Shown one piece after another: positions 1 through 64,000 of a stretch of DNA of 64,000 bases. The stretch covers positions 62,001 to 126,000 of the forward strand of contig WPAE01000021.1 in the NCBI GenBank assembly GCA_009773205.1, in the 5' to 3' direction. The first letter of the stretch is position 1. Each line of letters begins with the position of its first letter. The stretch is from Ignavibacteria bacterium (GTDB lineage: Bacteria > Bacteroidota > Ignavibacteria > Ignavibacteriales > Melioribacteraceae). A model generated the notes under the pieces. It was not told where the DNA came from and did no database searches. It saw only the letters and a program-made list of their open reading frames with translations. Both the position numbers and the translations under genes were made by a program.

Positions 1-332
1 TCTAAATCACAGAGCCATATTTGCCCTTTCATTTCGTAAGCAATCTTTTTTCCGTCTGGAGAGAACTTTGGTGCGCTTTCGCCGGCATCGCTGTATTTTA
101 GTGCGCGCAGATTTGTTCCATCCGAGTTCATAATCCATATATCGCTGTTGCCTTTATTGGTTTCCATGTTAAAAGATGTAGCAGCAAAGGCAATAAGTTT
201 TCCATCCGGCGATAAACTGTAATCACCCATTCTTTTCATGTTCCACAAATCTTCTATAGTTATTGCACGTTTCTGAGCGGCAACAAAGTTTAATGAGACA
301 ATAATCAGTAAAAAGCGGAAAAGGTTTTTCAT
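1..332 (-). CDS. S9-family peptidase / acylaminoacyl peptidase, N-terminal part (runs off the window)
   Basis: I translated the complement from an ATG at 332 and read an open frame of 110 codons that leaves the window at base 1. It starts with a Sec signal peptide (MKNLFRFLLIIVSLNFVAA) and continues with ITIEDLWNMKRMGDYSLSPDGK and a second SPDGKKIAYE block. These are the repeating SPDGK units of the beta-propeller found at the start of prolyl-oligopeptidase-type S9 peptidases; the lead-in 'ITIEDLW..KR' is typical of that family. The catalytic alpha/beta-hydrolase domain would lie outside the window, so a plain TolB-like propeller protein cannot be excluded. Probably exported to the periplasm. 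Confidence 0.75.
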   Translation of the reverse strand, partial: MKNLFRFLLIIVSLNFVAAQKRAITIEDLWNMKRMGDYSLSPDGKLIAFAATSFNMETNKGNSDIWIMNSDGTNLRALKYSDAGESAPKFSPDGKKIAYEMKGQIWLCDL

Positions 333-405
333 TGCATCCTCTAATAGTTTTAACAAACGTAAATTATGAAATGTAGAGTGGAAATTAAAGTCAATTAGAA
401 ATTGA

Positions 406-773
406 TTACTTGTGCAATGGTAAAGTTCTTACACGAATTTTTTCCGGCTGAACAATAATCAATGTCCCCAAATTTAATTCGCTGCTATGGTTTTTGATTA
501 ATGCTTTTATTGCTGACCACTGGGTTTGTGGATTGTATGAAAAAAAACGGAAGAGGATTACCGATGGTAAATTTTTACCCCACTTTGAATGCAAATAGCC
601 AAGTCGGTATCTGCCGTAATAATTACGAAGTTGTTTTCAAAAGCAAACTCAAATATTTCAATATCAGCCGCATTCTGCTTGCCAACATCTTTTAAATGAG
701 TACTTTCATAACCGGACTCTTTTAATAGAATTGCAAGTTTTGGAAAAATGTTGTTATCAATTAAAAATTTCAT
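406..773 (-). pseudogene. DUF5615 PIN-like toxin, frameshifted
   Basis: Two overlapping minus-strand frames together give one DUF5615 (PIN-like, Mut7-C related) protein of about 120 residues. The first frame (773 to 558) holds MKFLIDNNIFPKLAILLKE and the conserved FVIITADTDLA. The second frame (594 to 406) continues with NLPSVILFRF and ends with IIVQPEKIRVRTLPL, the usual C-terminal strand of the family. The switch falls near 595-602, right after ADTDLA, and fits a single missing base. The gene follows the DUF433 antitoxin with no spacer (TAAATG). With this frameshift only the first part could be made. A sequencing or assembly error is the alternative, but the partner gene is also broken. Confidence 0.8.
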
Positions 774-1001
774 TTAAATAGCCAACGGTAGTTCTCTATA
801 ACGAAGTTGTTCGGAAGCGAATTTCAGTGCTTCTTTTATATCCTCTTGTTCTAATTCCGGATGATCTTGCAGTATTAATGCTTCATCGTTGCCTTCAGCA
901 AGTAATGCAATAATAGTTGCTACGGGCATTCGAAGATCTCAAATACAAGGTACTCCGCCCATTTTATCAGGATCAATTGTAATTCGCCTAATATTGTTCA
1001 T
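774..1001 (-). pseudogene. DUF433 antitoxin with an internal stop codon
   Basis: Read on the minus strand from an ATG at 1001 this gives MNNIRRITIDPDKMGGVPCI, a TGA stop at 941-939, then DLRMPVATIIALLAEGNDEA and a tail ending RELPLAI. The family consensus at this place is GKPCIRGxRIPV, so the TGA replaces the conserved arginine (one substitution from CGA or AGA). Outside the stop the whole DUF433 domain is intact over 75 codons, which suggests recent decay. It is the partner of the PIN-like toxin directly downstream; DUF433 proteins are the usual antitoxins of DUF5615 toxins. No standard genetic code used by neighbouring genes reads TGA as sense here. Confidence 0.82.
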
Positions 1002-1116
1002 TTCAACTCCTTTTACTGGAATTAATTTACATAATGATTTATGCAAATTAAAGTGTTTGGGAACTGAAATGATACTATCTGCGTTGTAAATTAAATGTAT
1101 AGAAAGTAGAGCAACT

Positions 1117-1722
1117 GTGATTAAGCAAGCAAAAACAAAGCATAATGTACACGAGTTGATAAGAAACCGCTGGAGCGCGCGTTCTTTTTCCGATAAGGAA
1201 ATTACACAAGATGAACTCGAAACAATTTTTGAAGCTGCAGGCTGGACCTTCAGCGCTATGAATTATCAGCCATGGCGTTACATTTACGCTCACCAAAAAG
1301 ATAAAGTATATTTTCAGAAAATGGTGGATTGTCTTTCCGGCGGCAATAAACCGTGGGCTAAAGATGCTTCTGTAATTATTATGGCTCTGGCAAAGAAAAA
1401 TTATGATAACGGTACAACAAATATTAGCGCACTGCATGATCTTGGCGCTGCAAATGCAACATTAATTTTGCAAGCTACTGCCATGAACATCTATGGACAT
1501 TTAATGGGAGGTTACGATAAAGAAAAAGCAATCGAGCTTTTCGATATTGATGCTGACGAGTTTGAGCCGGTTGTTTTTATTGCACTTGGTTATTTAGATT
1601 TACCTGAAAAATTGATTGAGCCATTTAAAACTCGTGAAGTTACACCAAGAACCAGAAAAGATGTTTCTGAGTTTACAAAAGAATTTACATCCGATAACAA
1701 AGAATCATTCTTTCGTGAGTAA
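1117..1722 (+). CDS. nitroreductase family protein
   Basis: This 201-residue protein has the layout of FMN-dependent nitroreductases: the N-terminal RNRWSARSFSDKEI (R-S-R-x-F motif that grips the FMN phosphate), a dimer-forming helix, WTFSAMNYQPWRYI (the S-x-x-N-x-Q-P-W motif) and GYLDLPEKLIEPFKTR near the end. Members reduce nitro groups, quinones or enals with NAD(P)H in the cytoplasm; the substrate cannot be told from sequence. The start is a GTG at 1117; an in-frame stop lies just upstream and no good ribosome site is visible, so translation could begin slightly later. It is monocistronic, between the decayed toxin-antitoxin pair on the other strand and a 0.7-kb gap. Confidence 0.88.
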   Translation: MIKQAKTKHNVHELIRNRWSARSFSDKEITQDELETIFEAAGWTFSAMNYQPWRYIYAHQKDKVYFQKMVDCLSGGNKPWAKDASVIIMALAKKNYDNGTTNISALHDLGAANATLILQATAMNIYGHLMGGYDKEKAIELFDIDADEFEPVVFIALGYLDLPEKLIEPFKTREVTPRTRKDVSEFTKEFTSDNKESFFRE

Positions 1723-1872
1723 CATTACGCAAGAAAGCCCTAATATCGTTCCCGAATGTTCGTTTTTTTGTCCCACTTTTATAATCTAAACTCGCTGCAG
1801 TAAGTACCCACATGAATTTTTACATTGACAATAGTTATTTTCTAATCATACTGTAGAGAGAATAAAAGGGGA

Positions 1873-1980
1873 ATGGTTATACTGCAAAACCGTGTTCTCA
1901 TTTGAAAACATTCTACTATTTATATTTTTTATTTTAACAAACAATACAATTCAAACAAAAAAATGTTAGTATCGAAATAG
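1873..1980. repeat. 108-bp direct repeat, copy 1
   Basis: This AT-rich segment, from ATGGTTATACTG to ATCGAAATAG, recurs at 5347-5454 in the same orientation and with the same length; I count about six mismatches by eye. Here it lies in non-coding DNA, 450 bp before the DUF1800 gene. No transposase, terminal inverted repeats or obvious target duplication is visible. Confidence 0.9.
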
Positions 1981-2033
1981 TGCCATCTGGCACCTCAGAA
2001 GTAGTTAAATTTCAAAAACAACTGAGGTGCAAA

Positions 2034-2096
2034 ATGAAATTAAGAAAGACATACTTTAATCCGCCAGAGATAATGCCAAATGGCAAGTCAAGTTAA
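2034..2096 (+). CDS. possible 20-residue peptide
   Basis: A short frame ATG-TAA encodes MKLRKTYFNPPEIMPNGKSS and has a GAGGTG ribosome site five bases before the start. That site is part of a 9-bp inverted repeat (1990-1998 / 2022-2030), so a hairpin would hide it, as in leader or regulated short ORFs. There is no recognisable family and the reading frame may be chance or the stump of a lost gene. Confidence 0.25.
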   Translation: MKLRKTYFNPPEIMPNGKSS

Positions 2097-2204
2097 ATAT
2101 TTTATAAGAGTTCTTTTTCATTCTGTAAGATACCAATGTATTGTTTGACAACATGTTTAGAAATACCGGTTACTAGGCGAATAAATAAAATTTGTTTTCA
2201 GAAA

Positions 2205-2254
2205 CCTCGCTGCCCCGCCTGCCAAAGCAAAGCGGCGGGCAGGTTGAGGCGAGG
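2205..2254. repeat. GC-rich palindromic element
   Basis: In an AT-rich gap this 50-bp stretch is strikingly GC-rich. Its ends are inverted (CCTCGC at 2205-2210, GCGAGG at 2249-2254) and an inner arm pair CCCGCC / GGCGGG encloses a 14-base loop. The left edge CCTCGCTG and right edge GCGAG recur around the element inserted in the third sorting-domain gene at 8254-8308, which suggests one family of small palindromic repeats. Confidence 0.6.
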
Positions 2255-2429
2255 AGATTCATTAGAAGGCAGATAAAAAGTTTGGAGGGAGACATACTGA
2301 ACTTCCCAAATATTTGTCGGGAATGAAAATAATTTTGTAAGTAGATCACTTTGCTCAAACTATAGCTTGATTGTCGTTTAACTTTGCAGTAAAATCAACT
2401 GTCGAAAAAATCAGTACGGGAAAAGGGAA

Positions 2430-3836
2430 ATGGATAAAACATTGTATCTAAGAAAAATAAGTTCTTGGGATGAAGATGCAGCCCGGCATGTTCTTTCAAG
2501 ATCGCTTTACGGTTATACGCAAACAGATATAAATTTTGCACTTTCTAAAACATTAGATGATTTTGTAGATAATTATTTACTCAAAGATTTACCGGAACCG
2601 CCTGCTCCAAAATATAATGGTGCCGAGTGGGTTAATCTTTCATATAACAGTTCCGATACTAACTTGACCAACTACCGCTATTCTTTGATTTGGTGGTGGG
2701 AAGATTTGATGATACAGCAAGGATATTCTCTTCGTGAAAAAATGGTTTGGTTCTTTGCTAATCATTTTGTAACCGAGTTTAATACTGTTCAAATTCCGCA
2801 GTATTATTATTTGTCAAATCTTTTATTCCGCAAATATGCTTTTGGAAATTTGATTGAGCTTACTAAAAAAGTTACCATTGACCCCGCAATGCTTATTTAC
2901 TTGAACGGTAACGTAAGTACAAGAACGGCTCCTAACGAAAACTATGGCAGAGAATTGTTAGAGCTTTTTACGCTTGGAATAGGCAACTACAGCGAAGAAG
3001 ACATAAAGCAGGCTTCTAAAGCATTAACCGGCTGGCGTGTTAATAATACAACTCTAACTTCCTATTTTACTAGCTCGCGCTGGGATTCCGGCTCGAAAAC
3101 TATCTTTGGCAAAACCGGAAATTGGAATGCCGATGATGTAGTTAATATTATTTTTTCTGAAAAATCGGCGGCTGCTTCAGAATATTTGTGCAGAAAACTT
3201 TACAAAGAGTTTGCCTACTACGAACCAAACGCCGAGTATGTTAAGCAGCTTTCAGAGGTTATGAGAAACAATAACTTCAATTTGAAGCCGGTTCTTTCTA
3301 CAATGTTGAAGTCGCAGTATTTTCATTCTGTTGATATACGCGGCGCTAAAATTAAATCGCCAATCGAATTTTTGGTTTCGCTCGTTCGATCCTTTAATAT
3401 TACTTACGATAACGATTTGTTGAATCACATAAGAACTAAATCGCGCGAGCTTGAACAGGAAATTTTAAATCCACCGGATGTACGCGGCTGGGAAGGGCAG
3501 CGCAAATGGATGAACACAACTGTCTATCCAACAAGAAATAAATTTACAGATTCTCTTGTAAGCGGAATAAAAATTAATAACAAGACATATAAAATTGATG
3601 TTCTAACTTATGCGCGTTCCTATACAAGCGCCGAAAACGCCGTTCAGTTTGTTGAAGATGTAACAAAAAGTTTAATTCAATTTCCGCTGAGTAAAGCAAG
3701 AAAAGATTTTTTGCTTACATCTCTGCTTGATGGAACAGCCGTGCTAAACTGGTCAACACATTCACCCGGTGCTTCAACTCGGCTAAGTAAATTTTTCACG
3801 GCGCTGATGCGCTTGCCAGAATTTCAATTATCGTAG
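2430..3836 (+). CDS. DUF1800 domain-containing protein
   Basis: A 468-residue protein matching the DUF1800 family over its full length: the opening DAARHVLSRSLYGYTQTDI, the central AMLIYLNGNVSTRTAPNENY followed by GRELLELFTLGIGNYSEEDI and ALTGWRV, and the late SPIEFLVSLVRSF and NPPDVRGWEG motifs. The family has no known biochemical role but is almost always next to a DUF1501 gene, as here, where the partner starts 11 bases downstream. No signal peptide is visible at this start, though such proteins are usually thought to be exported with their partner. Ribosome site AAAAGGG upstream of the ATG. Confidence 0.9.
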   Translation: MDKTLYLRKISSWDEDAARHVLSRSLYGYTQTDINFALSKTLDDFVDNYLLKDLPEPPAPKYNGAEWVNLSYNSSDTNLTNYRYSLIWWWEDLMIQQGYSLREKMVWFFANHFVTEFNTVQIPQYYYLSNLLFRKYAFGNLIELTKKVTIDPAMLIYLNGNVSTRTAPNENYGRELLELFTLGIGNYSEEDIKQASKALTGWRVNNTTLTSYFTSSRWDSGSKTIFGKTGNWNADDVVNIIFSEKSAAASEYLCRKLYKEFAYYEPNAEYVKQLSEVMRNNNFNLKPVLSTMLKSQYFHSVDIRGAKIKSPIEFLVSLVRSFNITYDNDLLNHIRTKSRELEQEILNPPDVRGWEGQRKWMNTTVYPTRNKFTDSLVSGIKINNKTYKIDVLTYARSYTSAENAVQFVEDVTKSLIQFPLSKARKDFLLTSLLDGTAVLNWSTHSPGASTRLSKFFTALMRLPEFQLS

Positions 3837-3847
3837 GAGAGCGCAAA

Positions 3848-5359
3848 ATGAAAAGAAGAGATTTCTTAAAAAACGTTGGAATGATTACCGGCGCTGGTGC
3901 AGTTTCTCTTACAATCGGCGGCATTCCTATGAAAGCATTTGCCAAACCATTTATGAATATTCAAGCCGCAAATGGAAAAATTCTTGTTCTTATTCAGCTT
4001 AAAGGCGGCATTGATGGACTAAACACTGTTATTCCACTCGATCAATACTCTATTTATTCTGCAAACAGACCAAACATAAAATTGGCTGATACTCAGGTTA
4101 TTAAGCTTACAAATGCAACAGCACTTCACCCGGCGCTGCTTCAGTTTCAAACTTTGTTTAACGAAGGAAAGCTTTCATTAATTCAAAATGTTGGTTATAC
4201 AAATCCAAACCGCTCACATTTTAGAGCAACAGATATTTGGCTCTCCGCTTCGGATTCAACACAATATTTGTATGATGGCTGGGTTGCACGTTACTTGCTA
4301 AAAACGTTTCCTACATTTCCAAATACGCCGCCTCTGCATCCAATGGGAATTCAGCTTAATTCTGTTCCTTCTGGAATATTTGATAGTGATAAGGGCGGAG
4401 TTGCGATTGGTTTCAACGACCCAAACGCATTTTATACATTGGTAAGCGGAATGACAGCCGATACAGATCCGCCGCCGGCAACTATTGCCGGTGATGAATT
4501 AAAATTTCTTAAAGAAATTGCAGCGCTTTCAATGCAATATGCAGGCGTAATTAAAGAAAAAGCTGATAAAGGAAACCCAACTTCTAATTATCCAACTTCC
4601 CGTTTAGGACCGCAGCTTAAAATTGTAGCAGATTTAATACTTGGCGGACTTGAAACGCCGGTTTATCTAACACAGCTTGATGGTTTCGACACACATTCTA
4701 ATCAGCTTACAGCTCACCAAACTTTGCTGCAAAACCTTGCAGATTCTGTTATAGCTTTTCAACGTGATATTGAAAAAGCCGGCTTAGCTGATAAAGTTGT
4801 GATTATGACATTTTCTGAATTTGGAAGAAGAGTGAAAGAAAATGCAAGTGAAGGAACAGACCACGGCACTGCAATACCAATGTTTGTCATCGGCAAAAAT
4901 GTTCAAGGCGGAATTATTGGCGCTAACGCAAACCTTACCAGCTTAGATAACAACAATGACATAAAATTCATTTATGATTACAGGCAGCTTTACGCAAGCG
5001 TGCTCAAAGATCATTTTGGAATGACGACTGCCGAAGCTAAGGATATACTTTTGAAAGACTTTACCACACTTCCAATTCTAAAACCAACAACCGAAATACA
5101 AGATTATGATACCGTACCAACTGAATTTTCTTTAGCGCAGAATTATCCAAACCCTTTTAATCCGAGTACAACAATCAGCTATCAGTTATCAGCTTTCAGC
5201 AATGTTACACTAAAAGTTTTTGATGTGCTTGGAAACGAAATTGCAACTCTTGTAAATCAAACACAGCATGCAGGTAAATATCAAATTATGTTTGATGCAA
5301 GCCGCCTTGCTAGTGGAACTTACATTTACACGCTAATTAGTAGGGTATGGTTATACTGA
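3848..5359 (+). CDS. DUF1501 protein with Tat signal and truncated type IX sorting domain
   Basis: The 503-residue product begins with a twin-arginine signal (MKRRDFLKNVGMITGAGA), so it should be exported folded. Residues 40-390 match DUF1501, an alkaline-phosphatase/sulfatase-fold family: ILVLIQLKGGIDGLNTVIPL, FDTHSNQL and FSEFGRRVKENASEGTDHG. The tail (from about residue 430) is a type A sorting domain with NYPNPFNPSTTISYQL and a following beta-sandwich. That domain stops after SGTYIYTLIS and ends with the odd residues RVWLY; the normal last strand (KKMxLxK) is missing because the sequence enters the 108-bp repeat at about 5340. Export through the type IX system may therefore be impaired. 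Forms a two-gene operon with the DUF1800 gene. Confidence 0.9.
   Translation: MKRRDFLKNVGMITGAGAVSLTIGGIPMKAFAKPFMNIQAANGKILVLIQLKGGIDGLNTVIPLDQYSIYSANRPNIKLADTQVIKLTNATALHPALLQFQTLFNEGKLSLIQNVGYTNPNRSHFRATDIWLSASDSTQYLYDGWVARYLLKTFPTFPNTPPLHPMGIQLNSVPSGIFDSDKGGVAIGFNDPNAFYTLVSGMTADTDPPPATIAGDELKFLKEIAALSMQYAGVIKEKADKGNPTSNYPTSRLGPQLKIVADLILGGLETPVYLTQLDGFDTHSNQLTAHQTLLQNLADSVIAFQRDIEKAGLADKVVIMTFSEFGRRVKENASEGTDHGTAIPMFVIGKNVQGGIIGANANLTSLDNNNDIKFIYDYRQLYASVLKDHFGMTTAEAKDILLKDFTTLPILKPTTEIQDYDTVPTEFSLAQNYPNPFNPSTTISYQLSAFSNVTLKVFDVLGNEIATLVNQTQHAGKYQIMFDASRLASGTYIYTLISRVWLY
5237..5339 (+). repeat. 103-bp block identical to 6908-7010
   Basis: The last 103 bases of the DUF1501 sorting domain, up to ACGCTAATTA, are base-for-base the same as the last part of the next gene (6908-7010). 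The two genes differ clearly just before this block and are unrelated further upstream, so this looks like gene conversion or a segmental copy between sorting domains. Confidence 0.9.
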
Positions 5360-5454
5360 AAAACCGTGTTCTCATTTGAAAACATACTACTACTTATATT
5401 TTTTATTTTAACAAACAATACAATTCAAATAAAGAAATGTTATTATCGAAATAG
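5347..5454. repeat. 108-bp direct repeat, copy 2
   Basis: Same sequence and orientation as 1873-1980. This copy supplies the aberrant last codons and stop of the DUF1501 gene and ends seven bases before the start codon of the next gene, so it also forms most of the spacer and 5' leader there. Confidence 0.9.
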
Positions 5455-5461
5455 GTTTGTT

Positions 5462-7015
5462 ATGAGACAATTAGTTATAATAATGCTATTTATCAGTGCG
5501 TTTGTGTTTTCTCAAGGCAAAATTAATTACAAATTGCTTAACGCAAATAATGTACGTCTCGGTTTGCAAAACATAGGTAATCTTAATAATAAATTTGGCG
5601 ATGGCAGCGGCGGTGGATATTGGAACATGCTTAACAAGGATTCTGTAATTGTTTTTGATCAAGGGCCATGGATAATCGGCAAAATAAATAATAAAATTCA
5701 TATCGCTTTATCCCAATGGGGAACAAACTTCTCACCAGGTCCAATTATAAATAACAAGGCGGCGATGCAATACAAGCCCGAAGACTCTCTTAAATACCGC
5801 ATTTATAAAATTTCGAAAGGTGACAACAACACAAACAAAGATTATGCTGAATGGCCCTTTGAATTTGGCGCTCCCAAAACAAAAGACGGAAAGCCAAAAT
5901 TATATCAGGGCCAAACTCTTTGGACAGTATTTAATTCTTACGACCCTAATTCAGTCTATAAAAAATATTGGATTGATTCTTTATTTATTATGCCGGTAGA
6001 AATACATCAGTTAGCTTATTCAAAGAAGGGAACTAAAAAAGATGAAGTTGATGCATTTTCCAATACTGTCTTTTTTGAATGGATAATAATAAATAAAGGT
6101 AATCATACAATAGATTCAACTTATTTTTCGCTATGGGCTGATATTGATTTTTCTAACGCTTTAGAAAATTACCCAGCTACTGATTCAATAAATAATATTT
6201 GTTATTTGTGGACAAATAAAACAAATACTCAACCTGCAGTTGGATATACTCTATTATTTGGACCTGCAATATCTTCGGCGGGAAAAACTGCAGTAGTTAA
6301 AGGGGTTGAAAAAAAGGGCTTTACAAATCTAAAAGTAACTTCATCACATTCTTTTATTGAAAATGCGCAAGTACCAAACTCGATAAATGATCCTGCTGCT
6401 TCAAGACTTACCACTGCTGCTTCAAGACAGCAGACTTGGAACTTAGTACGCGGGTTACATCTTGATGGCACAAAAAAGATTGATCCTACTAATGGGAACT
6501 CGACCAAATTTAATTACAGCGGAGATCCAATAACTGATATTGGCTGGCTGTGGAAAGATAGAACCGGCGGTGAAGCGGGTTTCAATCTTTTTTCGGGTCC
6601 GTTTAATATGGCGCCAAATGATACGCACTGGGTAATGATGGCCCTAGTTCCGGCTCTTGGTAAAGATTATAAAGAAAGCATTGCAATTATGCGTAACAAA
6701 GTAAAATTGTTAAAATCCATGCCGTATGATAGTCTTGCTTTTGGAAGAAACGATGTAATGGTTGGCTTTGAGACGGAAAAAGAAATTCCAAAAGAGTTCA
6801 GCTTAAAGCAGAACTATCCAAATCCGTTTAATCCAAGTACAGTTATAAGCTACAAGCTACAAGCGGCAAGCCACGTAACTCTTAAAGTTTACGATGTTTT
6901 AGGAAGAGAAATTGCAACTCTTGTAAATCAAACACAGCATGCAGGTAAATATCAAATTATGTTTGATGCAAGCCGCCTTGCTAGTGGAACTTACATTTAC
7001 ACGCTAATTATATGA
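5462..7015 (+). CDS. secreted protein of unknown function with truncated type IX sorting domain
   Basis: I place the start at the ATG 5462, which opens with a signal peptide (MRQLVIIMLFISAFVFSQG); a longer frame from 5366 would only translate the 108-bp repeat. The product is 517 residues. The body (GGYWNMLNKDSVIVFDQGPW, VFFEWIIINKGNHTIDSTYF, ...SLWADIDFSN) resembles uncharacterised surface proteins common in Ignavibacteria, with an immunoglobulin-like look but no enzyme motif I recognise. The sorting domain begins at NYPNPFNPSTVISYKL and again stops at SGTYIYTLII, without the final lysine-rich strand. The stop overlaps the next start (ATGA), so the two are translationally coupled. Confidence 0.8.
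   Translation: MRQLVIIMLFISAFVFSQGKINYKLLNANNVRLGLQNIGNLNNKFGDGSGGGYWNMLNKDSVIVFDQGPWIIGKINNKIHIALSQWGTNFSPGPIINNKAAMQYKPEDSLKYRIYKISKGDNNTNKDYAEWPFEFGAPKTKDGKPKLYQGQTLWTVFNSYDPNSVYKKYWIDSLFIMPVEIHQLAYSKKGTKKDEVDAFSNTVFFEWIIINKGNHTIDSTYFSLWADIDFSNALENYPATDSINNICYLWTNKTNTQPAVGYTLLFGPAISSAGKTAVVKGVEKKGFTNLKVTSSHSFIENAQVPNSINDPAASRLTTAASRQQTWNLVRGLHLDGTKKIDPTNGNSTKFNYSGDPITDIGWLWKDRTGGEAGFNLFSGPFNMAPNDTHWVMMALVPALGKDYKESIAIMRNKVKLLKSMPYDSLAFGRNDVMVGFETEKEIPKEFSLKQNYPNPFNPSTVISYKLQAASHVTLKVYDVLGREIATLVNQTQHAGKYQIMFDASRLASGTYIYTLII
6812..6895 (+). repeat. 84-bp block identical to 8089-8172
   Basis: From AACTATCCAAATCCG to TTTACGAT this part of the sorting domain is identical to the same part of the next gene at 8089-8172, although the rest of both genes differs. 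It is a different block from the one shared with the upstream gene, so this sorting domain is a mosaic of both neighbours. Confidence 0.88.
6908..7010 (+). repeat. 103-bp block identical to 5237-5339
   Basis: Second copy of the identical sorting-domain end. Identity stops exactly after ACGCTAATTA in both copies; here the sequence then goes straight into TATGATAAAA and the next start codon. Confidence 0.9.
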
Positions 7016-8397
7016 TAAAAAGTGCATTCGCGCTATTATTTTTATTTTCGGTGATTCTAAACGGGCAAACGCAGACATATTATTATGAGCTGAATAAAAT
7101 TGACATTAATAATGCTAAGCCAAGTGAAAAAACTATTTTTTCATGGCAGCCAACAAACATTCAAAGTACTCAAATAAATTCAGTGTTTTTTGATGGCGAC
7201 AAAACCAATTTTGTTTATACTGTTTATTCTTCAACTCATTTTATTACAGAGCTTCAAGATGCAGTTATCACTTGGGGCGATGAAATATCAAACAAGAAAA
7301 AAGAATTAGCTAAATACGTAACGCCATGGTGTGGTACAACACAAATTTATTTTAGTAATACTGTTGTTGCAAAGAAAGTTAGTTTTGGACAGGTTATTAT
7401 TAACAACTTAGCTAACCTTTCAGCAATAATTTCTAAGGGGCAAGTTTCACAAATTACGCTGAAAGATAAATCTGCATCTTTAGGAAAGGTTTTCTGTACT
7501 TTTAATAACAAATCTTTATTTGTTGTTAAAAGTAATGATAATACTACCGCATTTTATTTAGAAGAACTACATCCAGATAAAGAGATTGAATTAACAGCGC
7601 CAATTAGCATGCCAGGCAATTATAAACCATTTAGTGGAATTGCAATTAGCGACTCACTTTATATTCTATCAGATGTTGCTTGCCATTTATTTCAGTTAAC
7701 GGGATCAACCTTCAGCAAGATTTACACAATTGGCAGTTTTATTCCTACTGCATTTGCTAATAATAATCTTTATTACACAGATCAAAACTATCTTTATAAA
7801 AGTAGTTTCGATAATTCGATGAATAGATTTGAAAATGGCAAAAAGATTAGGGATATAGGCTACTTTACTGCGATAAGCAATGATGGCAAGTTTTTGTCAT
7901 TTCGTTTGAATGATTCGTTATTTGTGTTTTCTTTTCAAAGAGATGCTATTGTTTTTAAATCGTTCATTAAAGACGCATCCCAATTAAGAGCAATACACAT
8001 GGATTCTACTTTTTTATACTTAGAAAGGCATCATATTGGAGTAAGTGTTAATTGTGGTTCACTACCTAACAATTACTTTCTCAATCAAAACTATCCAAAT
8101 CCGTTTAATCCAAGTACAGTTATAAGCTACAAGCTACAAGCGGCAAGCCACGTAACTCTTAAAGTTTACGATTTACTCGGAAGAGAAGTTGCAACATTGG
8201 TTGATGAATTTCAACAACCAGGCATTTATAATTCTCAATTCTCAATTTCTCGCCTCGCTGGATCCGCCTCGGAAAGCCGTGGGCGTGACTGGCGCGAGTC
8301 GAAGCGAGCCAATTCTCAATTAAGCTCCGGTGTATATTTCTATCAACTTAAAGCCGGAAGTTTTACTTCGACAAAAAAAATGAATTTGTTGAAGTAA
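7012..8397 (+). CDS. secreted protein with type IX sorting domain carrying an in-frame palindromic insertion
   Basis: A 461-residue protein with a signal peptide (MIKSAFALLFLFSVILNGQ) and a body of unknown function that has several strands of the type SLYILSDVACHLFQL, suggestive of a propeller but without a clear repeat. The C-terminus is a type A sorting domain: NYPNPFNPSTVISYKL, LLGREVATLVDEF, then GVYFYQLKAGSFTSTKKMNL, complete to the last lysine. In the middle, 27 extra codons (SRLAGSASESRGRDWRESKR and neighbours) interrupt the normal YNSQLSSGVYF run; they come from a GC-rich palindromic element. The start overlaps the stop of the preceding gene by four bases. Confidence 0.8.
   Translation: MIKSAFALLFLFSVILNGQTQTYYYELNKIDINNAKPSEKTIFSWQPTNIQSTQINSVFFDGDKTNFVYTVYSSTHFITELQDAVITWGDEISNKKKELAKYVTPWCGTTQIYFSNTVVAKKVSFGQVIINNLANLSAIISKGQVSQITLKDKSASLGKVFCTFNNKSLFVVKSNDNTTAFYLEELHPDKEIELTAPISMPGNYKPFSGIAISDSLYILSDVACHLFQLTGSTFSKIYTIGSFIPTAFANNNLYYTDQNYLYKSSFDNSMNRFENGKKIRDIGYFTAISNDGKFLSFRLNDSLFVFSFQRDAIVFKSFIKDASQLRAIHMDSTFLYLERHHIGVSVNCGSLPNNYFLNQNYPNPFNPSTVISYKLQAASHVTLKVYDLLGREVATLVDEFQQPGIYNSQFSISRLAGSASESRGRDWRESKRANSQLSSGVYFYQLKAGSFTSTKKMNLLK
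8230..8321. mobile_element. small palindromic element inserted in frame, with 11-bp direct repeats
   Basis: AATTCTCAATT stands at 8230-8240 and again at 8311-8321, bracketing 70 bases with inverted ends CTCGCT (8254-8259) and AGCGAG (8303-8308) and an inner GACT/AGTC pair. Taking out one 11-bp copy plus the 70 bases (81 bp, 27 codons) restores the expected YNSQLSSGVYFYQL of the sorting domain. The insert is GC-rich and encodes a charged, arginine-rich peptide. The pattern resembles the protein-coding palindromic elements known from Rickettsia, but no relationship to those is claimed. Confidence 0.65.
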
Positions 8398-8431
8398 TTA
8401 GTATTGAATATTTAGTAGTTAGACAAAATAG

Positions 8432-8459
8432 CCCCGGTTTATCAGTTGGCGAATCGGGG
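8432..8459 (+). terminator. Rho-independent terminator after the surface-protein operon
   Basis: An 8-bp stem CCCCGGTT (8432-8439) / AATCGGGG (8452-8459), with one G-U pair and a 12-base loop, is followed by TTTCATTTT. It sits 35 bases after the stop of the last sorting-domain gene and before the flagellar promoter. Confidence 0.7.
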
Positions 8460-8494
8460 TTTCATTTTATCTTGAGTGCTCATGTTTTACCAAA

Positions 8495-8510
8495 TGGCTA
8501 ATTTTAGCCA
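8495..8510. promoter_or_regulatory. palindrome upstream of flgB, possible activator site
   Basis: TGGCTAATTTTAGCCA has 7-bp perfect arms around a central TT. It lies about 85 bases before the start point predicted from the sigma-54-like promoter, a usual distance for an NtrC-type enhancer site. Close relatives occur at 51993-52008 (TGGCTAATATTAGCCT) and, as a half site, at 20845-20859. Confidence 0.55.
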
Positions 8511-8559
8511 AAACTTCATATACAAATTCCTCAAATAATCCGTTTTTAAGCTTTTTTGC

Positions 8560-8575
8560 TGGCATTGATTTGGCA
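8560..8575 (+). promoter_or_regulatory. sigma-54 promoter of the flgB operon
   Basis: TGGCATTGATTTGGCA has the essential GG at -24 (8561-8562) and GC at -12 (8573-8574) exactly ten bases apart. The predicted start, near 8586, leaves a 19-base leader with the ribosome site AAAAAGGT before the flgB ATG. RpoN-dependent early and middle flagellar genes are known from many bacteria. Confidence 0.75.
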
Positions 8576-8604
8576 ACAGTTTTCCCAAAAGCAAAAAGGT
8601 CAAA

Positions 8605-8997
8605 ATGGCGTCTTCAGTAAAATTATTAAGCAATCTCTTGGATTACTGCACAGAAAAGAACCGAGTGATTGCTAAAAACATTTCTAATCTCGCTACCGAA
8701 GGCTATCAAAGACAAGATGTTATATTCAAAGATGTTCTAAATGAAAGCTCAAGCTCACTTATGAAAGTTTCAAACAGCAAACACATCACATCAATGCAAG
8801 AGCAAACAGAGGGAACCAGCAAGTTCGAATATGTAAATGATAACAGCGAAGACATGGTTTCTGGCATTAACAATGTAAACATCGAAAGAGAAATGAGTGA
8901 ACTTGCGGAAAACACTTTGCGGTTTAAGTTTGCTTCAAAACGTGTTGGCGACTATTACCGTTCAATGCAAAATGTAATTAGAGGCGGAGGCAGATAA
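8605..8997 (+). CDS. flgB: flagellar basal-body rod protein FlgB
   Basis: A 130-residue protein of normal FlgB length. The N-terminal helix (LLSNLLDYCTEKNRVIAKNI followed by SNLATEGYQRQDV) carries the rod-protein consensus A-x-N-I-x-N-x-x-T-x-G-Y, with one substitution, and the C-terminal helix has NVNIEREMSELAENTLRF. FlgB forms the proximal rod just above the MS ring and is exported by the flagellar type III system without a cleaved signal. It is the first gene of the large flagellar operon and its stop overlaps the flgC start by one base. Confidence 0.95.
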   Translation: MASSVKLLSNLLDYCTEKNRVIAKNISNLATEGYQRQDVIFKDVLNESSSSLMKVSNSKHITSMQEQTEGTSKFEYVNDNSEDMVSGINNVNIEREMSELAENTLRFKFASKRVGDYYRSMQNVIRGGGR

Positions 8998-9500
8998 TGA
9001 AAATTGGCGGAAGCATTTTTGGCTTAAATTTTAGCGCACGCGGTATGGCTATCCAAAGAAAAAAAATGGATGTAATTGCGCAGAACATTGCCAACAGCGA
9101 TAACGTAAGAACCGAAAGCGGCGATCCATACAAAAGAAAAACTGTAAGAGTTGAACAGGAAAGAAAGAACTTTGCTAACGAATTAGAAATTGAAGGACAA
9201 AATATTAAACTGAATACAAGCAGTCCAAACCATATGGTTAAACTCAGTATGCCTCAATCTTTAAGAATTTCTGCAGACCAAGGCAAAGTTGAAATGACAG
9301 AGGTTACAGATGATAGACCAGGCGACATTGTTCATATGCCGGAACATCCTAATGCCAATAAAGACGGTTATGTGGAAATGTCTAATGTTAATGTTATTAA
9401 CGAAATGGTTGATATGATTGCCGCAACAAGAAGTTACGAAGCTAACCTTCAAGCATTAAACTCAGCCAAGCAAATGGCAAAAGATTCATTGGAGATGTAA
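8997..9500 (+). CDS. flgC: flagellar basal-body rod protein FlgC
   Basis: 167 residues, slightly longer than E. coli FlgC. It shows the rod signature MDVIAQNIANSDNVRTESGD near the N-terminus, where the last part is the FlgC-type loop, and GYVEMSNVNVINEMVDMIAA with TRSYEANLQALNSAKQM at the C-terminus, the helix pair that forms the inner rod core. Part of the proximal rod. Start overlaps flgB (TAATG). Confidence 0.96.
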   Translation: MKIGGSIFGLNFSARGMAIQRKKMDVIAQNIANSDNVRTESGDPYKRKTVRVEQERKNFANELEIEGQNIKLNTSSPNHMVKLSMPQSLRISADQGKVEMTEVTDDRPGDIVHMPEHPNANKDGYVEMSNVNVINEMVDMIAATRSYEANLQALNSAKQMAKDSLEM

Positions 9501-9503
9501 TAA

Positions 9504-9740
9504 ATGAAAGTAACTACAAACAATATTGGTAATTATTCACCTGCGTACTTTAAAGCTGAATTAGCTAAAACAGAAGCTGCTCAAAAAACAAAACCTGGAA
9601 ATATTTCTGCGGAAGAAAAAAAGTTCTTTGCGAATTTATATCCGGCACATAAAGAAGAAGTTCTTGGTTACCAGATTTACAATGCAAAGGGCAAAGTATC
9701 CGGCGTTCATGTAGGTTCACTTTTTGATAGAAGAGGTTAA
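9504..9740 (+). CDS. small conserved flagellar-operon protein of unknown function
   Basis: A 78-residue soluble, charged protein with no signal peptide or membrane segment. It has a short low-complexity start, then EEKKFFANLYPAHKEEVLGY and a tail GKVSGVHVGSLFDRRG. The strict gap of three bases after flgC and the position directly before fliE mean it is co-expressed with rod genes. I do not recognise a named family; the glycine-rich tail ending in DRRG may be a conserved interaction motif. It could be a rod chaperone or export cap, but that is inference from position only. Confidence 0.7.
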   Translation: MKVTTNNIGNYSPAYFKAELAKTEAAQKTKPGNISAEEKKFFANLYPAHKEEVLGYQIYNAKGKVSGVHVGSLFDRRG

Positions 9741-9741
9741 T

Positions 9742-10035
9742 ATGAAGATTGAAGGATTTGGAAGTATAATTCCGAAGTCTATAGAGCTAACTGAAAAGAA
9801 AGGTTCTTTTGGCGTAGAAGGATTTGGAGAAACACTTAATGGATTTATCAAAGATGTGAATCAATCTCAGTTAGATTCTCAAGGTACGGTTAAAGATTTT
9901 GTAAGCGGCAGCGGCGTTGAACTACATGAAGTTATGATTGCAAGTCAAAAAGCCAAAACCAATCTTGAACTATTGATGGAAATTAGAAACAAAGCAGTTG
10001 ATATGTTTAAAGAATTAACAAGGATGCCTGTATAA
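9742..10035 (+). CDS. fliE: flagellar hook-basal body complex protein FliE
   Basis: The chosen start, ATG 9742, has the ribosome site GAGG just upstream and gives 97 residues, the usual FliE size; an upstream TTG at 9724 would overlap the previous gene and lacks a site. The C-terminal two thirds match FliE: GFGETLNGFIKDVNQSQLDS, the acidic turn VELHEVMIASQKAKTNLELL and EIRNKAVDMFKELTRMPV. FliE links the MS ring to the rod and is the first rod protein exported. fliF follows after one base. Confidence 0.93.
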   Translation: MKIEGFGSIIPKSIELTEKKGSFGVEGFGETLNGFIKDVNQSQLDSQGTVKDFVSGSGVELHEVMIASQKAKTNLELLMEIRNKAVDMFKELTRMPV

Positions 10036-10036
10036 T

Positions 10037-11653
10037 ATGAATGCTAATCCATTACAAGCGTTTACCGGAATATTAGGCAAACTAAATCCTAAGCAAAAAG
10101 TTATGCTTGGCGTTGGAGTTATTGCCACGGTAGTTTTATTTGCTGTTCTAATGTTTATTCTTAACGAACCTACCTACTCAACGCTGTATTCCGGGCTTGC
10201 ACAAGAGGATGCAGGTAAAGTTGTAGAGCATTTGAACAATCAAAAAATTCTATACAAGATTGAAGATAACGGACAAACTATAAAAGTACAGCGAGAGAAA
10301 GTTGCAGAACTAAGATTAACACTTGCAGGAAAGGGGCTTATTAATTCAGGCGCAATAGGTTACGAAGTTTTTGATAAGTCAACTATGGGAATGTCTGAGT
10401 TTATGCAGAATTTTAATTTAAAACGTGCGCTCGAAGGCGAAATTGCGCGTACCATTCAACTGCAGGAAGGCGTATTAACTGCAAAAGTTTCTATTGTAAT
10501 GCCTAAGAGAACGGTATTTAGAGAAGAAGAAAAACAGCCAACTGCTGCTGTTACATTAAAGCTCAAAAGCAATTCAACTCCTACTAAAGAAAATATACAA
10601 GCAATAGTAAACTTGCTCTGCGGAAGTGTTGAAGGATTGCAGCCATCAAAAGTTTCTATAATTGATACAAAAGGTAGAATATTAAACAGCGATACAGAAG
10701 ATGGGCCTGTGGCTTTTGCATCTGCAAAACAATATGAAATAAAAAAATCTGTAGAGAACCATTTAATACATAAAGCGCAGTCTATTTTGGATAATGTACT
10801 TGGTTTTGGAAATGCTGTCGTTCAAGTAACTGCAGATTTGAATTTTGATCAAGTTGAAAAGACAATGACACAGTTTGACCCCGAATCTCAGGTTGTTATA
10901 AGCGAAGGAATTGCCAGAACAGAAAACAGCGGGCGCCAGCAAGCCGATACTTCTTCTGCTGCAAATGAAAATACGGTTACTAATTATGAAATTAACAAAA
11001 CTGTTCAAAATGTAGTTGAAGGAACGGGAAACATAAAAAGATTAAGTGTAGCGGCAGTTATAAATGATATTCAAAAAGAAGTAAAAGATGGAGACAAGAC
11101 TCAAATTGTAACAGAAACAAGATCTCCCGAACAAATAAGGAAATTAGAGGATCTAATTAAGAATGCTGTGGGAATTGACCCTGCAAGAAACGACCAGTTC
11201 ACAATTGTTAATATTCCGTTTGAACATAAGGTAGATGAAACCGTTACAGAGGCAGGTGTTTCTGCACTGCCAGACGCAAACGAATACATTAATTTGGTTT
11301 TCATTTTAGTTGCTATAGTTTCATCGCTTTTTGTACTAAAGAGTTTGATGAAACGCCTTAAAAACGAAAAGATAGTTATTGGAACTGTAAATACTGGCAA
11401 CTACGCTTATGCGGCAGAATCAGCCGGAGCATTAGCATCCGGCACCCGAGAAAGTAAAGGAAGCTCTTCAAACATGATTGCTGCTCAGAAAAAGAAAAAG
11501 ATGTTACTGCCAATGGGCGATATAGAAGACGAAATTTCTGAAGATGCTTTAGCAAAGAAAAATCAACAAGAAAGAATTGTTAATTACGTTACTAAAAATC
11601 CTATGGATGCCGCAAAACTAATAAACGCATGGATGCACGAAGATGAAGCATAA
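10037..11653 (+). CDS. fliF: flagellar MS-ring protein FliF
   Basis: 538 residues with the FliF layout: first membrane helix at about 21-42 (VMLGVGVIATVVLFAVLMFI), ring-building motifs including YSTLYSGLAQEDAGKVVEHL and FNLKRALEGEIARTIQ, a long periplasmic part, second membrane helix at about 418-437 (LVFILVAIVSSLFVLKSL), and a cytoplasmic tail ending IVNYVTKNPMDAAKLINAWM, the segment that binds FliG. It forms the membrane ring on which rod and export gate assemble. Overlaps fliG by 11 bases. Confidence 0.96.
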   Translation: MNANPLQAFTGILGKLNPKQKVMLGVGVIATVVLFAVLMFILNEPTYSTLYSGLAQEDAGKVVEHLNNQKILYKIEDNGQTIKVQREKVAELRLTLAGKGLINSGAIGYEVFDKSTMGMSEFMQNFNLKRALEGEIARTIQLQEGVLTAKVSIVMPKRTVFREEEKQPTAAVTLKLKSNSTPTKENIQAIVNLLCGSVEGLQPSKVSIIDTKGRILNSDTEDGPVAFASAKQYEIKKSVENHLIHKAQSILDNVLGFGNAVVQVTADLNFDQVEKTMTQFDPESQVVISEGIARTENSGRQQADTSSAANENTVTNYEINKTVQNVVEGTGNIKRLSVAAVINDIQKEVKDGDKTQIVTETRSPEQIRKLEDLIKNAVGIDPARNDQFTIVNIPFEHKVDETVTEAGVSALPDANEYINLVFILVAIVSSLFVLKSLMKRLKNEKIVIGTVNTGNYAYAAESAGALASGTRESKGSSSNMIAAQKKKKMLLPMGDIEDEISEDALAKKNQQERIVNYVTKNPMDAAKLINAWMHEDEA

Positions 11654-12680
11654 TAAACATGCCTTAGCCGAATCTAAAGAAGAAGTAACCGGATTGCAAA
11701 AAGCAGCTATGCTTATGGTTGCGCTTAATGTAGAAGCCGCTTCTTCTGTATTAAAACATTTAGACCCATCCGATGTAGAACTGATTACCGCAGAAATATC
11801 TAAAGTAAAAAACGTTTCTTCCAAAACTGTGGATACTGTGATATTTGATTTTTATAATATGGTTACAGCCCGCGAGTATGTTCTTGAAGGAGGATTAGAT
11901 TATGCACAAGCAGTTCTCGAAAAAACGTATGGACCAAGTAAAGCAAGTGAAATAATAGATAAAATAAAAAGATTAACAACACTTAAAGGGTTCGATGTAT
12001 TAAAGAAAGCCGAGCCTTCTCAGCTTGTTAACTTTTTGAATAAAGAACATCCTCAAACTATGGCTTTAATTCTTTCGCAGCTTGCACCAGATCAGACTGC
12101 AAATGCATTAAAAGAGCTGCCGGAAGAATTACGTGTTGATGTAGCTTTTAGAATTGCAACATTAGGCAAAATTGCTCCTCAAACGTTAAAACAAATTGAA
12201 CATGTAGTTGATGAAATTGCCGGCGCATCAATGAGTCAGTCTGTTGGAAAGCTTGGCGGCGCTAAATGTTTAGCGGCTATCTTGAACAGGGCAAATGTTG
12301 GAATGGCAAAAGATATTCTAACAAAATTAGAAGACATGGATGCTGAGACTTCTTACGAAGTTAAACGTTTGATGTTCATCTTCGATGAAATTGTTAATAT
12401 CAACGATAAAGACATTCAAAAAATACTTCGCGAAATTGATAGAAAAGACCTTGCGCTTTCTCTTAAAACAGCCGATGAAAAACTGCGCGATAAAATTTTC
12501 AAGAATATGTCCGAACGTGCTGCCGACCTGCTGAAGGAAGAATTGCAGTATATGGGAATGGTAAAGCTAAAAGAAGTTGAAACTTCACAAGCTAAGATTA
12601 TAGACGTAATTAAAGCACTTGAAGAACAAGGCGAAATTTCCTTGAACCTTAGAGGCGGTCCGGAAGAAGTGTATGTCTAA
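11643..12680 (+). CDS. fliG: flagellar motor switch protein FliG
   Basis: 345 residues, a full-length FliG. Seen are the N-terminal domain that binds FliF (LQKAAMLMVALNVEAASSVL), the middle domain motif EHPQTMALILSQLAPDQTA (the EHPQ patch that contacts FliM) and the C-terminal torque helix with FIFDEIVNINDKDIQKILRE and the charged run DRKDLALSLKTADEKLRDKI. It forms the C-ring face that meets the stators. Starts inside fliF and overlaps fliH by 8 bases. Confidence 0.97.
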   Translation: MKHNKHALAESKEEVTGLQKAAMLMVALNVEAASSVLKHLDPSDVELITAEISKVKNVSSKTVDTVIFDFYNMVTAREYVLEGGLDYAQAVLEKTYGPSKASEIIDKIKRLTTLKGFDVLKKAEPSQLVNFLNKEHPQTMALILSQLAPDQTANALKELPEELRVDVAFRIATLGKIAPQTLKQIEHVVDEIAGASMSQSVGKLGGAKCLAAILNRANVGMAKDILTKLEDMDAETSYEVKRLMFIFDEIVNINDKDIQKILREIDRKDLALSLKTADEKLRDKIFKNMSERAADLLKEELQYMGMVKLKEVETSQAKIIDVIKALEEQGEISLNLRGGPEEVYV

Positions 12681-13281
12681 TGTAATTAAGCTTACTTCAC
12701 GTTCTAACAGACCATCGTTAAAAGTGGCGGGAATTGGTGCGGTTAATACCAAAGAAGATGAACCCGATTTATTAAAGAAGCAGCTTGATGATTATTACAA
12801 AACAGGATTTCGAGAAGGACAAGAAAAAGCAAGACGTGACCTCGAACAAGATTACTCTAACAAACTTATCCGCAAATACCAAGAAGTATTTAACATACTT
12901 CAACAGTATGATGAGAATTTACTCGATTTAGAAAAATCTTTTGAAAGCCTTGTGATAGAAACAGCTTATGAGATTTCTAAGAAAATTGTTCAGAGAGAAA
13001 TTGAAGACAGAACAGTAATAAACGAGAATGTAAAAGCGGCAATAAACAAGATTATTGGCGCTAACGAAGTTCGGTTAAAGATGAACCCGGCAGATATTGA
13101 AGCGCTTTCAATTGACAGCAAAAATATGCTTAACAGCAGCTCGTTCAATAAAATTAAGATTGAAGGAGACGAAAGAATTGAAAAAGGCGGCTGCCTTATT
13201 GAAACTGAAATTGGAAATGTTGACGCAAGAATATCCACGCAGATTACAGAATTAAAAAGAAAATTAGAAGAAAGTATATAG
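12673..13281 (+). CDS. fliH: flagellar assembly protein FliH
   Basis: 202 residues. A GFREGQEKARRDLEQDY segment starts a long coiled coil typical of FliH, followed by an ATP-synthase-E-like domain (IETAYEISKKIVQREIEDRT, VRLKMNPADIEAL) and the tail GGCLIETEIGNVDARISTQI with LKRKLEES. FliH dimers hold the FliI ATPase and dock it to the C-ring. Low sequence identity is usual for the family; its place between fliG and fliI makes the call firm. Confidence 0.9.
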   Translation: MSNVIKLTSRSNRPSLKVAGIGAVNTKEDEPDLLKKQLDDYYKTGFREGQEKARRDLEQDYSNKLIRKYQEVFNILQQYDENLLDLEKSFESLVIETAYEISKKIVQREIEDRTVINENVKAAINKIIGANEVRLKMNPADIEALSIDSKNMLNSSSFNKIKIEGDERIEKGGCLIETEIGNVDARISTQITELKRKLEESI

Positions 13282-13285
13282 TGAA

Positions 13286-14617
13286 ATGTTTATTGTTGAA
13301 CAAATATTGGACAAATATCAAAAAACGATTGGGAAAACAGAAGCAATACGTGTTAACGGAAAAGTTTTAGATGTAATAGGGCTGGTAATTGTCTCTATTG
13401 GTCCAAACGCCGTATTAGGAGAAATATGCACTATAGTTGATCAAAACGGAACAGAAATTTGTAAAGCAGAAGTTGTTGGTTTCAAAAACGGAAAAGTACT
13501 TTCGATAGCAATTGGCGAGGTGCACAACATTTCTCCAGCTTGCGAAATTAAAGCATCCGGAAAAAATTTTAGTGTTGGAGTTGGGAAAGAATTGCTTGGC
13601 AGAGTAATAGACGGTCTCGGCAATCCAATTGATGGAAAAGGAGAAATAATTTATCATTCTTTTAGAGACGCACACAGAGAACCGCCAAATCCATTAGAAA
13701 GAAAAAGAATTGCTGCTCCTATTCAAACCGGAATTAGAGCAATTGATGGATTGCTTACAATTGGGAAAGGACAAAGGGTTGGAATCTTTGCCGGCAGCGG
13801 GGTTGGTAAAAGTGTTGCATTAGGCATGATTGCCCGAAACACAAGTGCGGACGTAAACGTAATTGCTTTAATAGGCGAGCGGGGAAGAGAAGTAAGAGAA
13901 TTTATCGAACGCGACCTTGGCGAAGAAGGACTCGCTAAATCTGTTGTTGTTTGCGCTACTTCGGATAAATCTCCTTTGATTAGAATGAAAGGCGCATACG
14001 TTGCAACAACCATTGCAGAATTCTTTCGCGAGCTAGGGATGGATGTAATGCTGATGATGGATTCTGTTACGCGCTTTGCAATGGCTCAAAGAGAAGTTGG
14101 TTTAACTGTTGGTGAACCGCCTACTACTAAAGGATATACACCAAGTGTCTTTGCACTGCTTCCTAAACTTTTAGAACGAGCCGGAACAACCGATAAAGGG
14201 TCAATTACAGGTTTATACACTGTGCTTGTTGATGGCGATGATATGACCGAACCTATTGCCGATGCGGTACGCTCAATTCTTGATGGACACATAGTTCTTT
14301 CTAGAAAGCTTGCTAACAAGGGACAGTACCCTGCAGTTGATACGCTGCAAAGCGTAAGTAGAGTTATGACCGATATTATTGACCGCGATCATTACCAGCG
14401 CGCTATGAGGTTTAACGAAATACTTGCAACTTACCGCGAAGCTGAAGATTTGATAAACATTGGCGCTTATGCAAAAGGCAGCAACCCTCAAATCGATCAT
14501 GCTCTTTCAAAAATTTCTCATTTAAGAAGTTTCTTGAAGCAGGATATTTTTGAAAAAGCAATGTACGATCAATCCGTTGAAAGGTTAAACCAAATTATTG
14601 AAGCGCCGATATTATAG
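13286..14617 (+). CDS. fliI: flagellum-specific ATPase FliI
   Basis: 443 residues, close to E. coli FliI. Walker A GIFAGSGVGKS is at about 165-175, Walker B VMLMMDSVTRFAMAQREVG at about 250-270, and GEPPTTKGYTPSVFALLPKL is the F1-beta-like loop that is diagnostic of type III ATPases. The hexamer helps unfold and deliver export substrates at the gate. Four bases after fliH. Confidence 0.97.
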   Translation: MFIVEQILDKYQKTIGKTEAIRVNGKVLDVIGLVIVSIGPNAVLGEICTIVDQNGTEICKAEVVGFKNGKVLSIAIGEVHNISPACEIKASGKNFSVGVGKELLGRVIDGLGNPIDGKGEIIYHSFRDAHREPPNPLERKRIAAPIQTGIRAIDGLLTIGKGQRVGIFAGSGVGKSVALGMIARNTSADVNVIALIGERGREVREFIERDLGEEGLAKSVVVCATSDKSPLIRMKGAYVATTIAEFFRELGMDVMLMMDSVTRFAMAQREVGLTVGEPPTTKGYTPSVFALLPKLLERAGTTDKGSITGLYTVLVDGDDMTEPIADAVRSILDGHIVLSRKLANKGQYPAVDTLQSVSRVMTDIIDRDHYQRAMRFNEILATYREAEDLINIGAYAKGSNPQIDHALSKISHLRSFLKQDIFEKAMYDQSVERLNQIIEAPIL

Positions 14618-14624
14618 GTGTAAT

Positions 14625-15062
14625 ATGGCAAAGTTTAAGTTCAAGTATGAATCTATTATGAAAGTTAAGCTGATGTACGAAAAGAAAATTCAAGAAGAAA
14701 TTTCGCGCATCAACAAAGATATAGATGATTTACTTTTTGAAGCGAAGCATTTGAGAAATGAGAGTAAGCGCGTTTCACTCCAAATGACAGAAAAATCAAT
14801 TAAAGCTGCCGATTTTCACAGCACGAAAATGTATTGCACGCATCTTCAACATCAAATAGACCTGCTTGAAAGAAAGATTGAGTCTTGCTTAAAAAGAAAA
14901 GAAGAAAAACAAAAAGAGTTAGTTGAAAGAAAAAAAGAAATTAAGTCTTTAGAAATAATCAAAGAAAATGATTATCAGAATTTTTTGATAGAAGAAAGAA
15001 GCTCGGAATTGAAATCATTAAATGAAGTAGCATTAAGAAATTTTAATGGGAGTAACTCGTGA
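14625..15062 (+). CDS. fliJ: flagellar export protein FliJ
   Basis: I use the ATG at 14625 (product MAKFKFKYESIMKVKLMYEK), seven bases after fliI; a longer frame inside fliI is unlikely. The 145 residues are almost wholly one charged antiparallel coiled coil, with the F-x-F/Y-x-L-x-x-V-like start and long E/K heptads that define FliJ. FliJ is the gamma-subunit-like stalk of the FliI ring and connects it to FlhA. Identification rests on the start motif and its place after fliI. Confidence 0.88.
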   Translation: MAKFKFKYESIMKVKLMYEKKIQEEISRINKDIDDLLFEAKHLRNESKRVSLQMTEKSIKAADFHSTKMYCTHLQHQIDLLERKIESCLKRKEEKQKELVERKKEIKSLEIIKENDYQNFLIEERSSELKSLNEVALRNFNGSNS

Positions 15063-15616
15063 AAAACGTATTTGTTTATGTAGTAATATTTTTGCTTACG
15101 TTCGCTTTGGTATCAGGGGCTATTTTTTATATGAACTCCAAATACAAAAATGTTTTCGCTTTAGATTTTACTCCGGATACAGGTGTGCAGCTTAAAAATA
15201 AAAATGAGGCTCCAAGCACAGATACACTTAGCACAGAGACTGCAACTCTTCCCGATACTGGCGCAGTTGCAGCTGATTTAACTATGAATGAAGCAAACGA
15301 GGTTAATACTGCTCTAACTGAGCCTAATATTAATAACACTACCACAATCGCAAAGCAACCTTTAACAGAAAACCCAATGCTGCCCAAGACTAATAATAAA
15401 GACTCGGCAAAGAAAGATTCTGTTTATCAGGCGTGGCTAAGAGATACTGTAAAACTGTACGAGGCAATGGATTCGAAAAAAGTTGCTAAAGTAATTCTTG
15501 CTTATCCCGATAATATAGCAAGGGACTTAATACTCAGGATGAGAAAGAAGAAAGCGGCGGAAGTTTTATCAGAATTCCAGCCGGAAGTTGTGACTAGACT
15601 AATAAGTGTGAACTGA
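15059..15616 (+). CDS. MotE-like / MgtE-N domain flagellar membrane protein
   Basis: 185 residues starting at a GTG that overlaps fliJ by four bases. A single N-terminal membrane helix (VFVYVVIFLLTFALVSGAIF) is followed by a Thr/Asn/Pro-rich periplasmic linker and a C-terminal helical domain, LYEAMDSKKVAKVILAYPDN through ILRMRKKKAAEVLSEFQPEV, that matches the MgtE N-terminal / MotE-like repeat. In Campylobacter and Helicobacter a protein of this type (MotE) is a chaperone of the stator partner MotC; in many Bacteria it lies next to fliK as here. Role in this organism is inferred. Confidence 0.75.
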   Translation: MKNVFVYVVIFLLTFALVSGAIFYMNSKYKNVFALDFTPDTGVQLKNKNEAPSTDTLSTETATLPDTGAVAADLTMNEANEVNTALTEPNINNTTTIAKQPLTENPMLPKTNNKDSAKKDSVYQAWLRDTVKLYEAMDSKKVAKVILAYPDNIARDLILRMRKKKAAEVLSEFQPEVVTRLISVN

Positions 15617-17916
15617 TGAATTTTAGCAATTTCATAATCGAAAAACTTACCGAAACCGATTCATCTCTTGGATTAGTGAACAAAAAAACCGCCTCCAATC
15701 CTTTTTTGTTTGCAGACATTATAAAAGTATATGAACAAGAGAATGAGAATAAACAGAACAGTGTTTTGGGCTTTTCAAATTCAAATCAAACTCAAGAATT
15801 GTTTTCTGCAAATGATACTGTTGTGGTTCTTAGTGAGCAAGACTTCTTAAATCTACAACAACAAGTATCTGAATTGTTTAGCGCAGATGATGAAATTCAG
15901 CTAACCGAAACAAACCATAATGTTGATAATGCTGAAATTACAAAACTGCAATTTGTCTTACATGAAGAAAAACTTTTCAAATTAGCAGGAGATTTTTTAG
16001 AGAAAACAGGTTGTTCACTAATTCCTTTTACGGATCTTTCAGGTTTGAGCAGCAAATCACAGCCATTTTCTCTTTCATACAAAAGTGGTGTAAATAAAAT
16101 TTCTGTTGCAATTACCCCAATTCTTGTAGATGAAACCTCAACTAACAAAGCAATTCAAGATGACTTCAATTTTGTTAATAAATTGCTGGCCGATGAAGGA
16201 CTGATGAATAACCCGGGTTACTTTACTCACGATATAGCTTCATCCGACCAGAATAAAAGTGCTCAAGAATTAGACTTAAATGGCAGCTCAGATTTAGTTG
16301 ATGATGAAGCTAATTCCAAATTAAGCGACAAAGTTTTCTACAAAGCAGAGATAATTAAAATAGAGTCTTTAGTTAAATTAAATCAAAGTTTTTTTCCTGA
16401 TCAATTAAAGCATTTTTCAGACATCTCGATAACTCCTAAACTAAGTTTACCATTTAGGGAGAGTGTGAGCCAAAGCGATAGTTCCTCAGAAGCAACAGCA
16501 AAAAAAATATCTCTAGCACAAGAATCATTTTTTCCAATCAATAAAGCAGCAATAGAAGAAGCCGTTAACGCAAACATCGCTGCCAGCAAAAATGGTTCAG
16601 TTGATCTTCGCAACTTGATGGAAGGGCTTACTGTTGAAGAAAAATCGGTGTTCAAGAATTATGAAACAAGCGGTGAGCTAAAAGATGTCAGCCTCACTAA
16701 AACTTTTACTAATGGTAACAAATATGATTTACCCAAATATAATTCTGAAGCAGTTATTGTTACTCCAAAACAAGTAGGTGTAAAAATAACGGCAGAGCAA
16801 ACATTATCTGTTAATAATTTTCAAACTTCAGGCACAAGCGAAAATCTAAATGCAAAGCATATAAATGTAAAAATGCAGACAGAAGTGCTGGAAGCAATCA
16901 GTTTGGCTTCTTTAAAAGAAAATCCAATTTCAAATTCGGTTATTAGTAGTAACCCCGCTCAGCTGCCAATTGAAACTGCAGAACTAAATGCCAACGCGAG
17001 TGCGGATGGAAATCCGTTTGAAGTATTTTCTGATAGTAAGCTGCATATAAAAATAAACAGTAAGGCTAATTACAAAATAGAAAGCGATGTTCAAAGTAAT
17101 CTGGTAGTGAAGCATGAAGTAACGAGTAACACAGTTGAGACTCAACCGTTGAGTGTCGAAGAAGAGACTACAATAAAAGAAACAAAAATTGCTTTGAACG
17201 AAAATCAAAATAAAAGCAAAATAATACAAGACTCGGTTAGCGAGGCAGAAATCATATCCTCTACAGTAAAAGAAAAAACTGTTAATCAAAAAATGGAAGT
17301 TGATGCAAAAGAGCAGATAAACATTCAAGATAAAGAGGCAAAGGTAACTTCCAGTAATCAACAACACTCAAATGGTGATAAGGAAAGCGGTAAATCAAAT
17401 ACATCAGAGGGCTTCAAGAATATTTTTAACCAAACTTTAACAACAGAAAATAGTTTCGATTTAGAAAACATAAAATTTCAAGCCGAGCCGAAACATTCTG
17501 ATACAACTTTTAAAACAATAAAGCAGCAGGAAATATTGCCTGAGTTTTCTAAAATGGTTTTGAATGGTGAAAAGCAGACAATGACTTTGCAGCTAACTCC
17601 AGAAAACTTAGGCAAAGTAAAGCTGACAGTTGATATGATAGACAATCAAATTATAACTAAGATAGAAGTTGAGAGTGAGCAAGTAAAACAGTTTGTCCAA
17701 TCTAACCTAGATCAGTTGAAGCAGAATATGCAGTCCGCCGGCATTCCTCTTACCAATGTAAATGTAAGCTTAAGTGATGAACAAAAAAATTATAAGCTCT
17801 TTGCCCAGAGGAAAAAAGCTTTATCGCGTGACGACAAAGAAGATATTATTGAAAGTGTAACACAGCTTAACTCTAAAAAACAAATGGGTTACAATACATA
17901 CGAGTTTACAGCATAA
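15616..17916 (+). CDS. fliK: flagellar hook-length control protein FliK
   Basis: A long (766 residues) and mostly disordered, Ser/Asn/Lys-rich protein; the N-terminal 640 residues are not conserved, as expected for a molecular ruler. The C-terminal domain is clear: LTPENLGKVKLTVDMIDNQI and KIEVESEQVKQFVQSNLDQL followed by LKQNMQSAGIPLTNVNVSLS, the Flg_hook fold that switches FlhB specificity. Located, as usual, just before flgD. The length is almost twice the E. coli protein and could point to a long hook. Confidence 0.9.
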   Translation: MNFSNFIIEKLTETDSSLGLVNKKTASNPFLFADIIKVYEQENENKQNSVLGFSNSNQTQELFSANDTVVVLSEQDFLNLQQQVSELFSADDEIQLTETNHNVDNAEITKLQFVLHEEKLFKLAGDFLEKTGCSLIPFTDLSGLSSKSQPFSLSYKSGVNKISVAITPILVDETSTNKAIQDDFNFVNKLLADEGLMNNPGYFTHDIASSDQNKSAQELDLNGSSDLVDDEANSKLSDKVFYKAEIIKIESLVKLNQSFFPDQLKHFSDISITPKLSLPFRESVSQSDSSSEATAKKISLAQESFFPINKAAIEEAVNANIAASKNGSVDLRNLMEGLTVEEKSVFKNYETSGELKDVSLTKTFTNGNKYDLPKYNSEAVIVTPKQVGVKITAEQTLSVNNFQTSGTSENLNAKHINVKMQTEVLEAISLASLKENPISNSVISSNPAQLPIETAELNANASADGNPFEVFSDSKLHIKINSKANYKIESDVQSNLVVKHEVTSNTVETQPLSVEEETTIKETKIALNENQNKSKIIQDSVSEAEIISSTVKEKTVNQKMEVDAKEQINIQDKEAKVTSSNQQHSNGDKESGKSNTSEGFKNIFNQTLTTENSFDLENIKFQAEPKHSDTTFKTIKQQEILPEFSKMVLNGEKQTMTLQLTPENLGKVKLTVDMIDNQIITKIEVESEQVKQFVQSNLDQLKQNMQSAGIPLTNVNVSLSDEQKNYKLFAQRKKALSRDDKEDIIESVTQLNSKKQMGYNTYEFTA

Positions 17917-17927
17917 GGAATTTAGCT

Positions 17928-18611
17928 ATGATTGAAGCAGTAAATACAATATCGAATCAGAAATCATCAGTATCCGCAAATAAAAGCGCATTAGGCAAAG
18001 ATGATTTTTTGAGGTTAATGATTCAGCAGTTGAAAAATCAAGACCCGCTAAACCCAATGGATGGAACAGCGTATGCCTCGCAGCTTGCCGAGTTTTCTTC
18101 GCTCGAACAGTTATCAAATTTAAACTCAGCTATAAAAGATAGTTTGGCTGCAAACTTACAGTTAACGCAATCTGTAAATAACACAATGGTTGCTGCTTTA
18201 ATTGGCAAGGAAGCAAAGATAGATGGCAACTCGCTTCAAGTAACGGGGCAAAACAACATAACGCTTGGTTACACTCTGCCGCCAAATGCACTATCTGCCA
18301 AAATTAAAATCTACAACGAGAAAGGCGCTCTAATTAAAATTATGGAAGAGATTCCATTAAATACCGGAAGCAATAAACTTTCTTGGGACTGTACCGATAA
18401 TAATGGTGACAAATTACCAAATGGTAATTATACATTTGAAGTAGAAGCGAAGAATATGAGCGGCGGAAACTTGAAAGTGAACACATTCAAAATTGGATTG
18501 ATAGATGGCGTTCGTTTTACAGAAAACGGAACAGTGTTAAAAGTTGATGGCGCTGAATATTCTATAGCAGACATTTTGGAAATTCTTAATCCACAAAGCG
18601 GAGCTAAATGA
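17928..18611 (+). CDS. flgD: flagellar hook assembly protein FlgD
   Basis: 227 residues. The N-terminal FlgD motif LGKDDFLRLMIQQLKNQDPL with NPMDGTAYASQLAEFSSLEQ is complete, and the C-terminal half has the FlgD tudor/Ig-like part, KIKIYNEKGALIKIMEEI and GNYTFEVEAKNMSGGN. FlgD caps the growing hook. A ribosome site (AAGGA) precedes the ATG, and the stop overlaps the next gene. Confidence 0.96.
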   Translation: MIEAVNTISNQKSSVSANKSALGKDDFLRLMIQQLKNQDPLNPMDGTAYASQLAEFSSLEQLSNLNSAIKDSLAANLQLTQSVNNTMVAALIGKEAKIDGNSLQVTGQNNITLGYTLPPNALSAKIKIYNEKGALIKIMEEIPLNTGSNKLSWDCTDNNGDKLPNGNYTFEVEAKNMSGGNLKVNTFKIGLIDGVRFTENGTVLKVDGAEYSIADILEILNPQSGAK

Positions 18612-18991
18612 TGGCAGAGATAAATGGAATCTCCGTACCATTTATTCCTATTGTAGGAAATGAAGAGATTGCGGCGCGCAGAACCGGCAGAGAAGCTGTA
18701 AGCCAGTTCGATGCAATTTTCAAAGAAGAACTTGAGAAAATAAAATTCTCAAATCATGCAATGAAACGTCTTGAATCCAGAAATATCCACTTGAGCGATG
18801 TTGAATTGAATAAAATTCAAGATGCAGTTTCAAAAGCTGAATCTAAAGGCAGCAAAGACTCTTTAATAATGATGGACAAAACAGCATTCATAGTAAATAT
18901 TCCAAATAAAACGGTTGTTACAGCAATAGAAGTAGCAAACTCGGGCGAAAATGTTTTTACAAATATTGATAGTGTAGTGTTTGCAATATAA
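18608..18991 (+). CDS. TIGR02530-type flagellar protein
   Basis: 127 residues (126 if the second of two adjacent ATGs is used). The KFSNHAMKRLESRNIHLSDV followed by ELNKIQDAVSKAESKGSKDS and TVVTAIEVANSGENVFTNID match the small 'flagellar operon protein' family TIGR02530 that sits between flgD and flgE in many Gram-positive and some Gram-negative bacteria. Its role is not known; a hook-related chaperone or assembly role is a guess from position. Overlaps flgD by four bases. Confidence 0.82.
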   Translation: MMAEINGISVPFIPIVGNEEIAARRTGREAVSQFDAIFKEELEKIKFSNHAMKRLESRNIHLSDVELNKIQDAVSKAESKGSKDSLIMMDKTAFIVNIPNKTVVTAIEVANSGENVFTNIDSVVFAI

Positions 18992-19011
18992 TTAATTCAA
19001 AATAACAAAAC

Positions 19012-19066
19012 GGAGCGGGACCTTCTAAGGACGCTCCAGATCCGGCTGACCGACAGATGCTGGATC
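19012..19066 (+). promoter_or_regulatory. structured leader of flgE: two consecutive stem-loops
   Basis: In the 93-base gap before flgE, hairpin 1 has GGAGCG (19012-19017) pairing with CGCTCC (19032-19037) and an inner CCTT/AAGG stem. Hairpin 2 pairs GATCCGGC (19039-19046) with GCTGGATC (19059-19066), eight pairs with one G-U and a 12-base loop. The ribosome site AAGGAGGA and the GTG start follow directly. The gap is much more GC-rich than its surroundings. No U-run follows, so it is not a plain terminator, and it does not match the riboswitch consensus sequences I know. A weak sigma-54-like sequence (TAGTGTAGTGTTTGCA, 18970-18985, AG instead of GG) lies upstream. Confidence 0.55.
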
Positions 19067-19084
19067 AATCCAAGGAGGATCATC

Positions 19085-20752
19085 GTGGCACTTTTAACTT
19101 CTCTTTTTGCAGGCGTTTCCGGTTTACGTAATCATCAATCTATGATGGACGTTATCGGCAACAACATTTCTAATGTTAATACAATCGGCTTTAAAGGCTC
19201 GCGCGTTACATTTAGCGATGCATTTAATCAATTTGTAAAAGCCGGTACAAACCCAACAGATACATCTGGCGGTACAAACTCTTTTCAAATTGGTCTCGGC
19301 GCAAAAATAAATTCAATTGACCGTAATTGGAATCAAGGGACATTTGAAAGGACGGGAATAACCACAGATTTAGCTTTGCAAGGGCAGGCAATGTTCGTTT
19401 TAAAAAGTAACGGACAAAAATTCTATTCACGTGCCGGTGCTTTTGTCTTTGATGCTAATGGTAAATTAGTTAGCCCACAAAATGGAGCAATAGTTCAAGG
19501 CAAAGTTGCTAGCAAAGACGGTGTTATTCCTCCCGGTAACAATTTAGAGGATATTAAAATTGATTCTAACATGAAATTACCAGCAGTAGCAACTACAGAA
19601 ATTAACTGGGGTGGTAATTTAAAGAGCAATAGTGCTGTTACTAGAACTCAGGAGGTTCTACAAAGAGGCAACATTAATTCTACTGCGGTAGCCGTAGGTG
19701 GAAGTACGAGCGATAGTATAGTTAAAGTCTATAACATTTATGGAGAAAGCTTTGATTTTGTTTCGAACTATACAAAAACAGCTGCAAATACTTATACGTT
19801 CAATTGGAGAGTATTGGATAGCAAAGGCGCTCAATTAAGCAGTGGCAATATAGCAAACCTAGTTTTCGCAAATGATGGAACGGGAACATGGAAAATGAAC
19901 GCGGCATCAATTGCTTTATATAACGGAATAAATAACCGTGTAAATATTCCCTCTTCTGAAATTCAATTCACATTCGATTCTACTATTGTAACACAAAATG
20001 CAAGCACTAGCACTTTAAGCGCTTCTGCAGATAACAATAGAGTGCCAAATGTTGTAAGCGGATCAGTAACAGTTTATGATTCGTTAGGGTCAGCTCATCA
20101 AGTAACAATGAAATACACAAAGATTGGTGAAAATCAATGGACTTTCGTTGCTTCGGTACCGGGCACAAGCACTTACAATGGGCAGCCTGCTATTCAGAGG
20201 GGACAAATAACATTTAACCCAGATGGTACATTGGATCCTGCCAATATTTCACCCAATAATCCAGAGTTCTCATTTAAACCTACTGGTGCTAATGAAGTAA
20301 TAATGAAGCTGGCTTTTGGTTCTGGATTTAGCGGTGTTACTCAAACTTCTGCAAGTTCTGTAATAAGTGCACTTTCTCAAGATGGATCTCCTGCTTCAAC
20401 TTTATCCAACTTAAATATAGATCAGTATGGTAATATAGTGGGTATTTTCTCTAATGGTTCTTCTCAAACATTAGCTCAAATCATGTGTGCAACATTTACA
20501 AACTTAAATGGCTTAACTAGCTCTGGAGATAATATGTACGTTGCTTATGCAAATAGCGGCGAACCAATTGTAAAGAGTTTGGGAGAAGATTCTAACACTA
20601 CGGTTCAATCCGGTGCTTTAGAACAATCTAACGTAGATCTTTCTGAAGAGTTCACAAGAATGATAGTTTCGCAGAGAGGCTTCCAGGCTAACGCAAGAGT
20701 TATTACAACCGCAGATACATTACTGCAAGAAATCACAAACCTCATCAGATAA
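19085..20752 (+). CDS. flgE: flagellar hook protein FlgE
   Basis: 555 residues, longer than E. coli FlgE because of an enlarged middle domain. The start GTG at 19085 has the strongest ribosome site of the cluster (AAGGAGGA) and a structured leader. N-terminal rod/hook signature LFAGVSGLRNHQSMMDVIGN and NISNVNTIGFKGSRVTFSDA; C-terminal VDLSEEFTRMIVSQRGFQAN and ARVITTADTLLQEITNL. FlgE polymerises into the universal joint. A terminator follows at 20780, so this gene ends the first flagellar transcript. Confidence 0.96.
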   Translation: MALLTSLFAGVSGLRNHQSMMDVIGNNISNVNTIGFKGSRVTFSDAFNQFVKAGTNPTDTSGGTNSFQIGLGAKINSIDRNWNQGTFERTGITTDLALQGQAMFVLKSNGQKFYSRAGAFVFDANGKLVSPQNGAIVQGKVASKDGVIPPGNNLEDIKIDSNMKLPAVATTEINWGGNLKSNSAVTRTQEVLQRGNINSTAVAVGGSTSDSIVKVYNIYGESFDFVSNYTKTAANTYTFNWRVLDSKGAQLSSGNIANLVFANDGTGTWKMNAASIALYNGINNRVNIPSSEIQFTFDSTIVTQNASTSTLSASADNNRVPNVVSGSVTVYDSLGSAHQVTMKYTKIGENQWTFVASVPGTSTYNGQPAIQRGQITFNPDGTLDPANISPNNPEFSFKPTGANEVIMKLAFGSGFSGVTQTSASSVISALSQDGSPASTLSNLNIDQYGNIVGIFSNGSSQTLAQIMCATFTNLNGLTSSGDNMYVAYANSGEPIVKSLGEDSNTTVQSGALEQSNVDLSEEFTRMIVSQRGFQANARVITTADTLLQEITNLIR

Positions 20753-20779
20753 TTTTTTTGATCCTTCTTAGCAAACACT

Positions 20780-20806
20780 AAGGCTGTGGTTTAAGACCAC
20801 GGCCTT
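20780..20806 (+). terminator. Rho-independent terminator after flgE
   Basis: An 11-bp stem, AAGGCTGTGGT (20780-20790) with ACCACGGCCTT (20796-20806), has a five-base loop (TTAAG) and one G-U pair, and is followed by CCTCTTTTAT. It stands 27 bases after the flgE stop. Confidence 0.85.
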
Positions 20807-20826
20807 CCTCTTTTATAAAATCATAC

Positions 20827-20859
20827 TGCTAAAACCACGCAACTGTATAATATTAGCCA
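20827..20859. promoter_or_regulatory. half-sites of the flagellar palindrome upstream of fliL
   Basis: TGCTAAAACCA (20827-20837) and GTATAATATTAGCCA (20845-20859) reproduce, with weaker left arm, the arrangement GGCTAAAACCA plus GGCTAATATTAGCC found before the radical SAM gene at 51980-52007. The right arm is also that of the palindrome before flgB. Probably one binding site for a common regulator. Confidence 0.4.
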
Positions 20860-20909
20860 CTATTTTTTATCTTTTTAATTAAAATTCTCGGTATTCGTAT
20901 TACTTTGCA

Positions 20910-20925
20910 TGGCATAGCAATTGAG
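20910..20925 (+). promoter_or_regulatory. weak sigma-54-like promoter before fliL
   Basis: TGGCATAGCAATTGAG has the -24 TGGCA and TTG of the -12 element in the right phase, but GA instead of GC at -12. The predicted start near 20936 would leave only a 15-base leader that cuts into the ribosome site, so the assignment is doubtful. Confidence 0.3.
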
Positions 20926-20950
20926 AAAATGTTGAGGTAAATAATAATAT

Positions 20951-21487
20951 GTGTTAGAAATGGAAAAAGAAGAAAGCACTGGCACTGCGCCAGAAAAAGC
21001 TAAAGCTGGAATCAATATAAAAGTTTTACTTTTAGGGTTGCCTCTATTTATTATTCAGTTGGTTGCTGTTTATTTCATTACAGCAAATTTTCTTTTGAAC
21101 AAGATGCAGACCCAAACAGTTGATGCTCAAGAAGTAAAGAAAAATGACAAGTCTGTAGTAGCAAAAGAAAAGCCGGCAGAGTATGGCAAGTTCATCCACG
21201 AAATTCAAGATCAGATTATCAACCCTGCAGGAACAGACGGAAGAAGACTGCTAATGGTTTCACTCGGTTTTGATGTGCCAAGCGAAGAAAACAAAAAAGA
21301 ATTAGAAGCAAAAGATGTGCTTCTGAAAGATGAGGTTCTTTCTGTAATGAGCAGTAAAGGACTTGCAGAATTAGGCAGCATGGCGTACAGAGATACACTT
21401 CGCACAGAAATTACAGACCGCCTGAAAACAGTAATGCCCTCAGTAAAAATCAACAAAATTTATTTCAGCAAATATATCTTACAATAA
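20951..21487 (+). CDS. fliL: flagellar basal body-associated protein FliL
   Basis: 178 residues with one membrane helix at about 23-46 (IKVLLLGLPLFIIQLVAVYF) and a periplasmic FliL domain: DGRRLLMVSLGFDVPSEENK, LKDEVLSVMSSKGLAELGSM and LKTVMPSVKINKIYFSKYIL. FliL sits at the stator and supports torque under load. Start GTG 20951 (GAGG about eleven bases upstream) or ATG 20960. It opens the second flagellar block, ahead of the C-ring and export-gate genes. Confidence 0.88.
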   Translation: MLEMEKEESTGTAPEKAKAGINIKVLLLGLPLFIIQLVAVYFITANFLLNKMQTQTVDAQEVKKNDKSVVAKEKPAEYGKFIHEIQDQIINPAGTDGRRLLMVSLGFDVPSEENKKELEAKDVLLKDEVLSVMSSKGLAELGSMAYRDTLRTEITDRLKTVMPSVKINKIYFSKYILQ

Positions 21488-21488
21488 C

Positions 21489-22475
21489 ATGGCAGAGATA
21501 TTATCACAACAAGAAATTGATGCGCTGCTTAATAATATAAAAAGCGGCAACGAACAAAAGATAGAATCTTCTTCCGATAAAGAAGCAATTCTTTTTGATT
21601 TCCGATTGCCAAACAGGATATCAAAAAACCAGCTGCGGGTTTTAAGAAGTATTTTTGAAAACTTTGCCGAAAGTTTCAGCTCATTTCTGGTTACTAAGCT
21701 GCAAACCGTAGTTAATATAAATGTTACTTCTGTTGATCAAATCTATTACTCTGAATATGTGCTTTCGGTTGCAAACCCGGCTTGTCTTTTCACTTTTGAA
21801 ATAAAAGACACAGATGTAAAAGGAATATTAGAACTCAATAACGATCTTGCGCTTTCTTTGGTAGATAAATTACTTGGTGGAAACGGATTAGGAACTAAGC
21901 AGACAAAGATTATTACGCCAATTGAACAAAAAGTATTGCGAGTAGTTGTTGAAAGAATAATGCAGGATCTGAAGAAATCTTGGCAGACAATAGACAGCAT
22001 GGAATTTGTAGTTGAACGGTTTGAACCTGATATTGATTTTGCTCAAATTACTTCTCAAAGCGAATCCGTACTGCTAATCTCATTTGAAATTTTGATTGGC
22101 GAGCAGTCTTACTTAATGAACATTTGCTTCGCAACGTTTGCATTCGATAATATACTTGCAAGGTTATCCTCTCAAAAACTCTCTTCAATAAGAGCGATAA
22201 AACACTATGGTCAAACAGCGCGAGATGTTGTATCCTCGCATCTTTCAAAAACGTCATTGCCAATAAGAGTAGAATTAGGAACTTCAAAACTTTCTGTACA
22301 CGAACTTTTAGAAATGCAAAACGGCGATGTAATTCGTTTAGAAACCAAATTAAGCGATGATCAAAAAGTAAGAACCGGAACGCAAGTATTGTTTCTAGGG
22401 CGTGTTGGAGTTTCTAACAACAGAAAAGCAATTAAAGTAACTAAGAAATTATTTGAAGAACATAAATCTTTTTGA
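21489..22475 (+). CDS. fliM: flagellar motor switch protein FliM
   Basis: 328 residues. N-terminal ILSQQEIDALLNNIKSG is the conserved FliM start (CheY-binding peptide region LSQxEIDALL), the middle domain has the FliG-contact region, and the C-terminal SpoA domain shows LPIRVELGTSKLSVHELLEM and DVIRLETKLSD. FliM forms the C-ring wall and receives phospho-CheY, although no che genes are in this window. Two bases after fliL. Confidence 0.95.
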   Translation: MAEILSQQEIDALLNNIKSGNEQKIESSSDKEAILFDFRLPNRISKNQLRVLRSIFENFAESFSSFLVTKLQTVVNINVTSVDQIYYSEYVLSVANPACLFTFEIKDTDVKGILELNNDLALSLVDKLLGGNGLGTKQTKIITPIEQKVLRVVVERIMQDLKKSWQTIDSMEFVVERFEPDIDFAQITSQSESVLLISFEILIGEQSYLMNICFATFAFDNILARLSSQKLSSIRAIKHYGQTARDVVSSHLSKTSLPIRVELGTSKLSVHELLEMQNGDVIRLETKLSDDQKVRTGTQVLFLGRVGVSNNRKAIKVTKKLFEEHKSF

Positions 22476-22483
22476 GGTTTTAG

Positions 22484-22855
22484 ATGGAAAACAATGATTT
22501 GAATATGAATGATGAATTAATAAACCAGAAAACTGCCAGCGCAATGGCTCAGTTTGAGGAGTTTGATGATTCTACACAAACCGGCGGCGTTTATAACGAT
22601 AAACTTCATTTCTTAAAAGACCTTCCAATGAATGTTTATATAGAACTTGGAAGAACGCAAATGCAGATTAAAGATATTTTAGAACTTGAGCGCGGTTATG
22701 TGATAGAGCTTGATAAACTTGCGAGCGAACCTGTAGATGTATTTGTAAACAATAAAAAAATTGCCGAAGGCGAAGTTGTTGTTATTGATAAGCATTTCGG
22801 AATCCGAATTACGAACCTTGTTGACCCGGCTAACAGAGTAAAGGATATTCTCTAA
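22484..22855 (+). CDS. fliN: flagellar motor switch protein FliN
   Basis: 123 residues. After a short acidic lead the SpoA/FliN domain is complete: LPMNVYIELGRTQMQIKDIL, ELERGYVIELDKLASEPVDV, NNKKIAEGEVVVIDKHFGIR. FliN forms the base of the C-ring and docks FliH. The stop overlaps the following fliO start by one base. Confidence 0.95.
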   Translation: MENNDLNMNDELINQKTASAMAQFEEFDDSTQTGGVYNDKLHFLKDLPMNVYIELGRTQMQIKDILELERGYVIELDKLASEPVDVFVNNKKIAEGEVVVIDKHFGIRITNLVDPANRVKDIL

Positions 22856-23196
22856 TGACTTTCTACGATATTATTAAATCCATTATACCACTGCTTGCCG
22901 TGCTCGGGATGTTGTACGGCGTGTTGGTTTTAGTTAGAAAGTATTCTTTCTCTTTATCCGGGAAAAAGATAAAAAATTTACACATAGATGTTGTTCATAA
23001 CCAGCTTATTCTCCCCAAAAAATATTTATCGTTAGTAAGAGTTAAAGACAAATTGTTAGTGCTTGGAATAAGCGAAAACAATATTACAGTTCTAAAAGAG
23101 TTGGATTACGCCGAGTTTGCCGACACAACCGAAAATGACAGTGCCGTAAAAGGAAATTTTGTAGAAATACTCAAACAAAATTTGGGAATGAAATGA
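22855..23196 (+). CDS. fliO: FliO-like export-gate assembly protein
   Basis: 113 residues with one N-terminal membrane helix (IIPLLAVLGMLYGVLVLVRK) and a small cytoplasmic domain containing VVHNQLILPKKYLSLVRVKD and LLVLGISENNITVLKEL, the pattern of FliO (basic strand then VLGIT-like strand). FliO helps FliP assemble and is poorly conserved, so position between fliN and fliP carries weight. Overlaps both neighbours. Confidence 0.82.
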   Translation: MTFYDIIKSIIPLLAVLGMLYGVLVLVRKYSFSLSGKKIKNLHIDVVHNQLILPKKYLSLVRVKDKLLVLGISENNITVLKELDYAEFADTTENDSAVKGNFVEILKQNLGMK

Positions 23197-23951
23197 GCAA
23201 GAAGTTATTTATAACTATTGTTCTCCTGCTTTTTGTATTTGCTGCACAAGTGCATGCTCAAGCACAGCAAACAATTCCATTTCCTAAAATTAATTTAGGT
23301 GTTGGCACAGCAGAAAGTGGCAGCGATGTATCGGTTACTTTACAAATACTTTTGCTAATGACAATCCTTTCGCTGGCTCCATCAATTGTAATAATGACAA
23401 CATCGTATTTAAGAATAATAATTGTATTCCACTTTTTGAAGAGCGCACTGGGAACGCAGCAAATGCCGCCTTCTCAACTCCTGGCTGGGGTTGCGCTCTT
23501 CATTACTTTTTTTGTAATGGCGCCAACTTGGAATAAAATTAATGATGAAGCCTTAAAGCCTCTGATGGACGATAAAATTACTACTCAACAAGCTTACGAT
23601 AAAGGCATTGAGCCAATGCGCCAGTTTATGTTTAAGAATGTGCGCGATGAAGATCTGGAATTGTTTATAGGGCTTTCTAATCAAGCCAGACCAAATAACA
23701 GAAACGATGTTGCTACTTACATTTTAATTCCTGCTTTTGTGTTAAGCGAACTAAGAACCGGTTTTATTATGGGCTTTTTCCTTTTTATTCCTTTTATTAT
23801 GGTGGATATGATTGTTTCGAGCATTCTTATGTCTATGGGAATGATGATGATGCCGCCGATGATGATTTCGCTTCCTTTTAAAATTTTACTATTCATTCTT
23901 GTTGATGGCTGGAATTTGATTGTCTCTTCTCTTGTTAGGAGTTTTCATTAA
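23193..23951 (+). CDS. fliP: flagellar type III export protein FliP
   Basis: 252 residues with a signal peptide (MSKKLFITIVLLLFVFAAQV), usual for FliP, and four membrane segments. Motifs: LSLAPSIVIMTTSYLRIIIV, LGTQQMPPSQLLAGVALFIT, TYILIPAFVLSELRTGFIMG and MVDMIVSSILMSMGMMMMPP. FliP pentamers form the core of the export gate. Overlaps fliO by four bases and fliQ by one. Confidence 0.97.
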   Translation: MSKKLFITIVLLLFVFAAQVHAQAQQTIPFPKINLGVGTAESGSDVSVTLQILLLMTILSLAPSIVIMTTSYLRIIIVFHFLKSALGTQQMPPSQLLAGVALFITFFVMAPTWNKINDEALKPLMDDKITTQQAYDKGIEPMRQFMFKNVRDEDLELFIGLSNQARPNNRNDVATYILIPAFVLSELRTGFIMGFFLFIPFIMVDMIVSSILMSMGMMMMPPMMISLPFKILLFILVDGWNLIVSSLVRSFH

Positions 23952-24220
23952 TGACCGAAGAACTAGTTATAGAAATCCTGAAAGAAGTTTTCTTTACAAC
24001 TTTTATCATTCTGCTCCCGATATTGGGAGTTTCTCTCATAGTAGGAATTTTTATTTCGATCTTTCAAGCGGCTACTTCAATTCAAGAAATGACTTTAACA
24101 TTTGTACCCAAACTAATTGCTACAGTAGCAGTAATAATTTTTCTGATGCCTTGGCTTATTGATAAGATGGTTACAATTACAGTAAAAATGTTTACAATGT
24201 TTAATACTGTACTAAGATGA
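23951..24220 (+). CDS. fliQ: flagellar type III export protein FliQ
   Basis: 89 residues with two membrane helices and the FliQ signature LPILGVSLIVGIFISIFQAA, then TSIQEMTLTFVPKLIATVAV. Four copies pack around FliPR in the export gate. Overlaps fliR by four bases. Confidence 0.96.
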   Translation: MTEELVIEILKEVFFTTFIILLPILGVSLIVGIFISIFQAATSIQEMTLTFVPKLIATVAVIIFLMPWLIDKMVTITVKMFTMFNTVLR

Positions 24221-24993
24221 AAGAAATACTGATAGGCGATTTTTTAATTGTGCTGTTAATATTCTTAAGAATATTAGCAATGATGATTGCGGCGCCAGTT
24301 CTCGGCAGCAACGTAATTCCTGCTATGGCTCGAATTTTTATTGCTTTTGTAATTGCATACATAGTTTTTCTAACAATTGATAAATCGAAAATTGTTCTTG
24401 ATGTAAACTTAATTTCAATATTCTTGAGCGCAATTAAAGAAATTATTACAGGAACAATAATAGGGATGGTTCTAAATTTTATTTTTTTTGGCATATCTTA
24501 CGCCGGGCACATGATTGGTTTTGACATGGGCTTGATGATGGCAGAAGTAATGAACCCTTCATCGGAAGTTCAGAACAATGTTATTGGAGAAGTATTGTTC
24601 TTCGGCAGTTTGCTGTTGTTTATTGTAATTAATGGGCATCATTTTTTAATAAGCGCAACAGTTGCTTCGTTTAATATTGTTCCAGTTGCTAAATACTCAA
24701 TTACAGAGCCATTAATAGGGCTAATAATTAAATATTCTTCTGCTGTTTTTATAATTGCTATGAAAATAGCAGCGCCAATTGTGGTCTCTTTTCTTTTGAT
24801 ACACATTGCCGAAGGAATTATTGCACGCGTAATTCCGCAAATTCAAATTATGTTTATAACTCAGCCATTAAAGATTGGACTTGGCTTCATATTTCTTTCA
24901 ATTCTAATTCCATTGTATATCTATGTAATTAAAAATCTGCTTCAAGGTTATCAAGATCAGTTATCGCAAATGTTAAACGCAATGAGCACGTAG
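24217..24993 (+). CDS. fliR: flagellar type III export protein FliR
   Basis: 258 residues with about six membrane helices. FliR features include FLRILAMMIAAPVLGSNVIP, ITGTIIGMVLNFIFFGISYA and GHMIGFDMGLMMAEVMNPSS, and the late FITQPLKIGLGFIFLSILIP. FliR completes the FliPQR gate. A single base separates it from flhB. Confidence 0.96.
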   Translation: MKEILIGDFLIVLLIFLRILAMMIAAPVLGSNVIPAMARIFIAFVIAYIVFLTIDKSKIVLDVNLISIFLSAIKEIITGTIIGMVLNFIFFGISYAGHMIGFDMGLMMAEVMNPSSEVQNNVIGEVLFFGSLLLFIVINGHHFLISATVASFNIVPVAKYSITEPLIGLIIKYSSAVFIIAMKIAAPIVVSFLLIHIAEGIIARVIPQIQIMFITQPLKIGLGFIFLSILIPLYIYVIKNLLQGYQDQLSQMLNAMST

Positions 24994-24994
24994 A

Positions 24995-26077
24995 ATGGCA
25001 GACGACGGCAAAGATAAAACCGAAGAACCGACCTCAAAGAAGCTAAGCGATGCGCGGGATGAAGGACGTGTTGCTAAAAGTGCCGAAATTAATTCTTTGG
25101 CAGTTTTCGGCTCTGGATTATTAATGCTTTATATTACTAAAAGTTCGGTTGGCAGCCAGTTTTCCGATTTAGCAATTGACTTATTTGCTTCTTTAGATAC
25201 ACTCGTTTTAAACAAAGCCATGCTTCAAACCTATTTTGTAAAATGGGCTTTATTTTTCTTTTCAGTAACCGCGCCGGTTATTTTGGCAATTATGGTTGTT
25301 TCATTAGCAAGCAATATTGCTCAAATTGGTTTTAAGTTTTCTGGAAAAGTTTTTCAGCCAAAACTTAGCAAATTTAACTTATTTGCAAATGCAAAGAGTA
25401 TGTTGTTTTCCTCGCGCTCAACAGTAGAATTATTTAAGGCTGTTGTTAAACTTACAATTATTGCACTGTTTACTTATTTAATACTGTCAAAACTTGTAGA
25501 AGATTCTTTTCAATTAGCTGAGCTTTCGGTTGAAGATACCCTGTCATTTATGATTGACGCATCATTCTCTTTAGTTTGGAAAATTGCTTTGTTCTATGTT
25601 CTTATTGCCGGATTAGATTTCTTTTTTCAAAAATTCAAATTCAAAAAAGAAATGATGATGACCAAGCAGGAAGTTAAAGATGAACATAAACAGACAGAAG
25701 GCGACCCCGAAATTAAGCAGAGAATACGCCGGCAAATGATGAAAATGGCTTTCAAGAGAATGATGAAGGATGTTCCTCAAGCCGATGTAGTTGTAACTAA
25801 CCCAACTCACTATGCAGTTGCAATTAAGTACGAAATGACTAAAGACGGTGCACCAAAAGTAATTGCAAAAGGAATGGATGAATTAGCACAGCGAATAAAG
25901 AAGATTGCTTCAGAAAATAATGTGCCGCTGCACGAAGATGTTCAGCTTGCACGAGCTTTATATAAATCATGCGATGTAGGAGATGAAATTCCAACCAAAC
26001 TCTTTAAAGCTGTAGCTCAAATACTTGCTTACATTTATCAAATGAAAAACCTTAAGAAACGAAGAAGCATTGTTTAA
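24995..26077 (+). CDS. flhB: flagellar export switch protein FlhB
   Basis: 360 residues. N-terminal motif DKTEEPTSKKLSDARDEGRV with AKSAEI, four membrane helices, the cytoplasmic KKEMMMTKQEVKDEHKQTEG and the autocleavage site NPTH (Asn about 268) in VVTNPTHYAVAIKY. Cleavage between Asn and Pro switches export from rod-hook to filament substrates together with FliK. Nothing is missing. Confidence 0.97.
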   Translation: MADDGKDKTEEPTSKKLSDARDEGRVAKSAEINSLAVFGSGLLMLYITKSSVGSQFSDLAIDLFASLDTLVLNKAMLQTYFVKWALFFFSVTAPVILAIMVVSLASNIAQIGFKFSGKVFQPKLSKFNLFANAKSMLFSSRSTVELFKAVVKLTIIALFTYLILSKLVEDSFQLAELSVEDTLSFMIDASFSLVWKIALFYVLIAGLDFFFQKFKFKKEMMMTKQEVKDEHKQTEGDPEIKQRIRRQMMKMAFKRMMKDVPQADVVVTNPTHYAVAIKYEMTKDGAPKVIAKGMDELAQRIKKIASENNVPLHEDVQLARALYKSCDVGDEIPTKLFKAVAQILAYIYQMKNLKKRRSIV

Positions 26078-26080
26078 CTT

Positions 26081-28135
26081 ATGAACAGCATTGGAAAAAA
26101 TAGCGATGTAATTCTAGCATTTGGTTTGATTCTTATGCTCGGATTAATGTTAATACCGCTTCCAGCTGGTATGTTAGATTTTCTCCTTGCGCTTAACATT
26201 ACACTCTCTGTATTAGTGCTGATAGTTGCCCTTTACATCAAATCTCCATTAGATATTTCAATATTTCCCGGATTACTTCTTGTTCTTACACTTTTCAGAT
26301 TAGGATTAAACATAAGCTCTACACGCTTAATCTTGATAGACGGATACGCAGGGCAGGTTATAGAATCTTTTGGAACGTTTGTAGTAAGCGGTAATTATGT
26401 AGTTGGCTTTATACTGTTTATAATTTTAGTTGTTATACAATTTATAGTAATAGTAAAAGGCTCGGGAAGAATTTCGGAAGTAGCTGCACGCTTTACTTTA
26501 GATGCTATGCCCGGTAAACAAATGGCAATTGATGCAGACTTAAATACCGGATTAATTACCGAATCTGATGCAAGAAAAAGAAGAGAAGCAGTTAGCCGCG
26601 AAGCAGAGTTTTACGGTGCAATGGATGGCGCAAGTAAGTTTGTAAAAGGCGATGCCATTGCAGGTTTAATTATTACTGGTGTTAATCTAATTGGCGGTTT
26701 TGTTATTGGAATTGCCCAAAGAGGAATGAGCTTTACAGATGCAGTTCAAAGCTATACAATATTAACAGTTGGAGATGGGCTTGTTTCTCAAATTCCAGCT
26801 CTAATTATTGCAACTGCTGCCGGTTTGGTTGTTACAAGAAGCGCAAGCGGCAGCTCGCTCGATTTCCAAATGAAGACACAGTTGTTTTCTAACCCGCGTG
26901 TTTTAGGAACAGTTTCCGGTGCTTCTTTCATGTTTGCCTTAATTCCTGGTATGCCAACTCTGCCATTCGTAATTATAAGTTTAGCCTTAGGGGCAGTTTC
27001 TTACTTTTCTAAAAAGAACAACTTAGCTGAGCAGCTAACTGTTGAAGAAGAAGGAAATGCGGCTACCGAACCAGCACCAGAAGAAAAAGTTGAGCAATAC
27101 CTGCAAGTTGATCCAATTGAAGTGGAAATTGGTTATGGCTTAATAACTCTTGTTGATGAAAAACAAGGCGGTAATTTATTTCAGAAAATTTCTTCTACCA
27201 GAAAATTAATTGCATTAGAGTATGGGGTTTTAATTCCACCAGTTCGTGTGCGCGATAATCTGCAGCTTTCTCCTAATGAATATATTATTAAAATTAAGGG
27301 CAATGTTGTTTCTAATTACGAAATTTATCCGGATAGAATGCTTGCTATGAATCCTGGTATGATAAGCGAAGTTGTAAATGGCTTGCCAACAACAGACCCT
27401 GCTTTTAACTTGCAAAGTTATTGGATAACAATTGATGAAAAAGAAAAAGCCGAAATGCTTGGCTTTACAGTGGTGGATTGCATCTCGGTAATCACTACAC
27501 ATTTGCAGGAAGTACTGAAACGTAATTTCGAAAAAATTCTCACGCGTCAAGACGTTAAACAGCTTCTAGAAAATATTAAGAAAGAATATGCTGCAGTTGT
27601 AGAAGAAATTAACCCAGATATACTCAACCTTGGCACAATTCAAAAAGTTTTACAAAACTTGCTCAAAGAAAATATTCCAATTAAAGATTTTGTGCAAATT
27701 CTTGAAGCATTGATTGATTATTCTAAGACTACCAAAAATGTAGATGTGCTTACCGAATATGTAAGACATACAATTGGTGAAACAATTGCAGGTATGTACC
27801 GAGATCAAAATGGAATTGTACACGCTGTTGCGCTCAGCGAATCATTAGAAGCTGCAATAACAAAATCTTTGCAGGCGCAAAAAGATAACATTGTTACACT
27901 TGGACTTCCACCGGCGGTTTTGCGCGACTTAAATTACCAGCTTAAAGCAGCTTTAGAAAAATTTAACTCGCTTGGCTATCCGCCTATTTTAGTTACTTCG
28001 GCAACTATTCGTCCTTACTTTTATAGATTAATAAACAGCAGTTTTCCAGATTGGACTATTCTTTCTTATTCGGAGCTGCCTGCTAATATAGAGCTAGAGT
28101 TTATAGGAAAAATTGAGGTACTAAATGCAAATTAA
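26081..28135 (+). CDS. flhA: flagellar export protein FlhA
   Basis: 684 residues, standard length. Eight membrane helices in the first 310 residues, the conserved FHIPEP loop (KGSGRISEVAARFTLDAMPG and KQMAIDADLNTG, about 126-160) and the cytoplasmic ring domain with LLENIKKEYAAVVEEI and the chaperone-binding part. It forms the nonameric export ring under FliPQR and uses the proton motive force. Overlaps flhF by 11 bases. Confidence 0.97.
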   Translation: MNSIGKNSDVILAFGLILMLGLMLIPLPAGMLDFLLALNITLSVLVLIVALYIKSPLDISIFPGLLLVLTLFRLGLNISSTRLILIDGYAGQVIESFGTFVVSGNYVVGFILFIILVVIQFIVIVKGSGRISEVAARFTLDAMPGKQMAIDADLNTGLITESDARKRREAVSREAEFYGAMDGASKFVKGDAIAGLIITGVNLIGGFVIGIAQRGMSFTDAVQSYTILTVGDGLVSQIPALIIATAAGLVVTRSASGSSLDFQMKTQLFSNPRVLGTVSGASFMFALIPGMPTLPFVIISLALGAVSYFSKKNNLAEQLTVEEEGNAATEPAPEEKVEQYLQVDPIEVEIGYGLITLVDEKQGGNLFQKISSTRKLIALEYGVLIPPVRVRDNLQLSPNEYIIKIKGNVVSNYEIYPDRMLAMNPGMISEVVNGLPTTDPAFNLQSYWITIDEKEKAEMLGFTVVDCISVITTHLQEVLKRNFEKILTRQDVKQLLENIKKEYAAVVEEINPDILNLGTIQKVLQNLLKENIPIKDFVQILEALIDYSKTTKNVDVLTEYVRHTIGETIAGMYRDQNGIVHAVALSESLEAAITKSLQAQKDNIVTLGLPPAVLRDLNYQLKAALEKFNSLGYPPILVTSATIRPYFYRLINSSFPDWTILSYSELPANIELEFIGKIEVLNAN

Positions 28136-29240
28136 GAAATATGTAGCTGCATCTCTTAAAGAAGCAACACAACAAATGAAAAATGAACTTGGAGTTGAAG
28201 CTCTAATTCTTGGCACCCGCGTAATTGAAAATGATAAGCGATACGGCTTGAAAAAAATGTATGAAATTACTGCCGGAATTGATCAACCTGTGAAGGCTAA
28301 AACCCCAAATCCATCAAGAGAAGAATTTGATGCAATTGATAATTTTCAAACAGAACTTGAAAAATTGACAAAGAAAATAGTTCAGCACACTGAAACAAAA
28401 GCCTCTATAGGAGAAACAAAAACAAAAGTTGAAAAAACAGACACAAACAAGAAGTTAGAAAGAGAAATTGATGAAATTGCAGATGTTCTTGAACAGCGGG
28501 AAGTTTCTAAAACAATAATTAAGTCTATCACAAAACATTTGTACGACTCGGCAGGTTTTATAGAAAGCTCTAACTTGGAAAGCTTTTTACTTTCCACCAT
28601 TGCTTCTATGATACCAACTACAACTTTTAAGGTTAGCAAAAACAAAGCAGTAAAAATTGCTCTCGTTGGACCAACAGGCGTTGGAAAAACAACTTGTATT
28701 GCAAAACTTGCTGTAATATCAAAAATAATTCACAAACTGAAAGTCGGGTTAATTTCTATAGACACATACAGGCTCGGCGCAATTGATCAGCTTCGCATCT
28801 TTTCCGAAATAAGCGATATAGAAATGGCTGTTGCCTTCGAAGCAGAAGACATACCAAAACTTGTTAAGAAGTTTAAGGGTAAAGACTTGATCTTTATTGA
28901 TACTGTTGGACGAAGCCAGAAAGCAAAAGATAATTTGGAGCAAATCAGAAAATATTTAGATGCCGCACAAGTTGACGAAACTATTCTAGTTGCAAATGCT
29001 ACAAGTTCTACTCGCACTTTGAATGATGTAGCAGAAAAATTTAAACCACTAAAATATACTTCGGTAATATTCTCTAAGATTGATGAAGCTGTTGCTTACG
29101 GCAACATAATGAATTTGGCTGTTACGCATAATACACCGGTTATGTTTTTAACTAATGGGCAGGTAATTCCGGATGACATACTTTCTGTTAATCCGGCATT
29201 TCTAGCAAACTTAATTTTCAGCGGTAAGCTTTATAAATGA
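28125..29240 (+). CDS. flhF: flagellar SRP-like GTPase FlhF
   Basis: 371 residues. The N-terminal B domain (QIKKYVAASLKEATQQMKNE) is followed by a variable linker, then the SRP-type GTPase: Walker A VGPTGVGKTTCIAKLAV at about 181, the YRLGAIDQLRIFSEI insertion-box helix, DTVGRSQ (G3) and late GQVIPDDILS. FlhF sets the site and number of flagella, usually polar. Together with flhG directly downstream it suggests a controlled, probably polar or few-flagella pattern. Confidence 0.96.
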   Translation: MQIKKYVAASLKEATQQMKNELGVEALILGTRVIENDKRYGLKKMYEITAGIDQPVKAKTPNPSREEFDAIDNFQTELEKLTKKIVQHTETKASIGETKTKVEKTDTNKKLEREIDEIADVLEQREVSKTIIKSITKHLYDSAGFIESSNLESFLLSTIASMIPTTTFKVSKNKAVKIALVGPTGVGKTTCIAKLAVISKIIHKLKVGLISIDTYRLGAIDQLRIFSEISDIEMAVAFEAEDIPKLVKKFKGKDLIFIDTVGRSQKAKDNLEQIRKYLDAAQVDETILVANATSSTRTLNDVAEKFKPLKYTSVIFSKIDEAVAYGNIMNLAVTHNTPVMFLTNGQVIPDDILSVNPAFLANLIFSGKLYK

Positions 29241-30076
29241 ATGGACAAGCATCACGGCTTATACAACTTAGACAGCTTGAAGAAAGAGGGAAAAAATTTT
29301 CAACTTCTAAGATCGTTTCTATCTGTTCCGGAAAAGGAGGAACGGGAAAGACATTCTTTGCCGCTAACTTTGCTTACCAGCTAACTCGAACTGGTAACAA
29401 AGTATTGTTGATTGATCTCGATCTCAATTTTTCTAACCTTAATATTCTGCTTAACCAGGCTGCTAAAGATGTAATCTCAGAATTTTTTGAACAGAGAAAA
29501 TCTCTCAGTGAAATAATTTATAATTATGATAAAAATCTCCACTTGGTTTTTGGCGATTCTGGCAGAGAAGACTACCCGCGTATTAGCAAAGAAGTCCTCG
29601 AATATCTTTTTATTTCGATCCTCAAAATTTCTAATAATTATGATTACATAATACTCGATTCCTCTGCCGGAGCAGATGAGCTTACTTTGTATCAACTTAT
29701 CCGTTCTGATTTTAATATAATTGTAACATCGCCAGAGCCAACAGCTGTTATGGATGCTTATGTAATATTTAAGCTCTTAAGCTCGGCTAATTTCTCCGGA
29801 GAAAAGCTTGTTGTAGTAAATAAGTGTACAGAAGAAGATGCACAAACTGCATTTACAAATCTCTTCGCCGCCGCCAAACATTTCTTAGGCGAAGAGCCAA
29901 AATTTCTTGGCGCAATTTCGTTTGATGAGGCTGTACACAAATCCATTGTTCGCCAAGAACTTCTAACAGAGGCTGTTCCCCAAAGCAGCCCTGCAAAAGA
30001 AATTACTGCTATTGTAAATAGCTTTGTTAGTTTCGCGCAAGTGGCTAATAATAACCACAACCGATTTATAATCTGA
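29237..30076 (+). CDS. flhG: flagellar number regulator FlhG (MinD/ParA-type ATPase)
   Basis: 279 residues. The N-terminal ASRLIQLRQLEER helix resembles the DQAxxLR segment that stimulates FlhF; it is followed by the deviant Walker A CSGKGGTGKTFFAANFAYQL (about 31-50), LLIDLDLNFSNLNILL and IILDSSAGADE (switch region) and a C-terminal helix. FlhG restrains flagellar number and can bind FleQ-type activators and FliM/FliN. Overlaps flhF; last gene of the second block. Confidence 0.93.
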   Translation: MNGQASRLIQLRQLEERGKKFSTSKIVSICSGKGGTGKTFFAANFAYQLTRTGNKVLLIDLDLNFSNLNILLNQAAKDVISEFFEQRKSLSEIIYNYDKNLHLVFGDSGREDYPRISKEVLEYLFISILKISNNYDYIILDSSAGADELTLYQLIRSDFNIIVTSPEPTAVMDAYVIFKLLSSANFSGEKLVVVNKCTEEDAQTAFTNLFAAAKHFLGEEPKFLGAISFDEAVHKSIVRQELLTEAVPQSSPAKEITAIVNSFVSFAQVANNNHNRFII

Positions 30077-30140
30077 ACCAAAAAACCTCAAAAACCGTCC
30101 ATTTTCTTTTCTTTTCAGATAAATGCCCTAAATTCTAAAG

Positions 30141-30156
30141 TGGTATAAGGTTTGCA
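30141..30156 (+). promoter_or_regulatory. sigma-54 promoter of the fliA block
   Basis: TGGTATAAGGTTTGCA has GG and GC ten bases apart and the full TTTGCA -12 element. The predicted start near 30167 leaves a 17-base leader before the small membrane protein gene. The 107-bp gap that holds it lies between flhG and the fliA block, so it probably drives the sigma-28 gene and the following regulators. Confidence 0.7.
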
Positions 30157-30183
30157 ATTTGTACTGTAAAAAACAATAGAAAT

Positions 30184-30420
30184 ATGAATAAAATAGTATT
30201 GCGGTTTGGACTTTTAATCTTCTTCTTCTCGGTAATATTTTTTACACAACGCGGTCTTGCAATAGAAAAAGTACTTCTTAATTCTTTCGCAATTTTCATC
30301 TTAGTTACAACAATGCTGAGTTTAATTGTCATCGGTTTGATAAAAGCAATAAATAATAATTCGCTCAGCAAATTAGGCGACATATCAGATCAATTAGCAG
30401 GAAATAAAGATCATGAGTAA
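30184..30420 (+). CDS. small two-helix membrane protein
   Basis: 78 residues with two hydrophobic helices, about 5-25 (VLRFGLLIFFFSVIFFTQRG) and 33-58 (SFAIFILVTTMLSLIVIGLI), and a short polar tail. No family recognised. Its stop overlaps the fliA start by eight bases and a sigma-54-like promoter precedes it, so it is co-expressed with the sigma factor. A role in membrane sensing or as leader for fliA translation is possible but unsupported. Confidence 0.65.
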   Translation: MNKIVLRFGLLIFFFSVIFFTQRGLAIEKVLLNSFAIFILVTTMLSLIVIGLIKAINNNSLSKLGDISDQLAGNKDHE

Positions 30421-30967
30421 CGCAGCACTTTGGGCTTCGTATAAAGAGAAACCATCTCCCGAATTGAAAAAACAAATTGTGTTAAACTATGTGAACTTGG
30501 TTCACTATGTAATACACAGAACAAATTTGATTCAGAGCGCATTGTTAGACCGCCGCGATTATTTTCAGTTTGGAATTGAAGGTTTAAGCGAAGCAATTGA
30601 CCGTTTCGATCCAGACTATGGAACAAAGTTCGAGACCTATGCAATTCAACGCATTCGTGGTAAAATTTATGATGAGCTGCGCAAGTACAACGATAAGTTT
30701 GAACATGTTCTTGAGCCGGAAGCAACAACTATGTTTCCTACTTCTACTTTGTCTGTTAATCAATCTATTGGCGAAGATGATAGACTGCTGGATATGATTA
30801 AAGAACTTAACGAAAGAGAGAGAACAATTCTAAGTCTATACTACTACGAAGACCTTAACTATAAAGATATTGCTCAAGTGCTCAGCATTACTGTTTCAAG
30901 AGTATCACAAATTCATTCCAGAATTCTTAATTCCCTAAAATTAAAATTGGCAAAATATAATGCTTGA
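30413..30967 (+). CDS. fliA: flagellar sigma factor FliA (sigma-28), short form
   Basis: 184 residues, about 55 shorter than typical FliA. Region 2 is present (LVHYVIHRTNLIQSALLDRR, YFQFGIEGLSEAIDRFDPDY, GTKFETYAIQRIRGKIYDEL) and region 4 is present (LNERERTILSLYYYEDLNYK, DIAQVLSITVSRVSQIHSRI). The stretch between them is only about 45 residues and lacks the helical region 3 that normally follows the RIRGAxxDELR motif. It should still recognise -10 and -35 elements of late flagellar genes. No FlgM anti-sigma gene is visible in the window. Overlaps its neighbours on both sides. Confidence 0.88.
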   Translation: MSNAALWASYKEKPSPELKKQIVLNYVNLVHYVIHRTNLIQSALLDRRDYFQFGIEGLSEAIDRFDPDYGTKFETYAIQRIRGKIYDELRKYNDKFEHVLEPEATTMFPTSTLSVNQSIGEDDRLLDMIKELNERERTILSLYYYEDLNYKDIAQVLSITVSRVSQIHSRILNSLKLKLAKYNA

Positions 30968-31847
30968 AATTAAGAACGCAGAAGCTAAAGAGAAGATTAA
31001 AAAACATCTTTCTAATATCGGAACACTACCTTCGGTGCCGCAAATAATTACAGAAGTTTCAACTTTGTTAGACAGCGACAGAACCAGCGCTTCGGATCTT
31101 TGCAAAGTAATTTCAAAAGATCAAGCCATTGTTACTAAAATTCTTGCTGTTGCAAACTCTCCGCTTTATGGTTTGCCAAGAAGAGTTTCTACAATTGAAT
31201 TTGCTGTGGTTATTATAGGATTTGAGCACATGAAAAATATTCTTGTAGCTCTTTCTCTTGTTGAAGCATTCAAAAGCAGAAGCACATCAACTTGGGACCA
31301 TCATTCTTATTGGAGCCATTCTTTATTAACTGCAACAGCAGCAAAAAGAATTGCCGATGATTTGCATTATCCTAAATCTGGAGAAGTTTTTACTGCAGGT
31401 TTATTGCATGATTTGGGGTTAGTTGTTCTTCAGCGCTACATGAACTCCGATTTCACTAAAATAGTTAAGCTTGTTGAAGAACAACAGATTAGCCACTACA
31501 ATGCCGAAATAGAAGTGTTAGGATTTACACATCAGGATATAGCCGAGTTCTTGCTAGAAAAGTGGAACTTTCCTCCATACATAATCGAATCAGTATTGTA
31601 TCATCATAATCCATCGTTGGCAGAAAATGGCAAAGTATTAGCTTCTTTAGTTCACTTAGCAGATTACATGACACAAAAACTAAACATTGGTGCTTTTAAT
31701 TGGGATGACAACTTAACCCTTGATGAAAACGTGATTGATATACTAGGATTTGGGAACTTGGAATACTTAGAAACATTTATGCAGACATACGAGCCGCTGT
31801 TTAGGAGCCATTTAGAATCAATAACAGAAAACAATAAAATAATGTGA
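30960..31847 (+). CDS. HDOD domain protein 1
   Basis: 295 residues, almost entirely one HDOD domain: IGTLPSVPQIITEVSTLLDS at the start, LAVANSPLYGLPRRVSTIEF AVV in the middle (written in two parts), TAGLLHDLGLVVLQRYM with an intact HD pair, and VLYHHNPSLAENGKVLASLV near the end. HDOD proteins are related to HD phosphohydrolases but are mostly signalling scaffolds, often in c-di-GMP or two-component networks. It is closely similar to the next gene, so the two arose by tandem duplication. Overlaps fliA by eight bases. Confidence 0.88.
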   Translation: MLEIKNAEAKEKIKKHLSNIGTLPSVPQIITEVSTLLDSDRTSASDLCKVISKDQAIVTKILAVANSPLYGLPRRVSTIEFAVVIIGFEHMKNILVALSLVEAFKSRSTSTWDHHSYWSHSLLTATAAKRIADDLHYPKSGEVFTAGLLHDLGLVVLQRYMNSDFTKIVKLVEEQQISHYNAEIEVLGFTHQDIAEFLLEKWNFPPYIIESVLYHHNPSLAENGKVLASLVHLADYMTQKLNIGAFNWDDNLTLDENVIDILGFGNLEYLETFMQTYEPLFRSHLESITENNKIM

Positions 31848-31855
31848 GTTTTTTT

Positions 31856-32737
31856 ATGACAACTGCAATAACAGATTTTACTCAAAGAAGAGAAAGAACA
31901 GAGCTAATATTAAAGAAAGTGAACACGTTAGCTCCGCTTCCGAAAATATTGCAAGAAATTCTACAACTATTGAATGATTTTAACACAAGTCCGCACACAC
32001 TAGCCAAAGCAATCTCAAAAGACCAAAGCGTTGTGCTGAAGATTTTAACAATTGCCAACTCCCCTTTCTATGGTTTAACCAAGCGTGTGTCTTCAATTGA
32101 GTTTGCAATTATGATTCTTGGATACGACGAAATAAGAAACATTGTTTCCGCTCTTTCTCTAATGGAATCTATGAAGAACAAGAGCGATCAGTACTTGGAT
32201 CAAAAAGTTTTCTGGATGCACTCTTACTTAACTGCAACAATTGCTAAAAAGTTAGCAATGGACCTTGGCTTGGAAAAACATGGCGAAGCTTTTATTGGAG
32301 GTTTATTGCACGACTTGGGCATTTCGGTAATTCACAGATTTATGCACACAGATTTTGTAGCTATATACGAGTTGGTTGCAAACGGATCTGCATACAACGA
32401 AGCTGAATTACAAATACTAGGCTTAAACCACGGAGAAGTTGGAGAATCTTTATTGAAGTATTGGAACATTCCAGAGCTGATTACCGATATTGTTAAATAC
32501 CATCATCAGCCGTATATGTCTCAGCAGGCTCCTACGCTGGCTTCGGTTGTGCATCTTGCAGATTATATGACGCAAATGTTAAAGGTGGGCGAGCTGAAAA
32601 TGGATACCTTTGTTGAACTAGATCATCATATTTTCTCTACACTGCACGTAAAAGATTTAACAGAGCTCTCTCATTTTATTGAAGGTTACCGCGAACCGCT
32701 TAAAGCTCAAATGGAATCGTTAAAGTATTTGATATGA
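31856..32737 (+). CDS. HDOD domain protein 2
   Basis: 293 residues from the ATG at 31856 (GTGAG ribosome site upstream; a GTG at 31844 overlapping the first HDOD gene is possible). Motifs run parallel to the first copy: LAPLPKILQEILQLLNDFNT, ILTIANSPFYGLTKRVSSIE, FIGGLLHDLGISVIHRFM and IVKYHHQPYMSQQAPTLASV. The pairing with the first HDOD gene within the fliA operon suggests that they act together, perhaps with the degenerate kinase that follows and overlaps by four bases. Confidence 0.87.
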   Translation: MTTAITDFTQRRERTELILKKVNTLAPLPKILQEILQLLNDFNTSPHTLAKAISKDQSVVLKILTIANSPFYGLTKRVSSIEFAIMILGYDEIRNIVSALSLMESMKNKSDQYLDQKVFWMHSYLTATIAKKLAMDLGLEKHGEAFIGGLLHDLGISVIHRFMHTDFVAIYELVANGSAYNEAELQILGLNHGEVGESLLKYWNIPELITDIVKYHHQPYMSQQAPTLASVVHLADYMTQMLKVGELKMDTFVELDHHIFSTLHVKDLTELSHFIEGYREPLKAQMESLKYLI

Positions 32738-34047
32738 GACTAATTAAAGAAAGAACAGAATGTTACGAATCTTTTCACAAATCACTTCAGTATTTTACCA
32801 AAAATTCTGAAGCGAGAGGTGATTTAAAACTTTTAAGTTTTGAAAGCCACAAGAGCAATCATAACTTACTAGAAAAATACTCTTTCTTCGTACAGAATCT
32901 TTCTGCATTCCAGAAAAAAATTCTCTTTGCGCAAGGTTTATCCGAGATTCATTTATTGACTCAAGAATTTGTAAAAAGAATTCTTCAGTCTAAAGAAGTA
33001 GAAATCTTTTTGTTTACAGAAGAAAAAAGAAATCTTGTTCCATTAAATAAAAACGCTAATCATGCTCACATTAATTCTGTTAACAAAGCGCTGAAAGATG
33101 GAATACTTGAATGGATTTTTGAAACGCGTAAGCCTACTATAATTCCGGATTTAGCTGCCTACACAATAAACGGCTCTAAACTTAACCATATGCTTTTTCC
33201 AATTTATGATTCGAGTTCCGGCTATGGCGTTCTTTCTTTATACACTACCGCTTCAAAAGTTGCAGCTGATTCGATAGAAAACAATTCTGTACAAATAATT
33301 CTTGGAATAATAGTTCCAATGATAATTGCTTTACGCCAGAAACATTCGATAAACAAGTTATACCAAGAACTGCAAGTCTATCAATCCAAAGTTCAAAACG
33401 ATTTTGATGTAAATACAATTGGTAATATGGCAGAAGGATTGTTAGAAGAACTTGGAGAACCGCTTCAAGTAATTCTATCGCTTTCAAACTTAATTGAAAA
33501 CGATTATCCTCAAGTAGATAATGAGATTACTGATAACATAAAAAAACAAGTTGCAAAAGTAAGTGAACTGACTAACAGGTTATCCAAGTTTGCAGGCTTA
33601 AATAAGCCTAAGACACAAAACTTACAATCATGCAATTTGAATAAGATTGTTAAAGAATTTAAAAGTGTAATAAATGCTACTTTGCAAAACCTTGGAATAG
33701 AATGCGAGCTTGATCTTGAAGATAGCATTCCGCCTTTACTTTCCAATCCTAATGAGGTGAAACAGATTCTTGCAAGTGTATTTTCGCTCCTTAAAGCTGC
33801 ATCGCAAAAAGGGGGAGCTTTTATAATTCAAACAAAATACATCCGCGAAAAAATTGTACTCTCAGTTTTTACAACAGAACACATTGAAGGCTTAGGAACA
33901 GAATTTGATTCCAAATTTAATGTTACAGTAAAACTTGTAAACGAATTGATGAAGAAAAATGAAGGCTCGGCTGAATTTAATTCGCTCCCGCTTAAAGGAA
34001 CAATAATTCATTTGATATTTCCATTAAAAAGAAAATTGAGTGTATGA
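32734..34047 (+). CDS. GAF domain / degenerate histidine kinase (probable pseudokinase)
   Basis: 437 residues. The N-terminal half looks like a GAF domain (LLTQEFVKRILQSKEVEIFL, DGILEWIFETRKPTIIPDLA, VLSLYTTASKVAAD). The second half has the shape of a DHp plus ATPase module, but where active kinases have AHEINNPLQ this protein has GLLEELGEPLQVILSLSNLI: Glu238 stands where the phosphoaccepting His should be. The N-box (NEVKQILASVFSLLKAA) lacks its asparagine pair and no DxGxG or GxGL box is visible. It probably binds a signal or partner rather than phosphorylating itself. Sits in the fliA operon, overlapping both neighbours. Confidence 0.7.
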   Translation: MRLIKERTECYESFHKSLQYFTKNSEARGDLKLLSFESHKSNHNLLEKYSFFVQNLSAFQKKILFAQGLSEIHLLTQEFVKRILQSKEVEIFLFTEEKRNLVPLNKNANHAHINSVNKALKDGILEWIFETRKPTIIPDLAAYTINGSKLNHMLFPIYDSSSGYGVLSLYTTASKVAADSIENNSVQIILGIIVPMIIALRQKHSINKLYQELQVYQSKVQNDFDVNTIGNMAEGLLEELGEPLQVILSLSNLIENDYPQVDNEITDNIKKQVAKVSELTNRLSKFAGLNKPKTQNLQSCNLNKIVKEFKSVINATLQNLGIECELDLEDSIPPLLSNPNEVKQILASVFSLLKAASQKGGAFIIQTKYIREKIVLSVFTTEHIEGLGTEFDSKFNVTVKLVNELMKKNEGSAEFNSLPLKGTIIHLIFPLKRKLSV

Positions 34048-34646
34048 AAACGATTTTAGCAATTCTGATTTTTGTTTCTGTATTGTGCTTTGCTCAAACT
34101 ATTGAGACAAAAGAAACAGCATCTGCAGATTCTATAGATTTACACGCTCTCGTTGCAAAGCAAATTTCAGATGCAATTGCAAGGCAAAAGCAAGATGAAC
34201 TTAATCCTAAGCTCGAAGAGAAACACATTACTTTAGAAACCAATACAACTCAAAAACCAGTTGAACGCGAACAGTTAAAACCTGTTCAAGCCGAATCATC
34301 TCCATTTCTTAGTGTGCTAACTTCTGTGCCGTGGCAATACAAGGTATTTGCTTTTGCTTCTGCGGTTCTACTTGGTTTAGTGTTTACTCGAAGAATTGTA
34401 CTATCGTTTGCTCGCTCTTCTAAAAAAGCGTTAAAGAAAAAAATTGGTTTGATGCGCGAAGAGAAAATTGGCGGCTCTAAAGAGAACCCTAAATTGGCTA
34501 AAGTAAGAAAATCCTTAAAAGATAATTTAGATATGCTGAAGCAGCCAGACGCGAAGATTGGCAAGAAAGCCAAGCAGTTAAATATTTCCAAAGGTGAACT
34601 GCTGTTAGCCGCAAGATTAAAACTTTTTGAAGTAGGAAAATTGTGA
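34044..34646 (+). CDS. membrane protein of unknown function in the fliA operon
   Basis: 200 residues: a signal peptide or anchor (MKTILAILIFVSVLCFAQT), a polar periplasmic stretch rich in Glu/Thr/Gln to about residue 90, one membrane helix at about 97-114 (YKVFAFASAVLLGLVFTRRI) and a basic cytoplasmic tail ending KKAKQLNISKGELLLAARLK. The tail resembles a short helix-turn-helix-like segment but not clearly. No family recognised. It begins inside the pseudokinase gene (ATGA overlap) and ends eight bases before flgF, so it may couple signal input to flagellar assembly. Confidence 0.6.
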   Translation: MKTILAILIFVSVLCFAQTIETKETASADSIDLHALVAKQISDAIARQKQDELNPKLEEKHITLETNTTQKPVEREQLKPVQAESSPFLSVLTSVPWQYKVFAFASAVLLGLVFTRRIVLSFARSSKKALKKKIGLMREEKIGGSKENPKLAKVRKSLKDNLDMLKQPDAKIGKKAKQLNISKGELLLAARLKLFEVGKL

Positions 34647-34653
34647 GGTTGAT

Positions 34654-35364
34654 ATGGTAAAAGGAATATACACAGCCGGAAGAAGTTTAGACCACAGAAC
34701 TAAAAACATAGATGTTATTGCAAATAACCTTGCAAATCTTGGTACAACCGGATACAAGAGAGAAGTTCCGTTTACCGAAGTGCTAAATTCTTTCGGTGAA
34801 AAATTTATACACAAAGTAACAAGCCATAAACAAGGCGATTTACTTCAAACTTCTAATCCGTTAGATCTTGCTATAACCGGCGATGGATTTTTTGTTGTAC
34901 TAAACGAAAACGGTGAAAAAGAATTAACACGAAGCGGAAGATTTAAGATTAACGATGATGGCTTTTTAGTTAATGCAAATAATCAAAAGGTTGTAGGTCA
35001 AAATGGCGAAATATCTATTCAAGAAACTTTGTTAGTAAAGGATCCGGTAATTAATGTTACTAAAGGCGGAGAGATAAGAATTGGCGAGCATATTATTGAT
35101 TCTTTGTTCATTATTAAATCTGATAATCCCGGGTATTTAACTCGCGGCGGCGGTTCAAACTTTTTGATGGATAATGAAGAACTTCAAGCAGCCGCAGAAG
35201 GTTCTTATCTAATCTCTCAAGGATTTTTAGAGGAATCTAATACAAACCCGATTACGGAAATGGAATCTATGATTAACATTAATAAAGAATATGAAACGGC
35301 ACAAAAGATTATTGCGGCTTTAGATACTTCGCTTGGTCAAGCAAACGATATTGGAAAAGTTTAA
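34654..35364 (+). CDS. flgF: flagellar basal-body rod protein FlgF (FlgG-like)
   Basis: 236 residues, the size of FlgF. N-terminal GIYTAGRSLDHRTKNIDVIA with NNLANLGTTGYKREVPF, the middle LDLAITGDGFFVVLNENGEK and ELTRSGRFKINDDGFLVNAN, and C-terminal GFLEESNTNPITEMESMINI. The paralogous flgG follows after 19 bases, and the shorter length makes this the proximal-side FlgF, although the two names cannot be separated with full certainty from sequence. Confidence 0.88.
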   Translation: MVKGIYTAGRSLDHRTKNIDVIANNLANLGTTGYKREVPFTEVLNSFGEKFIHKVTSHKQGDLLQTSNPLDLAITGDGFFVVLNENGEKELTRSGRFKINDDGFLVNANNQKVVGQNGEISIQETLLVKDPVINVTKGGEIRIGEHIIDSLFIIKSDNPGYLTRGGGSNFLMDNEELQAAAEGSYLISQGFLEESNTNPITEMESMININKEYETAQKIIAALDTSLGQANDIGKV

Positions 35365-35383
35365 GTAGAATTAGGAGTATAAA

Positions 35384-36184
35384 ATGTCAACTAGAGCATT
35401 AAGAACAGCAGCAAGCGGTATGTACGCACAACAGATAAATATCGAAGTCGTATCAAACAATATTGCGAACATTAACACAACGGGCTTTAAAAAGAACAAA
35501 GCCGATTTCCAGGATTTGATGTATCAGGAAGTGCATATTAATCCGCTCACTTCATCAACTCCAGGCGTTGAAGAAACATCTACTTCCAAAATTCAAATTG
35601 GTAATGGCGTTAAGCCGGCTGCTGCTTCCAAAATATTTATACAGGGTGATATTACAGCAACCAACAATCAGTTCGATTTGGCAATACAAGGAGACGGCTT
35701 TTTTCAGGTGCGCCGCGCAGATGGAACTTTTGCTTACACGCGAGACGGCTCGTTTAAAATAAATGCCGACGGCAAGTTTGTAACGAACGGCGGTTATACT
35801 TTAGAGCCTGGCTTTACATTGAACAACAATGTTCAATCAATTTCTGTTTATAAAGATGGCTCTACAACTGCTCACGAAGCAGGAGGAAATGCCGTACCTT
35901 TAGGTAATATTGAACTTGCCCGCTTTATGAATAACGGCGGTTTAATTTCTTTAGGAGACAATCTTTACTCTGAAACTCAGGCTTCGGGACAGCCGATTTT
36001 GGGAACGCCGGGTGATCAAGGATTTGGAGAAATACATCAAGGTTATTTGGAAGCTTCAAACGTAGATATTGTTGAAGAAATGATTAACATGATTGCATCG
36101 CAGCGCGCTTACGAAATTAACTCTAAGACAGTTAAAACAGTAGAAGAAATGATGACTATGGCAAATAATCTTAAGAGAGGATAA
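35384..36184 (+). CDS. flgG: flagellar distal rod protein FlgG
   Basis: 266 residues, standard FlgG length. ALRTAASGMYAQQINIEVVS with NNIANINTTGFKKNKADFQD at the N-terminus, FDLAIQGDGFFQVRRADGTF in the middle, and GYLEASNVDIVEEMINMIAS with QRAYEINSKTVKTVEEMM at the end. A ribosome site (AGGAG) precedes the ATG. Forms the distal rod that passes through the P and L rings. Confidence 0.96.
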   Translation: MSTRALRTAASGMYAQQINIEVVSNNIANINTTGFKKNKADFQDLMYQEVHINPLTSSTPGVEETSTSKIQIGNGVKPAAASKIFIQGDITATNNQFDLAIQGDGFFQVRRADGTFAYTRDGSFKINADGKFVTNGGYTLEPGFTLNNNVQSISVYKDGSTTAHEAGGNAVPLGNIELARFMNNGGLISLGDNLYSETQASGQPILGTPGDQGFGEIHQGYLEASNVDIVEEMINMIASQRAYEINSKTVKTVEEMMTMANNLKRG

Positions 36185-36190
36185 TCTTTA

Positions 36191-36835
36191 ATGAAAATTC
36201 TGCTTTTGATATTGTTAGGATTTATTACGCTTCAGGCTAAACCGTTTGATGAAGCGTTAAGAACTTATTTGCATAACAATCTTAATTCATTTGAAAAAAT
36301 TGAATACAGCATTGTTCAGATGCCTAAGAATTTCGAAAGAATTGAAATTAACAACGAAAGAAATTTAAAACTGGTTAAAAACTTTGCATACATACCTGTA
36401 AAAGTATTTGATAAAAAAAACAAAGTAAGTTTGGCTTTGATAACAGTAAAAGTAAAGCTGTACAAAACTGCTCTTGTTGCAGCGCAAAAAGTAAATGCAA
36501 ATGAAAATCTTACAGTTGCGCAGTTCGAGAGCAAAATAAAAGATGTAGCTTCAATTGAAAGCAGTTTAATTGAACCTATAGATTTGTCTTTGTACAGAAG
36601 CAGAGTTTCTATGAAAGAAGGCACAATTTTATCTCAAGATTTAGTGGAGCTAATTCCAATTGTTAGCAAAGGCGATAAAGTAATTGTTCATGCAGGCAAA
36701 AATGGCGTTGATATTTCCATAGAAGCAATAACAAGAGAAGATGGAAATTCTGGAGAAATAATACGAGTGCAAGCCGATAGCAAAATTTTCAAAGCTAAAG
36801 TAATTGATAAATACAACTTAATGTTGGTAGAATAA
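36191..36835 (+). CDS. flgA: flagellar P-ring assembly chaperone FlgA
   Basis: 214 residues with a signal peptide (MKILLLILLGFITLQA). The C-terminal SAF-like part shows AAQKVNANENLTVAQFESKI, SRVSMKEGTILSQDLVELIP and IVSKGDKVIVHAGKNGVDIS, followed by QADSKIFKAKVIDKYNLMLV, the last strand of FlgA. It works in the periplasm to help FlgI polymerise. Gene order flgG-flgA-flgH-flgI supports the call. Confidence 0.88.
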   Translation: MKILLLILLGFITLQAKPFDEALRTYLHNNLNSFEKIEYSIVQMPKNFERIEINNERNLKLVKNFAYIPVKVFDKKNKVSLALITVKVKLYKTALVAAQKVNANENLTVAQFESKIKDVASIESSLIEPIDLSLYRSRVSMKEGTILSQDLVELIPIVSKGDKVIVHAGKNGVDISIEAITREDGNSGEIIRVQADSKIFKAKVIDKYNLMLVE

Positions 36836-36836
36836 A

Positions 36837-37412
36837 ATGAAACGAACATATTTTTTATTAGCCGTATTGTTAATGAGTTCTGCAATGTTTGGACAGAACA
36901 TGAGAAGAAATGCACAGTTCTCACTTTTCTCTGATAACAAAGCAGCTCGGATTGGCGATGCGGTTACAATAATTGTTTTGGAATCTACGCAAGCATCTAA
37001 CAACACAGAAACTTCTGCCGGCAGAAGCAGCGATATAGGTTTTACTGCCGCGGGCGCTGTTGGTGAAACTAAGATACCAAATGCAGATGCCGGACTTGGA
37101 ACTAAAAACGATTTTCAAGGAAGCGGATCCACACAAACTACCGGAAGCATACGTACTAAAATTAGCGCTGTTGTAGATACAGTTTTAGCTAACGGCAATA
37201 TGGTAATACGCGGAAGCAGAAAAATTATTATTAACGGCGAAGAACAAATTGTAAATATTAAAGGCGTTATTCGTCAATCCGATATTAATGCCGGCAACTC
37301 GGTTTTTTCACACAACATTTCTGATGCGGAAATTTCTTTTGAAGGTAGCGGAATTATTGATAATGCTCAGAAGCCAGGCTGGCTAACCAAACTTTTCCAT
37401 TGGCTGTTTTAG
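36837..37412 (+). CDS. flgH: flagellar L-ring protein FlgH, without lipobox
   Basis: 191 residues, shorter than E. coli FlgH. LFSDNKAARIGDAVTIIVLE is the characteristic FlgH motif (LFxDxRAxxVGDxxTIxI), and the C-terminal VIRGSRKIIINGEEQIVNIK with GVIRQSDINAGNSVFSHNIS and DAEISFEGSGIIDNAQKPGW is typical. The signal sequence MKRTYFLLAVLLMSSAMFGQ has no cysteine, and no cysteine occurs anywhere, so unlike most FlgH proteins it cannot be a lipoprotein. Confidence 0.93.
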   Translation: MKRTYFLLAVLLMSSAMFGQNMRRNAQFSLFSDNKAARIGDAVTIIVLESTQASNNTETSAGRSSDIGFTAAGAVGETKIPNADAGLGTKNDFQGSGSTQTTGSIRTKISAVVDTVLANGNMVIRGSRKIIINGEEQIVNIKGVIRQSDINAGNSVFSHNISDAEISFEGSGIIDNAQKPGWLTKLFHWLF

Positions 37413-37420
37413 GTGATAAA

Positions 37421-38518
37421 ATGAAAAAGCAAATTTTTACATACTTGGTGTTAATCTTTGCGGCTGCAAATTTATCTTTTGCACAACGCATTAAAGATGT
37501 TGCTTACTTGAACGGAAAGTCCACCGAGCAATTAATTGGTTATGGTTTGGTTGTTGGTCTGGCTGGAACTGGCGACAGCTACCGCTCATCTTTTACAATT
37601 CAATCGGTAACTAGTATGCTGCAACGGCTTGGAATTACCGTTCCACAAATAGATTTAAAGACAAAGAACGTTGCTGCTGTAATGGTTACTGCTAACCTAA
37701 ACGGAAATTTGAAAGCAGGCGCCGAGTTTGATGTTGTTGTTTCATCACTTGGAGACGCAACAAGTCTGCAAGGAGGAACCTTGCTAATGACACCTTTAAA
37801 CGGAATGAACGATCAAGGATTTGGATTTGCTCAAGGTTCGGTTTCTGTAGGCGGGTTCGATATTAATACTTCGAGCGGAAACAGAGTTTCTAGAAATCAT
37901 ACGCTTGCAGGCAGAGTTCCGCGCGGAGGCACTTTAAAAGAATCTTTTTCTGGAAGCGATTTTGATCCCGCGGAAGTTTCTGTGTTCTTAAAAGAACCAG
38001 ATTTTACTACAGCTCAAAATATTGCCAATGCTCTCAACACACAATTTGGCTCCAATGCTGCAATGGCTCAAGACGCTGCAGAAGTTAGAGTTGCAATTCC
38101 GCAGGAACGACAGAATAATCTTATAGCCTTTTATTCAGAATTGGAGAACCTTACTGTAGCAGTTGATGATATTGCCCGCGTTGTTCTTAATGAAAGAACC
38201 GGAACTATTGTTTCTGGGCAGAGCGTAAGAATTCAGCCGGTTACTATTACACACGGAAGCTTGAATATTAACATTCGCAACTTTCCAATAATCTCTCAGC
38301 CAAACGCTTTTTCGCAAGGCAGAACTGTTGCTATGAATAATCAAATTCCAACTGTTCAGCAGGATTCAACAAACACAGTTGCAATTCAAGGCGCAAGCAA
38401 TGTACAAGAAGTTGCAGCAGCATTAAATTCCTTAAAAGTTTCTCCAAGAGATATAATTGCAATATTCCAGGCGCTTAAAGAAGCCGGCGCATTAATGGCA
38501 GAATTAATTGTAATGTAA
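37421..38518 (+). CDS. flgI: flagellar P-ring protein FlgI
   Basis: 365 residues from the ATG at 37421, eight bases after flgH with a GGTGA ribosome site; it opens with a cleavable signal (MKKQIFTYLVLIFAAANLSF). Motifs include RIKDVAYLNGKSTEQLIGYG, LVVGLAGTGDS, KTKNVAAVMVTANL, GGTLLMTPLNGMNDQGFGFA and the final LNSLKVSPRDIIAIFQALKE. FlgI forms the peptidoglycan-level bushing of the rod. Confidence 0.96.
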   Translation: MKKQIFTYLVLIFAAANLSFAQRIKDVAYLNGKSTEQLIGYGLVVGLAGTGDSYRSSFTIQSVTSMLQRLGITVPQIDLKTKNVAAVMVTANLNGNLKAGAEFDVVVSSLGDATSLQGGTLLMTPLNGMNDQGFGFAQGSVSVGGFDINTSSGNRVSRNHTLAGRVPRGGTLKESFSGSDFDPAEVSVFLKEPDFTTAQNIANALNTQFGSNAAMAQDAAEVRVAIPQERQNNLIAFYSELENLTVAVDDIARVVLNERTGTIVSGQSVRIQPVTITHGSLNINIRNFPIISQPNAFSQGRTVAMNNQIPTVQQDSTNTVAIQGASNVQEVAAALNSLKVSPRDIIAIFQALKEAGALMAELIVM

Positions 38519-38519
38519 G

Positions 38520-39341
38520 ATGATCGAAATCAATCTTAAAATAGCGAACGAAAAACATCTTTCTAAGCCGGTTGAAACTAATACTCGGTTCGATCTAAAG
38601 GAGAAAGAAAAAATTGCGTCGGCCTCTAAGCAATTTGAAGGTCTGCTTACTTCTATGATGCTAAAAAGCATGAACAAGACTACACAAGGAATGTTTGGAG
38701 GCGGTGAAGATGGTTATGGCAACGATATGTTCGATAGTTTATTTGAACAAGAAATCGCTTCTAAAATGTCTGAAACTAAAAGTTTGGGAATAGCAGAAAA
38801 ATTATATAGAAATATAACCGGCGAAGAATTGCCCCCCGAACTCAGAAACAAAATCTCGGAAAAAATTATTCCAGCAAAAATTCATAATACGTCTGTTCCT
38901 TCAGATTCAACAAAAGTACAGCCAAGCGGCTCTGCAAGACAGCGGTTAGATAATTATCAGCCTCATATTGAAGAAGCTTCGAGAAAATTTGGAATAGACC
39001 AAAGCATTATCAAATCCATAATAATGACCGAGTCGGCGGCTAACAATAAAGCTGTTTCTAGTGCAAAAGCCAAAGGTTTAATGCAGTTGATAGATTCTAC
39101 CGCCTCAGATATGGGTGTGCGTAATGTCTTTAATCCACGCGAAAATATACTTGGAGGCACTAAATATTTTGCACAAATGCTTCGACAATATAGTGGCGAT
39201 GTAAAGCTTGCATTAGCAGCTTATAATGCCGGACCGCAAAATGTTGCAAAGTATAAAGGCGTTCCGCCGTTTGAAGAGACAAAAAATTACATTAATAAAG
39301 TACTAGGTTATTTAGATCATTTTAAAGAGAGTAAACAATGA
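38520..39341 (+). CDS. flgJ: FlgJ-type rod-binding domain fused to a lytic transglycosylase
   Basis: 273 residues in two domains. The first, about 35-105, is the FlgJ rod-capping domain (KQFEGLLTSMMLKSMNKTTQ, FDSLFEQEIASKMSETKSLG). The second, about 140-265, is an SLT goose-lysozyme-type transglycosylase: IIKSIIMTESAANNKAV with the catalytic Glu at about 171, AKGLMQLIDSTASDMGV and LALAAYNAGPQNVAKYKG. In gamma-proteobacteria the second domain of FlgJ is instead a glucosaminidase; the SLT fusion is an alternative way to open peptidoglycan for the rod. No signal peptide, consistent with export through the flagellar channel. Confidence 0.92.
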   Translation: MIEINLKIANEKHLSKPVETNTRFDLKEKEKIASASKQFEGLLTSMMLKSMNKTTQGMFGGGEDGYGNDMFDSLFEQEIASKMSETKSLGIAEKLYRNITGEELPPELRNKISEKIIPAKIHNTSVPSDSTKVQPSGSARQRLDNYQPHIEEASRKFGIDQSIIKSIIMTESAANNKAVSSAKAKGLMQLIDSTASDMGVRNVFNPRENILGGTKYFAQMLRQYSGDVKLALAAYNAGPQNVAKYKGVPPFEETKNYINKVLGYLDHFKESKQ

Positions 39342-39790
39342 GCGCCAGACTATTAATTGCATCGTTAAAAGCACAAGACGTTAATCTTAGCTTATTACTT
39401 GAAGCCATGGATTTACAGAAGCAAGCCATAATTAAAAACGATTATACAACGCTCGAAAGCGCTATTAACAATGAGCAAAAAATCTTGTTTGATGTAGAGC
39501 GCGAAGAAAACACACGCAATAAAGTTGTTAAAGAATTATCCAAAACTTGGAACTTAGAACTTCGTGAAAACTCTATGGAAAGCCTGATTAACCAAGCTGG
39601 CAATTATTTGGGAAACGAGCTTAATGAATTACAAGTTGTAAGAAAATCTATGAGAGAAAAAGTTAATAAAATTAAAAGCACTAATACACAATTGAAAGAT
39701 GTTATTGATTTTTCACGCAATATGATAAAGGAAACGATGATGATGGTTGTTGGACCAAATAAAAGAGCACTTATAAACAAGAGAGTGTAA
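39338..39790 (+). CDS. flgN: flagellar export chaperone FlgN
   Basis: 150 residues, an all-helical protein with the FlgN pattern: LLEAMDLQKQAIIKNDYTTL with ESAINNEQKILFDVEREEN, and a late ANTQLKDV-like region (INKIKSTNTQLKDVIDFSRN). FlgN guards the hook-filament junction proteins FlgK and FlgL, whose genes follow directly. Overlaps flgJ by four bases. Confidence 0.85.
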   Translation: MSARLLIASLKAQDVNLSLLLEAMDLQKQAIIKNDYTTLESAINNEQKILFDVEREENTRNKVVKELSKTWNLELRENSMESLINQAGNYLGNELNELQVVRKSMREKVNKIKSTNTQLKDVIDFSRNMIKETMMMVVGPNKRALINKRV

Positions 39791-39791
39791 A

Positions 39792-41192
39792 ATGGGAATT
39801 GGCAGATTATTAGATTTATCCGTTAGAACAATGAGTACATATCAAAGTGCAATTGATATTGCTTCTCAAAATATTTCTAACGCAGGCAGCGCTGATTATA
39901 CACGACAAAAAGTTGTGTTAGCTTCCGAAACCGCTAACAACGGGCAAGGCGCCGGCGTTAAGATTCAAGATGTTCTGCGCATACGCGATGAAATTCTTGA
40001 TAGTCAATTAAGAAAGTATCAATCTACTTATTCAGACAATACCAAGCGTTCCGAGATTCTTCAAAAAATTGAAGCGCTTTTGGGCGAACCATCCGATGAA
40101 GGATTATCTGCTTACTTTACTCAGTTTTTTAATGCTTGGGATGAACTATCTGCCAATCCTACTTCTACTCAGCTTAGACTAAATGTAATTCAAAAAGCTC
40201 AACAGTTAAGCGAACGTTATAAAGATCAAATAGACGGATTTAGCGAAATACAATTTACTACTCAAAGAGAAGCAACGGTTCAAGTTGAAAAAATTAACCA
40301 CTTCCTAAAAGAAATACATGAATTAAACCAAAAAGTATATGAAACTGAAGTGCGCGGCAATGAAGCAAACGATCTTAAAGACCAAAGAGACAAGCAAATA
40401 AATGAACTGAGCAAACTCGTAAACATCTCAGTTAATAGAAATTCTTTTGGCGCGGTACAAGTAAATGTAGGCGGCGTTTATGGTGCGGATCAAACCGGGT
40501 TTAATCAATTTAAGTTATCTATTATAAACGGACAAATGAAGCTGGTTCATTCAAGCAATGAGAACGCTGTTGCCATTGTAAATGGAGGAGAGTTTAACGC
40601 TATTGCAGATATTTATTCTAATAAAATTATTAAGTATAAAGCTGATTACGAAACATTAGCAACAACTTTTGTTAATAAGGTTAACGAAATACATGTTAGC
40701 GGGAATACTCTTGTTAATAGCGGTTCATCTTCTACGGGCATTCCTTTTTTTGGTGAACTTGCACCTGGTGGAAGTGTAATAAACGCTTTTGTAGATGGAA
40801 AGATGTATATCAATACTTCAATTCTGCAAAGTCCGAAAAATATTGCGGCTTCTTCAACTGCCGGGCACGATGGCAACAGCGAGATAGCCAATAAAATTGC
40901 GGCTCTTTTCAAAACAAAATTTTCTGAGCTAGGCGAAAATAACTTTGTAGATAAATACGCCGAGATTTTAAGCTCTATTGGAATGGATAAAGTTGTTGCA
41001 GACAACGGTATTAAATCCGGCGGATTGATTATGCAAAATTTAGAGACGCAAAAAATGTCCTATTCCGGTGTTTCAATTGAAGAAGAAATGACAAACGTTA
41101 TGAAGTACCAACGATCTTTCGAAGCTGCTGCTAAATTGATTAAAATTGCAGATGAGCTGTTAAACACAGTAATAAATATGGCCGTAAGGTGA
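39792..41192 (+). CDS. flgK: hook-filament junction protein FlgK (HAP1)
   Basis: 466 residues. N-terminal LLDLSVRTMSTYQSAIDIAS with QNISNAGSADYTRQKVVLAS (the SNAxTxGYxRQ type), then LSAYFTQFFNAWDELSANPT and LRLNVIQKAQQLSERY, and C-terminal SGVSIEEEMTNVMKYQRSFE with AAAKLIKIADELLNTVINM. Secreted through the flagellar channel and forms the first junction ring. Confidence 0.96.
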   Translation: MGIGRLLDLSVRTMSTYQSAIDIASQNISNAGSADYTRQKVVLASETANNGQGAGVKIQDVLRIRDEILDSQLRKYQSTYSDNTKRSEILQKIEALLGEPSDEGLSAYFTQFFNAWDELSANPTSTQLRLNVIQKAQQLSERYKDQIDGFSEIQFTTQREATVQVEKINHFLKEIHELNQKVYETEVRGNEANDLKDQRDKQINELSKLVNISVNRNSFGAVQVNVGGVYGADQTGFNQFKLSIINGQMKLVHSSNENAVAIVNGGEFNAIADIYSNKIIKYKADYETLATTFVNKVNEIHVSGNTLVNSGSSSTGIPFFGELAPGGSVINAFVDGKMYINTSILQSPKNIAASSTAGHDGNSEIANKIAALFKTKFSELGENNFVDKYAEILSSIGMDKVVADNGIKSGGLIMQNLETQKMSYSGVSIEEEMTNVMKYQRSFEAAAKLIKIADELLNTVINMAVR

Positions 41193-41195
41193 GTT

Positions 41196-42074
41196 ATGAG
41201 AGTTACAGAAGGATTAATTACAACTAAATACTTAAACGTCCACGAAAAACTATCTGAACGAAAAATTAAAATTCAGACACAGCTTGCTTCCAACAGCAAA
41301 ATTGAAACTTTGTCTGATGATATAGCTGGTTCGTTAGAAGCAATTCGGTTAGATGCGCAAATTAACAGAACAAAAACTTATACTAAGAACGCTCAAAGCG
41401 CACAAGATTTTATAGACCAAAGTCTTAAATCGCTCGATCAAGTTACTACTGAGCTTCAGAACATTATGGTTGCAGTAACTAACTCTGGCAATGTAATTAA
41501 CAAAGACAGCTTTCCTTCAATTGTTCAGTCAATAAAAAACTCTCTTTCGTCTATAATTCAAAATGTTAATTCCAAACACAATGATAGATACTTATTTGGC
41601 GGAACAAATTACTCGGCGGATCCGGTTACTGTTGATGTAAATGGTAAAGCAGTAGTTTCAGCACTCGATCATTCCGCTGAAATAAAAATTCAAGTAACTG
41701 CAAATGTAAGAGAAGCGATGAACATACCTGGCAACCAAGTCTTAAACAGTGGAATGTTTGAAGCCGTTAATAATGTTATTGATGCTTTAGCCTCAGGTAA
41801 TGTGCCAAGTGAAGCACAAAAACTCAGCCTAACTAATGCTTATCAAAAAATCTTAGATGTGCAGTCGCTTGCTGGCGAGAAACTTAATCGGCTTGAAAAC
41901 ATTAAGAATGTGTTGGAAGGTCAAACATATAATTACACAGAAATGCTTGCAAGAGTACAAGAAATTGACCCGGCAGAACTTGTTATGGAACTTCAGCAGC
42001 AAGATTATTTGCTGCAAGTGTCATCTAAACTATTAGCTAATTCATTTACACGATCTGTATTCGACTTTATATGA
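41196..42074 (+). CDS. flgL: hook-filament junction protein FlgL (HAP3)
   Basis: 292 residues of the flagellin superfamily: MRVTEGLITTKYLNVHEKLS at the start, QDFIDQSLKSLDQVTTELQN in the D0/D1 coil, NDRYLFGGTNYSADPVTVD, and the C-terminal YTEMLARVQEIDPAELVMEL with QQQDYLLQVSSKLLANSF. The FGGT motif and length separate it from flagellin. Follows flgK after three bases and overlaps motA. Confidence 0.94.
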   Translation: MRVTEGLITTKYLNVHEKLSERKIKIQTQLASNSKIETLSDDIAGSLEAIRLDAQINRTKTYTKNAQSAQDFIDQSLKSLDQVTTELQNIMVAVTNSGNVINKDSFPSIVQSIKNSLSSIIQNVNSKHNDRYLFGGTNYSADPVTVDVNGKAVVSALDHSAEIKIQVTANVREAMNIPGNQVLNSGMFEAVNNVIDALASGNVPSEAQKLSLTNAYQKILDVQSLAGEKLNRLENIKNVLEGQTYNYTEMLARVQEIDPAELVMELQQQDYLLQVSSKLLANSFTRSVFDFI

Positions 42075-42850
42075 TGAAAAAGTTTGGAACCTTTATAGGG
42101 CTTGCGTTAGGATTAGCCGCAGTATTCGGAACCTTTTTTATGGAAGGCGGTTCTTTTCAAGCGCTGTTTAATATACCTGCAATAATTATTGTCTTTGGAG
42201 GAACGTTTGCCGCAGTAATTATGGGTTTTGGATTGGATAAGTTTTTATTGATTCCGCAGTTAATGAAAATTGCATACTTCCCTAAAACTTATGATCTAGC
42301 TAAAATTATTTCAACTTTTGTAGAGCTTTCTATTAAGGCGAGAAAAGAAGGACTGCTTGCAATAGAAAAAGATTTGAAAAAATTTGATGATATGTTCCCA
42401 AGGAAAATGACAAAGTTTGTACTTGACGGAACAGACGCAGAATCGCTCCAGCTTCTTGCACAACTTGAAATGAAAGCGATGCAAGAAAGGCATTTTTCTC
42501 ACTTAAATATTTTTGTAAAAATGGGCGGCTATGCACCAACTATGGGCATTATAGGAACAGTAATTAGTTTAATAATGACTTTAGCTAATGCTGGCGCATC
42601 GCCCGATTTATTAATAAAGAATATTGCCGTAGCTTTTTTAGCAACACTATGGGGAATTTTTACAGCGAACTTAATTTGGTTACCAATAGGAGATAGATTA
42701 AAAAGATGTCATTCCGAAGAGAAAAACATGATGGAACTTTCTTTGGAAGCAGTTCTTACTCTTCAGAGCGGAGAGATTCCTTCAATAATGAAGGCAAGGT
42801 TGATAGGAATGCTGCCTCAAAAAGAACAACAAGAAAAGTTAGCAGCTTAA
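42071..42850 (+). CDS. motA: stator protein MotA, first set (PomA/MotP-like)
   Basis: 259 residues with four membrane helices. Motifs: FNIPAIIIVFGGTFAAVIMG, ARKEGLLAIEKDLKKFDDMF, VKMGGYAPTMGIIGTVISLI, IAVAFLATLWGIFTANLIWL and the tail KARLIGMLPQKEQQE. This is the compact type of MotA seen in Bacillus and in sodium-driven PomA, unlike the second set at 44868. Which ion it passes cannot be told here. Two adjacent ATGs; overlaps flgL by four bases. Confidence 0.9.
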   Translation: MMKKFGTFIGLALGLAAVFGTFFMEGGSFQALFNIPAIIIVFGGTFAAVIMGFGLDKFLLIPQLMKIAYFPKTYDLAKIISTFVELSIKARKEGLLAIEKDLKKFDDMFPRKMTKFVLDGTDAESLQLLAQLEMKAMQERHFSHLNIFVKMGGYAPTMGIIGTVISLIMTLANAGASPDLLIKNIAVAFLATLWGIFTANLIWLPIGDRLKRCHSEEKNMMELSLEAVLTLQSGEIPSIMKARLIGMLPQKEQQEKLAA

Positions 42851-42864
42851 GTAACGAGGATGCT

Positions 42865-43512
42865 ATGCTTCATGACGAAGGTGAAAAAGACAGGTATCTA
42901 ATTACTTACGCAGACTTAATTACACTTCTGTTAGGTTTGTTTATTATCTTGTATGCAAGTTCCGTAATTGATGCTACAAAGTATAAAGGAATTGCCGCAG
43001 CATTTGGCAATTACCTTGGCAGCGAATCTGTTGTCCCTTCTACGCCCGAAAGCAAAGTAATTATAGAACCTAAAGATGTCTTGAGCAGCGAGTTGAGTAA
43101 ACTGATTGCAAAATCAGAACATTCTAGCTCAGTTCAACTAGAGGAAACTGAGCGCGGTATTACTGTTTCTATTTTAGATGATGTTTTGTTTGAGCCTGGG
43201 CAAGCGACTCTAGCAGAAAGTTCTAAAAAGATTCTTAGAGAAATTGCGCAAGTAATTAAGTTGTTTCCAAACGATATTCGTATTGAAGGTCATTCTGATA
43301 ATACACCAATCAATACAGTGCGATTTCCTTCAAACTGGCATTTAGCATCTGCACGAGCCGTTGAAACAGCGTATTATTTAATTGATAAAGAAGGATTGGA
43401 CCCGGATAAAACGTCCAGTGTATCTTATGGCGAATATAAACCCAAAGATACAAACATAACGCCGGAAGGCAGAGCAAAAAACAGAAGAGTTGATTTAGTA
43501 ATCTTAAAGTAG
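42865..43512 (+). CDS. motB: stator protein MotB, first set
   Basis: I choose the ATG at 42865 (AACGAGG ribosome site, 14 bases after motA); a longer frame inside motA is a shadow. The 215 residues have the single membrane helix with the ion-binding aspartate (ITYADLITLLLGLFIILYAS), a periplasmic linker and an OmpA-like peptidoglycan-binding domain (RIEGHSDNTPINTVRFPSNW, AKNRRVDLVIL). Pairs with the motA gene upstream. Confidence 0.93.
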   Translation: MLHDEGEKDRYLITYADLITLLLGLFIILYASSVIDATKYKGIAAAFGNYLGSESVVPSTPESKVIIEPKDVLSSELSKLIAKSEHSSSVQLEETERGITVSILDDVLFEPGQATLAESSKKILREIAQVIKLFPNDIRIEGHSDNTPINTVRFPSNWHLASARAVETAYYLIDKEGLDPDKTSSVSYGEYKPKDTNITPEGRAKNRRVDLVILK

Positions 43513-43518
43513 GTTAAT

Positions 43519-43899
43519 ATGAAAATTAAAACACACAATTTTGGCGAAATTGAATTTGCTGAAGACAAAGTTCTAACATTTAAAGACGGTCTTTTCGGTT
43601 TCGAAGAACTGAAAAAATTTGTTTTTATCAAACCGGATGATAGTTTATTTTATTGGATCAACTCGGTCGAAAACCCGGACCTTTCTTTCCCAATGTTCGG
43701 CGTTCGCATAATTGATGAAGATTTTCCGCAAGAAGATTGCTTCGAAGCTTTTGCCATTGTGGTTCTGAATAAAGATCCTCTTAAAATTACTGTAAACCTA
43801 AAAGCGCCGGTTTACATTAATCAAAGTGAAAAAGTAGGATTCCAAAAAATAATTGATACGGATAAATATCCGGTTTACTACAACTTATTTTCCGAGTAG
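43519..43899 (+). CDS. fliW: flagellar assembly factor FliW
   Basis: 126 residues with FliW motifs FGEIEFAEDKVLTFKDGLFG, FEELKKFVFIKPDDSLFYWI, NSVENPDLSFPM and LKITVNLKAPVYINQ. FliW binds CsrA and frees flagellin mRNA; flagellin in turn binds FliW. The csrA gene is the next one, seven bases downstream, the classical pairing in bacteria that control flagellin translation this way. Confidence 0.95.
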   Translation: MKIKTHNFGEIEFAEDKVLTFKDGLFGFEELKKFVFIKPDDSLFYWINSVENPDLSFPMFGVRIIDEDFPQEDCFEAFAIVVLNKDPLKITVNLKAPVYINQSEKVGFQKIIDTDKYPVYYNLFSE

Positions 43900-43906
43900 A
43901 GCACTT

Positions 43907-44140
43907 ATGTTAGTCTTATCAAGAAAAAATAACGAGGAGATAAAATTTGGTGCCGATATTACAATCAAGGTAATCAGTATCTCCGAAAATCAAGTAAAAA
44001 TAGGAATAGACGCGCCAAAACATATTCAAATACTGCGCGGCGAAGTTTACGAGAAAGTAAAAGAAAGCACTATCGAAGCAGTTAAAGCCAGCGAAGCGCC
44101 AAGCCTCGACTTGCACAAATACAAAGTCAAAAAAGTGTAA
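43907..44140 (+). CDS. csrA: carbon storage regulator CsrA
   Basis: The start MLVLSRKNNEEIKFGADITI is the normal CsrA N-terminus, so I place it at the ATG 43907. The 77-residue protein has the full five-strand core (VKIGIDAPKHIQILRGEVYE), including RGEVY at the RNA-binding edge, and a slightly extended C-terminal tail. CsrA represses flagellin mRNA translation; FliW antagonises it. Two bases before the next gene. Confidence 0.96.
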   Translation: MLVLSRKNNEEIKFGADITIKVISISENQVKIGIDAPKHIQILRGEVYEKVKESTIEAVKASEAPSLDLHKYKVKKV

Positions 44141-44142
44141 GT

Positions 44143-44859
44143 ATGAATTTCGAGAATGATAAAGTGAAAATACTTGTAATTGATGACGCGGATGTTATTC
44201 GCAATTCATTAAAGAAATTTCTTTCAGAATATGATGTTGAAGTTATCACATGCAATGATGGATTAGAAGGTTTGCAAAGTGCAGTTGAGATAAAACCACA
44301 GCTAATTATTCTAGATTTGATGATGCCTAACTTAGATGGTATCAGATTGCTCCGAGTACTAAAAGTTTTGGAAGACTTAAAACGCATTCCTGTTATTATA
44401 ATTAGCGGGCATACAGATAAAACTAATGTTATGGCAGCCATGGAAGCCGGAGCAGAAAAAATAGTTTCTAAACCGCTTACTAAAGAAGTTTTAGTTAAGG
44501 CAATTAACGATGTACTTGGAAGCAACTTTTTGGCAAATACAAAAAAACTTGCTCAATTTTCTTCTTATGAAAAAGATCTGATGAACAAAGAGCTTAAAAA
44601 ATATTTTATTAACACGATAGTACAGAAGAAAGAAACAATAAAACAGTCTTTAGTAAACAAAAACAAGGATTTACTCAAGCTCATTGTTCATGAACTAAAA
44701 GGTTCTAGCGGAACAGTTGGTTACACAAATGTATCTGAACTTTGCCGCGAAATTGAAATTGTTGTATTATCTCCTCAAAGCACTTGGCTGCAAATTGAAA
44801 ATAAGTGTCAATTGCTTCTTGGCAGTTTAACAGAAATTGAAACCAGTTTAGCTAAGTAG
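44143..44859 (+). CDS. response regulator receiver fused to Hpt domain
   Basis: 238 residues. Residues 5-120 are a receiver domain with the acidic pair (VIDDAD), phospho-acceptor Asp58 in ILDLMMPNLDG, the switch Ser/Thr (IIISGHTD) and the conserved Lys (VSKPL). Residues about 150-235 form an Hpt domain with His183 in LIVHELKGSSGTVGY. Such a protein can take a phosphoryl group and pass it on, so it is a phosphorelay intermediate. It lies between csrA and the second motor pair; the partner kinase may be the one at 48249. Confidence 0.85.
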   Translation: MNFENDKVKILVIDDADVIRNSLKKFLSEYDVEVITCNDGLEGLQSAVEIKPQLIILDLMMPNLDGIRLLRVLKVLEDLKRIPVIIISGHTDKTNVMAAMEAGAEKIVSKPLTKEVLVKAINDVLGSNFLANTKKLAQFSSYEKDLMNKELKKYFINTIVQKKETIKQSLVNKNKDLLKLIVHELKGSSGTVGYTNVSELCREIEIVVLSPQSTWLQIENKCQLLLGSLTEIETSLAK

Positions 44860-44867
44860 GGAAAAAT

Positions 44868-45722
44868 ATGTTTGTAATTATTGGGTTTGTAGTTGTTTTG
44901 GTATCGGTTATAGTTGGGTTTATAATAGCTCGCGGAAATCTAATAACTTTAATTCAACCTGCGGAATTTCTTATAATTGGAGGCGCTGCAATCGGCAGTC
45001 TTTTGGTTGCATCTCCACTTCCATTAATTAAGAAAATTATGAAAGCAATTACTAATTCTTTTAGCAGCCACGGAAACATCAAACAGGATTATATGCAAAT
45101 GCTGAAAGCCTTTAGCGATTTATTTTTAATTGCTCAACGCGAAGGCTTGCTTGCAATTGAAAAACACATAGAAGCTCCAGATAAAAGCGAAATTCTAAAG
45201 AAAGCAGAAAAGTTTATTCACGATGATTATAGAAAGAGTTTTTTTTGCGACACAATGAAAGTTATGCTTGCGGGTTCTGTTCCTCCGCACGAGCTTGAAA
45301 GCTTGATGGATGCAGAAATTGAAACCTACGAAAAAGAAAATAGACCGGTTTTTGAAAGCTTGGGCAGAGTAGGAGATTCACTTCCAGGTCTTGGGATTGT
45401 TGCTGCAGTTTTAGGAATTATAGTAACAATGGGTTCTATTGATGCTGGCGCTGCGGCAGTTGGTAAACACGTAGCCGCTGCATTAGTTGGTACTTTTCTA
45501 GGTGTTCTTTTGGCTTATGGTTTTGTTAATCCTTTAGCTGCAAATATTGCTCATTCAATTGAAGAAAGCGTACAAGACCTTCAAATCATTAAATCTTATA
45601 TTCTTGCTTATGCAAAGGGAAATCCTCCTTTTGTTGCAGCAGAAATTGCAAGAAGATCAATCTTCTTAGATCAAAGACCTACATTCACAGAACTTGAGAC
45701 TTCTCTAAGGAGTAAGAAATAA
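44868..45722 (+). CDS. motA: stator protein MotA, second set (E. coli-like)
   Basis: 284 residues, long form. Features of the proton-type MotA: FVVVLVSVIVGFIIARGNLI, LIQPAEFLIIGGAAIGSLLV, IAQREGLLAIEKHIEAPDKS, SLGRVGDSLPGLGIVAAVLG and VGKHVAAALVGTFLGVLLAY with GFVNPLAANIAHSIEES. Different in length and motifs from the MotA at 42071, so the cell has two stator types. Overlaps motB by one base. Confidence 0.93.
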   Translation: MFVIIGFVVVLVSVIVGFIIARGNLITLIQPAEFLIIGGAAIGSLLVASPLPLIKKIMKAITNSFSSHGNIKQDYMQMLKAFSDLFLIAQREGLLAIEKHIEAPDKSEILKKAEKFIHDDYRKSFFCDTMKVMLAGSVPPHELESLMDAEIETYEKENRPVFESLGRVGDSLPGLGIVAAVLGIIVTMGSIDAGAAAVGKHVAAALVGTFLGVLLAYGFVNPLAANIAHSIEESVQDLQIIKSYILAYAKGNPPFVAAEIARRSIFLDQRPTFTELETSLRSKK

Positions 45723-46498
45723 TGGAAGGTTCAGATTCCCCCATTATTATAAAGAAAATTAAAAAAGGGCATGGCGGTCATCATGGCGGCGCATGGAAAG
45801 TTGCCTTTGCAGATTTTGTTACTGCTATGATGGCATTGTTTATTGTTCTCTGGATTTTAGGACAAGACCAAGAAGTTAAAGAAGCGGTTGCTGGTTATTT
45901 CAAAGATCCGGTTGGGTTTTCTGCAAAGAGTTCTAGTTTAATTGATGGTAAGGGTCCCGGTTCTTCCCAGCTTCCAAACTTAACTTTATCTCAAGAAGAA
46001 TTGGTTAGAGAGGCTCAGAAACAAGATTTTGAAAGAATGCAAGAAAGCCTGAAACGAGCTTTAGAAGAAGATACAGGATTGAATAATTTTTCTGATCTAG
46101 TAAAAATTGAAATGACTAAAGATGGATTAAATATTGAGCTTACAGATAATGCTAATGATATTTTCTTTGAACTTGGTACTTCGCAGTTGAAACCAGACGC
46201 AAGAAAATTAATAGGAAAGATTGGTGCAGAAATTTCTAAAATGCCAAACAAAATTGTTGTTGAAGGACATACAGACGCAAGACAATTTAAAAACATAGGC
46301 ACAGGTTTTACTAATTTTGAATTAAGCGCAGATCGTGCGCTTTCTGCAAAACGCGCTTTAGTATATGGCGGAATGATGGAAAAACAAATTGATGAAGTAG
46401 TTGGGTACGCAGATACAAGGTTAAGGGATAAAAATGATCCTTTCAGTTTTGTAAATAGAAGAATAAGCATAACCCTTAAGTTCAATGAAGCGAAATAG
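45722..46498 (+). CDS. motB: stator protein MotB, second set
   Basis: 258 residues. The N-terminal KKGHGGHHGGAWKVAFADFV followed by TAMMALFIVLWIL is the E. coli-type plug and membrane helix with the proton-binding Asp (AFADF). The OmpA domain has DNANDIFFELGTSQLKPDAR, IVVEGHTDARQF and FVNRRISITLKF. Pairs with the MotA just upstream; probably a proton-driven stator by similarity. Confidence 0.93.
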   Translation: MEGSDSPIIIKKIKKGHGGHHGGAWKVAFADFVTAMMALFIVLWILGQDQEVKEAVAGYFKDPVGFSAKSSSLIDGKGPGSSQLPNLTLSQEELVREAQKQDFERMQESLKRALEEDTGLNNFSDLVKIEMTKDGLNIELTDNANDIFFELGTSQLKPDARKLIGKIGAEISKMPNKIVVEGHTDARQFKNIGTGFTNFELSADRALSAKRALVYGGMMEKQIDEVVGYADTRLRDKNDPFSFVNRRISITLKFNEAK

Positions 46499-46504
46499 AT
46501 TATT

Positions 46505-46906
46505 ATGCGAGTATTAATTATTGAAGACGATACTTTTCTACAAGATTTTTACCGTTTATTTTTCAAAAAAATAAATAGTGAAGTTATTATTAGAGAAGAT
46601 GGAAACGATGTTATTAACGAAATCATTTCCGCCAGAATTGACCTTATAATTATGGATATTAATCTTAGAAATACATATTTACACGGTAAGAGAGTTGATG
46701 GTATTCAATTCTCGCGTTATATTAAAACTAACTACCCGAGCAGCGGAATTCCAATTTTGTTAATTACAGCTTATCCTATCATCACAATTGGCGAAAATAA
46801 ATTTGAAGAAAGTTTGGCAGACGATTATTTAATTAAACCAATAACAGATTATAATTTACTTGTTGATAAAATAAACAGACTGGTGTTTACCCGCTATGAA
46901 AGATAA
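46505..46906 (+). CDS. single-domain response regulator
   Basis: 133 residues, a receiver domain only: LIIEDDTFLQDFYRLFFKKI, phospho-acceptor Asp51 in LIIMDINLRN, a Thr switch (LLITAYP) and the conserved Lys (LIKPI). The region after the Asp has extra residues (TYLHGKRVDG). With no output domain it must act by protein contact, like CheY or Spo0F. Six bases after motB, and overlapping the next regulator by 11 bases, so the motor and this signalling group are one transcript. Confidence 0.83.
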   Translation: MRVLIIEDDTFLQDFYRLFFKKINSEVIIREDGNDVINEIISARIDLIIMDINLRNTYLHGKRVDGIQFSRYIKTNYPSSGIPILLITAYPIITIGENKFEESLADDYLIKPITDYNLLVDKINRLVFTRYER

Positions 46907-47549
46907 AGTACTAATTGTTGAAGACGAAAAAGACACAAGGTTCATTCTCGAAAAATTGTTAACGAGAAATAACTATGATGTTCTTACTGCTGTAAACGGG
47001 CAGGAAGCATTAGAAATTTTAAAAAATTTTGTGCCTAAGGTTATAGTTGCCGATTGGACTATGCCCGTGTTAGATGGATTGGCACTTTGCAATATCCTTA
47101 AAGGTGATGATAAATTTAAACTAACGTACTTTATTATTCTTACAGCACGTTCTTCTTTAAAAGATAGAATATTGGGATTAGATGTTGGAGCAGATGACTT
47201 TTTAGTTAAGCCTGTAGAAAATCAAGAATTGCTGGCAAGAATAAGATCCGGAATACGAATTTTTAATTTGCAAGCAGAGCTGCGTAATATAGAGCATTCT
47301 AAAGCTGTAATAGAAATGGCTTGCACAATCGGGCACAAAATTAATAATCCACTTAGCAGTTTAGTTCTATCAATAAAGAACATCGAAAACGAATTATCGG
47401 AACTCGAAAAGACTAAAATTGGAGAGGATTTGGTTAATGTCAATGCTTCCGTTACTAGAATCCGAACTTTTGTAAACGAACTCCTTCATCTTCAGAATGC
47501 AGAAATTGTAAACTATTTTGAAGACAGCAAAATGATAAAAACAGACTGA
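46896..47549 (+). CDS. response regulator with C-terminal phosphoacceptor-helix domain, no ATPase
   Basis: 217 residues. The receiver has VLIVEDEKDTRFILEKLLTR, Asp53 in VIVADWTMPVLDG, LTARS and the Lys of FLVKPVE. After a short coil, residues 135-205 form a two-helix DHp-type domain with the H-box ACTIGHKINNPLSSLVLSI; His147 is the phosphoacceptor position. No ATP-binding domain follows. This makes it a candidate phosphotransfer adaptor, able to take a phosphoryl group on either residue but not to make one. Alternatively the DHp part is only a dimer handle. Confidence 0.72.
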   Translation: MKDKVLIVEDEKDTRFILEKLLTRNNYDVLTAVNGQEALEILKNFVPKVIVADWTMPVLDGLALCNILKGDDKFKLTYFIILTARSSLKDRILGLDVGADDFLVKPVENQELLARIRSGIRIFNLQAELRNIEHSKAVIEMACTIGHKINNPLSSLVLSIKNIENELSELEKTKIGEDLVNVNASVTRIRTFVNELLHLQNAEIVNYFEDSKMIKTD

Positions 47550-47595
47550 TTTAAGTTTTTGTAAACCCTTTCGATAATAAGGCGGAGAATTAGGC

Positions 47596-48246
47596 ATGTT
47601 AGAAAGAATCCTAAATATTTCTGCCGGTTCGGATTACAAAAGCTCCACCTCTAAATCGGGCAGCTATCATAGAACATCGCAGTTCTTAACAACACTGCAA
47701 TCTTCTCTTAGCGATTCTATTTCACTTTCTCCAGCAACTGCTTTCTTAAGCAGTGTTCATTGGCGCTTAAAAAAAATTAACTTCGAAAAAGAAAAATATA
47801 TAATCACTTTTGAGTTTGATGGTTTTGAGTTTACCGCATACTTAGGGCAGCCAGATATTTTGATTACACACAGCATTGAGTACGAAGTAAAAAGAAAAGT
47901 AGAGCATTATACAAAACTATATGAAGCATCCTTGCAAATTATTAGTTCTGTTTCTGAACAGAAGGAAAAACCCGGTTCAAGAATAGCAATGCCAGAACTA
48001 TTTTTGTTTGTTATAGAATTACTCGATCTCGAAGATTTGACTTATAGCTTAAACTCAGAAAATGCTGAAGTAAAAAAAATATTTTATCAAAAAAGTAATA
48101 TGCTGCAAACAGAATTTAATTATTTGAATTCGTGCTTAGTAGCATTTTTAGAAAAATATCTTTCAATTAAATATAATTTTACAGCCAGTGCATTAAGTAA
48201 AAACGAAAGTCTGCTCTTGCGTAAAGTTCTGATAAACAAATTGTAA
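47596..48246 (+). CDS. protein of unknown function in the signalling block
   Basis: 216 residues, soluble, no signal or membrane helix. A Ser-rich start (LERILNISAGSDYKSSTSKS) precedes a small alpha/beta core (INFEKEKYIITFEFDGFEFT) and a helical C-terminal half. No family recognised. It begins 46 bases after the receiver-DHp gene and is followed two bases later by the histidine kinase, so it belongs to the same operon. Confidence 0.65.
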   Translation: MLERILNISAGSDYKSSTSKSGSYHRTSQFLTTLQSSLSDSISLSPATAFLSSVHWRLKKINFEKEKYIITFEFDGFEFTAYLGQPDILITHSIEYEVKRKVEHYTKLYEASLQIISSVSEQKEKPGSRIAMPELFLFVIELLDLEDLTYSLNSENAEVKKIFYQKSNMLQTEFNYLNSCLVAFLEKYLSIKYNFTASALSKNESLLLRKVLINKL

Positions 48247-48248
48247 CT

Positions 48249-50099
48249 ATGGTATATTCAAATAATCGAAAAATATTGCCGGCCGAAACAGAAGTTGATT
48301 TCCAGAGTTATACCGAACTGCCGAACCACAACCCACTCATTATTATTGATCTGGATCTCAAAATTGTTTACTGTAACGAATCCTTCAAAACTACTTTTAA
48401 CTTAGATACTGGTGATGACATTTCCGGAATGAATTCCAACCCCGAATTTGTTTACTTGGTAAAAGGATTTCACGAAAGCAGATATAAGAACATATCTATT
48501 GACATCACTCTTTCCAACGATTCCGACACTCAAGTAAATAATTACTTTGTTAGAATTGAACGTGTAATAATAAAACTGAATCAATATTTCGTTTTAGTGA
48601 TAGAATCGCTAGAGCAAAGAAACAGATTAGAGAATAAGATTACTTCGCTGCACAACGCCTTAGACCAGGGCAAACTTCCGTTAATGATTCTTGATGGAAA
48701 CCGCAAAGTATCTTATGTGTCTAAGTCGTTCGAAATAGTTCTATCAAAAGAAATTGAAAGCATATACAATAAAGATTTATTAGAAATTATCAGCGATCAT
48801 TTAAATTCTGTTGAATCTGAAGAACTAAAGCTGGCTGTGCTAAACAAGCGTGTTTGGAAAAAGCTGATTTGCCTTCAAAAGAAGTATCCAATTGAGTATT
48901 GGGAGTTTACTCTTAATCCGGTCTTCGAAATTGACAGACAAAGCCCTAACTACATTTTAATTGCTAGTAATTTAACAGAGCATATAAATCAAAAAAGAGT
49001 AATTGAAAGATCAGAGAAAAAACAAAGGCTGATTATAGATAACATTTCGGACTTGTTGTTGATAGTTGAGCGAGTTGGAGCCTCGGCATTGTTTGATAAT
49101 GCCAATGACAATTTTTGTAAAATCTTTGGTTTAGACAAAAATAAAATATACTCTTTCAAGATAGAAGATTTTATTCCAGAGCCGCTCTCGGATGAAATTT
49201 ACAATTCGATAACCGAGCTTAACAGCAAGAGAGTTCCTTATTTTGAATTCAACTACCGGCACTTTGATGAACGTGATTACAATTGTAAGATTACCTCTGT
49301 GCCCGAAAAAGAAAAGAGCGCAAGCTATTTTATAATTTCGATGAAGGATATTACTGAAGAAGTTTTATACAGCCAGCGTTTAAAGAAAGCATATCATAAA
49401 GAAATGCAGCTCAATAAAATGAAATCCGATTTTCTTGCAAACATATCGCACGAAATAAGAACTCCTTTTAATGCCGTTGTTGGCTTTTCCGAAATTATTG
49501 ATGAAAGTATTGAAACACAAGATTGGGATATGATGCGCGAGCTTATGGATTCGATGAAAGAAGTTTTGGGCAGAGCGCTTAACTTATTCACAAATATTAT
49601 AGAAGTCTCTCAAATTGAATCTGGTGAAGTTGAGTTGGAAAAGGTTGATTTAAGCTGCAACCGTGTTGTACGAAATATTTACGAGAAGCTTGGTGCAGAG
49701 GCACAAAAAAATAATATCGAGTTCATACTTAATCTTACAGAGGAAAACTGTACAATAGAGGTTGATTGGGTTAAATATGAAAAAATTGTACACTCGCTTG
49801 TTGAGAATGCTATAAAATATACAAGCGAAGGTTACGTTTATGTTGGCACTCAAGTTTATAATGGTATAGCTGAGTTAACTGTTTCTGATACCGGAGTGGG
49901 AATGGACTCTTCTCAGATCGAAAGGCTTCTCAAACCTTTTACTCAAGAGATAGAAGGATACACAAGACCGTTTGAAGGCGCCGGCTTAGGATTAACAATT
50001 GCTTACAAGCTAACGCTGCTTATGGGCGGAAAGTTTGATATAGTTAGCGAAAAAAATAAAGGAACAAAAATAACCGTTTCGTTTCCTCTTTCAGTATAA
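48249..50099 (+). CDS. PAS domain sensor histidine kinase
   Basis: 616 residues, no membrane helices, so a cytoplasmic sensor. Three PAS-like domains in the first 380 residues (HNPLIIIDLDLKIVYCNESF, KLPLMILDGNRKVSYVSKSF and DLLLIVERVGASALFDNAND), then the DHp helix with His401 in FLANISHEIRTPFNAVVGFS, and a complete ATPase domain: N-box LVENAIKYTSEG, G1 VSDTGVGMD, F-box and G2 FEGAGLGLTIAYK. Nothing is missing. Likely partners are the nearby receiver proteins at 44143, 46505 and 46896. Confidence 0.9.
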   Translation: MVYSNNRKILPAETEVDFQSYTELPNHNPLIIIDLDLKIVYCNESFKTTFNLDTGDDISGMNSNPEFVYLVKGFHESRYKNISIDITLSNDSDTQVNNYFVRIERVIIKLNQYFVLVIESLEQRNRLENKITSLHNALDQGKLPLMILDGNRKVSYVSKSFEIVLSKEIESIYNKDLLEIISDHLNSVESEELKLAVLNKRVWKKLICLQKKYPIEYWEFTLNPVFEIDRQSPNYILIASNLTEHINQKRVIERSEKKQRLIIDNISDLLLIVERVGASALFDNANDNFCKIFGLDKNKIYSFKIEDFIPEPLSDEIYNSITELNSKRVPYFEFNYRHFDERDYNCKITSVPEKEKSASYFIISMKDITEEVLYSQRLKKAYHKEMQLNKMKSDFLANISHEIRTPFNAVVGFSEIIDESIETQDWDMMRELMDSMKEVLGRALNLFTNIIEVSQIESGEVELEKVDLSCNRVVRNIYEKLGAEAQKNNIEFILNLTEENCTIEVDWVKYEKIVHSLVENAIKYTSEGYVYVGTQVYNGIAELTVSDTGVGMDSSQIERLLKPFTQEIEGYTRPFEGAGLGLTIAYKLTLLMGGKFDIVSEKNKGTKITVSFPLSV

Positions 50100-50107
50100 A
50101 TAATTTA

Positions 50108-51943
50108 ATGTCAGTAGCGGCAGAAAAATATGGCAAGTCCGTAATCGGCAGTGAAATGCAGATTACCAGCTTTAATAAACTTGGGAGAGATCAGTTTCAA
50201 ATAATGCTGCGCGGCGAAAGCGACCAGATTACTCTAATTAAGGAAAGCATTAGATTTTTTTCACTTGATCTGCCAGCCGAGATTAAAGAAATATTTATTT
50301 CTTACAACGAAGCGCCACTATTCTGGATTTTCGAATCCTCGTTATTAAACCAAATCGAAGAATTTATGAAGTTTAATTTCAAAGGCGGCGCCTATGCAGA
50401 GCTTCATAAACAAACAAAAGAGAACTACTCTCGCTGGGCAACCACAAAACTAAAAAGTGAAAAAGAATACTATTCTACTACAACAATAAATTTTATTGAA
50501 AGAGATGTGAATAAGCATAACTTCTTCAAGATGATTTTGAAAGGAATAATATTTACTTATCAAAGTACCTATTACAACCCATCAAAAGCGCTTGAACTAT
50601 TTGCCAACACATTTGAACTTGTAAACACTCTTAGATTAAACGAACAAACTAAATCTGAAATAAAATATATACTAAAACTTTATACTGGTTTTGTTTATCT
50701 AAAAGAAAGTGATAACGAAAACGCAAGCTCTGCCTTCAAAGACGCTTTGGAAGTAAAACCTCAAGGATGTACAGCTAAAATTTATGCCGCTCTAACAGAA
50801 GTAAATATGGGCAGCGTTGACTTAGCTGCTTATTATCTTAAAGAAGTTTTATCTTATGATATTCAAAGACTTAGCATTGCACTTAAAACAAATAACGTGG
50901 GAATGTTTAATTACTTTTTTAAGAATGCGTTTATCTATAATGTTTTTTATTACAAAGATTTCGCAAAAGCTGTTGATTCAATTCAGATCATTCTCAATGA
51001 GTACCGTCCTTTGGAAGCAAACCTTCTAGAAAAATGTAGGGAAGATTTGGAGAAGATTAAAAAAAGAAAGTTGGATGAATACTACGATGACGAGATAATT
51101 AAAACACTGGCTTTTGCAGATAAAATTTTTCAGCTTTATGCAAAATCTAAAAGTACACTATTGTTAGCTGCATATCCTGAGTTTAAGAGAAAACTAAATT
51201 CTATTGTTGATAGTATTGTTTTTAAAATAAAAGATAAGTTTTATAAAGAAGTTAAAGAAAGTCTAAACTCATTCGATTTGGTAATTAAGGACAACTTAAG
51301 CGCCGAAAAGCATTTGATGGAAGAGCTTGAAAATTTCAAAACAAAATCTAAAGAAATACTTAGTAATACAATTAATACTGTTCAAAATAGTTTTGATTCT
51401 GATGCAAAAGCAATAGAGGCAAGAATTGAAAATCTGCCGAATATAGATAAATACAATCCACGTATTTCTTTAGCTAACAATATGACTTATAATACAATAA
51501 TAGCTTTGGTAGTTTTCGTTATTGGGGGAATGAGCAGTTATTCAAACAGATTTGTTGATAATACTTCTGAATTCAATTCTCTCTTTGCTCAGGTTCTTGT
51601 TTCAGGGTCTAAATGGGGAGCAATTAGTTTTCTTTTAGGAGTGATTATTTCACTTGTAATAACAGGCGTAATTCTGCTTGAACGCTTCGATATAAAATCG
51701 AATCTTCAGAAAAGACTAAATCTTCTTAGATTAGAAAAAGAAAGTGCAATTGCAGAACTAAAAGAAGCCAGCCGGCATAAAGAAAAAATTATGATTGAAA
51801 GCATGACAAGCAGCATTCAGGCGCATAAAAAGAGAGTTGAGGAAACCAATGAGATTAGAGCCGTTGCAGAAAAGGAACGAATGAATGCCGCCAATCTTAA
51901 AATAGAAGAATTAACTGCAGATTTAGTGAAGATACTCGCGTAA
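50108..51943 (+). CDS. large membrane-anchored protein with TPR-like middle, unknown function
   Basis: 611 residues. Residues 1-120 have no recognised fold; about 140-310 are helical with a TPR-like stretch (IKYILKLYTGFVYLKESDNE, FKDALEVKPQGCTAKIYAAL). A long coiled coil (about 340-450) leads to two membrane helices, about 460-477 (MTYNTIIALVVFVIGGM) and 500-525 (GAISFLLGVIISLVITGVIL), then a second coil of charged residues to the end. It closes the signalling operon, eight bases after the kinase. It might be a scaffold or a bacterial dynein-like motor accessory; that is speculation. Confidence 0.6.
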   Translation: MSVAAEKYGKSVIGSEMQITSFNKLGRDQFQIMLRGESDQITLIKESIRFFSLDLPAEIKEIFISYNEAPLFWIFESSLLNQIEEFMKFNFKGGAYAELHKQTKENYSRWATTKLKSEKEYYSTTTINFIERDVNKHNFFKMILKGIIFTYQSTYYNPSKALELFANTFELVNTLRLNEQTKSEIKYILKLYTGFVYLKESDNENASSAFKDALEVKPQGCTAKIYAALTEVNMGSVDLAAYYLKEVLSYDIQRLSIALKTNNVGMFNYFFKNAFIYNVFYYKDFAKAVDSIQIILNEYRPLEANLLEKCREDLEKIKKRKLDEYYDDEIIKTLAFADKIFQLYAKSKSTLLLAAYPEFKRKLNSIVDSIVFKIKDKFYKEVKESLNSFDLVIKDNLSAEKHLMEELENFKTKSKEILSNTINTVQNSFDSDAKAIEARIENLPNIDKYNPRISLANNMTYNTIIALVVFVIGGMSSYSNRFVDNTSEFNSLFAQVLVSGSKWGAISFLLGVIISLVITGVILLERFDIKSNLQKRLNLLRLEKESAIAELKEASRHKEKIMIESMTSSIQAHKKRVEETNEIRAVAEKERMNAANLKIEELTADLVKILA

Positions 51944-51979
51944 TCCATCAAGTTTTTCACCACAAGTAAACAGCTTATC

Positions 51980-52008
51980 GGCTAAAACCAACTGGCTAAT
52001 ATTAGCCT
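51980..52008. promoter_or_regulatory. palindrome and half-site upstream of the glycosylation locus
   Basis: GGCTAATATTAGCC (51994-52007) is a perfect 14-bp palindrome, and GGCTAAAACCA (51980-51990) lies beside it. The same palindrome type stands before flgB (8495-8510) and, weaker, before fliL (20827-20859). It is in the only sizeable gap between the signalling genes and the radical SAM gene. Confidence 0.55.
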
Positions 52009-52052
52009 GTATTATAAACATCACCACTAATGATATAAAAACTTTCAGAAAA

Positions 52053-53249
52053 GTGCTTAGTACACAACTAAGTTATGGTATAGATATTGTGTTAAATTCA
52101 AAAAAATGGTGCGCTATTATTCCAATAAAGACAAATAGTAGAAAGCTATTGTTAACAACAAGACGCTGGCACACGAATACATTAAACTCAAATCCACTTG
52201 GAGTTTATGATATTGCCAGTTATGCTAGAAATTACGGTTACAAGGTAGATGTGTACTACATAGACAAAATACCATTAACTAATAAGTACGACATAATTGG
52301 GTTATCTGTCTTTGAATCTGAAAACAACTTTGTATTTGAGGATATTCGGTTTTTGCAAAGTGCCTTCCCGCAAACTAAATTGGTTGTTGGAGGCAGATGG
52401 ACAAAGCATATAGATGAAGAAACAAAACATTGGTTTATGCAAAATGATGTGGAACTGTGGACAGAAGAGGGGGAAAAGTATTTCAATCAAAACCAAGAAA
52501 TTGATTATGAAAACTATCCAGGCTGGTATAAGAAAGATTTATTAACTACGCACGCTAATGGAAGAAATGTGATGAGCTCACGAGGCTGCCCGTTTCACTG
52601 CTATTTCTGCCATAATCCAGAAAAGCAAATATTCAACTTTAATTCGCGATACACTGCTGATAATATTCAACTGCTGCTCGAGCAAAATGTTAATGAGATT
52701 TTCTTTGTGGATGACATATTCACATTGAAAGAAAGCCATATGCTTGATATTTATTATGATTTGAAAAAGAGGTATCTCAATATACTTGGTAGGAATCTTT
52801 TTTTTACTCATGTAAATCTTGTAAACGAAAGCAAAGCCGAAGTGATGAAGAAATTCAAACCAAGTGAAGTTCAAATTGGGTTGGAATCCGGTGATGATAG
52901 AATGCTGAGCTTAATCGGTAAATCATTTAATACAAATAAGGCGTATGAAAAAGTAAAACTGCTTTCTAACTTTGTGCCTGTTAATGGTTTATTCCTTATT
53001 GGCTATCCAGGCGAAACTCTAGAAAGCCTTAATAACACACTTAGCTTTGTGCAAAACCTTAATCCTTTTCTTTCCAAAAAGTGGGTCAGTCTATATCAAC
53101 CAATTAAAAATACAGTGGGGTACTTCAAGTCTCTTACAGAAGGAAAATTTTATGGCGAACTAACCAATAATTCGACTGTACATTACGTTCCTGAGGGGCT
53201 ATTGGCTGAAGATTTATTGCGGTATCGTGATTTAATAATGCAAACTTAG
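52053..53249 (+). CDS. radical SAM protein with B12-binding-like N-terminal domain
   Basis: Up to 398 residues from the GTG at 52053; the conserved part starts at KLLLTTRRWHTNTLNSNPLG, so starts at 52089 (GTG) or 52149 (TTG) are possible and none has a strong ribosome site. Residues about 30-150 resemble a cobalamin-binding domain of B12-type radical SAM enzymes (YDIASYARNYGYKVDVYYID, YDIIGLSVFE). The cluster motif SSRGCPFHCYFCHNPE (Cys179, 183, 186) and IQLLLEQNVNEIFFVDDIFT, VQIGLESGDDRMLSL and GLFLIGYPGETLESLNNTLS are complete. Enzymes of this class modify sugars, lipids or peptides; the substrate is unknown. First gene of the glycosylation locus. Confidence 0.85.
   Translation: MLSTQLSYGIDIVLNSKKWCAIIPIKTNSRKLLLTTRRWHTNTLNSNPLGVYDIASYARNYGYKVDVYYIDKIPLTNKYDIIGLSVFESENNFVFEDIRFLQSAFPQTKLVVGGRWTKHIDEETKHWFMQNDVELWTEEGEKYFNQNQEIDYENYPGWYKKDLLTTHANGRNVMSSRGCPFHCYFCHNPEKQIFNFNSRYTADNIQLLLEQNVNEIFFVDDIFTLKESHMLDIYYDLKKRYLNILGRNLFFTHVNLVNESKAEVMKKFKPSEVQIGLESGDDRMLSLIGKSFNTNKAYEKVKLLSNFVPVNGLFLIGYPGETLESLNNTLSFVQNLNPFLSKKWVSLYQPIKNTVGYFKSLTEGKFYGELTNNSTVHYVPEGLLAEDLLRYRDLIMQT
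52076..52091 (+). promoter_or_regulatory. possible sigma-54 promoter before the radical SAM gene
   Basis: TGGTATAGATATTGTG keeps GG, the ten-base spacing and TTG of the -12 element but has GT for GC. It is nearly the same as the fliA-block promoter (TGGTATA start). The predicted transcript begins near 52102, which would require a start codon later than the longest frame, e.g. the TTG at 52149. Confidence 0.4.
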
Positions 53250-53251
53250 AG

Positions 53252-54121
53252 GTGGAAGTGAAAGTTAAAAACAGACTTGAATTTGGAAATTATTTTAATG
53301 AATTGGGATTCATGGGCAATGGAGCAGAAATAGGTGTTCAGAGAGGAGATTTCTCGGCTGTAATAAGAAATACTTGGAAATCGGGTTCGTTATATCTAAT
53401 TGATAGATGGATTTATGATGTTGATTATTATGATGTAGCACGGTTAACATATCGGGAGCAGCTTAATAATTACCTTTATGTTGTTAATAGATTTGCTGAG
53501 GATTATAGTGTAAAAATATTTAGAATGGATTCTGTTGAAGCTACCATTCATTTCCCAGACCAATTTTTTGATTGGATTTATATTGATGCCGATCACTCGT
53601 ATGCGGGTTGTAAGAGAGATTTGAACGCTTGGTATAGAAAACTAAAATGCGGTGGTTTTTTTTGCGGACACGATTATTTGGATGGAATTATACCAGCAGG
53701 AAATTTTGGGGTTAAATCGGCAGTGGATGAGTTTGTTAAAGATATTAACGCTAATCTTTACATAACAGAAGAAGAAGAATGGAAATCATGGTACTTCGTA
53801 AAGCCGGGCGTTCTCAACGAAAATATTGAGGAGGGTCTGTCTTCAGAGATAGAGTCTAAAATGGTTTTGATCACTAAAGCGGAAAAACTTATTGAAAACG
53901 GTGACTACCAGAACGCTAAAACTTTAATTGACAGAATTTTGATGCAAAATCCATTAGACATTGATGCACTAAATGATCTATCTGTGATTTTAATATTAAC
54001 ACAAGATTTCATCGAAGCTGAAAAAAGAATTCAGATAGTTTTAGGCATTGATAATACAAATGAAATTGCGCTTGGAAACCTTAAATATCTGATTGAACAA
54101 AAAAATAATACGGAAATGTGA
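53252..54121 (+). CDS. class I SAM methyltransferase with TPR tail
   Basis: 289 residues (287 if the GTG at 53258, better spaced from AGAGG, is used). Motif I is GNGAEIGVQRGDFSAVIRNT, with LYLIDRW as motif II and FDWIYIDADHSYAGCKRDLN as the motif IV region of the Methyltransf_24 family; GGFFCGHDYLDG follows. Residues 200-285 form TPR-like helices (LIENGDYQNAKTLIDRILMQ, ALNDLSVILILTQDFIEAEK). It probably methylates a sugar in the glycan made by the neighbouring enzymes. Two bases after the radical SAM gene. Confidence 0.83.
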   Translation: MEVKVKNRLEFGNYFNELGFMGNGAEIGVQRGDFSAVIRNTWKSGSLYLIDRWIYDVDYYDVARLTYREQLNNYLYVVNRFAEDYSVKIFRMDSVEATIHFPDQFFDWIYIDADHSYAGCKRDLNAWYRKLKCGGFFCGHDYLDGIIPAGNFGVKSAVDEFVKDINANLYITEEEEWKSWYFVKPGVLNENIEEGLSSEIESKMVLITKAEKLIENGDYQNAKTLIDRILMQNPLDIDALNDLSVILILTQDFIEAEKRIQIVLGIDNTNEIALGNLKYLIEQKNNTEM

Positions 54122-54128
54122 GGTTGTC

Positions 54129-55562
54129 TTGACTATTTGCTTTGCTTCTAGAGAATGTTTTCCGGCATATTATGGCGGAATTGGCTCTCATTTTTACTTT
54201 CAGATGAAAATGCTAAAAGAGAATGGGCATAAAGTAGTTTTTGTAACTCATAAGTATCAGAATGCAAACATAGATGAAATGATTAAATATTATGAAGGCA
54301 TTGAAGTTGTATTTGTAAATAGCTCCAGGCAATTCTTTCCAACCCACGAAAACTTGAATAACTCACATTTGTTGTGGCTTTCGATCCATGATTTAATAGC
54401 TACAGAAGGATACCAATTCGATTTTATAATATTTCCGGATTGTGGAGGGGAAGGTTTTTTTACTATTCTGGCAAACACGATATATGGATTGTATAATTAC
54501 TCAAAGGTACTAATCGAAATAGAAGGACCGATGAAAGATGTAGCTGTTAGGAACAAAAACATTTTAGACGAACACTATGAGTTAACAAAACTTATTGAGG
54601 AATACTGTTTCAATAACTGTTACTATTTTACATCTCCAACCAAAATAATGATTAATGAACTGCATGATTATCTAAACAATAATAAAAGTGAATTTGCTAT
54701 TGTACCCAATTTAGTGAACCCTAATTTTTTAGAGAATAATAATGAGGCTTCTCACAAAGAAAAGAATATTTTCTTTTTGGGAAGATTAGAGTACAGAAAG
54801 GGGCCGGATTTGTTGATTGAGGCTTTCTCAGAAATTATTGAAGAGTATCATGGAAGTCTTCTTAAATTAAAGTTTGCCGGAAGAGACCAGTATTGGAGCG
54901 ACTATAATAAAACATTTATGCAAAATTGGAAACATATTATAAAAGATAATAACAGTATAGAGTTCTTGGAGTTTTTAAGCCACAATGATTTAGAAAAAGT
55001 TTTTTCTTCTACTTGGGTTGCGGTATTTCCTTCAAGATGGGAGCCTTTCGGAAATGTGGCGCTTGAAGCTATGTTAGCCGGAGTTCCGGTTGTAGTACCA
55101 AAAGGAACCGGGCTTGAAGAAATTGTAGGAGATAATTATAAGTACACTTTTGAAGCAGGCAACAAATTAAGCTTAGCAAAAACTTTAAGAAGTATTCTTG
55201 AGCTGAGCGATGAAGAACATAAAATTCTTTCGAATAAAGTTAAACAAACAGGACGTGAACTTTTGCTGAACTCGCAAGAGGTTTTTGTGAATTTTCTTAC
55301 AAAAAACTATGCTGATAAAAAAGAAGCGCACATATCATCATCGGCAGATAAAATATTCGAAATATTTCATTCGTTCGCTCTACTCGGCGGAGATAACCAT
55401 CAACGTTATGATAATTTATATAAGGACTACTCTAAAATTAATGAGTTATACCAGCAGAAATCTAAAGAGTATGCCGAAATCGAAAAACGTTTTGAAATAA
55501 TTAATAGGGAAAATCTGTTAATGAAAGAATATCTAAGAACTATTCAAATCGGAAAGAGTTAA
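54129..55562 (+). CDS. GT4-type glycosyltransferase
   Basis: I start at the TTG 54129, which has GAGG five bases upstream and gives MTICFASRECFPAYYGGIGS; a frame from 54093 would run deep into the methyltransferase gene. 477 residues with two Rossmann domains: GGIGSHFYFQMKMLKENGHK early, FFLGRLEYRKGPDLLIEAFS as the start of the second half, and VAVFPSRWEPFGNVALEAML with AGVPVVVPKGTGLEE, the E-x7-E nucleotide-sugar site of GT4. A short coiled coil ends the protein. It should add a hexose from a nucleotide sugar with retention of configuration. Confidence 0.88.
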   Translation: MTICFASRECFPAYYGGIGSHFYFQMKMLKENGHKVVFVTHKYQNANIDEMIKYYEGIEVVFVNSSRQFFPTHENLNNSHLLWLSIHDLIATEGYQFDFIIFPDCGGEGFFTILANTIYGLYNYSKVLIEIEGPMKDVAVRNKNILDEHYELTKLIEEYCFNNCYYFTSPTKIMINELHDYLNNNKSEFAIVPNLVNPNFLENNNEASHKEKNIFFLGRLEYRKGPDLLIEAFSEIIEEYHGSLLKLKFAGRDQYWSDYNKTFMQNWKHIIKDNNSIEFLEFLSHNDLEKVFSSTWVAVFPSRWEPFGNVALEAMLAGVPVVVPKGTGLEEIVGDNYKYTFEAGNKLSLAKTLRSILELSDEEHKILSNKVKQTGRELLLNSQEVFVNFLTKNYADKKEAHISSSADKIFEIFHSFALLGGDNHQRYDNLYKDYSKINELYQQKSKEYAEIEKRFEIINRENLLMKEYLRTIQIGKS

Positions 55563-55565
55563 AAA

Positions 55566-58500
55566 ATGGAAATGAAAATAAATACGATACCTACAGAATG
55601 CACACTGTATTTTACCGATGTATGTAACTTTAGTTGTGCCGGCTGCAGAAGGCAAACTGTTGATAAACCAGATCATAAAGAAATCACTTTGGAATTAGTA
55701 AAAAAGATACTCGATGAGTATCCTTCTCTCAAAGCTTTTTGCATAGCCGGCTATGGAGAACCAACGCTTGGAAAACATTTTCCGGAAGTTGTAAACTATC
55801 TTATTGATAATGATATGTATGTTGGAATTATTACTAACGGCTCTTATCCTGATAGACTGCTGCAACTGAAAAAAAAGCCTAACTATATATCTATCAGCTT
55901 ATATGGGTTTACTGATGAACAATACAAAAGCTATGTTGGGGCCGGAGTTTTTTCTAAAGTCATAGACAATTTTAAAAAGATAAAAGAAAAATTTGGGAAC
56001 GTAGGGTTTTCATATTTCTTGAATAAGGACAACTATAGAAGTTTGGATAAAGTGTTAGAGCTATGCGATGAGGTGCAGCCTGCGTTCCTAAATCTAGCAA
56101 ATTATTTAGCGTACGATTCAGTTGAAACAGAAGAAACGAAGAAAATTATTCAGACCACTGATGTGGATATTATTAAGTACATTGAAGAGCGATGCTGCAG
56201 CAGAAAATATATAAATGCCCGCCCTATTTATCTTGACGATTGCGATCTAAACTTCGAATGCTCATCCTACTCTAATTCTATCAATCTAGATGGTGAAGGG
56301 AATATTGGTGGATGCCAGCGTCAAATACCACCTAGCTTAACCTATGGCAATATATACTTAGAGGCAGATCCCTACAATAATTTTCAAATGCAGACGCAGC
56401 GAAAAAGAATTAACGACAATCAATATCCGCATCCTAATTGCAAAACTTGTTTTGGTCGTCATAACCCAAATAAAATTTGGCAGAAGGTAGATTCGCAGTT
56501 AAGCACGGCTAACATAGATGTAGCTATAATGCTGCTGTTTCATGAAAAAGTTGAACAAACAATCGAATGTATAAAAAGTTTTTTACCGTCCGAAAAAAAA
56601 ATATATGTCCTTAATAACAATAGTTCAAAAGACTCAACAATAAAACTAAAAAGTTTTTGTAAAAATTATAACCAAGTACAGATTTTTGACTCCGAGAAAA
56701 ACTTAGGGGTAAGTGTTGGTAGAAATTATTTGCTTCAACATACAAAAGAGGAATGGGCTTTCTTTGTTGATAACGATATTTATGTTACAAATGACGATTG
56801 GCTGCAAAAATTTTATGTGCATCAAAAAAACGAAAAACATGTCGAAGTATTTATTCCTCGCTTGTTTAACTTGCATGAAAACAGCTTTGTTACTTATTAC
56901 AACTGGAGTTTAGAAAACAATAAAATTAGTTATCTGGTACCGAATAATGGTTACCTAAGTAATTTCCCGGGCGGCGCATCAATTATCAATCGGAAAATTT
57001 TTATAAGACTTGGGCTTTACGATTCTGAGATGTTCGTAGGATTTGAAGATTTCGAGTTTGCTATCCGTGGACTTCTAAGTAATACTCCTGTTACAGCTAA
57101 ACTAATTGATGATATTGAATTAGTGCATGACCATAGAAAAACAGAAAACATTGTGGACAAACAAGCGGTTCTTGTTAGATACAATGAAGATTCTCACCAA
57201 AAATCTATCGGAAGAATTCAACAAAAATATCCAAACTTAAATTTTCAACACGAGTGGAGAAGCTGGGTAAAAGAGCAAAAGAGAAAGTTAATTAATCACG
57301 ACGAATATGATCTGTTTACATTAACTCCAGAATACAATTTTGGCGCAAGGACAAAAAACCGAATTCTAATAAATGCAGGCAAAAACATTTACCTAAAAGA
57401 ACTTACTAAAAATACTAAGGACAAATTAAATTCCTTTCTGTCAAAGAATAAGTTCGACAAAACAATCTTATTTCAACCACAAGAAGATAAAAGTAGATAT
57501 CGCGATATTAATTTTAGTTGTGAAGTGTCCTTTTTGTCATCTAAGGATTTAACTGATTTTAGCCGCACCAACGATATTAATGTGTTGCTTGAAAGAAGAG
57601 GAGAAAAAAGAGTAACAGAAAAAGATAAAGTTCTATTAATAATAGATCATCTTCTCGAAAAGCAGGAAGACCCGCGTATAATATTAAGGGCTGTTAAAAA
57701 AAATTTACTTTTGAATAAGGACAATAAAGTCAAGATACTTTCTCAAGGCAGAACTAAGCCCGGGATTGACTATCCCGAAGATGAAACATCATACCGTGAA
57801 TGGAAACTTAATGAACTAAAACTGCATCTTGCTTCAGGGGGTTTTGAAATAGTTGATTCAGAAGAGAACGATTTATCTACCATTTTAATTACAATTTCTC
57901 TGCAAACTGAAAAATATAAGGGCTATCTAAAAGAGTTGAATCTGCCTGAAATTAATATGCATTACCTAATTTGCAGCAACGAACACGGTAAAGCAAAGCT
58001 AACTGGCGGAATAGGTTCTTATATAGAGGAAGCGCAAAAATTATTTAAAAGAAATGAGTTTGGAGTGTTTCTTGTTAGCAAAGGAAATATGCTCCCAGAG
58101 AATAATATAATTTATAACGAAAGAATATTAACCTTTGATAAATTCTTTGATAACCAAGTAATAAACATGAATGAAACTGCCGAAATGCTTTTAAAAAGCA
58201 TGCAGGTTGTTCAATATATTTATCCTTATTTAAGCATAGTTGAAATACAAGATGTTGAAGGCTTTGGGTATAGAGTAGTGCAAGCTAAACAATCAGGATT
58301 GATTGCGAGCGAAATATTAATACAAATCGTATCGCATGGGTCTAAAATATATTTAGAAAATGCCTCGCAGAGATGGCTGCCAATAATCAATTATGATGTT
58401 ATTTACAAAGAAAAAATTGCTCTTGAAAATGCAGATAGATTGGCTTTCCCAACAAAGTTCATTAAAAAACTTTACATGGATGCCGGATATAACTTTCTTC

Positions 58501-60257
58501 AAGAACGCGCTTATCAATTGAGGCTTCCTTTCGAGTTTAAGGACTTTCCCAATAACCAGTACAAAGATGTTGATACATTGATTTTTTACGGAAAAAGATA
58601 TTCAATGAAAGGATATGATGTTTTTTCCGAAATAGTAACTCTACTTGACATGGAAGAAATATTAGGATCAAAGATTAAAAGAATTGTAATGATAGGACCT
58701 TTTTTTCCTGAAATGACTAAGCAAAATAAATATTTTGAATTGCTGAAGAAAAGAATTGAAGTAATAGAAGTATCTACGCCTCGCGAAGAAGCAATTAACT
58801 TTATTAAAAAACTTCACTCACATTCTGTTTGTGTACTGCCATATAAATCGGATAATCATCCATATTCTGTTCTTGAAATTGTAGAAACTGGTTGTCCATT
58901 TATTTTTGCTAAAGCGGGAGGCATTCCTGAATTATTACCAGAGAAATTCCATGATAAATTACTTGGGCTATTAAGTAGTGATGACCTAACAAAAAAAGTC
59001 AAAACAGTTTTATTTATGGATAATAATGAACGATATGAAATTTATTCTTCTGTTTTTGCTGAAATGAAATATTCACAAAAATGTATTAACAAAAAATTTA
59101 ACGCGTTTAACCAAAGACATGCTTTTGATATACGATATTCTAATAGTAGAGAGCTTACTTCTTCGCTTATTGTTTTATTTGATTCGAATAATACTGAATG
59201 TCATTATTTGTTATTAAATGCAATAAATAATCAGTCAATGTTACCTGATAAATTATGTGTAGTATGTAAAGGGGCAGTTGATAAAAACAATATCAGAAAA
59301 CAGATTACTGAGAAAATTGTAATTGACTTTTTTGATTTTGATGAGACATACAACAGAACTAAAAACAATATTCTCGAATTTATTGCAACAGACGTGGTAG
59401 CGGTGAATGGAGAAAATGATATTCCTAAAAATCATTTTATAGAAGGTAGTGTATTGTATATGCAGATTCATCCAGAGGTTCAATGTGTCTCTGGTTTTGC
59501 AGATGTTGTAGATATTAATAAAAGTATTTTCGATTCCTCACAAGTATTATCTTGTTTAAAGCCAATTGGCGAGACAGGGATACTAGAACCCTCTGGAAAA
59601 AACGTTATTGCACTTGAAAGCGCTGCATTTAGATCATCTTTTCTAAAATCTATTTCTGGATGGGAAGAATACCTTCCTGGAACTGATGATTTATTAACAT
59701 ATATCAGAATTAGATCAAATCAAGGGAAAATTGGAACAATACCAAAAGCATTAGTTTTAAGGATAAAACAAAAAGACAAACTAAACGTGCTAAATAAGTT
59801 CGAGTTCCAAATGCGACGTGCTGTTAACTCGGCTGCGCTAGATAAATTTGATACTTATAGATTAATCGGTATGATCTTAAGCAACGGATTTGCTCAGACT
59901 TCTATCAATCCGGCTGAAGTAGGTGAATTGGAAAAATATCTGATCACTGTTCAAATGCTCTTGCTTAACGGAAAACTATTGGAAGCCTCTGAAGTAATAA
60001 ATAGTATAGATGCCGGTATTATCACACAAACAGAAAGCCTTGCACGTAGTCAAATAATCACACTCAAAAGAAAAATTGATGCTCTAACTTCTAAGATGAA
60101 TATTCGTGGAGTTGATAACAATAGCAATAACGAGAAAGAATTGGTTTCTGTAATAATTCCTACTTATAATCGTCCACAATCACTTTTAGATGCTATACAA
60201 AGTGTATTAAATCAAACGTACGATAACTTTGAAATAATTGTTGTGAATGATAGATAA
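55566..60257 (+). CDS. giant radical SAM / multi-glycosyltransferase, C-terminally broken
   Basis: 1563 residues in a row of domains. (1) Radical SAM, cluster CNFSCAGC (Cys20, 24, 27) with a C-terminal SPASM-like cysteine set (CSSYSNSINLDGEGNIGGCQ, NCKTCFGRHN). (2) GT2 from about 318 (IYVLNNNSSKDSTIKL, WAFFVDNDIYVTNDDWLQKF). (3) GT4-like from about 810 (GGIGSYIEEAQKLFKRNEFG, LIFYGKRYSMKGYDVFSEIV, VLPYKSDNHPYSVLEIVETG). (4) A divergent GT2 from about 1215. (5) The first half of another GT2, VSVIIPTYNRPQSLLDAIQS to FEIIVVNDR, where the frame ends. The rest of that GT2 is in the next frame. Four bases after the GT4 gene. Confidence 0.8.
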   Translation: MEMKINTIPTECTLYFTDVCNFSCAGCRRQTVDKPDHKEITLELVKKILDEYPSLKAFCIAGYGEPTLGKHFPEVVNYLIDNDMYVGIITNGSYPDRLLQLKKKPNYISISLYGFTDEQYKSYVGAGVFSKVIDNFKKIKEKFGNVGFSYFLNKDNYRSLDKVLELCDEVQPAFLNLANYLAYDSVETEETKKIIQTTDVDIIKYIEERCCSRKYINARPIYLDDCDLNFECSSYSNSINLDGEGNIGGCQRQIPPSLTYGNIYLEADPYNNFQMQTQRKRINDNQYPHPNCKTCFGRHNPNKIWQKVDSQLSTANIDVAIMLLFHEKVEQTIECIKSFLPSEKKIYVLNNNSSKDSTIKLKSFCKNYNQVQIFDSEKNLGVSVGRNYLLQHTKEEWAFFVDNDIYVTNDDWLQKFYVHQKNEKHVEVFIPRLFNLHENSFVTYYNWSLENNKISYLVPNNGYLSNFPGGASIINRKIFIRLGLYDSEMFVGFEDFEFAIRGLLSNTPVTAKLIDDIELVHDHRKTENIVDKQAVLVRYNEDSHQKSIGRIQQKYPNLNFQHEWRSWVKEQKRKLINHDEYDLFTLTPEYNFGARTKNRILINAGKNIYLKELTKNTKDKLNSFLSKNKFDKTILFQPQEDKSRYRDINFSCEVSFLSSKDLTDFSRTNDINVLLERRGEKRVTEKDKVLLIIDHLLEKQEDPRIILRAVKKNLLLNKDNKVKILSQGRTKPGIDYPEDETSYREWKLNELKLHLASGGFEIVDSEENDLSTILITISLQTEKYKGYLKELNLPEINMHYLICSNEHGKAKLTGGIGSYIEEAQKLFKRNEFGVFLVSKGNMLPENNIIYNERILTFDKFFDNQVINMNETAEMLLKSMQVVQYIYPYLSIVEIQDVEGFGYRVVQAKQSGLIASEILIQIVSHGSKIYLENASQRWLPIINYDVIYKEKIALENADRLAFPTKFIKKLYMDAGYNFLQERAYQLRLPFEFKDFPNNQYKDVDTLIFYGKRYSMKGYDVFSEIVTLLDMEEILGSKIKRIVMIGPFFPEMTKQNKYFELLKKRIEVIEVSTPREEAINFIKKLHSHSVCVLPYKSDNHPYSVLEIVETGCPFIFAKAGGIPELLPEKFHDKLLGLLSSDDLTKKVKTVLFMDNNERYEIYSSVFAEMKYSQKCINKKFNAFNQRHAFDIRYSNSRELTSSLIVLFDSNNTECHYLLLNAINNQSMLPDKLCVVCKGAVDKNNIRKQITEKIVIDFFDFDETYNRTKNNILEFIATDVVAVNGENDIPKNHFIEGSVLYMQIHPEVQCVSGFADVVDINKSIFDSSQVLSCLKPIGETGILEPSGKNVIALESAAFRSSFLKSISGWEEYLPGTDDLLTYIRIRSNQGKIGTIPKALVLRIKQKDKLNVLNKFEFQMRRAVNSAALDKFDTYRLIGMILSNGFAQTSINPAEVGELEKYLITVQMLLLNGKLLEASEVINSIDAGIITQTESLARSQIITLKRKIDALTSKMNIRGVDNNSNNEKELVSVIIPTYNRPQSLLDAIQSVLNQTYDNFEIIVVNDR

Positions 60258-62949
60258 AAGAATAAAATACATTGTTCATGAAGAAAACAAAGGACTTGCC
60301 GGCGCAAGAAATACTGGATTGAATAATGCGCAAGGAAAGTATATTGGTTTTTTAGATGATGACGATATTTTCTACCCAAACCATTTAGAAACACTAGTAG
60401 ATAAAATAAAAAATACAGATTTAATGGTAGTTTACACAGATGCTCTTCTATGTATTCAAAAAAAGGAAAATAATGTGTATGTCCCGATTAAAAAAGAATT
60501 GCAATACTCCTTGGACTATTCTCAAGCTTTGCTTTTTATTATGAATATAGCGCCGGTACAATGTTTTCTTTTTGAAAGTTGCATGCTTGATAAAGGGATA
60601 CGGTTTGATGAATCATTGACAACACATGAAGATTGGGAATTCTGGATACAGCTTTCTATGGAGACCGAATTCTTGCACATCAAAGATGTTACTTCAGAAT
60701 ATAGGCACCGTTTAGATAAAACAAACATGGTTACAACAAAGCTACATGATTTCTTGCGAACGATGAAGATTATTTATAACAGATATTCATCTTATACTAA
60801 GGATGTATTAGAAATCGTGGAGAATCAGAATAGGCGTATGCTTGAACTTGAAGAACAGATAAAAAAAGATTCTTCCGAAAGAGCTTGCTCAATCGTTATT
60901 GTTACTTATAATTCCGAAAAAGATATTAGTAACTGCATCAATAGTCTCGATAACACATTACGCAATAATGATGAAGTGATAATTGTAGACAACAATTCGA
61001 ATGATAATACAGTTAAAATTTTGGAAGAGGTAACGGCTAATAGAAAGAAATTCAAAATAATTGAGAATGGCAAAAATATCGGATTCTCGGCAGCAACTAA
61101 CTTGGGCATTAAAACTGCTGTTAAACCAAATATTATTTTACTTAACCCCGATACTGTGGTTGTTGGTAATTGGATAGACTCTTTGATAGGCCATCTTTAC
61201 GAAAATGAAAAAGTAGGCGCAACAGGGCCAATTTCCAATTATGTTTCCGGTCTTCAAAAAATGGAGTTATATACAAAGGAAAAATTTACAGGCAATGTTA
61301 AAATTGAAACTTTATATAATTCGTTCCGTGAAGCTAATAGTGGACAGTCAGTAGAAACCAAAATTCTAATAGGGTTCTGCTTGGCAATTAAAAAGAAAAC
61401 AATTGAAGAAATAGGCTTGCTTGATGAAAAACTGTTCTTAGGAAACGATGATCTTGATTTAAGCTGGAGGCTAAGACTTGAAGGTTATAAATTAATTGTT
61501 GCTTGTGATGTTTTTGTTTATCACAAGGGACAGCAAAGTTTCAAGACTGTTAATAAATCCAAGACTGATGAATTAGTACAACAAAGCACAGACCACTTAT
61601 ATAAGAAATTGGAAGAATACTATGGTAAGGGAAATATCCCAACGCCAGTAGAATTATGGGGAATTAACTGGTTTAAGCCTAATAATCCATATTTTAATCC
61701 AAGCAGCAAAACAATTTCGGAATTAGATATTAAAGTCAGCATAGTTATCCCTGTCTATAACCAATTAGAGTACACTGAAAAATGCATATATAGTATTGTT
61801 CAAACAGCCAATCGGAAGGTAGAAGTAGTGTTTGTAAATAATGCTAGTACAGATAAAACACGAGAATTTCTCACAGACTACAAAAATTCAAATCTAAAGA
61901 TTAAAAAAATTGAGAATGATACTAATCTTGGGTTCCCTGCCGCTGTAAATCAAGGAATTAAAGAAGCTGTAGGCGAATATATTGTTATAGCTAATAACGA
62001 TATAGTAGTAACCAATAACTGGTTAGACAACTTAATTAGAATAGCCGAAAGTGACCCGCAAATAGGGTTGGTTGGCCCAATAAGCAACGAAGTAAGCGGC
62101 TTGCAAAAAGATAATAATGCAAATTATAAAACAATAGATGAAATGCATTTATATGCTTCTCAGCTAAACGAGAAAAACAAAGGTGAAATTATAAACTTTC
62201 CACGTATTGCTTTTTTGTGTACGCTGATTAAAAAAGAAGTAATAGAAAAAATTGGCGGGCTAGATGAACGCTTTTCTCCGGGTAATTACGAAGATGATGA
62301 TTTTTGTCTTCGCGCTCAATTAGCAGGATATAAAACTGTTATTGCTAAAGACGTTTTTATTCACCACTACGGCTCTAAGAGTTTCAAAGCTGAGGGAAAT
62401 GCTAAATACATAGAACGCTTAAAAACCAACGAAGCTAAATTTATTGAGAAATGGGGAACAACTCCCGATGATTTATGGTTGAGGAATCAGCCAATTAAAG
62501 AACATTCAATAGTTTACCATCTAGATAAAGATTTAGTTAAGCAATCTGTGCTTAGAGCAAAAACTCACATAGACGAAGCAGAATATTCTTTGGCTTTAAC
62601 AGAATTAGAAAACGCCTACAGTAATTATGATGAAACAAGTTCCGGCAAAATTATAACTTCAACAGACTTACTTAATATGCTCGGGAATATTTCTTTGATT
62701 ATTGGAAATACAGAAACAGCCAAAAAGTATTTTGAAGAAGAGCTTACTATTTATCCAGAATCTTCCTCCGCTTGTTTGGGTTTAGGTTCAGTGTTTGAAT
62801 CGAATCAAGAATACGAAGCTGCCAAAGTTATGTTTGAATGGTCCGTTAAAAACGATACTAATAATCGAAATGCAATTGATTCCCTTGCAAAAATAAATGC
62901 AGTTTTGGGATTTGAGGCTACTCACAACACACTTTTAACTGAGGTTTAA
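60247..62949 (+). CDS. multi-domain GT2 glycosyltransferase with TPR tail (start is the rest of a broken GT2)
   Basis: 900 residues. The first 180 continue the GT2 domain of the previous frame: YIVHEENKGLAGARNTGLNN, GKYIGFLDDDDIFYPNHLET, THEDWEFWIQLSMETEF. Next come two complete rhamnosyltransferase-like GT2 domains: SIVIVTYNSEKDISNCINSL with LLNPDTVVVGNWIDSLIGHL, and VSIVIPVYNQLEYTEKCIYS with ANNDIVVTNNWLDNLIRIAE; both share the unusual ATGPISNYVSGLQK / VGPISNEVSGLQK. The last 150 residues are TPR-like. Its only start codon lies in the overlap with the previous gene and no ribosome site is seen, so it may be untranslated unless coupled. Confidence 0.75.
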   Translation: MIDKRIKYIVHEENKGLAGARNTGLNNAQGKYIGFLDDDDIFYPNHLETLVDKIKNTDLMVVYTDALLCIQKKENNVYVPIKKELQYSLDYSQALLFIMNIAPVQCFLFESCMLDKGIRFDESLTTHEDWEFWIQLSMETEFLHIKDVTSEYRHRLDKTNMVTTKLHDFLRTMKIIYNRYSSYTKDVLEIVENQNRRMLELEEQIKKDSSERACSIVIVTYNSEKDISNCINSLDNTLRNNDEVIIVDNNSNDNTVKILEEVTANRKKFKIIENGKNIGFSAATNLGIKTAVKPNIILLNPDTVVVGNWIDSLIGHLYENEKVGATGPISNYVSGLQKMELYTKEKFTGNVKIETLYNSFREANSGQSVETKILIGFCLAIKKKTIEEIGLLDEKLFLGNDDLDLSWRLRLEGYKLIVACDVFVYHKGQQSFKTVNKSKTDELVQQSTDHLYKKLEEYYGKGNIPTPVELWGINWFKPNNPYFNPSSKTISELDIKVSIVIPVYNQLEYTEKCIYSIVQTANRKVEVVFVNNASTDKTREFLTDYKNSNLKIKKIENDTNLGFPAAVNQGIKEAVGEYIVIANNDIVVTNNWLDNLIRIAESDPQIGLVGPISNEVSGLQKDNNANYKTIDEMHLYASQLNEKNKGEIINFPRIAFLCTLIKKEVIEKIGGLDERFSPGNYEDDDFCLRAQLAGYKTVIAKDVFIHHYGSKSFKAEGNAKYIERLKTNEAKFIEKWGTTPDDLWLRNQPIKEHSIVYHLDKDLVKQSVLRAKTHIDEAEYSLALTELENAYSNYDETSSGKIITSTDLLNMLGNISLIIGNTETAKKYFEEELTIYPESSSACLGLGSVFESNQEYEAAKVMFEWSVKNDTNNRNAIDSLAKINAVLGFEATHNTLLTEV

Positions 62950-64000
62950 ATGCTCCATTTAACATTATCAATGATTGTAAAGAACGAAGAAAAATATATT
63001 AAAGACTGTCTTGAGTCAGTTAAAGATATTGCTGATGAAATTGTGATAGTTGATACCGGTTCTACGGATTCGACAATCAGTATTGCAGAAAGTTATGGAG
63101 CTAAGGTTTATCATTTTGAATGGATTAACGATTTTTCCGCGGCAAGAAACTTTGCACTTAGTAAATCCAACGGAGAGTGGATACTTTATCTTGACGCAGA
63201 TGAGAGGCTTGATTCAAAATCGATACATGAATTAAAACGTATAATAAGCACTTCACAACGAACCGGATATTTTTGCACAGTTAAAAGTCTCGATCGCGAA
63301 GAAAGCCGCGATAACTCAATGTCTTATGTCCGCCTATTTGCAAACTCTCCAGAAATAAAATTCATTGGTAAAGTCCATGAACAGATAGTTCCTTCATTAA
63401 GTTATAACGATTACACTTTGTCGAAATCTTCAATATTAATTCATCATATTGGTTATAATGTATCGGTAGAAGAAAAACAAAAGAAGGCTACAAGAAATTT
63501 ACCGCTGCTTCTTGAAGAATACAATTCGAACAAAGATGCTTATTATGCATATCAGTTGGCGCAAACCTATAACGTTTTGAACGATGATGATAATGCATCT
63601 GTTTATTTTAAAATTGCAAGCGAGTCTCCTAAATTAGACAGGCAGTATAGAGCGCAGTGTTATTCGTCTCTTGCATTAATTGCGCATAAAGGGTTTAAAA
63701 CTCAAGATGCAGAAAAACTTATTGCATACTCTCTAAAAGTTGATGATAAGCAGCCGTTTTCATATCTGCTGGCTTCTAAAATTTCTCATCGAAAAAGCGA
63801 GTTTAACCTAGCCGAAGAAAGATGTAAGCGGGCTTATATCTTAAACCAAACGCTGCTTATTAAAGGTTTTGATGCTGTGCTCGCAGTTTTACTTGACCCG
63901 GAAGAAGTTATTTATTATGGATTAATTCTTGCACTGCAAAACAAGAACAATCAAAATTATCATTTCTATCAAAAAGAATTGTTTGCTTTATACAAATCTC
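62950..64000 (+). CDS. GT2 glycosyltransferase with TPR tail, partial
   Basis: The frame opens at ATG 62950, directly after the TAA of the preceding gene with GAGG nearby, and is still open after 350 codons at the window end. LHLTLSMIVKNEEKYIKDCL, IADEIVIVDTGSTDSTISIA and GEWILYLDADERLDSKSIHE are the GT2 nucleotide-sugar and DxD motifs of the TPR-glycosyltransferase type (SunS/ 'tetratricopeptide GT2'). FIGKVHEQIVPS and HHIGY are the conserved later histidine region. From about residue 175 TPR-like helices follow. Members attach sugars to proteins or peptides, which would suit a flagellin or surface protein modification. Confidence 0.87.
   Translation, partial: MLHLTLSMIVKNEEKYIKDCLESVKDIADEIVIVDTGSTDSTISIAESYGAKVYHFEWINDFSAARNFALSKSNGEWILYLDADERLDSKSIHELKRIISTSQRTGYFCTVKSLDREESRDNSMSYVRLFANSPEIKFIGKVHEQIVPSLSYNDYTLSKSSILIHHIGYNVSVEEKQKKATRNLPLLLEEYNSNKDAYYAYQLAQTYNVLNDDDNASVYFKIASESPKLDRQYRAQCYSSLALIAHKGFKTQDAEKLIAYSLKVDDKQPFSYLLASKISHRKSEFNLAEERCKRAYILNQTLLIKGFDAVLAVLLDPEEVIYYGLILALQNKNNQNYHFYQKELFALYKS

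Follow-up and report, generated by a model that had tools for sequence, protein, structure and literature searches.

A conserved palindrome before flagellar operons of Ignavibacteria very probably binds an NtrC-type activator

The flagellar genes of this Ignavibacteria genome are closely packed, and a palindrome recurs in the gaps between them, which raises the question of what binds there and what it controls. A sequence-only reading of the window (the whole 64,000-nucleotide stretch analysed here) had described two full copies and a half-site version in three gaps, and had suggested that the motif binds a sigma-54 activator of the FlgR/FlrC class. When matched as a pattern, TGGCTAATNTTAGCCA occurs exactly at 8495-8510, with one mismatch at 51993-52008, where a T as the last base makes the second supposedly full copy not quite a palindrome, and with two mismatches at 20844-20859. 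These three places do lie in main gaps of the packed genes (8398-8604, 20753-20950 and 51944-52052), as had been claimed; a fourth, at 30042-30057 and again with two mismatches, had escaped notice through its overlap with the 3' end of flhG. A neighbouring GGCTAAAACCA half-site, reported at 20827 and 51980, fared less well: even the closest relative has not conserved it.

Taken by itself, the window shows a modest excess of TGGCTAATNTTAGCCA, with eight matches at up to three mismatches vs a shuffle mean of 2.97, and 5 of 100 window shuffles attain eight. Pattern searches of the whole 4.14 Mb genome found places with zero or one mismatch only at 8495 and 51993. For the refined form TGNNNANTATTAGCCA the genome has five exact matches, all in flagellar or chemotaxis loci (contig C315, which is flagellar, or the chemotaxis portion of C214), a count that is not an independent test since the form was partly built from those same five places. 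One of the five, C214:84628 at the start of a kinase gene, lacks conservation and was set aside as probably a coding coincidence or chance; a place at C214:77076, before cheW, recurs clearly in one other genome only (G004), and the cheW side has no clear sigma-54 promoter. For the remaining places chance is removed by conservation in about 50 other genomes, so that the earlier judgement that chance was unlikely stands despite the modest window excess, and the palindrome is confirmed as real and conserved.

Loci for comparison were collected with FliG and came mostly from Melioribacteraceae and Ignavibacteriaceae. Footprinting across 44 flgB and 29 fliL upstream regions placed CAAnTGnnnAATATTAGCCA 49-52 nt upstream of TGGYAY-N5-TTG; this spacing was kept in 41 of 42 assigned cases before flgB (P1) and in 29 of 29 before fliL (P2), counts that are not independent because the compared genomes are related. 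The few exceptions among the 44 flgB regions, which lacked a clear site, include L086 and L101. In the window, where all features given here are on the + strand, the putative P1 activator site is TGGCTAATTTTAGCCA (8495-8510), an exact match found at the same position in about 40 relatives, followed by the sigma-54-type promoter TGGCATTGATTTGGCA (8560-8575; GG-N10-GC), whose TGGYAY is conserved in relatives. The gene behind it (8605-8997) has no Pfam match of its own and was called flgB, the first gene of the rod, basal-body and hook operon, from its position, synteny and homology to relatives, with flgC, fliF and fliG downstream. Just before flgB, positions 2430-8397 encode a DUF1800 protein along with three others that carry C-terminal sorting domains of type IX secretion. 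The putative P2 site, CAACTGTATAATATTAGCCA (20840-20859), is present in all 29 loci examined and precedes the sigma-54-type promoter TGGCATAGCAATTGAG (20910-20925; GG-N10-GA) and fliL (20951-21487; PF03748; likely start ATG at 20960), which opens the next flagellar operon.

The overlooked fourth place belongs to a putative site, CAAGTGGCTAATAATAACCA (30038-30057), within the 3' end of flhG (P3). It is followed by a sigma-54 promoter with a canonical GG-N10-GC, TGGTATAAGGTTTGCA (30141-30156), by a small membrane-protein-like ORF of 78 amino acids whose start is aligned in relatives (30184-30420), and by a short fliA-like sigma-28 gene (30413-30967), assigned to the FliA/WhiG family by profile models. 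Each of 20 genomes has this site ahead of the small ORF and fliA. In all 20 the second codon of the site is GTG, CTG, ATG or TTG, the residue varying between V, L and M, and its first AAT codon is invariant; because the xTG persists while the residue changes, the comparison indicates that this site is held at the DNA level beyond the needs of the flhG protein. Spacings at P3 fall into classes of 50, 59, 69-72 and 80-83 nt, roughly whole helical turns apart, and a phasing test on these four classes alone gave p of about 0.1, so that helical phasing is suggestive only. Which arm of the palindrome is complete differs among the sites: at P1 and P2 the promoter-proximal arm (TTAGCCA) is complete, at P3 and P5 the distal arm (TGGCTAA), and the CA at -3/-2 remains on the distal side.

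Two sites deviate in spacing in the source genome. Before the glycosylation locus (P4), the putative site CAACTGGCTAATATTAGCCT (51989-52008), which in relatives follows the g50108 orthologue, stands 67 nt from the candidate promoter TGGTATAGATATTGTG (52076-52091; GG-N10-GT), the least certain of the promoters; among eight genomes examined for this site six have a candidate promoter, relatives show spacings of 57-59 nt, and the nearest relative has a canonical TGGTATGATAGTTGCA. As annotated, the radical SAM gene (ORF 52053-53249) takes in this candidate promoter within its 5' end; since the GTG start of the ORF precedes the promoter, the true start is probably further downstream. Further into the region, 55566-60257 encodes a 1563-aa protein with a radical SAM domain and several glycosyltransferase domains. 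The site before HEAT-cheR (P5) was present in 12 of 13 genomes, mostly at 49-51 nt, whereas in the source genome (C214:87187-87515; L024:7187-7515) site and promoter are separated by about 300 nt instead of the usual 50 or so, apparently through an insertion containing repeated segments.

GG-N10-G was present in 106 of 106 assigned promoters, a figure that is partly circular because the search itself required the G, while the base that follows was left free. At -12, GC was seen in only 22 of the 106 and GA, GG or GT in 84, and the P3 promoter was canonical GG-N10-GC in 12 of 20 genomes. A single RpoN is encoded in the genome (C214:27575-28048; PF04552, E 1.3e-57). From the GG-N10-G, from a P3 promoter that is canonical in most genomes and from the link to an activator described below, we infer that these are sigma-54 promoters with a loose -12 element.

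The candidate activator (C214:85359-86750) combines a response regulator receiver, a Sigma54_activat (AAA+) domain in which GAFTGA is present, and a Fis-type HTH (HTH_8); it lies upstream of HEAT-cheR-cheZ and adjoins a kinase with HisKA and HATPase domains (C214:84627-85337). The kinase is beside the activator in relatives too, where the pair often adjoins HEAT-cheR and shares a contig with flgB, which it precedes by about 7-10 kb. An orthologue of the activator was found in 24 of the 25 genomes first searched and, in families f1-f3, in 21/21 flagellated vs 1/11 non-flagellated genomes (Fisher p 1.7e-7). One genome (G219, L287), from the same family but with neither FliG nor FlhA detected, still encodes it, at 65% identity. 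The HTH is 65-96% identical among orthologues, but only 25-37% identical in paralogues even though their AAA+ domains are 48-50% identical. The protein scores below the curated cut-offs of NF049963 (Campylobacter FlgR; 334 bits of 750) and NF050807 (Caulobacter FlbD; 336 of 750), and is therefore called FlgR-like from its make-up and context, not as a member of either model. Together, the near-fixed spacing seen in dozens of species, the near-exclusivity to flagellar and chemotaxis loci, the one RpoN and the co-occurring activator with its nearly invariant HTH support the initial suggestion of a sigma-54 activator site; it is very probably at this palindrome that the NtrC-type flagellar activator of the class docks.

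Site and promoter were also searched for as one strict joint element, which gave 38 matches in 24 relative genomes (about 1.5 per genome), of which nearly all precede flgB or fliL, while a reversed control pattern gave six; in G010 a third flagellar match falls at P3. The source genome has two matches when a wide gap is allowed, one of them at fliL. In families f1-f3 the joint element was present in 19/21 flagellated vs 1/11 non-flagellated genomes, and across the class (197 genomes surveyed) a background of scattered matches appears outside these families. In the flagellated family f18 it stands before fliL and before a CheY-like operon. Family f13 keeps the activator in 6 of 6 genomes, although FliG and FlhA were undetected in all six at the thresholds used; there the joint element lies before an operon for a surface lipoprotein and a TPR protein in three genera (L242, L244 and L245; G035, G045 and G055) and before a DUF4402 gene at L243. 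It is about an even call whether f13 has kept and rewired a flagellar activator without a flagellum and the class at the same time uses sigma-54 promoters in which the C at -12 is dispensable.

The reading we favour, at a probability of about 0.82, is that the palindrome is the enhancer of the FlgR-like activator, which would open RpoN promoters of flagellar operons, with FliA governing a second tier. The FlgS-like kinase would phosphorylate the adjoining activator, dimers of which would bind TGGCTAATATTAGCCA or the asymmetric CAAnTGnnnAATATTAGCCA as an upstream activating sequence. An AAA+ ring would then assemble about 50 bp upstream of the -24/-12 promoter, or one to three helical turns further, and open the promoter held by RpoN-polymerase. 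The predicted targets are the flgB operon, the fliL operon, the small ORF with fliA, the flagellar glycosylation locus and the HEAT-cheR-cheZ operon; FliA would in turn serve late genes (flagellin and the cheW operon) via CCGATAAT promoters. The FliA-like factor itself is only 184 aa long, with the FliA/WhiG models matching two separate stretches, and apparently lacks region 3. Enrichment had been expected before flagellin, fliD and chemotaxis genes and near sigma-54 promoters, and absence before flagellin had been set against the proposal. The site was indeed found before HEAT-cheR and near sigma-54-type promoters, and none was found in the upstream region of flagellin (C315:126662), but that region carries a CCGATAATA element with an upstream AAAGTTAAA, and this sigma-28-type CCGATAAT promoter marks flagellin as a late gene. 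A sigma-28-like CGATAA precedes the cheW operon in five of six genomes checked, and is common before HEAT operons too.

About 50 proteins of the genome match the activator query, and the FlgR-like assignment was built on co-occurrence and context, so that the site, though a true flagellar operator paired with a promoter of sigma-54 type, might have another binder, either a different NtrC-class protein or a factor outside that class. We consider this improbable: no candidate but the FlgR-like activator has a single clear orthologue in each genome that tracks flagella (although the paralogues were not compared singly), it sits in the flagellar and chemotaxis cluster of relatives with its HTH kept, and f13 retains both activator and element where FliG and FlhA are undetected. 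Somewhat less probable still is a promoter of another sigma factor, of a housekeeping -7 TAnnTTTG type or read by a dedicated sigma, with the palindrome as an ordinary activator site. The 84 promoters with GA, GG or GT at -12 would fit such a promoter, but -24 GG and -13 G keep their N10 spacing (in part because they were searched for), P3 is canonical in 12 of 20 genomes, and both RpoN and an activator with GAFTGA are present.

That the palindrome arose by chance, or is an RNA hairpin or terminator between operons, is scarcely credible. The shuffles show that chance alone could yield the count seen in the window, but the presence of the joint element follows that of flagella; with one arm degenerate (TGnnnAAT), most relatives could form no stem, and yet position and spacing are fixed. 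A hairpin or terminator was rejected, as the alignments show the opposite of stem-only conservation with compensatory changes.

How, then, does an enhancer read by a FlgR-like activator compare with known systems? The NtrC enhancer is a TGCAC dyad; the Ignavibacteria site likewise is a dyad suited to the dimer of a Fis-type HTH and lies upstream of -24/-12, but has a different half-site, and its targets are not nitrogen genes. The sequence-only reading had found the motif unlike FleQ and NtrC sites, and FleQ-type, NtrC-type and FlbD-type sites indeed do not match it. FlbD of Caulobacter recognises the dyad CCCGGCA-N5-TGCCGGG and DVU1063 of Desulfovibrio GGCA-N4-TGCC (PMC3333781), some DVU1063 sites lying 40-70 bp downstream of promoters (PMC4641369); these too are flagellar sigma-54 activators with a GGC-containing dyad (PMC3333781), whereas the Ignavibacteria site reads GGCTA-N4-TAGCC, has an additional CA on its upstream side and stands about 50 nt ahead of the promoter. 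The FlrA/FleQ-type regulator DVU2894 likewise uses a dyad in flagellar activation, yGTCA-N6-TGACr (PMC4641369), but this repeat is unrelated in sequence, and the Ignavibacteria activator carries a receiver domain and belongs to the two-component response regulators. Closest are the flagellar two-component checkpoints FlgSR-sigma-54 of Campylobacter, FlrBC of Vibrio and FleSR of Pseudomonas, which likewise pair a kinase with an NtrC-class regulator for sigma-54 rod and hook operons and leave late genes to FliA (PMC7064773). In contrast to these, the Ignavibacteria element has a direct site from footprinting by sequence comparison and a degenerate -12, and its predicted targets include the fliL operon and fliA. 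No literature joining Ignavibacteria, flagellar genes and sigma-54 was found in the collection searched. Judged from sequence, this is probably a flagellar enhancer read by a FlgR-like activator, with a lineage-specific site and geometry, and the FlgSR, FlrBC and FleSR checkpoints operate along the same lines.

For a class of the Bacteroidetes/Chlorobi group, a flagellar hierarchy can thus be proposed from sequence alone, made up of a candidate activator with its site and operons, and of a second tier under sigma-28. The regulator and its probable targets can be read directly from the genomes of mostly uncultured Ignavibacteria, and the near-fixed spacing, the loose -12 and the reuse in f13 make sigma-54 activation geometry and regulator rewiring directly testable.

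Follow-up and report, generated by a model that had tools for sequence, protein, structure and literature searches.

Our analysis of a 64,000-nucleotide stretch of an Ignavibacteria bacterium genome (hereafter the window) revealed that the hook protein gene flgE is preceded by a two-hairpin leader that is a real structured RNA family, and that the targets of this leader are axial, exported subunits, since its copies precede flgE, flgG, and flagellin. We further propose that the leader is cis-regulatory and that a factor dedicated to the flagellum, most likely the TIGR02530 protein, reads it to control translation of axial proteins, a reading to which we give about even chances. The leader lies between the TIGR02530 gene and flgE (Table 1), where it scores 74.6 bits with covariance model R2 and is the window's sole match. 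Neither the covariance model nor a DNA search found a second copy in the window or the whole genome, and because the leader is single-copy in the genome we ruled out a repeat or mobile element. An earlier note on this DNA had described the leader as unique within the gene cluster, which holds for this genome but not for others, where copies are also found before flgG and flagellin.

Table 1. Features of the flgE leader and its surroundings, in window coordinates
Feature	Position	Strand	Basis
flgD, hook cap gene	17928..18611	+	Pfam FlgD 1e-22
TIGR02530 / PF12611 flagellar protein gene, candidate RNA reader	18608..18991	+	NCBIfam TIGR02530 3.7e-32, exceeds cut-off; motif co-occurrence
Whole two-hairpin leader RNA motif	19010..19067	+	covariance model R2, covariation
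Hairpin 1, 26 nt: GC stem, invariant GG bulge, upper stem, variable tip loop	19012..19037	+	fold, covariation
Hairpin 1 bulged GG, model columns 9-10	19018..19019	+	G in 101/101 sequences
Hairpin 2, 28 nt: 8-bp covarying stem, 12-base loop UGACCGACAGAU	19039..19066	+	compensatory changes at 8/8 pairs
Small hairpin round Shine-Dalgarno, outside family-wide motif	19068..19080	+	fold; like pairs in relatives of the order
Shine-Dalgarno AAGGAGG	19072..19078	+	sequence
flgE, hook protein, GTG start at 19085	19085..20752	+	Pfam FlgE_D2, NCBIfam FlgEFG

The two directly adjacent stem-loops described in the earlier note are present, and the folding energy of the 58-nt core is -25.8 kcal/mol compared with -15.2 +/- 2.7 in dinucleotide shuffles (z -3.9, 1/1000), which together with covariation in relatives substantiates its claim of a structured hook-gene leader; over a wider stretch of 151 bases z is only -1.2, diluted by the AT-rich flank. 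The gap is also GC-richer than its surroundings, as had been noted, with 60% GC in the core and mostly 30-45% in adjoining 90-base windows. In hairpin 1, the GG bulge adjoins a covarying pair (U-A, G-C, A-U, C-G) and the upper stem differs in length among sequences. The loop of hairpin 2 has the consensus N-GA-N-Y-GAC-N-GA-N, with all three GAs nearly invariant across 101 sequences. That these unpaired GG and GA bases are invariant while the stems vary freely implies that something recognises them. No T-run follows hairpin 2 (the next bases are AAUCCAAGGAGG), which rules out an intrinsic terminator, a point on which the earlier note was right. A third small hairpin, AUCC-AAGGA-GGAU, encloses the Shine-Dalgarno (SD) sequence in the fold, and many other members of the order likewise have short CC...GG pairs around the SD; because it is confined to the order, this hairpin was ruled out as a member of the family. 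Across the motif family we found neither a conserved spacing to the start codon (the distance is usually about 15-60 nt) nor a conserved SD-sequestering partner, so that the controlled step is not evident from sequence.

Several lines of evidence support the structure. When 58 related genomes were searched at the DNA level, the leader lay directly 5' of flgE in most flagellated relatives; it is kept in three families of the order, even where hook protein identity is down to about 60%. In a MAFFT alignment of 41 leaders, compensatory changes are seen in 8/8 hairpin 2 pairs and 98.6% of cells are paired, with pairing dropping to about 40-44% when the partner strand is slid by one column. We then extended the family by iterated covariance models (R1-R3) to a final set of 101 diverse sequences, in which 97% of cells are paired, 14 of the 16 pairs show changes on both sides, and compensatory cells number 378 vs. 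95 +/- 13 in shuffles; the check proposed in the earlier note, covariation and conservation before flgE in relatives, thus came out in favour of the leader. Counts from alignments A2 and A3 lean towards the model, as both were fitted to it; A1 was not.

Two further tests are independent of model fitting of the second stem. When sequences were anchored on the loop, the six flanking pairs were 98% complementary, vs. 58% (maximum 63%) with arms swapped among sequences. A pattern scan of a species-genome collection, blind to both stem 2 and gene context, returned at least 120 matches; among the matches listed, stem 2 pairing is 96% in the 52 located before FlgE/F/G-type genes and 39%, about chance level, in the other 68. 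Compensatory changes, the loop-anchored test, and this context-blind scan together rule out DNA-level conservation without RNA structure.

The family does not correspond to any known RNA that we compared it with. Rfam 15 yielded no family match at the window or 8 other motif loci, with only chance-level snoRNA or sRNA matches at gathering and permissive thresholds, and neither the c-di-GMP-I/II models nor other Rfam riboswitch models matched the leader, consistent with the earlier note's view that it is not a c-di-GMP riboswitch. These missing matches also weigh against the idea of a small-molecule riboswitch, for instance one for a second messenger, which we regard as quite unlikely: a compact 5' leader structure with invariant unpaired bases in several phyla would be in keeping with it, but we see no expression platform (terminator or conserved anti-SD stem), the genes concerned are almost only flgE, flgG, and flagellin where metabolite switches usually govern several pathways, and the leader is strongly tied to a single protein family, TIGR02530. 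The flg-Rhizobiales RNA (RF01736) is likewise a candidate cis-regulatory RNA named for flagellar genes, but it is confined to Rhizobiales and gave no Rfam match at the window or the 8 motif loci. The Termite-flg RNA (RF01729), whose genes we take to be flagellar, shares with the hook leader its standing as a candidate structured RNA with a flagellar link, but is reported solely from termite gut, and we rejected it as an identity for the leader: its 106-position model misses all motif sites in 8 motif-bearing genomes at E up to 10. Its authors describe it as a candidate structured RNA that is probably cis-regulatory (Weinberg 2010, PMC2864571). We found no earlier description of the flgE leader motif in the open-licence literature, and neither this RNA family nor its targets nor its candidate partner appears to have been described so far.

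The range of the motif extends far beyond Ignavibacteriota, where the earlier note had proposed looking, and takes in Bacteroidota, Bacillota, Geobacter and its relatives, Calditrichota, Omnitrophota, and Planctomycetota. We detected it in 82/391 genomes of the class, 44/396 in other classes of the phylum, 11/267 genomes of Geobacter's phylum, and 207/320 sampled genomes of Bacillota (Brevibacillus's phylum), so that about two thirds of the sampled Bacillota genomes, and several other phyla besides, have a covariation-backed RNA at the hook gene. Clear matches with a FlgE/F/G gene behind them come from Ignavibacteria, Sporomusa, Brevibacillus, Paenibacillus, Clostridium caldaquaticum, Carboxydocella, Thermosyntropha, Geobacter, Phycisphaeraceae, Calditrichaeota, KSB1, and Omnitrophota. 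Among 50 Bacillota loci whose targets we assigned by reading, 34 precede flgE, 14 precede flgG—mostly just behind flgF—and 2 sit at a contig edge after TIGR02530. A second copy is found directly 5' of flagellin in two genomes of the window's family (L100, L101), and one locus (L156, G402:C1:929500-934500) holds a tandem pair of flgE paralogs whose leaders, one per gene, are nearly identical. In this pair, the second paralog does not directly follow TIGR02530. Matches without flagellar context (L119, L120, L102, L221, L376) were counted as false or uncertain; L102 (G018:C28:98511-98567, minus strand), a weaker match before a 661-aa apparently secreted protein, is the sole candidate target outside the flagellum.

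This set of targets bears on two other explanations. The leader might serve as an mRNA address that directs the mRNAs for hook, rod, and flagellin to the export apparatus, keeping synthesis and export in one place with no translational switching; every confirmed target is indeed exported by the flagellar type III apparatus, and polar localisation of a flagellin mRNA under CsrA-FliW control is reported for Campylobacter (PMC4894983), but no copy accompanies any other gene for an exported protein in the cluster (flgD or those elsewhere in the window), and we consider such a role unlikely. Similarly improbable, in our estimate, is a processing or stability element, that is, an RNase entry or protection site between TIGR02530 and flgE that yields longer-lived subunit mRNA. 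The leader would be well placed for this purpose, lying within an operon immediately ahead of a subunit needed in quantity, with its stable hairpins close to the 5' side of flgE and, in two genomes, of flagellin, but simple protection needs neither invariant loop bases nor a dedicated partner.

A candidate for such a partner is suggested by gene order, as a TIGR02530 gene precedes nearly every inspected flgE copy of the motif, and TIGR02530 also adjoins the motif in Geobacter, Calditrichota, KSB1, Omnitrophota, and Phycisphaera. Across the 320 Bacillota genomes, 206 carry both, 1 the motif only, 21 TIGR02530 only, and 92 neither (Fisher p 2.6e-58, a statistic that ignores shared ancestry). The true overlap is higher than counted, since in the five TIGR02530-only genomes that we read (of 21) hairpin 1 is recognisable in 5/5 and the hairpin 2 loop is intact in 2. 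The sole sampled Bacillota genome with the motif and without a TIGR02530 match, G974, may be an incomplete assembly. Of 80 TIGR02530-negative genomes, 39 have FlgE/F/G-family matches and just one of those 39 has the motif, indicating that the link is not with flagella as such, and TIGR02530 had no match in any of 14 control genomes, including the flagellates E. coli, B. subtilis, Caulobacter, and Thermotoga maritima. Part of the co-occurrence is accounted for by TIGR02530, leader, and flgE being linked in one operon; this linkage is broken only by the flgG and flagellin copies. In a Geobacter relative (L368), TIGR02530 and the leader are separated by an additional gene, and the leader has stayed with flgE; the inserted ORF (637-1458) is GxxExxY-like. 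In an Oscillospiraceae locus (L196, 5809-5866), the leader is flanked by TIGR02530 and a FlgE-like protein, both in strongly diverged form.

Invariant H, A, R, K, and T residues and a tail of sequence FTNIDSAV characterise the TIGR02530 protein. DUF4258 is weakly matched by 60/89 members (best E 0.0011), and a recent paper (PMC11980606) lists this family with the BECR-fold toxins of the RelE/ParE superfamily, whose families mostly cleave mRNA. In AlphaFold models (mean pLDDT 82-87), helices precede a sheet of four strands. PDB sequence and Foldseek fold searches with TIGR02530 gave no significant match, so a BECR relation draws on the weak DUF4258 profile matches and on topology; the non-significant fold matches, near full length, include small BECR domains such as the CdiA toxin, ParE, and colicin E5. 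On the strength of the weak DUF4258 match, the predicted fold, and these BECR-like matches, an RNA-binding role of TIGR02530 is plausible. A likeness of RelE/ParE type is unexpected for a flagellar operon protein.

Taken with the invariant unpaired bases, the co-occurrence suggests a protein partner (TIGR02530) rather than a nucleotide. In the mechanism that we propose, the leader would form a structured cis-regulatory domain of the hook mRNA whose two hairpins display the bulged GG and the GA-GA-GA loop; a flagellum-only factor would read both and set translation of flgE, and elsewhere of flgG and flagellin, according to assembly state. TIGR02530, or a complex containing it, would adjust initiation at these genes, acting on flgE within its own operon and in trans on other copies, presumably so that subunit synthesis is matched to export. 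We infer binding by TIGR02530, translation as the controlled step, the sign of control, and the link to export. A broader reading, which we offer tentatively and hold to be less probable than not by some distance, is that an ancient multi-phylum RNA family and a dedicated RNA-binding TIGR02530 protein, akin in fold to RelE-type mRNA toxins, couple rod, hook, and flagellin synthesis to export as an mRNA checkpoint independent of CsrA-FliW. To our knowledge, the matching of hook and rod subunit synthesis to export state is understood only in a few model species. The leader and TIGR02530 make it directly testable in common laboratory strains, and TIGR02530—one conserved, uncharacterised protein that accompanies the leader as a candidate reader—gains its first functional hypothesis.

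Structured leaders read by proteins are a known way of working. Ribosomal proteins, for instance, read leader RNAs of their own operons, and the hook leader resembles these in its conserved structure and in its tie to a single operon and to a protein encoded there: TIGR02530 is both encoded in the operon and co-occurring. The RNA, partner, and pathway are different, however, and TIGR02530 is only a candidate reader. In Caulobacter, flagellin mRNA is controlled by FlbT, likewise a protein specific to the flagellum that acts on the leader of a flagellar mRNA, although the Caulobacter control genome has no TIGR02530 match. A third parallel is CsrA-FliW control of flagellin mRNA in B. subtilis and Campylobacter (PMC6529632, PMC4894983), where a small RNA-binding protein controls a flagellar subunit mRNA post-transcriptionally; the hook leader differs in having no conserved GGA site pair, and CsrA is missing from eight motif genomes outside the class.

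It is very improbable that the leader is regulated by CsrA/FliW. A csrA gene is encoded on the window's contig and in flagellated relatives, and the SD and most hairpin 1 bulges contain GGA, but CsrA has no match in 8/8 near-complete motif genomes outside the class (G402, G406, G414, G455, G511, G517, G550, G592), the base after the bulge GG is A in 89/101 sequences and C or U in 12/101, and GGA is absent from hairpin 2. Because CsrA is absent from all eight of these genomes and GGA is not conserved, CsrA is refuted as the general factor. Within this order, CsrA could act on the SD hairpin. The csrA gene is found at about 43907-44065 of the window, on the same contig and in the same gene cluster as the flgE leader, and the flgE SD hairpin would suit a CsrA site in this order.
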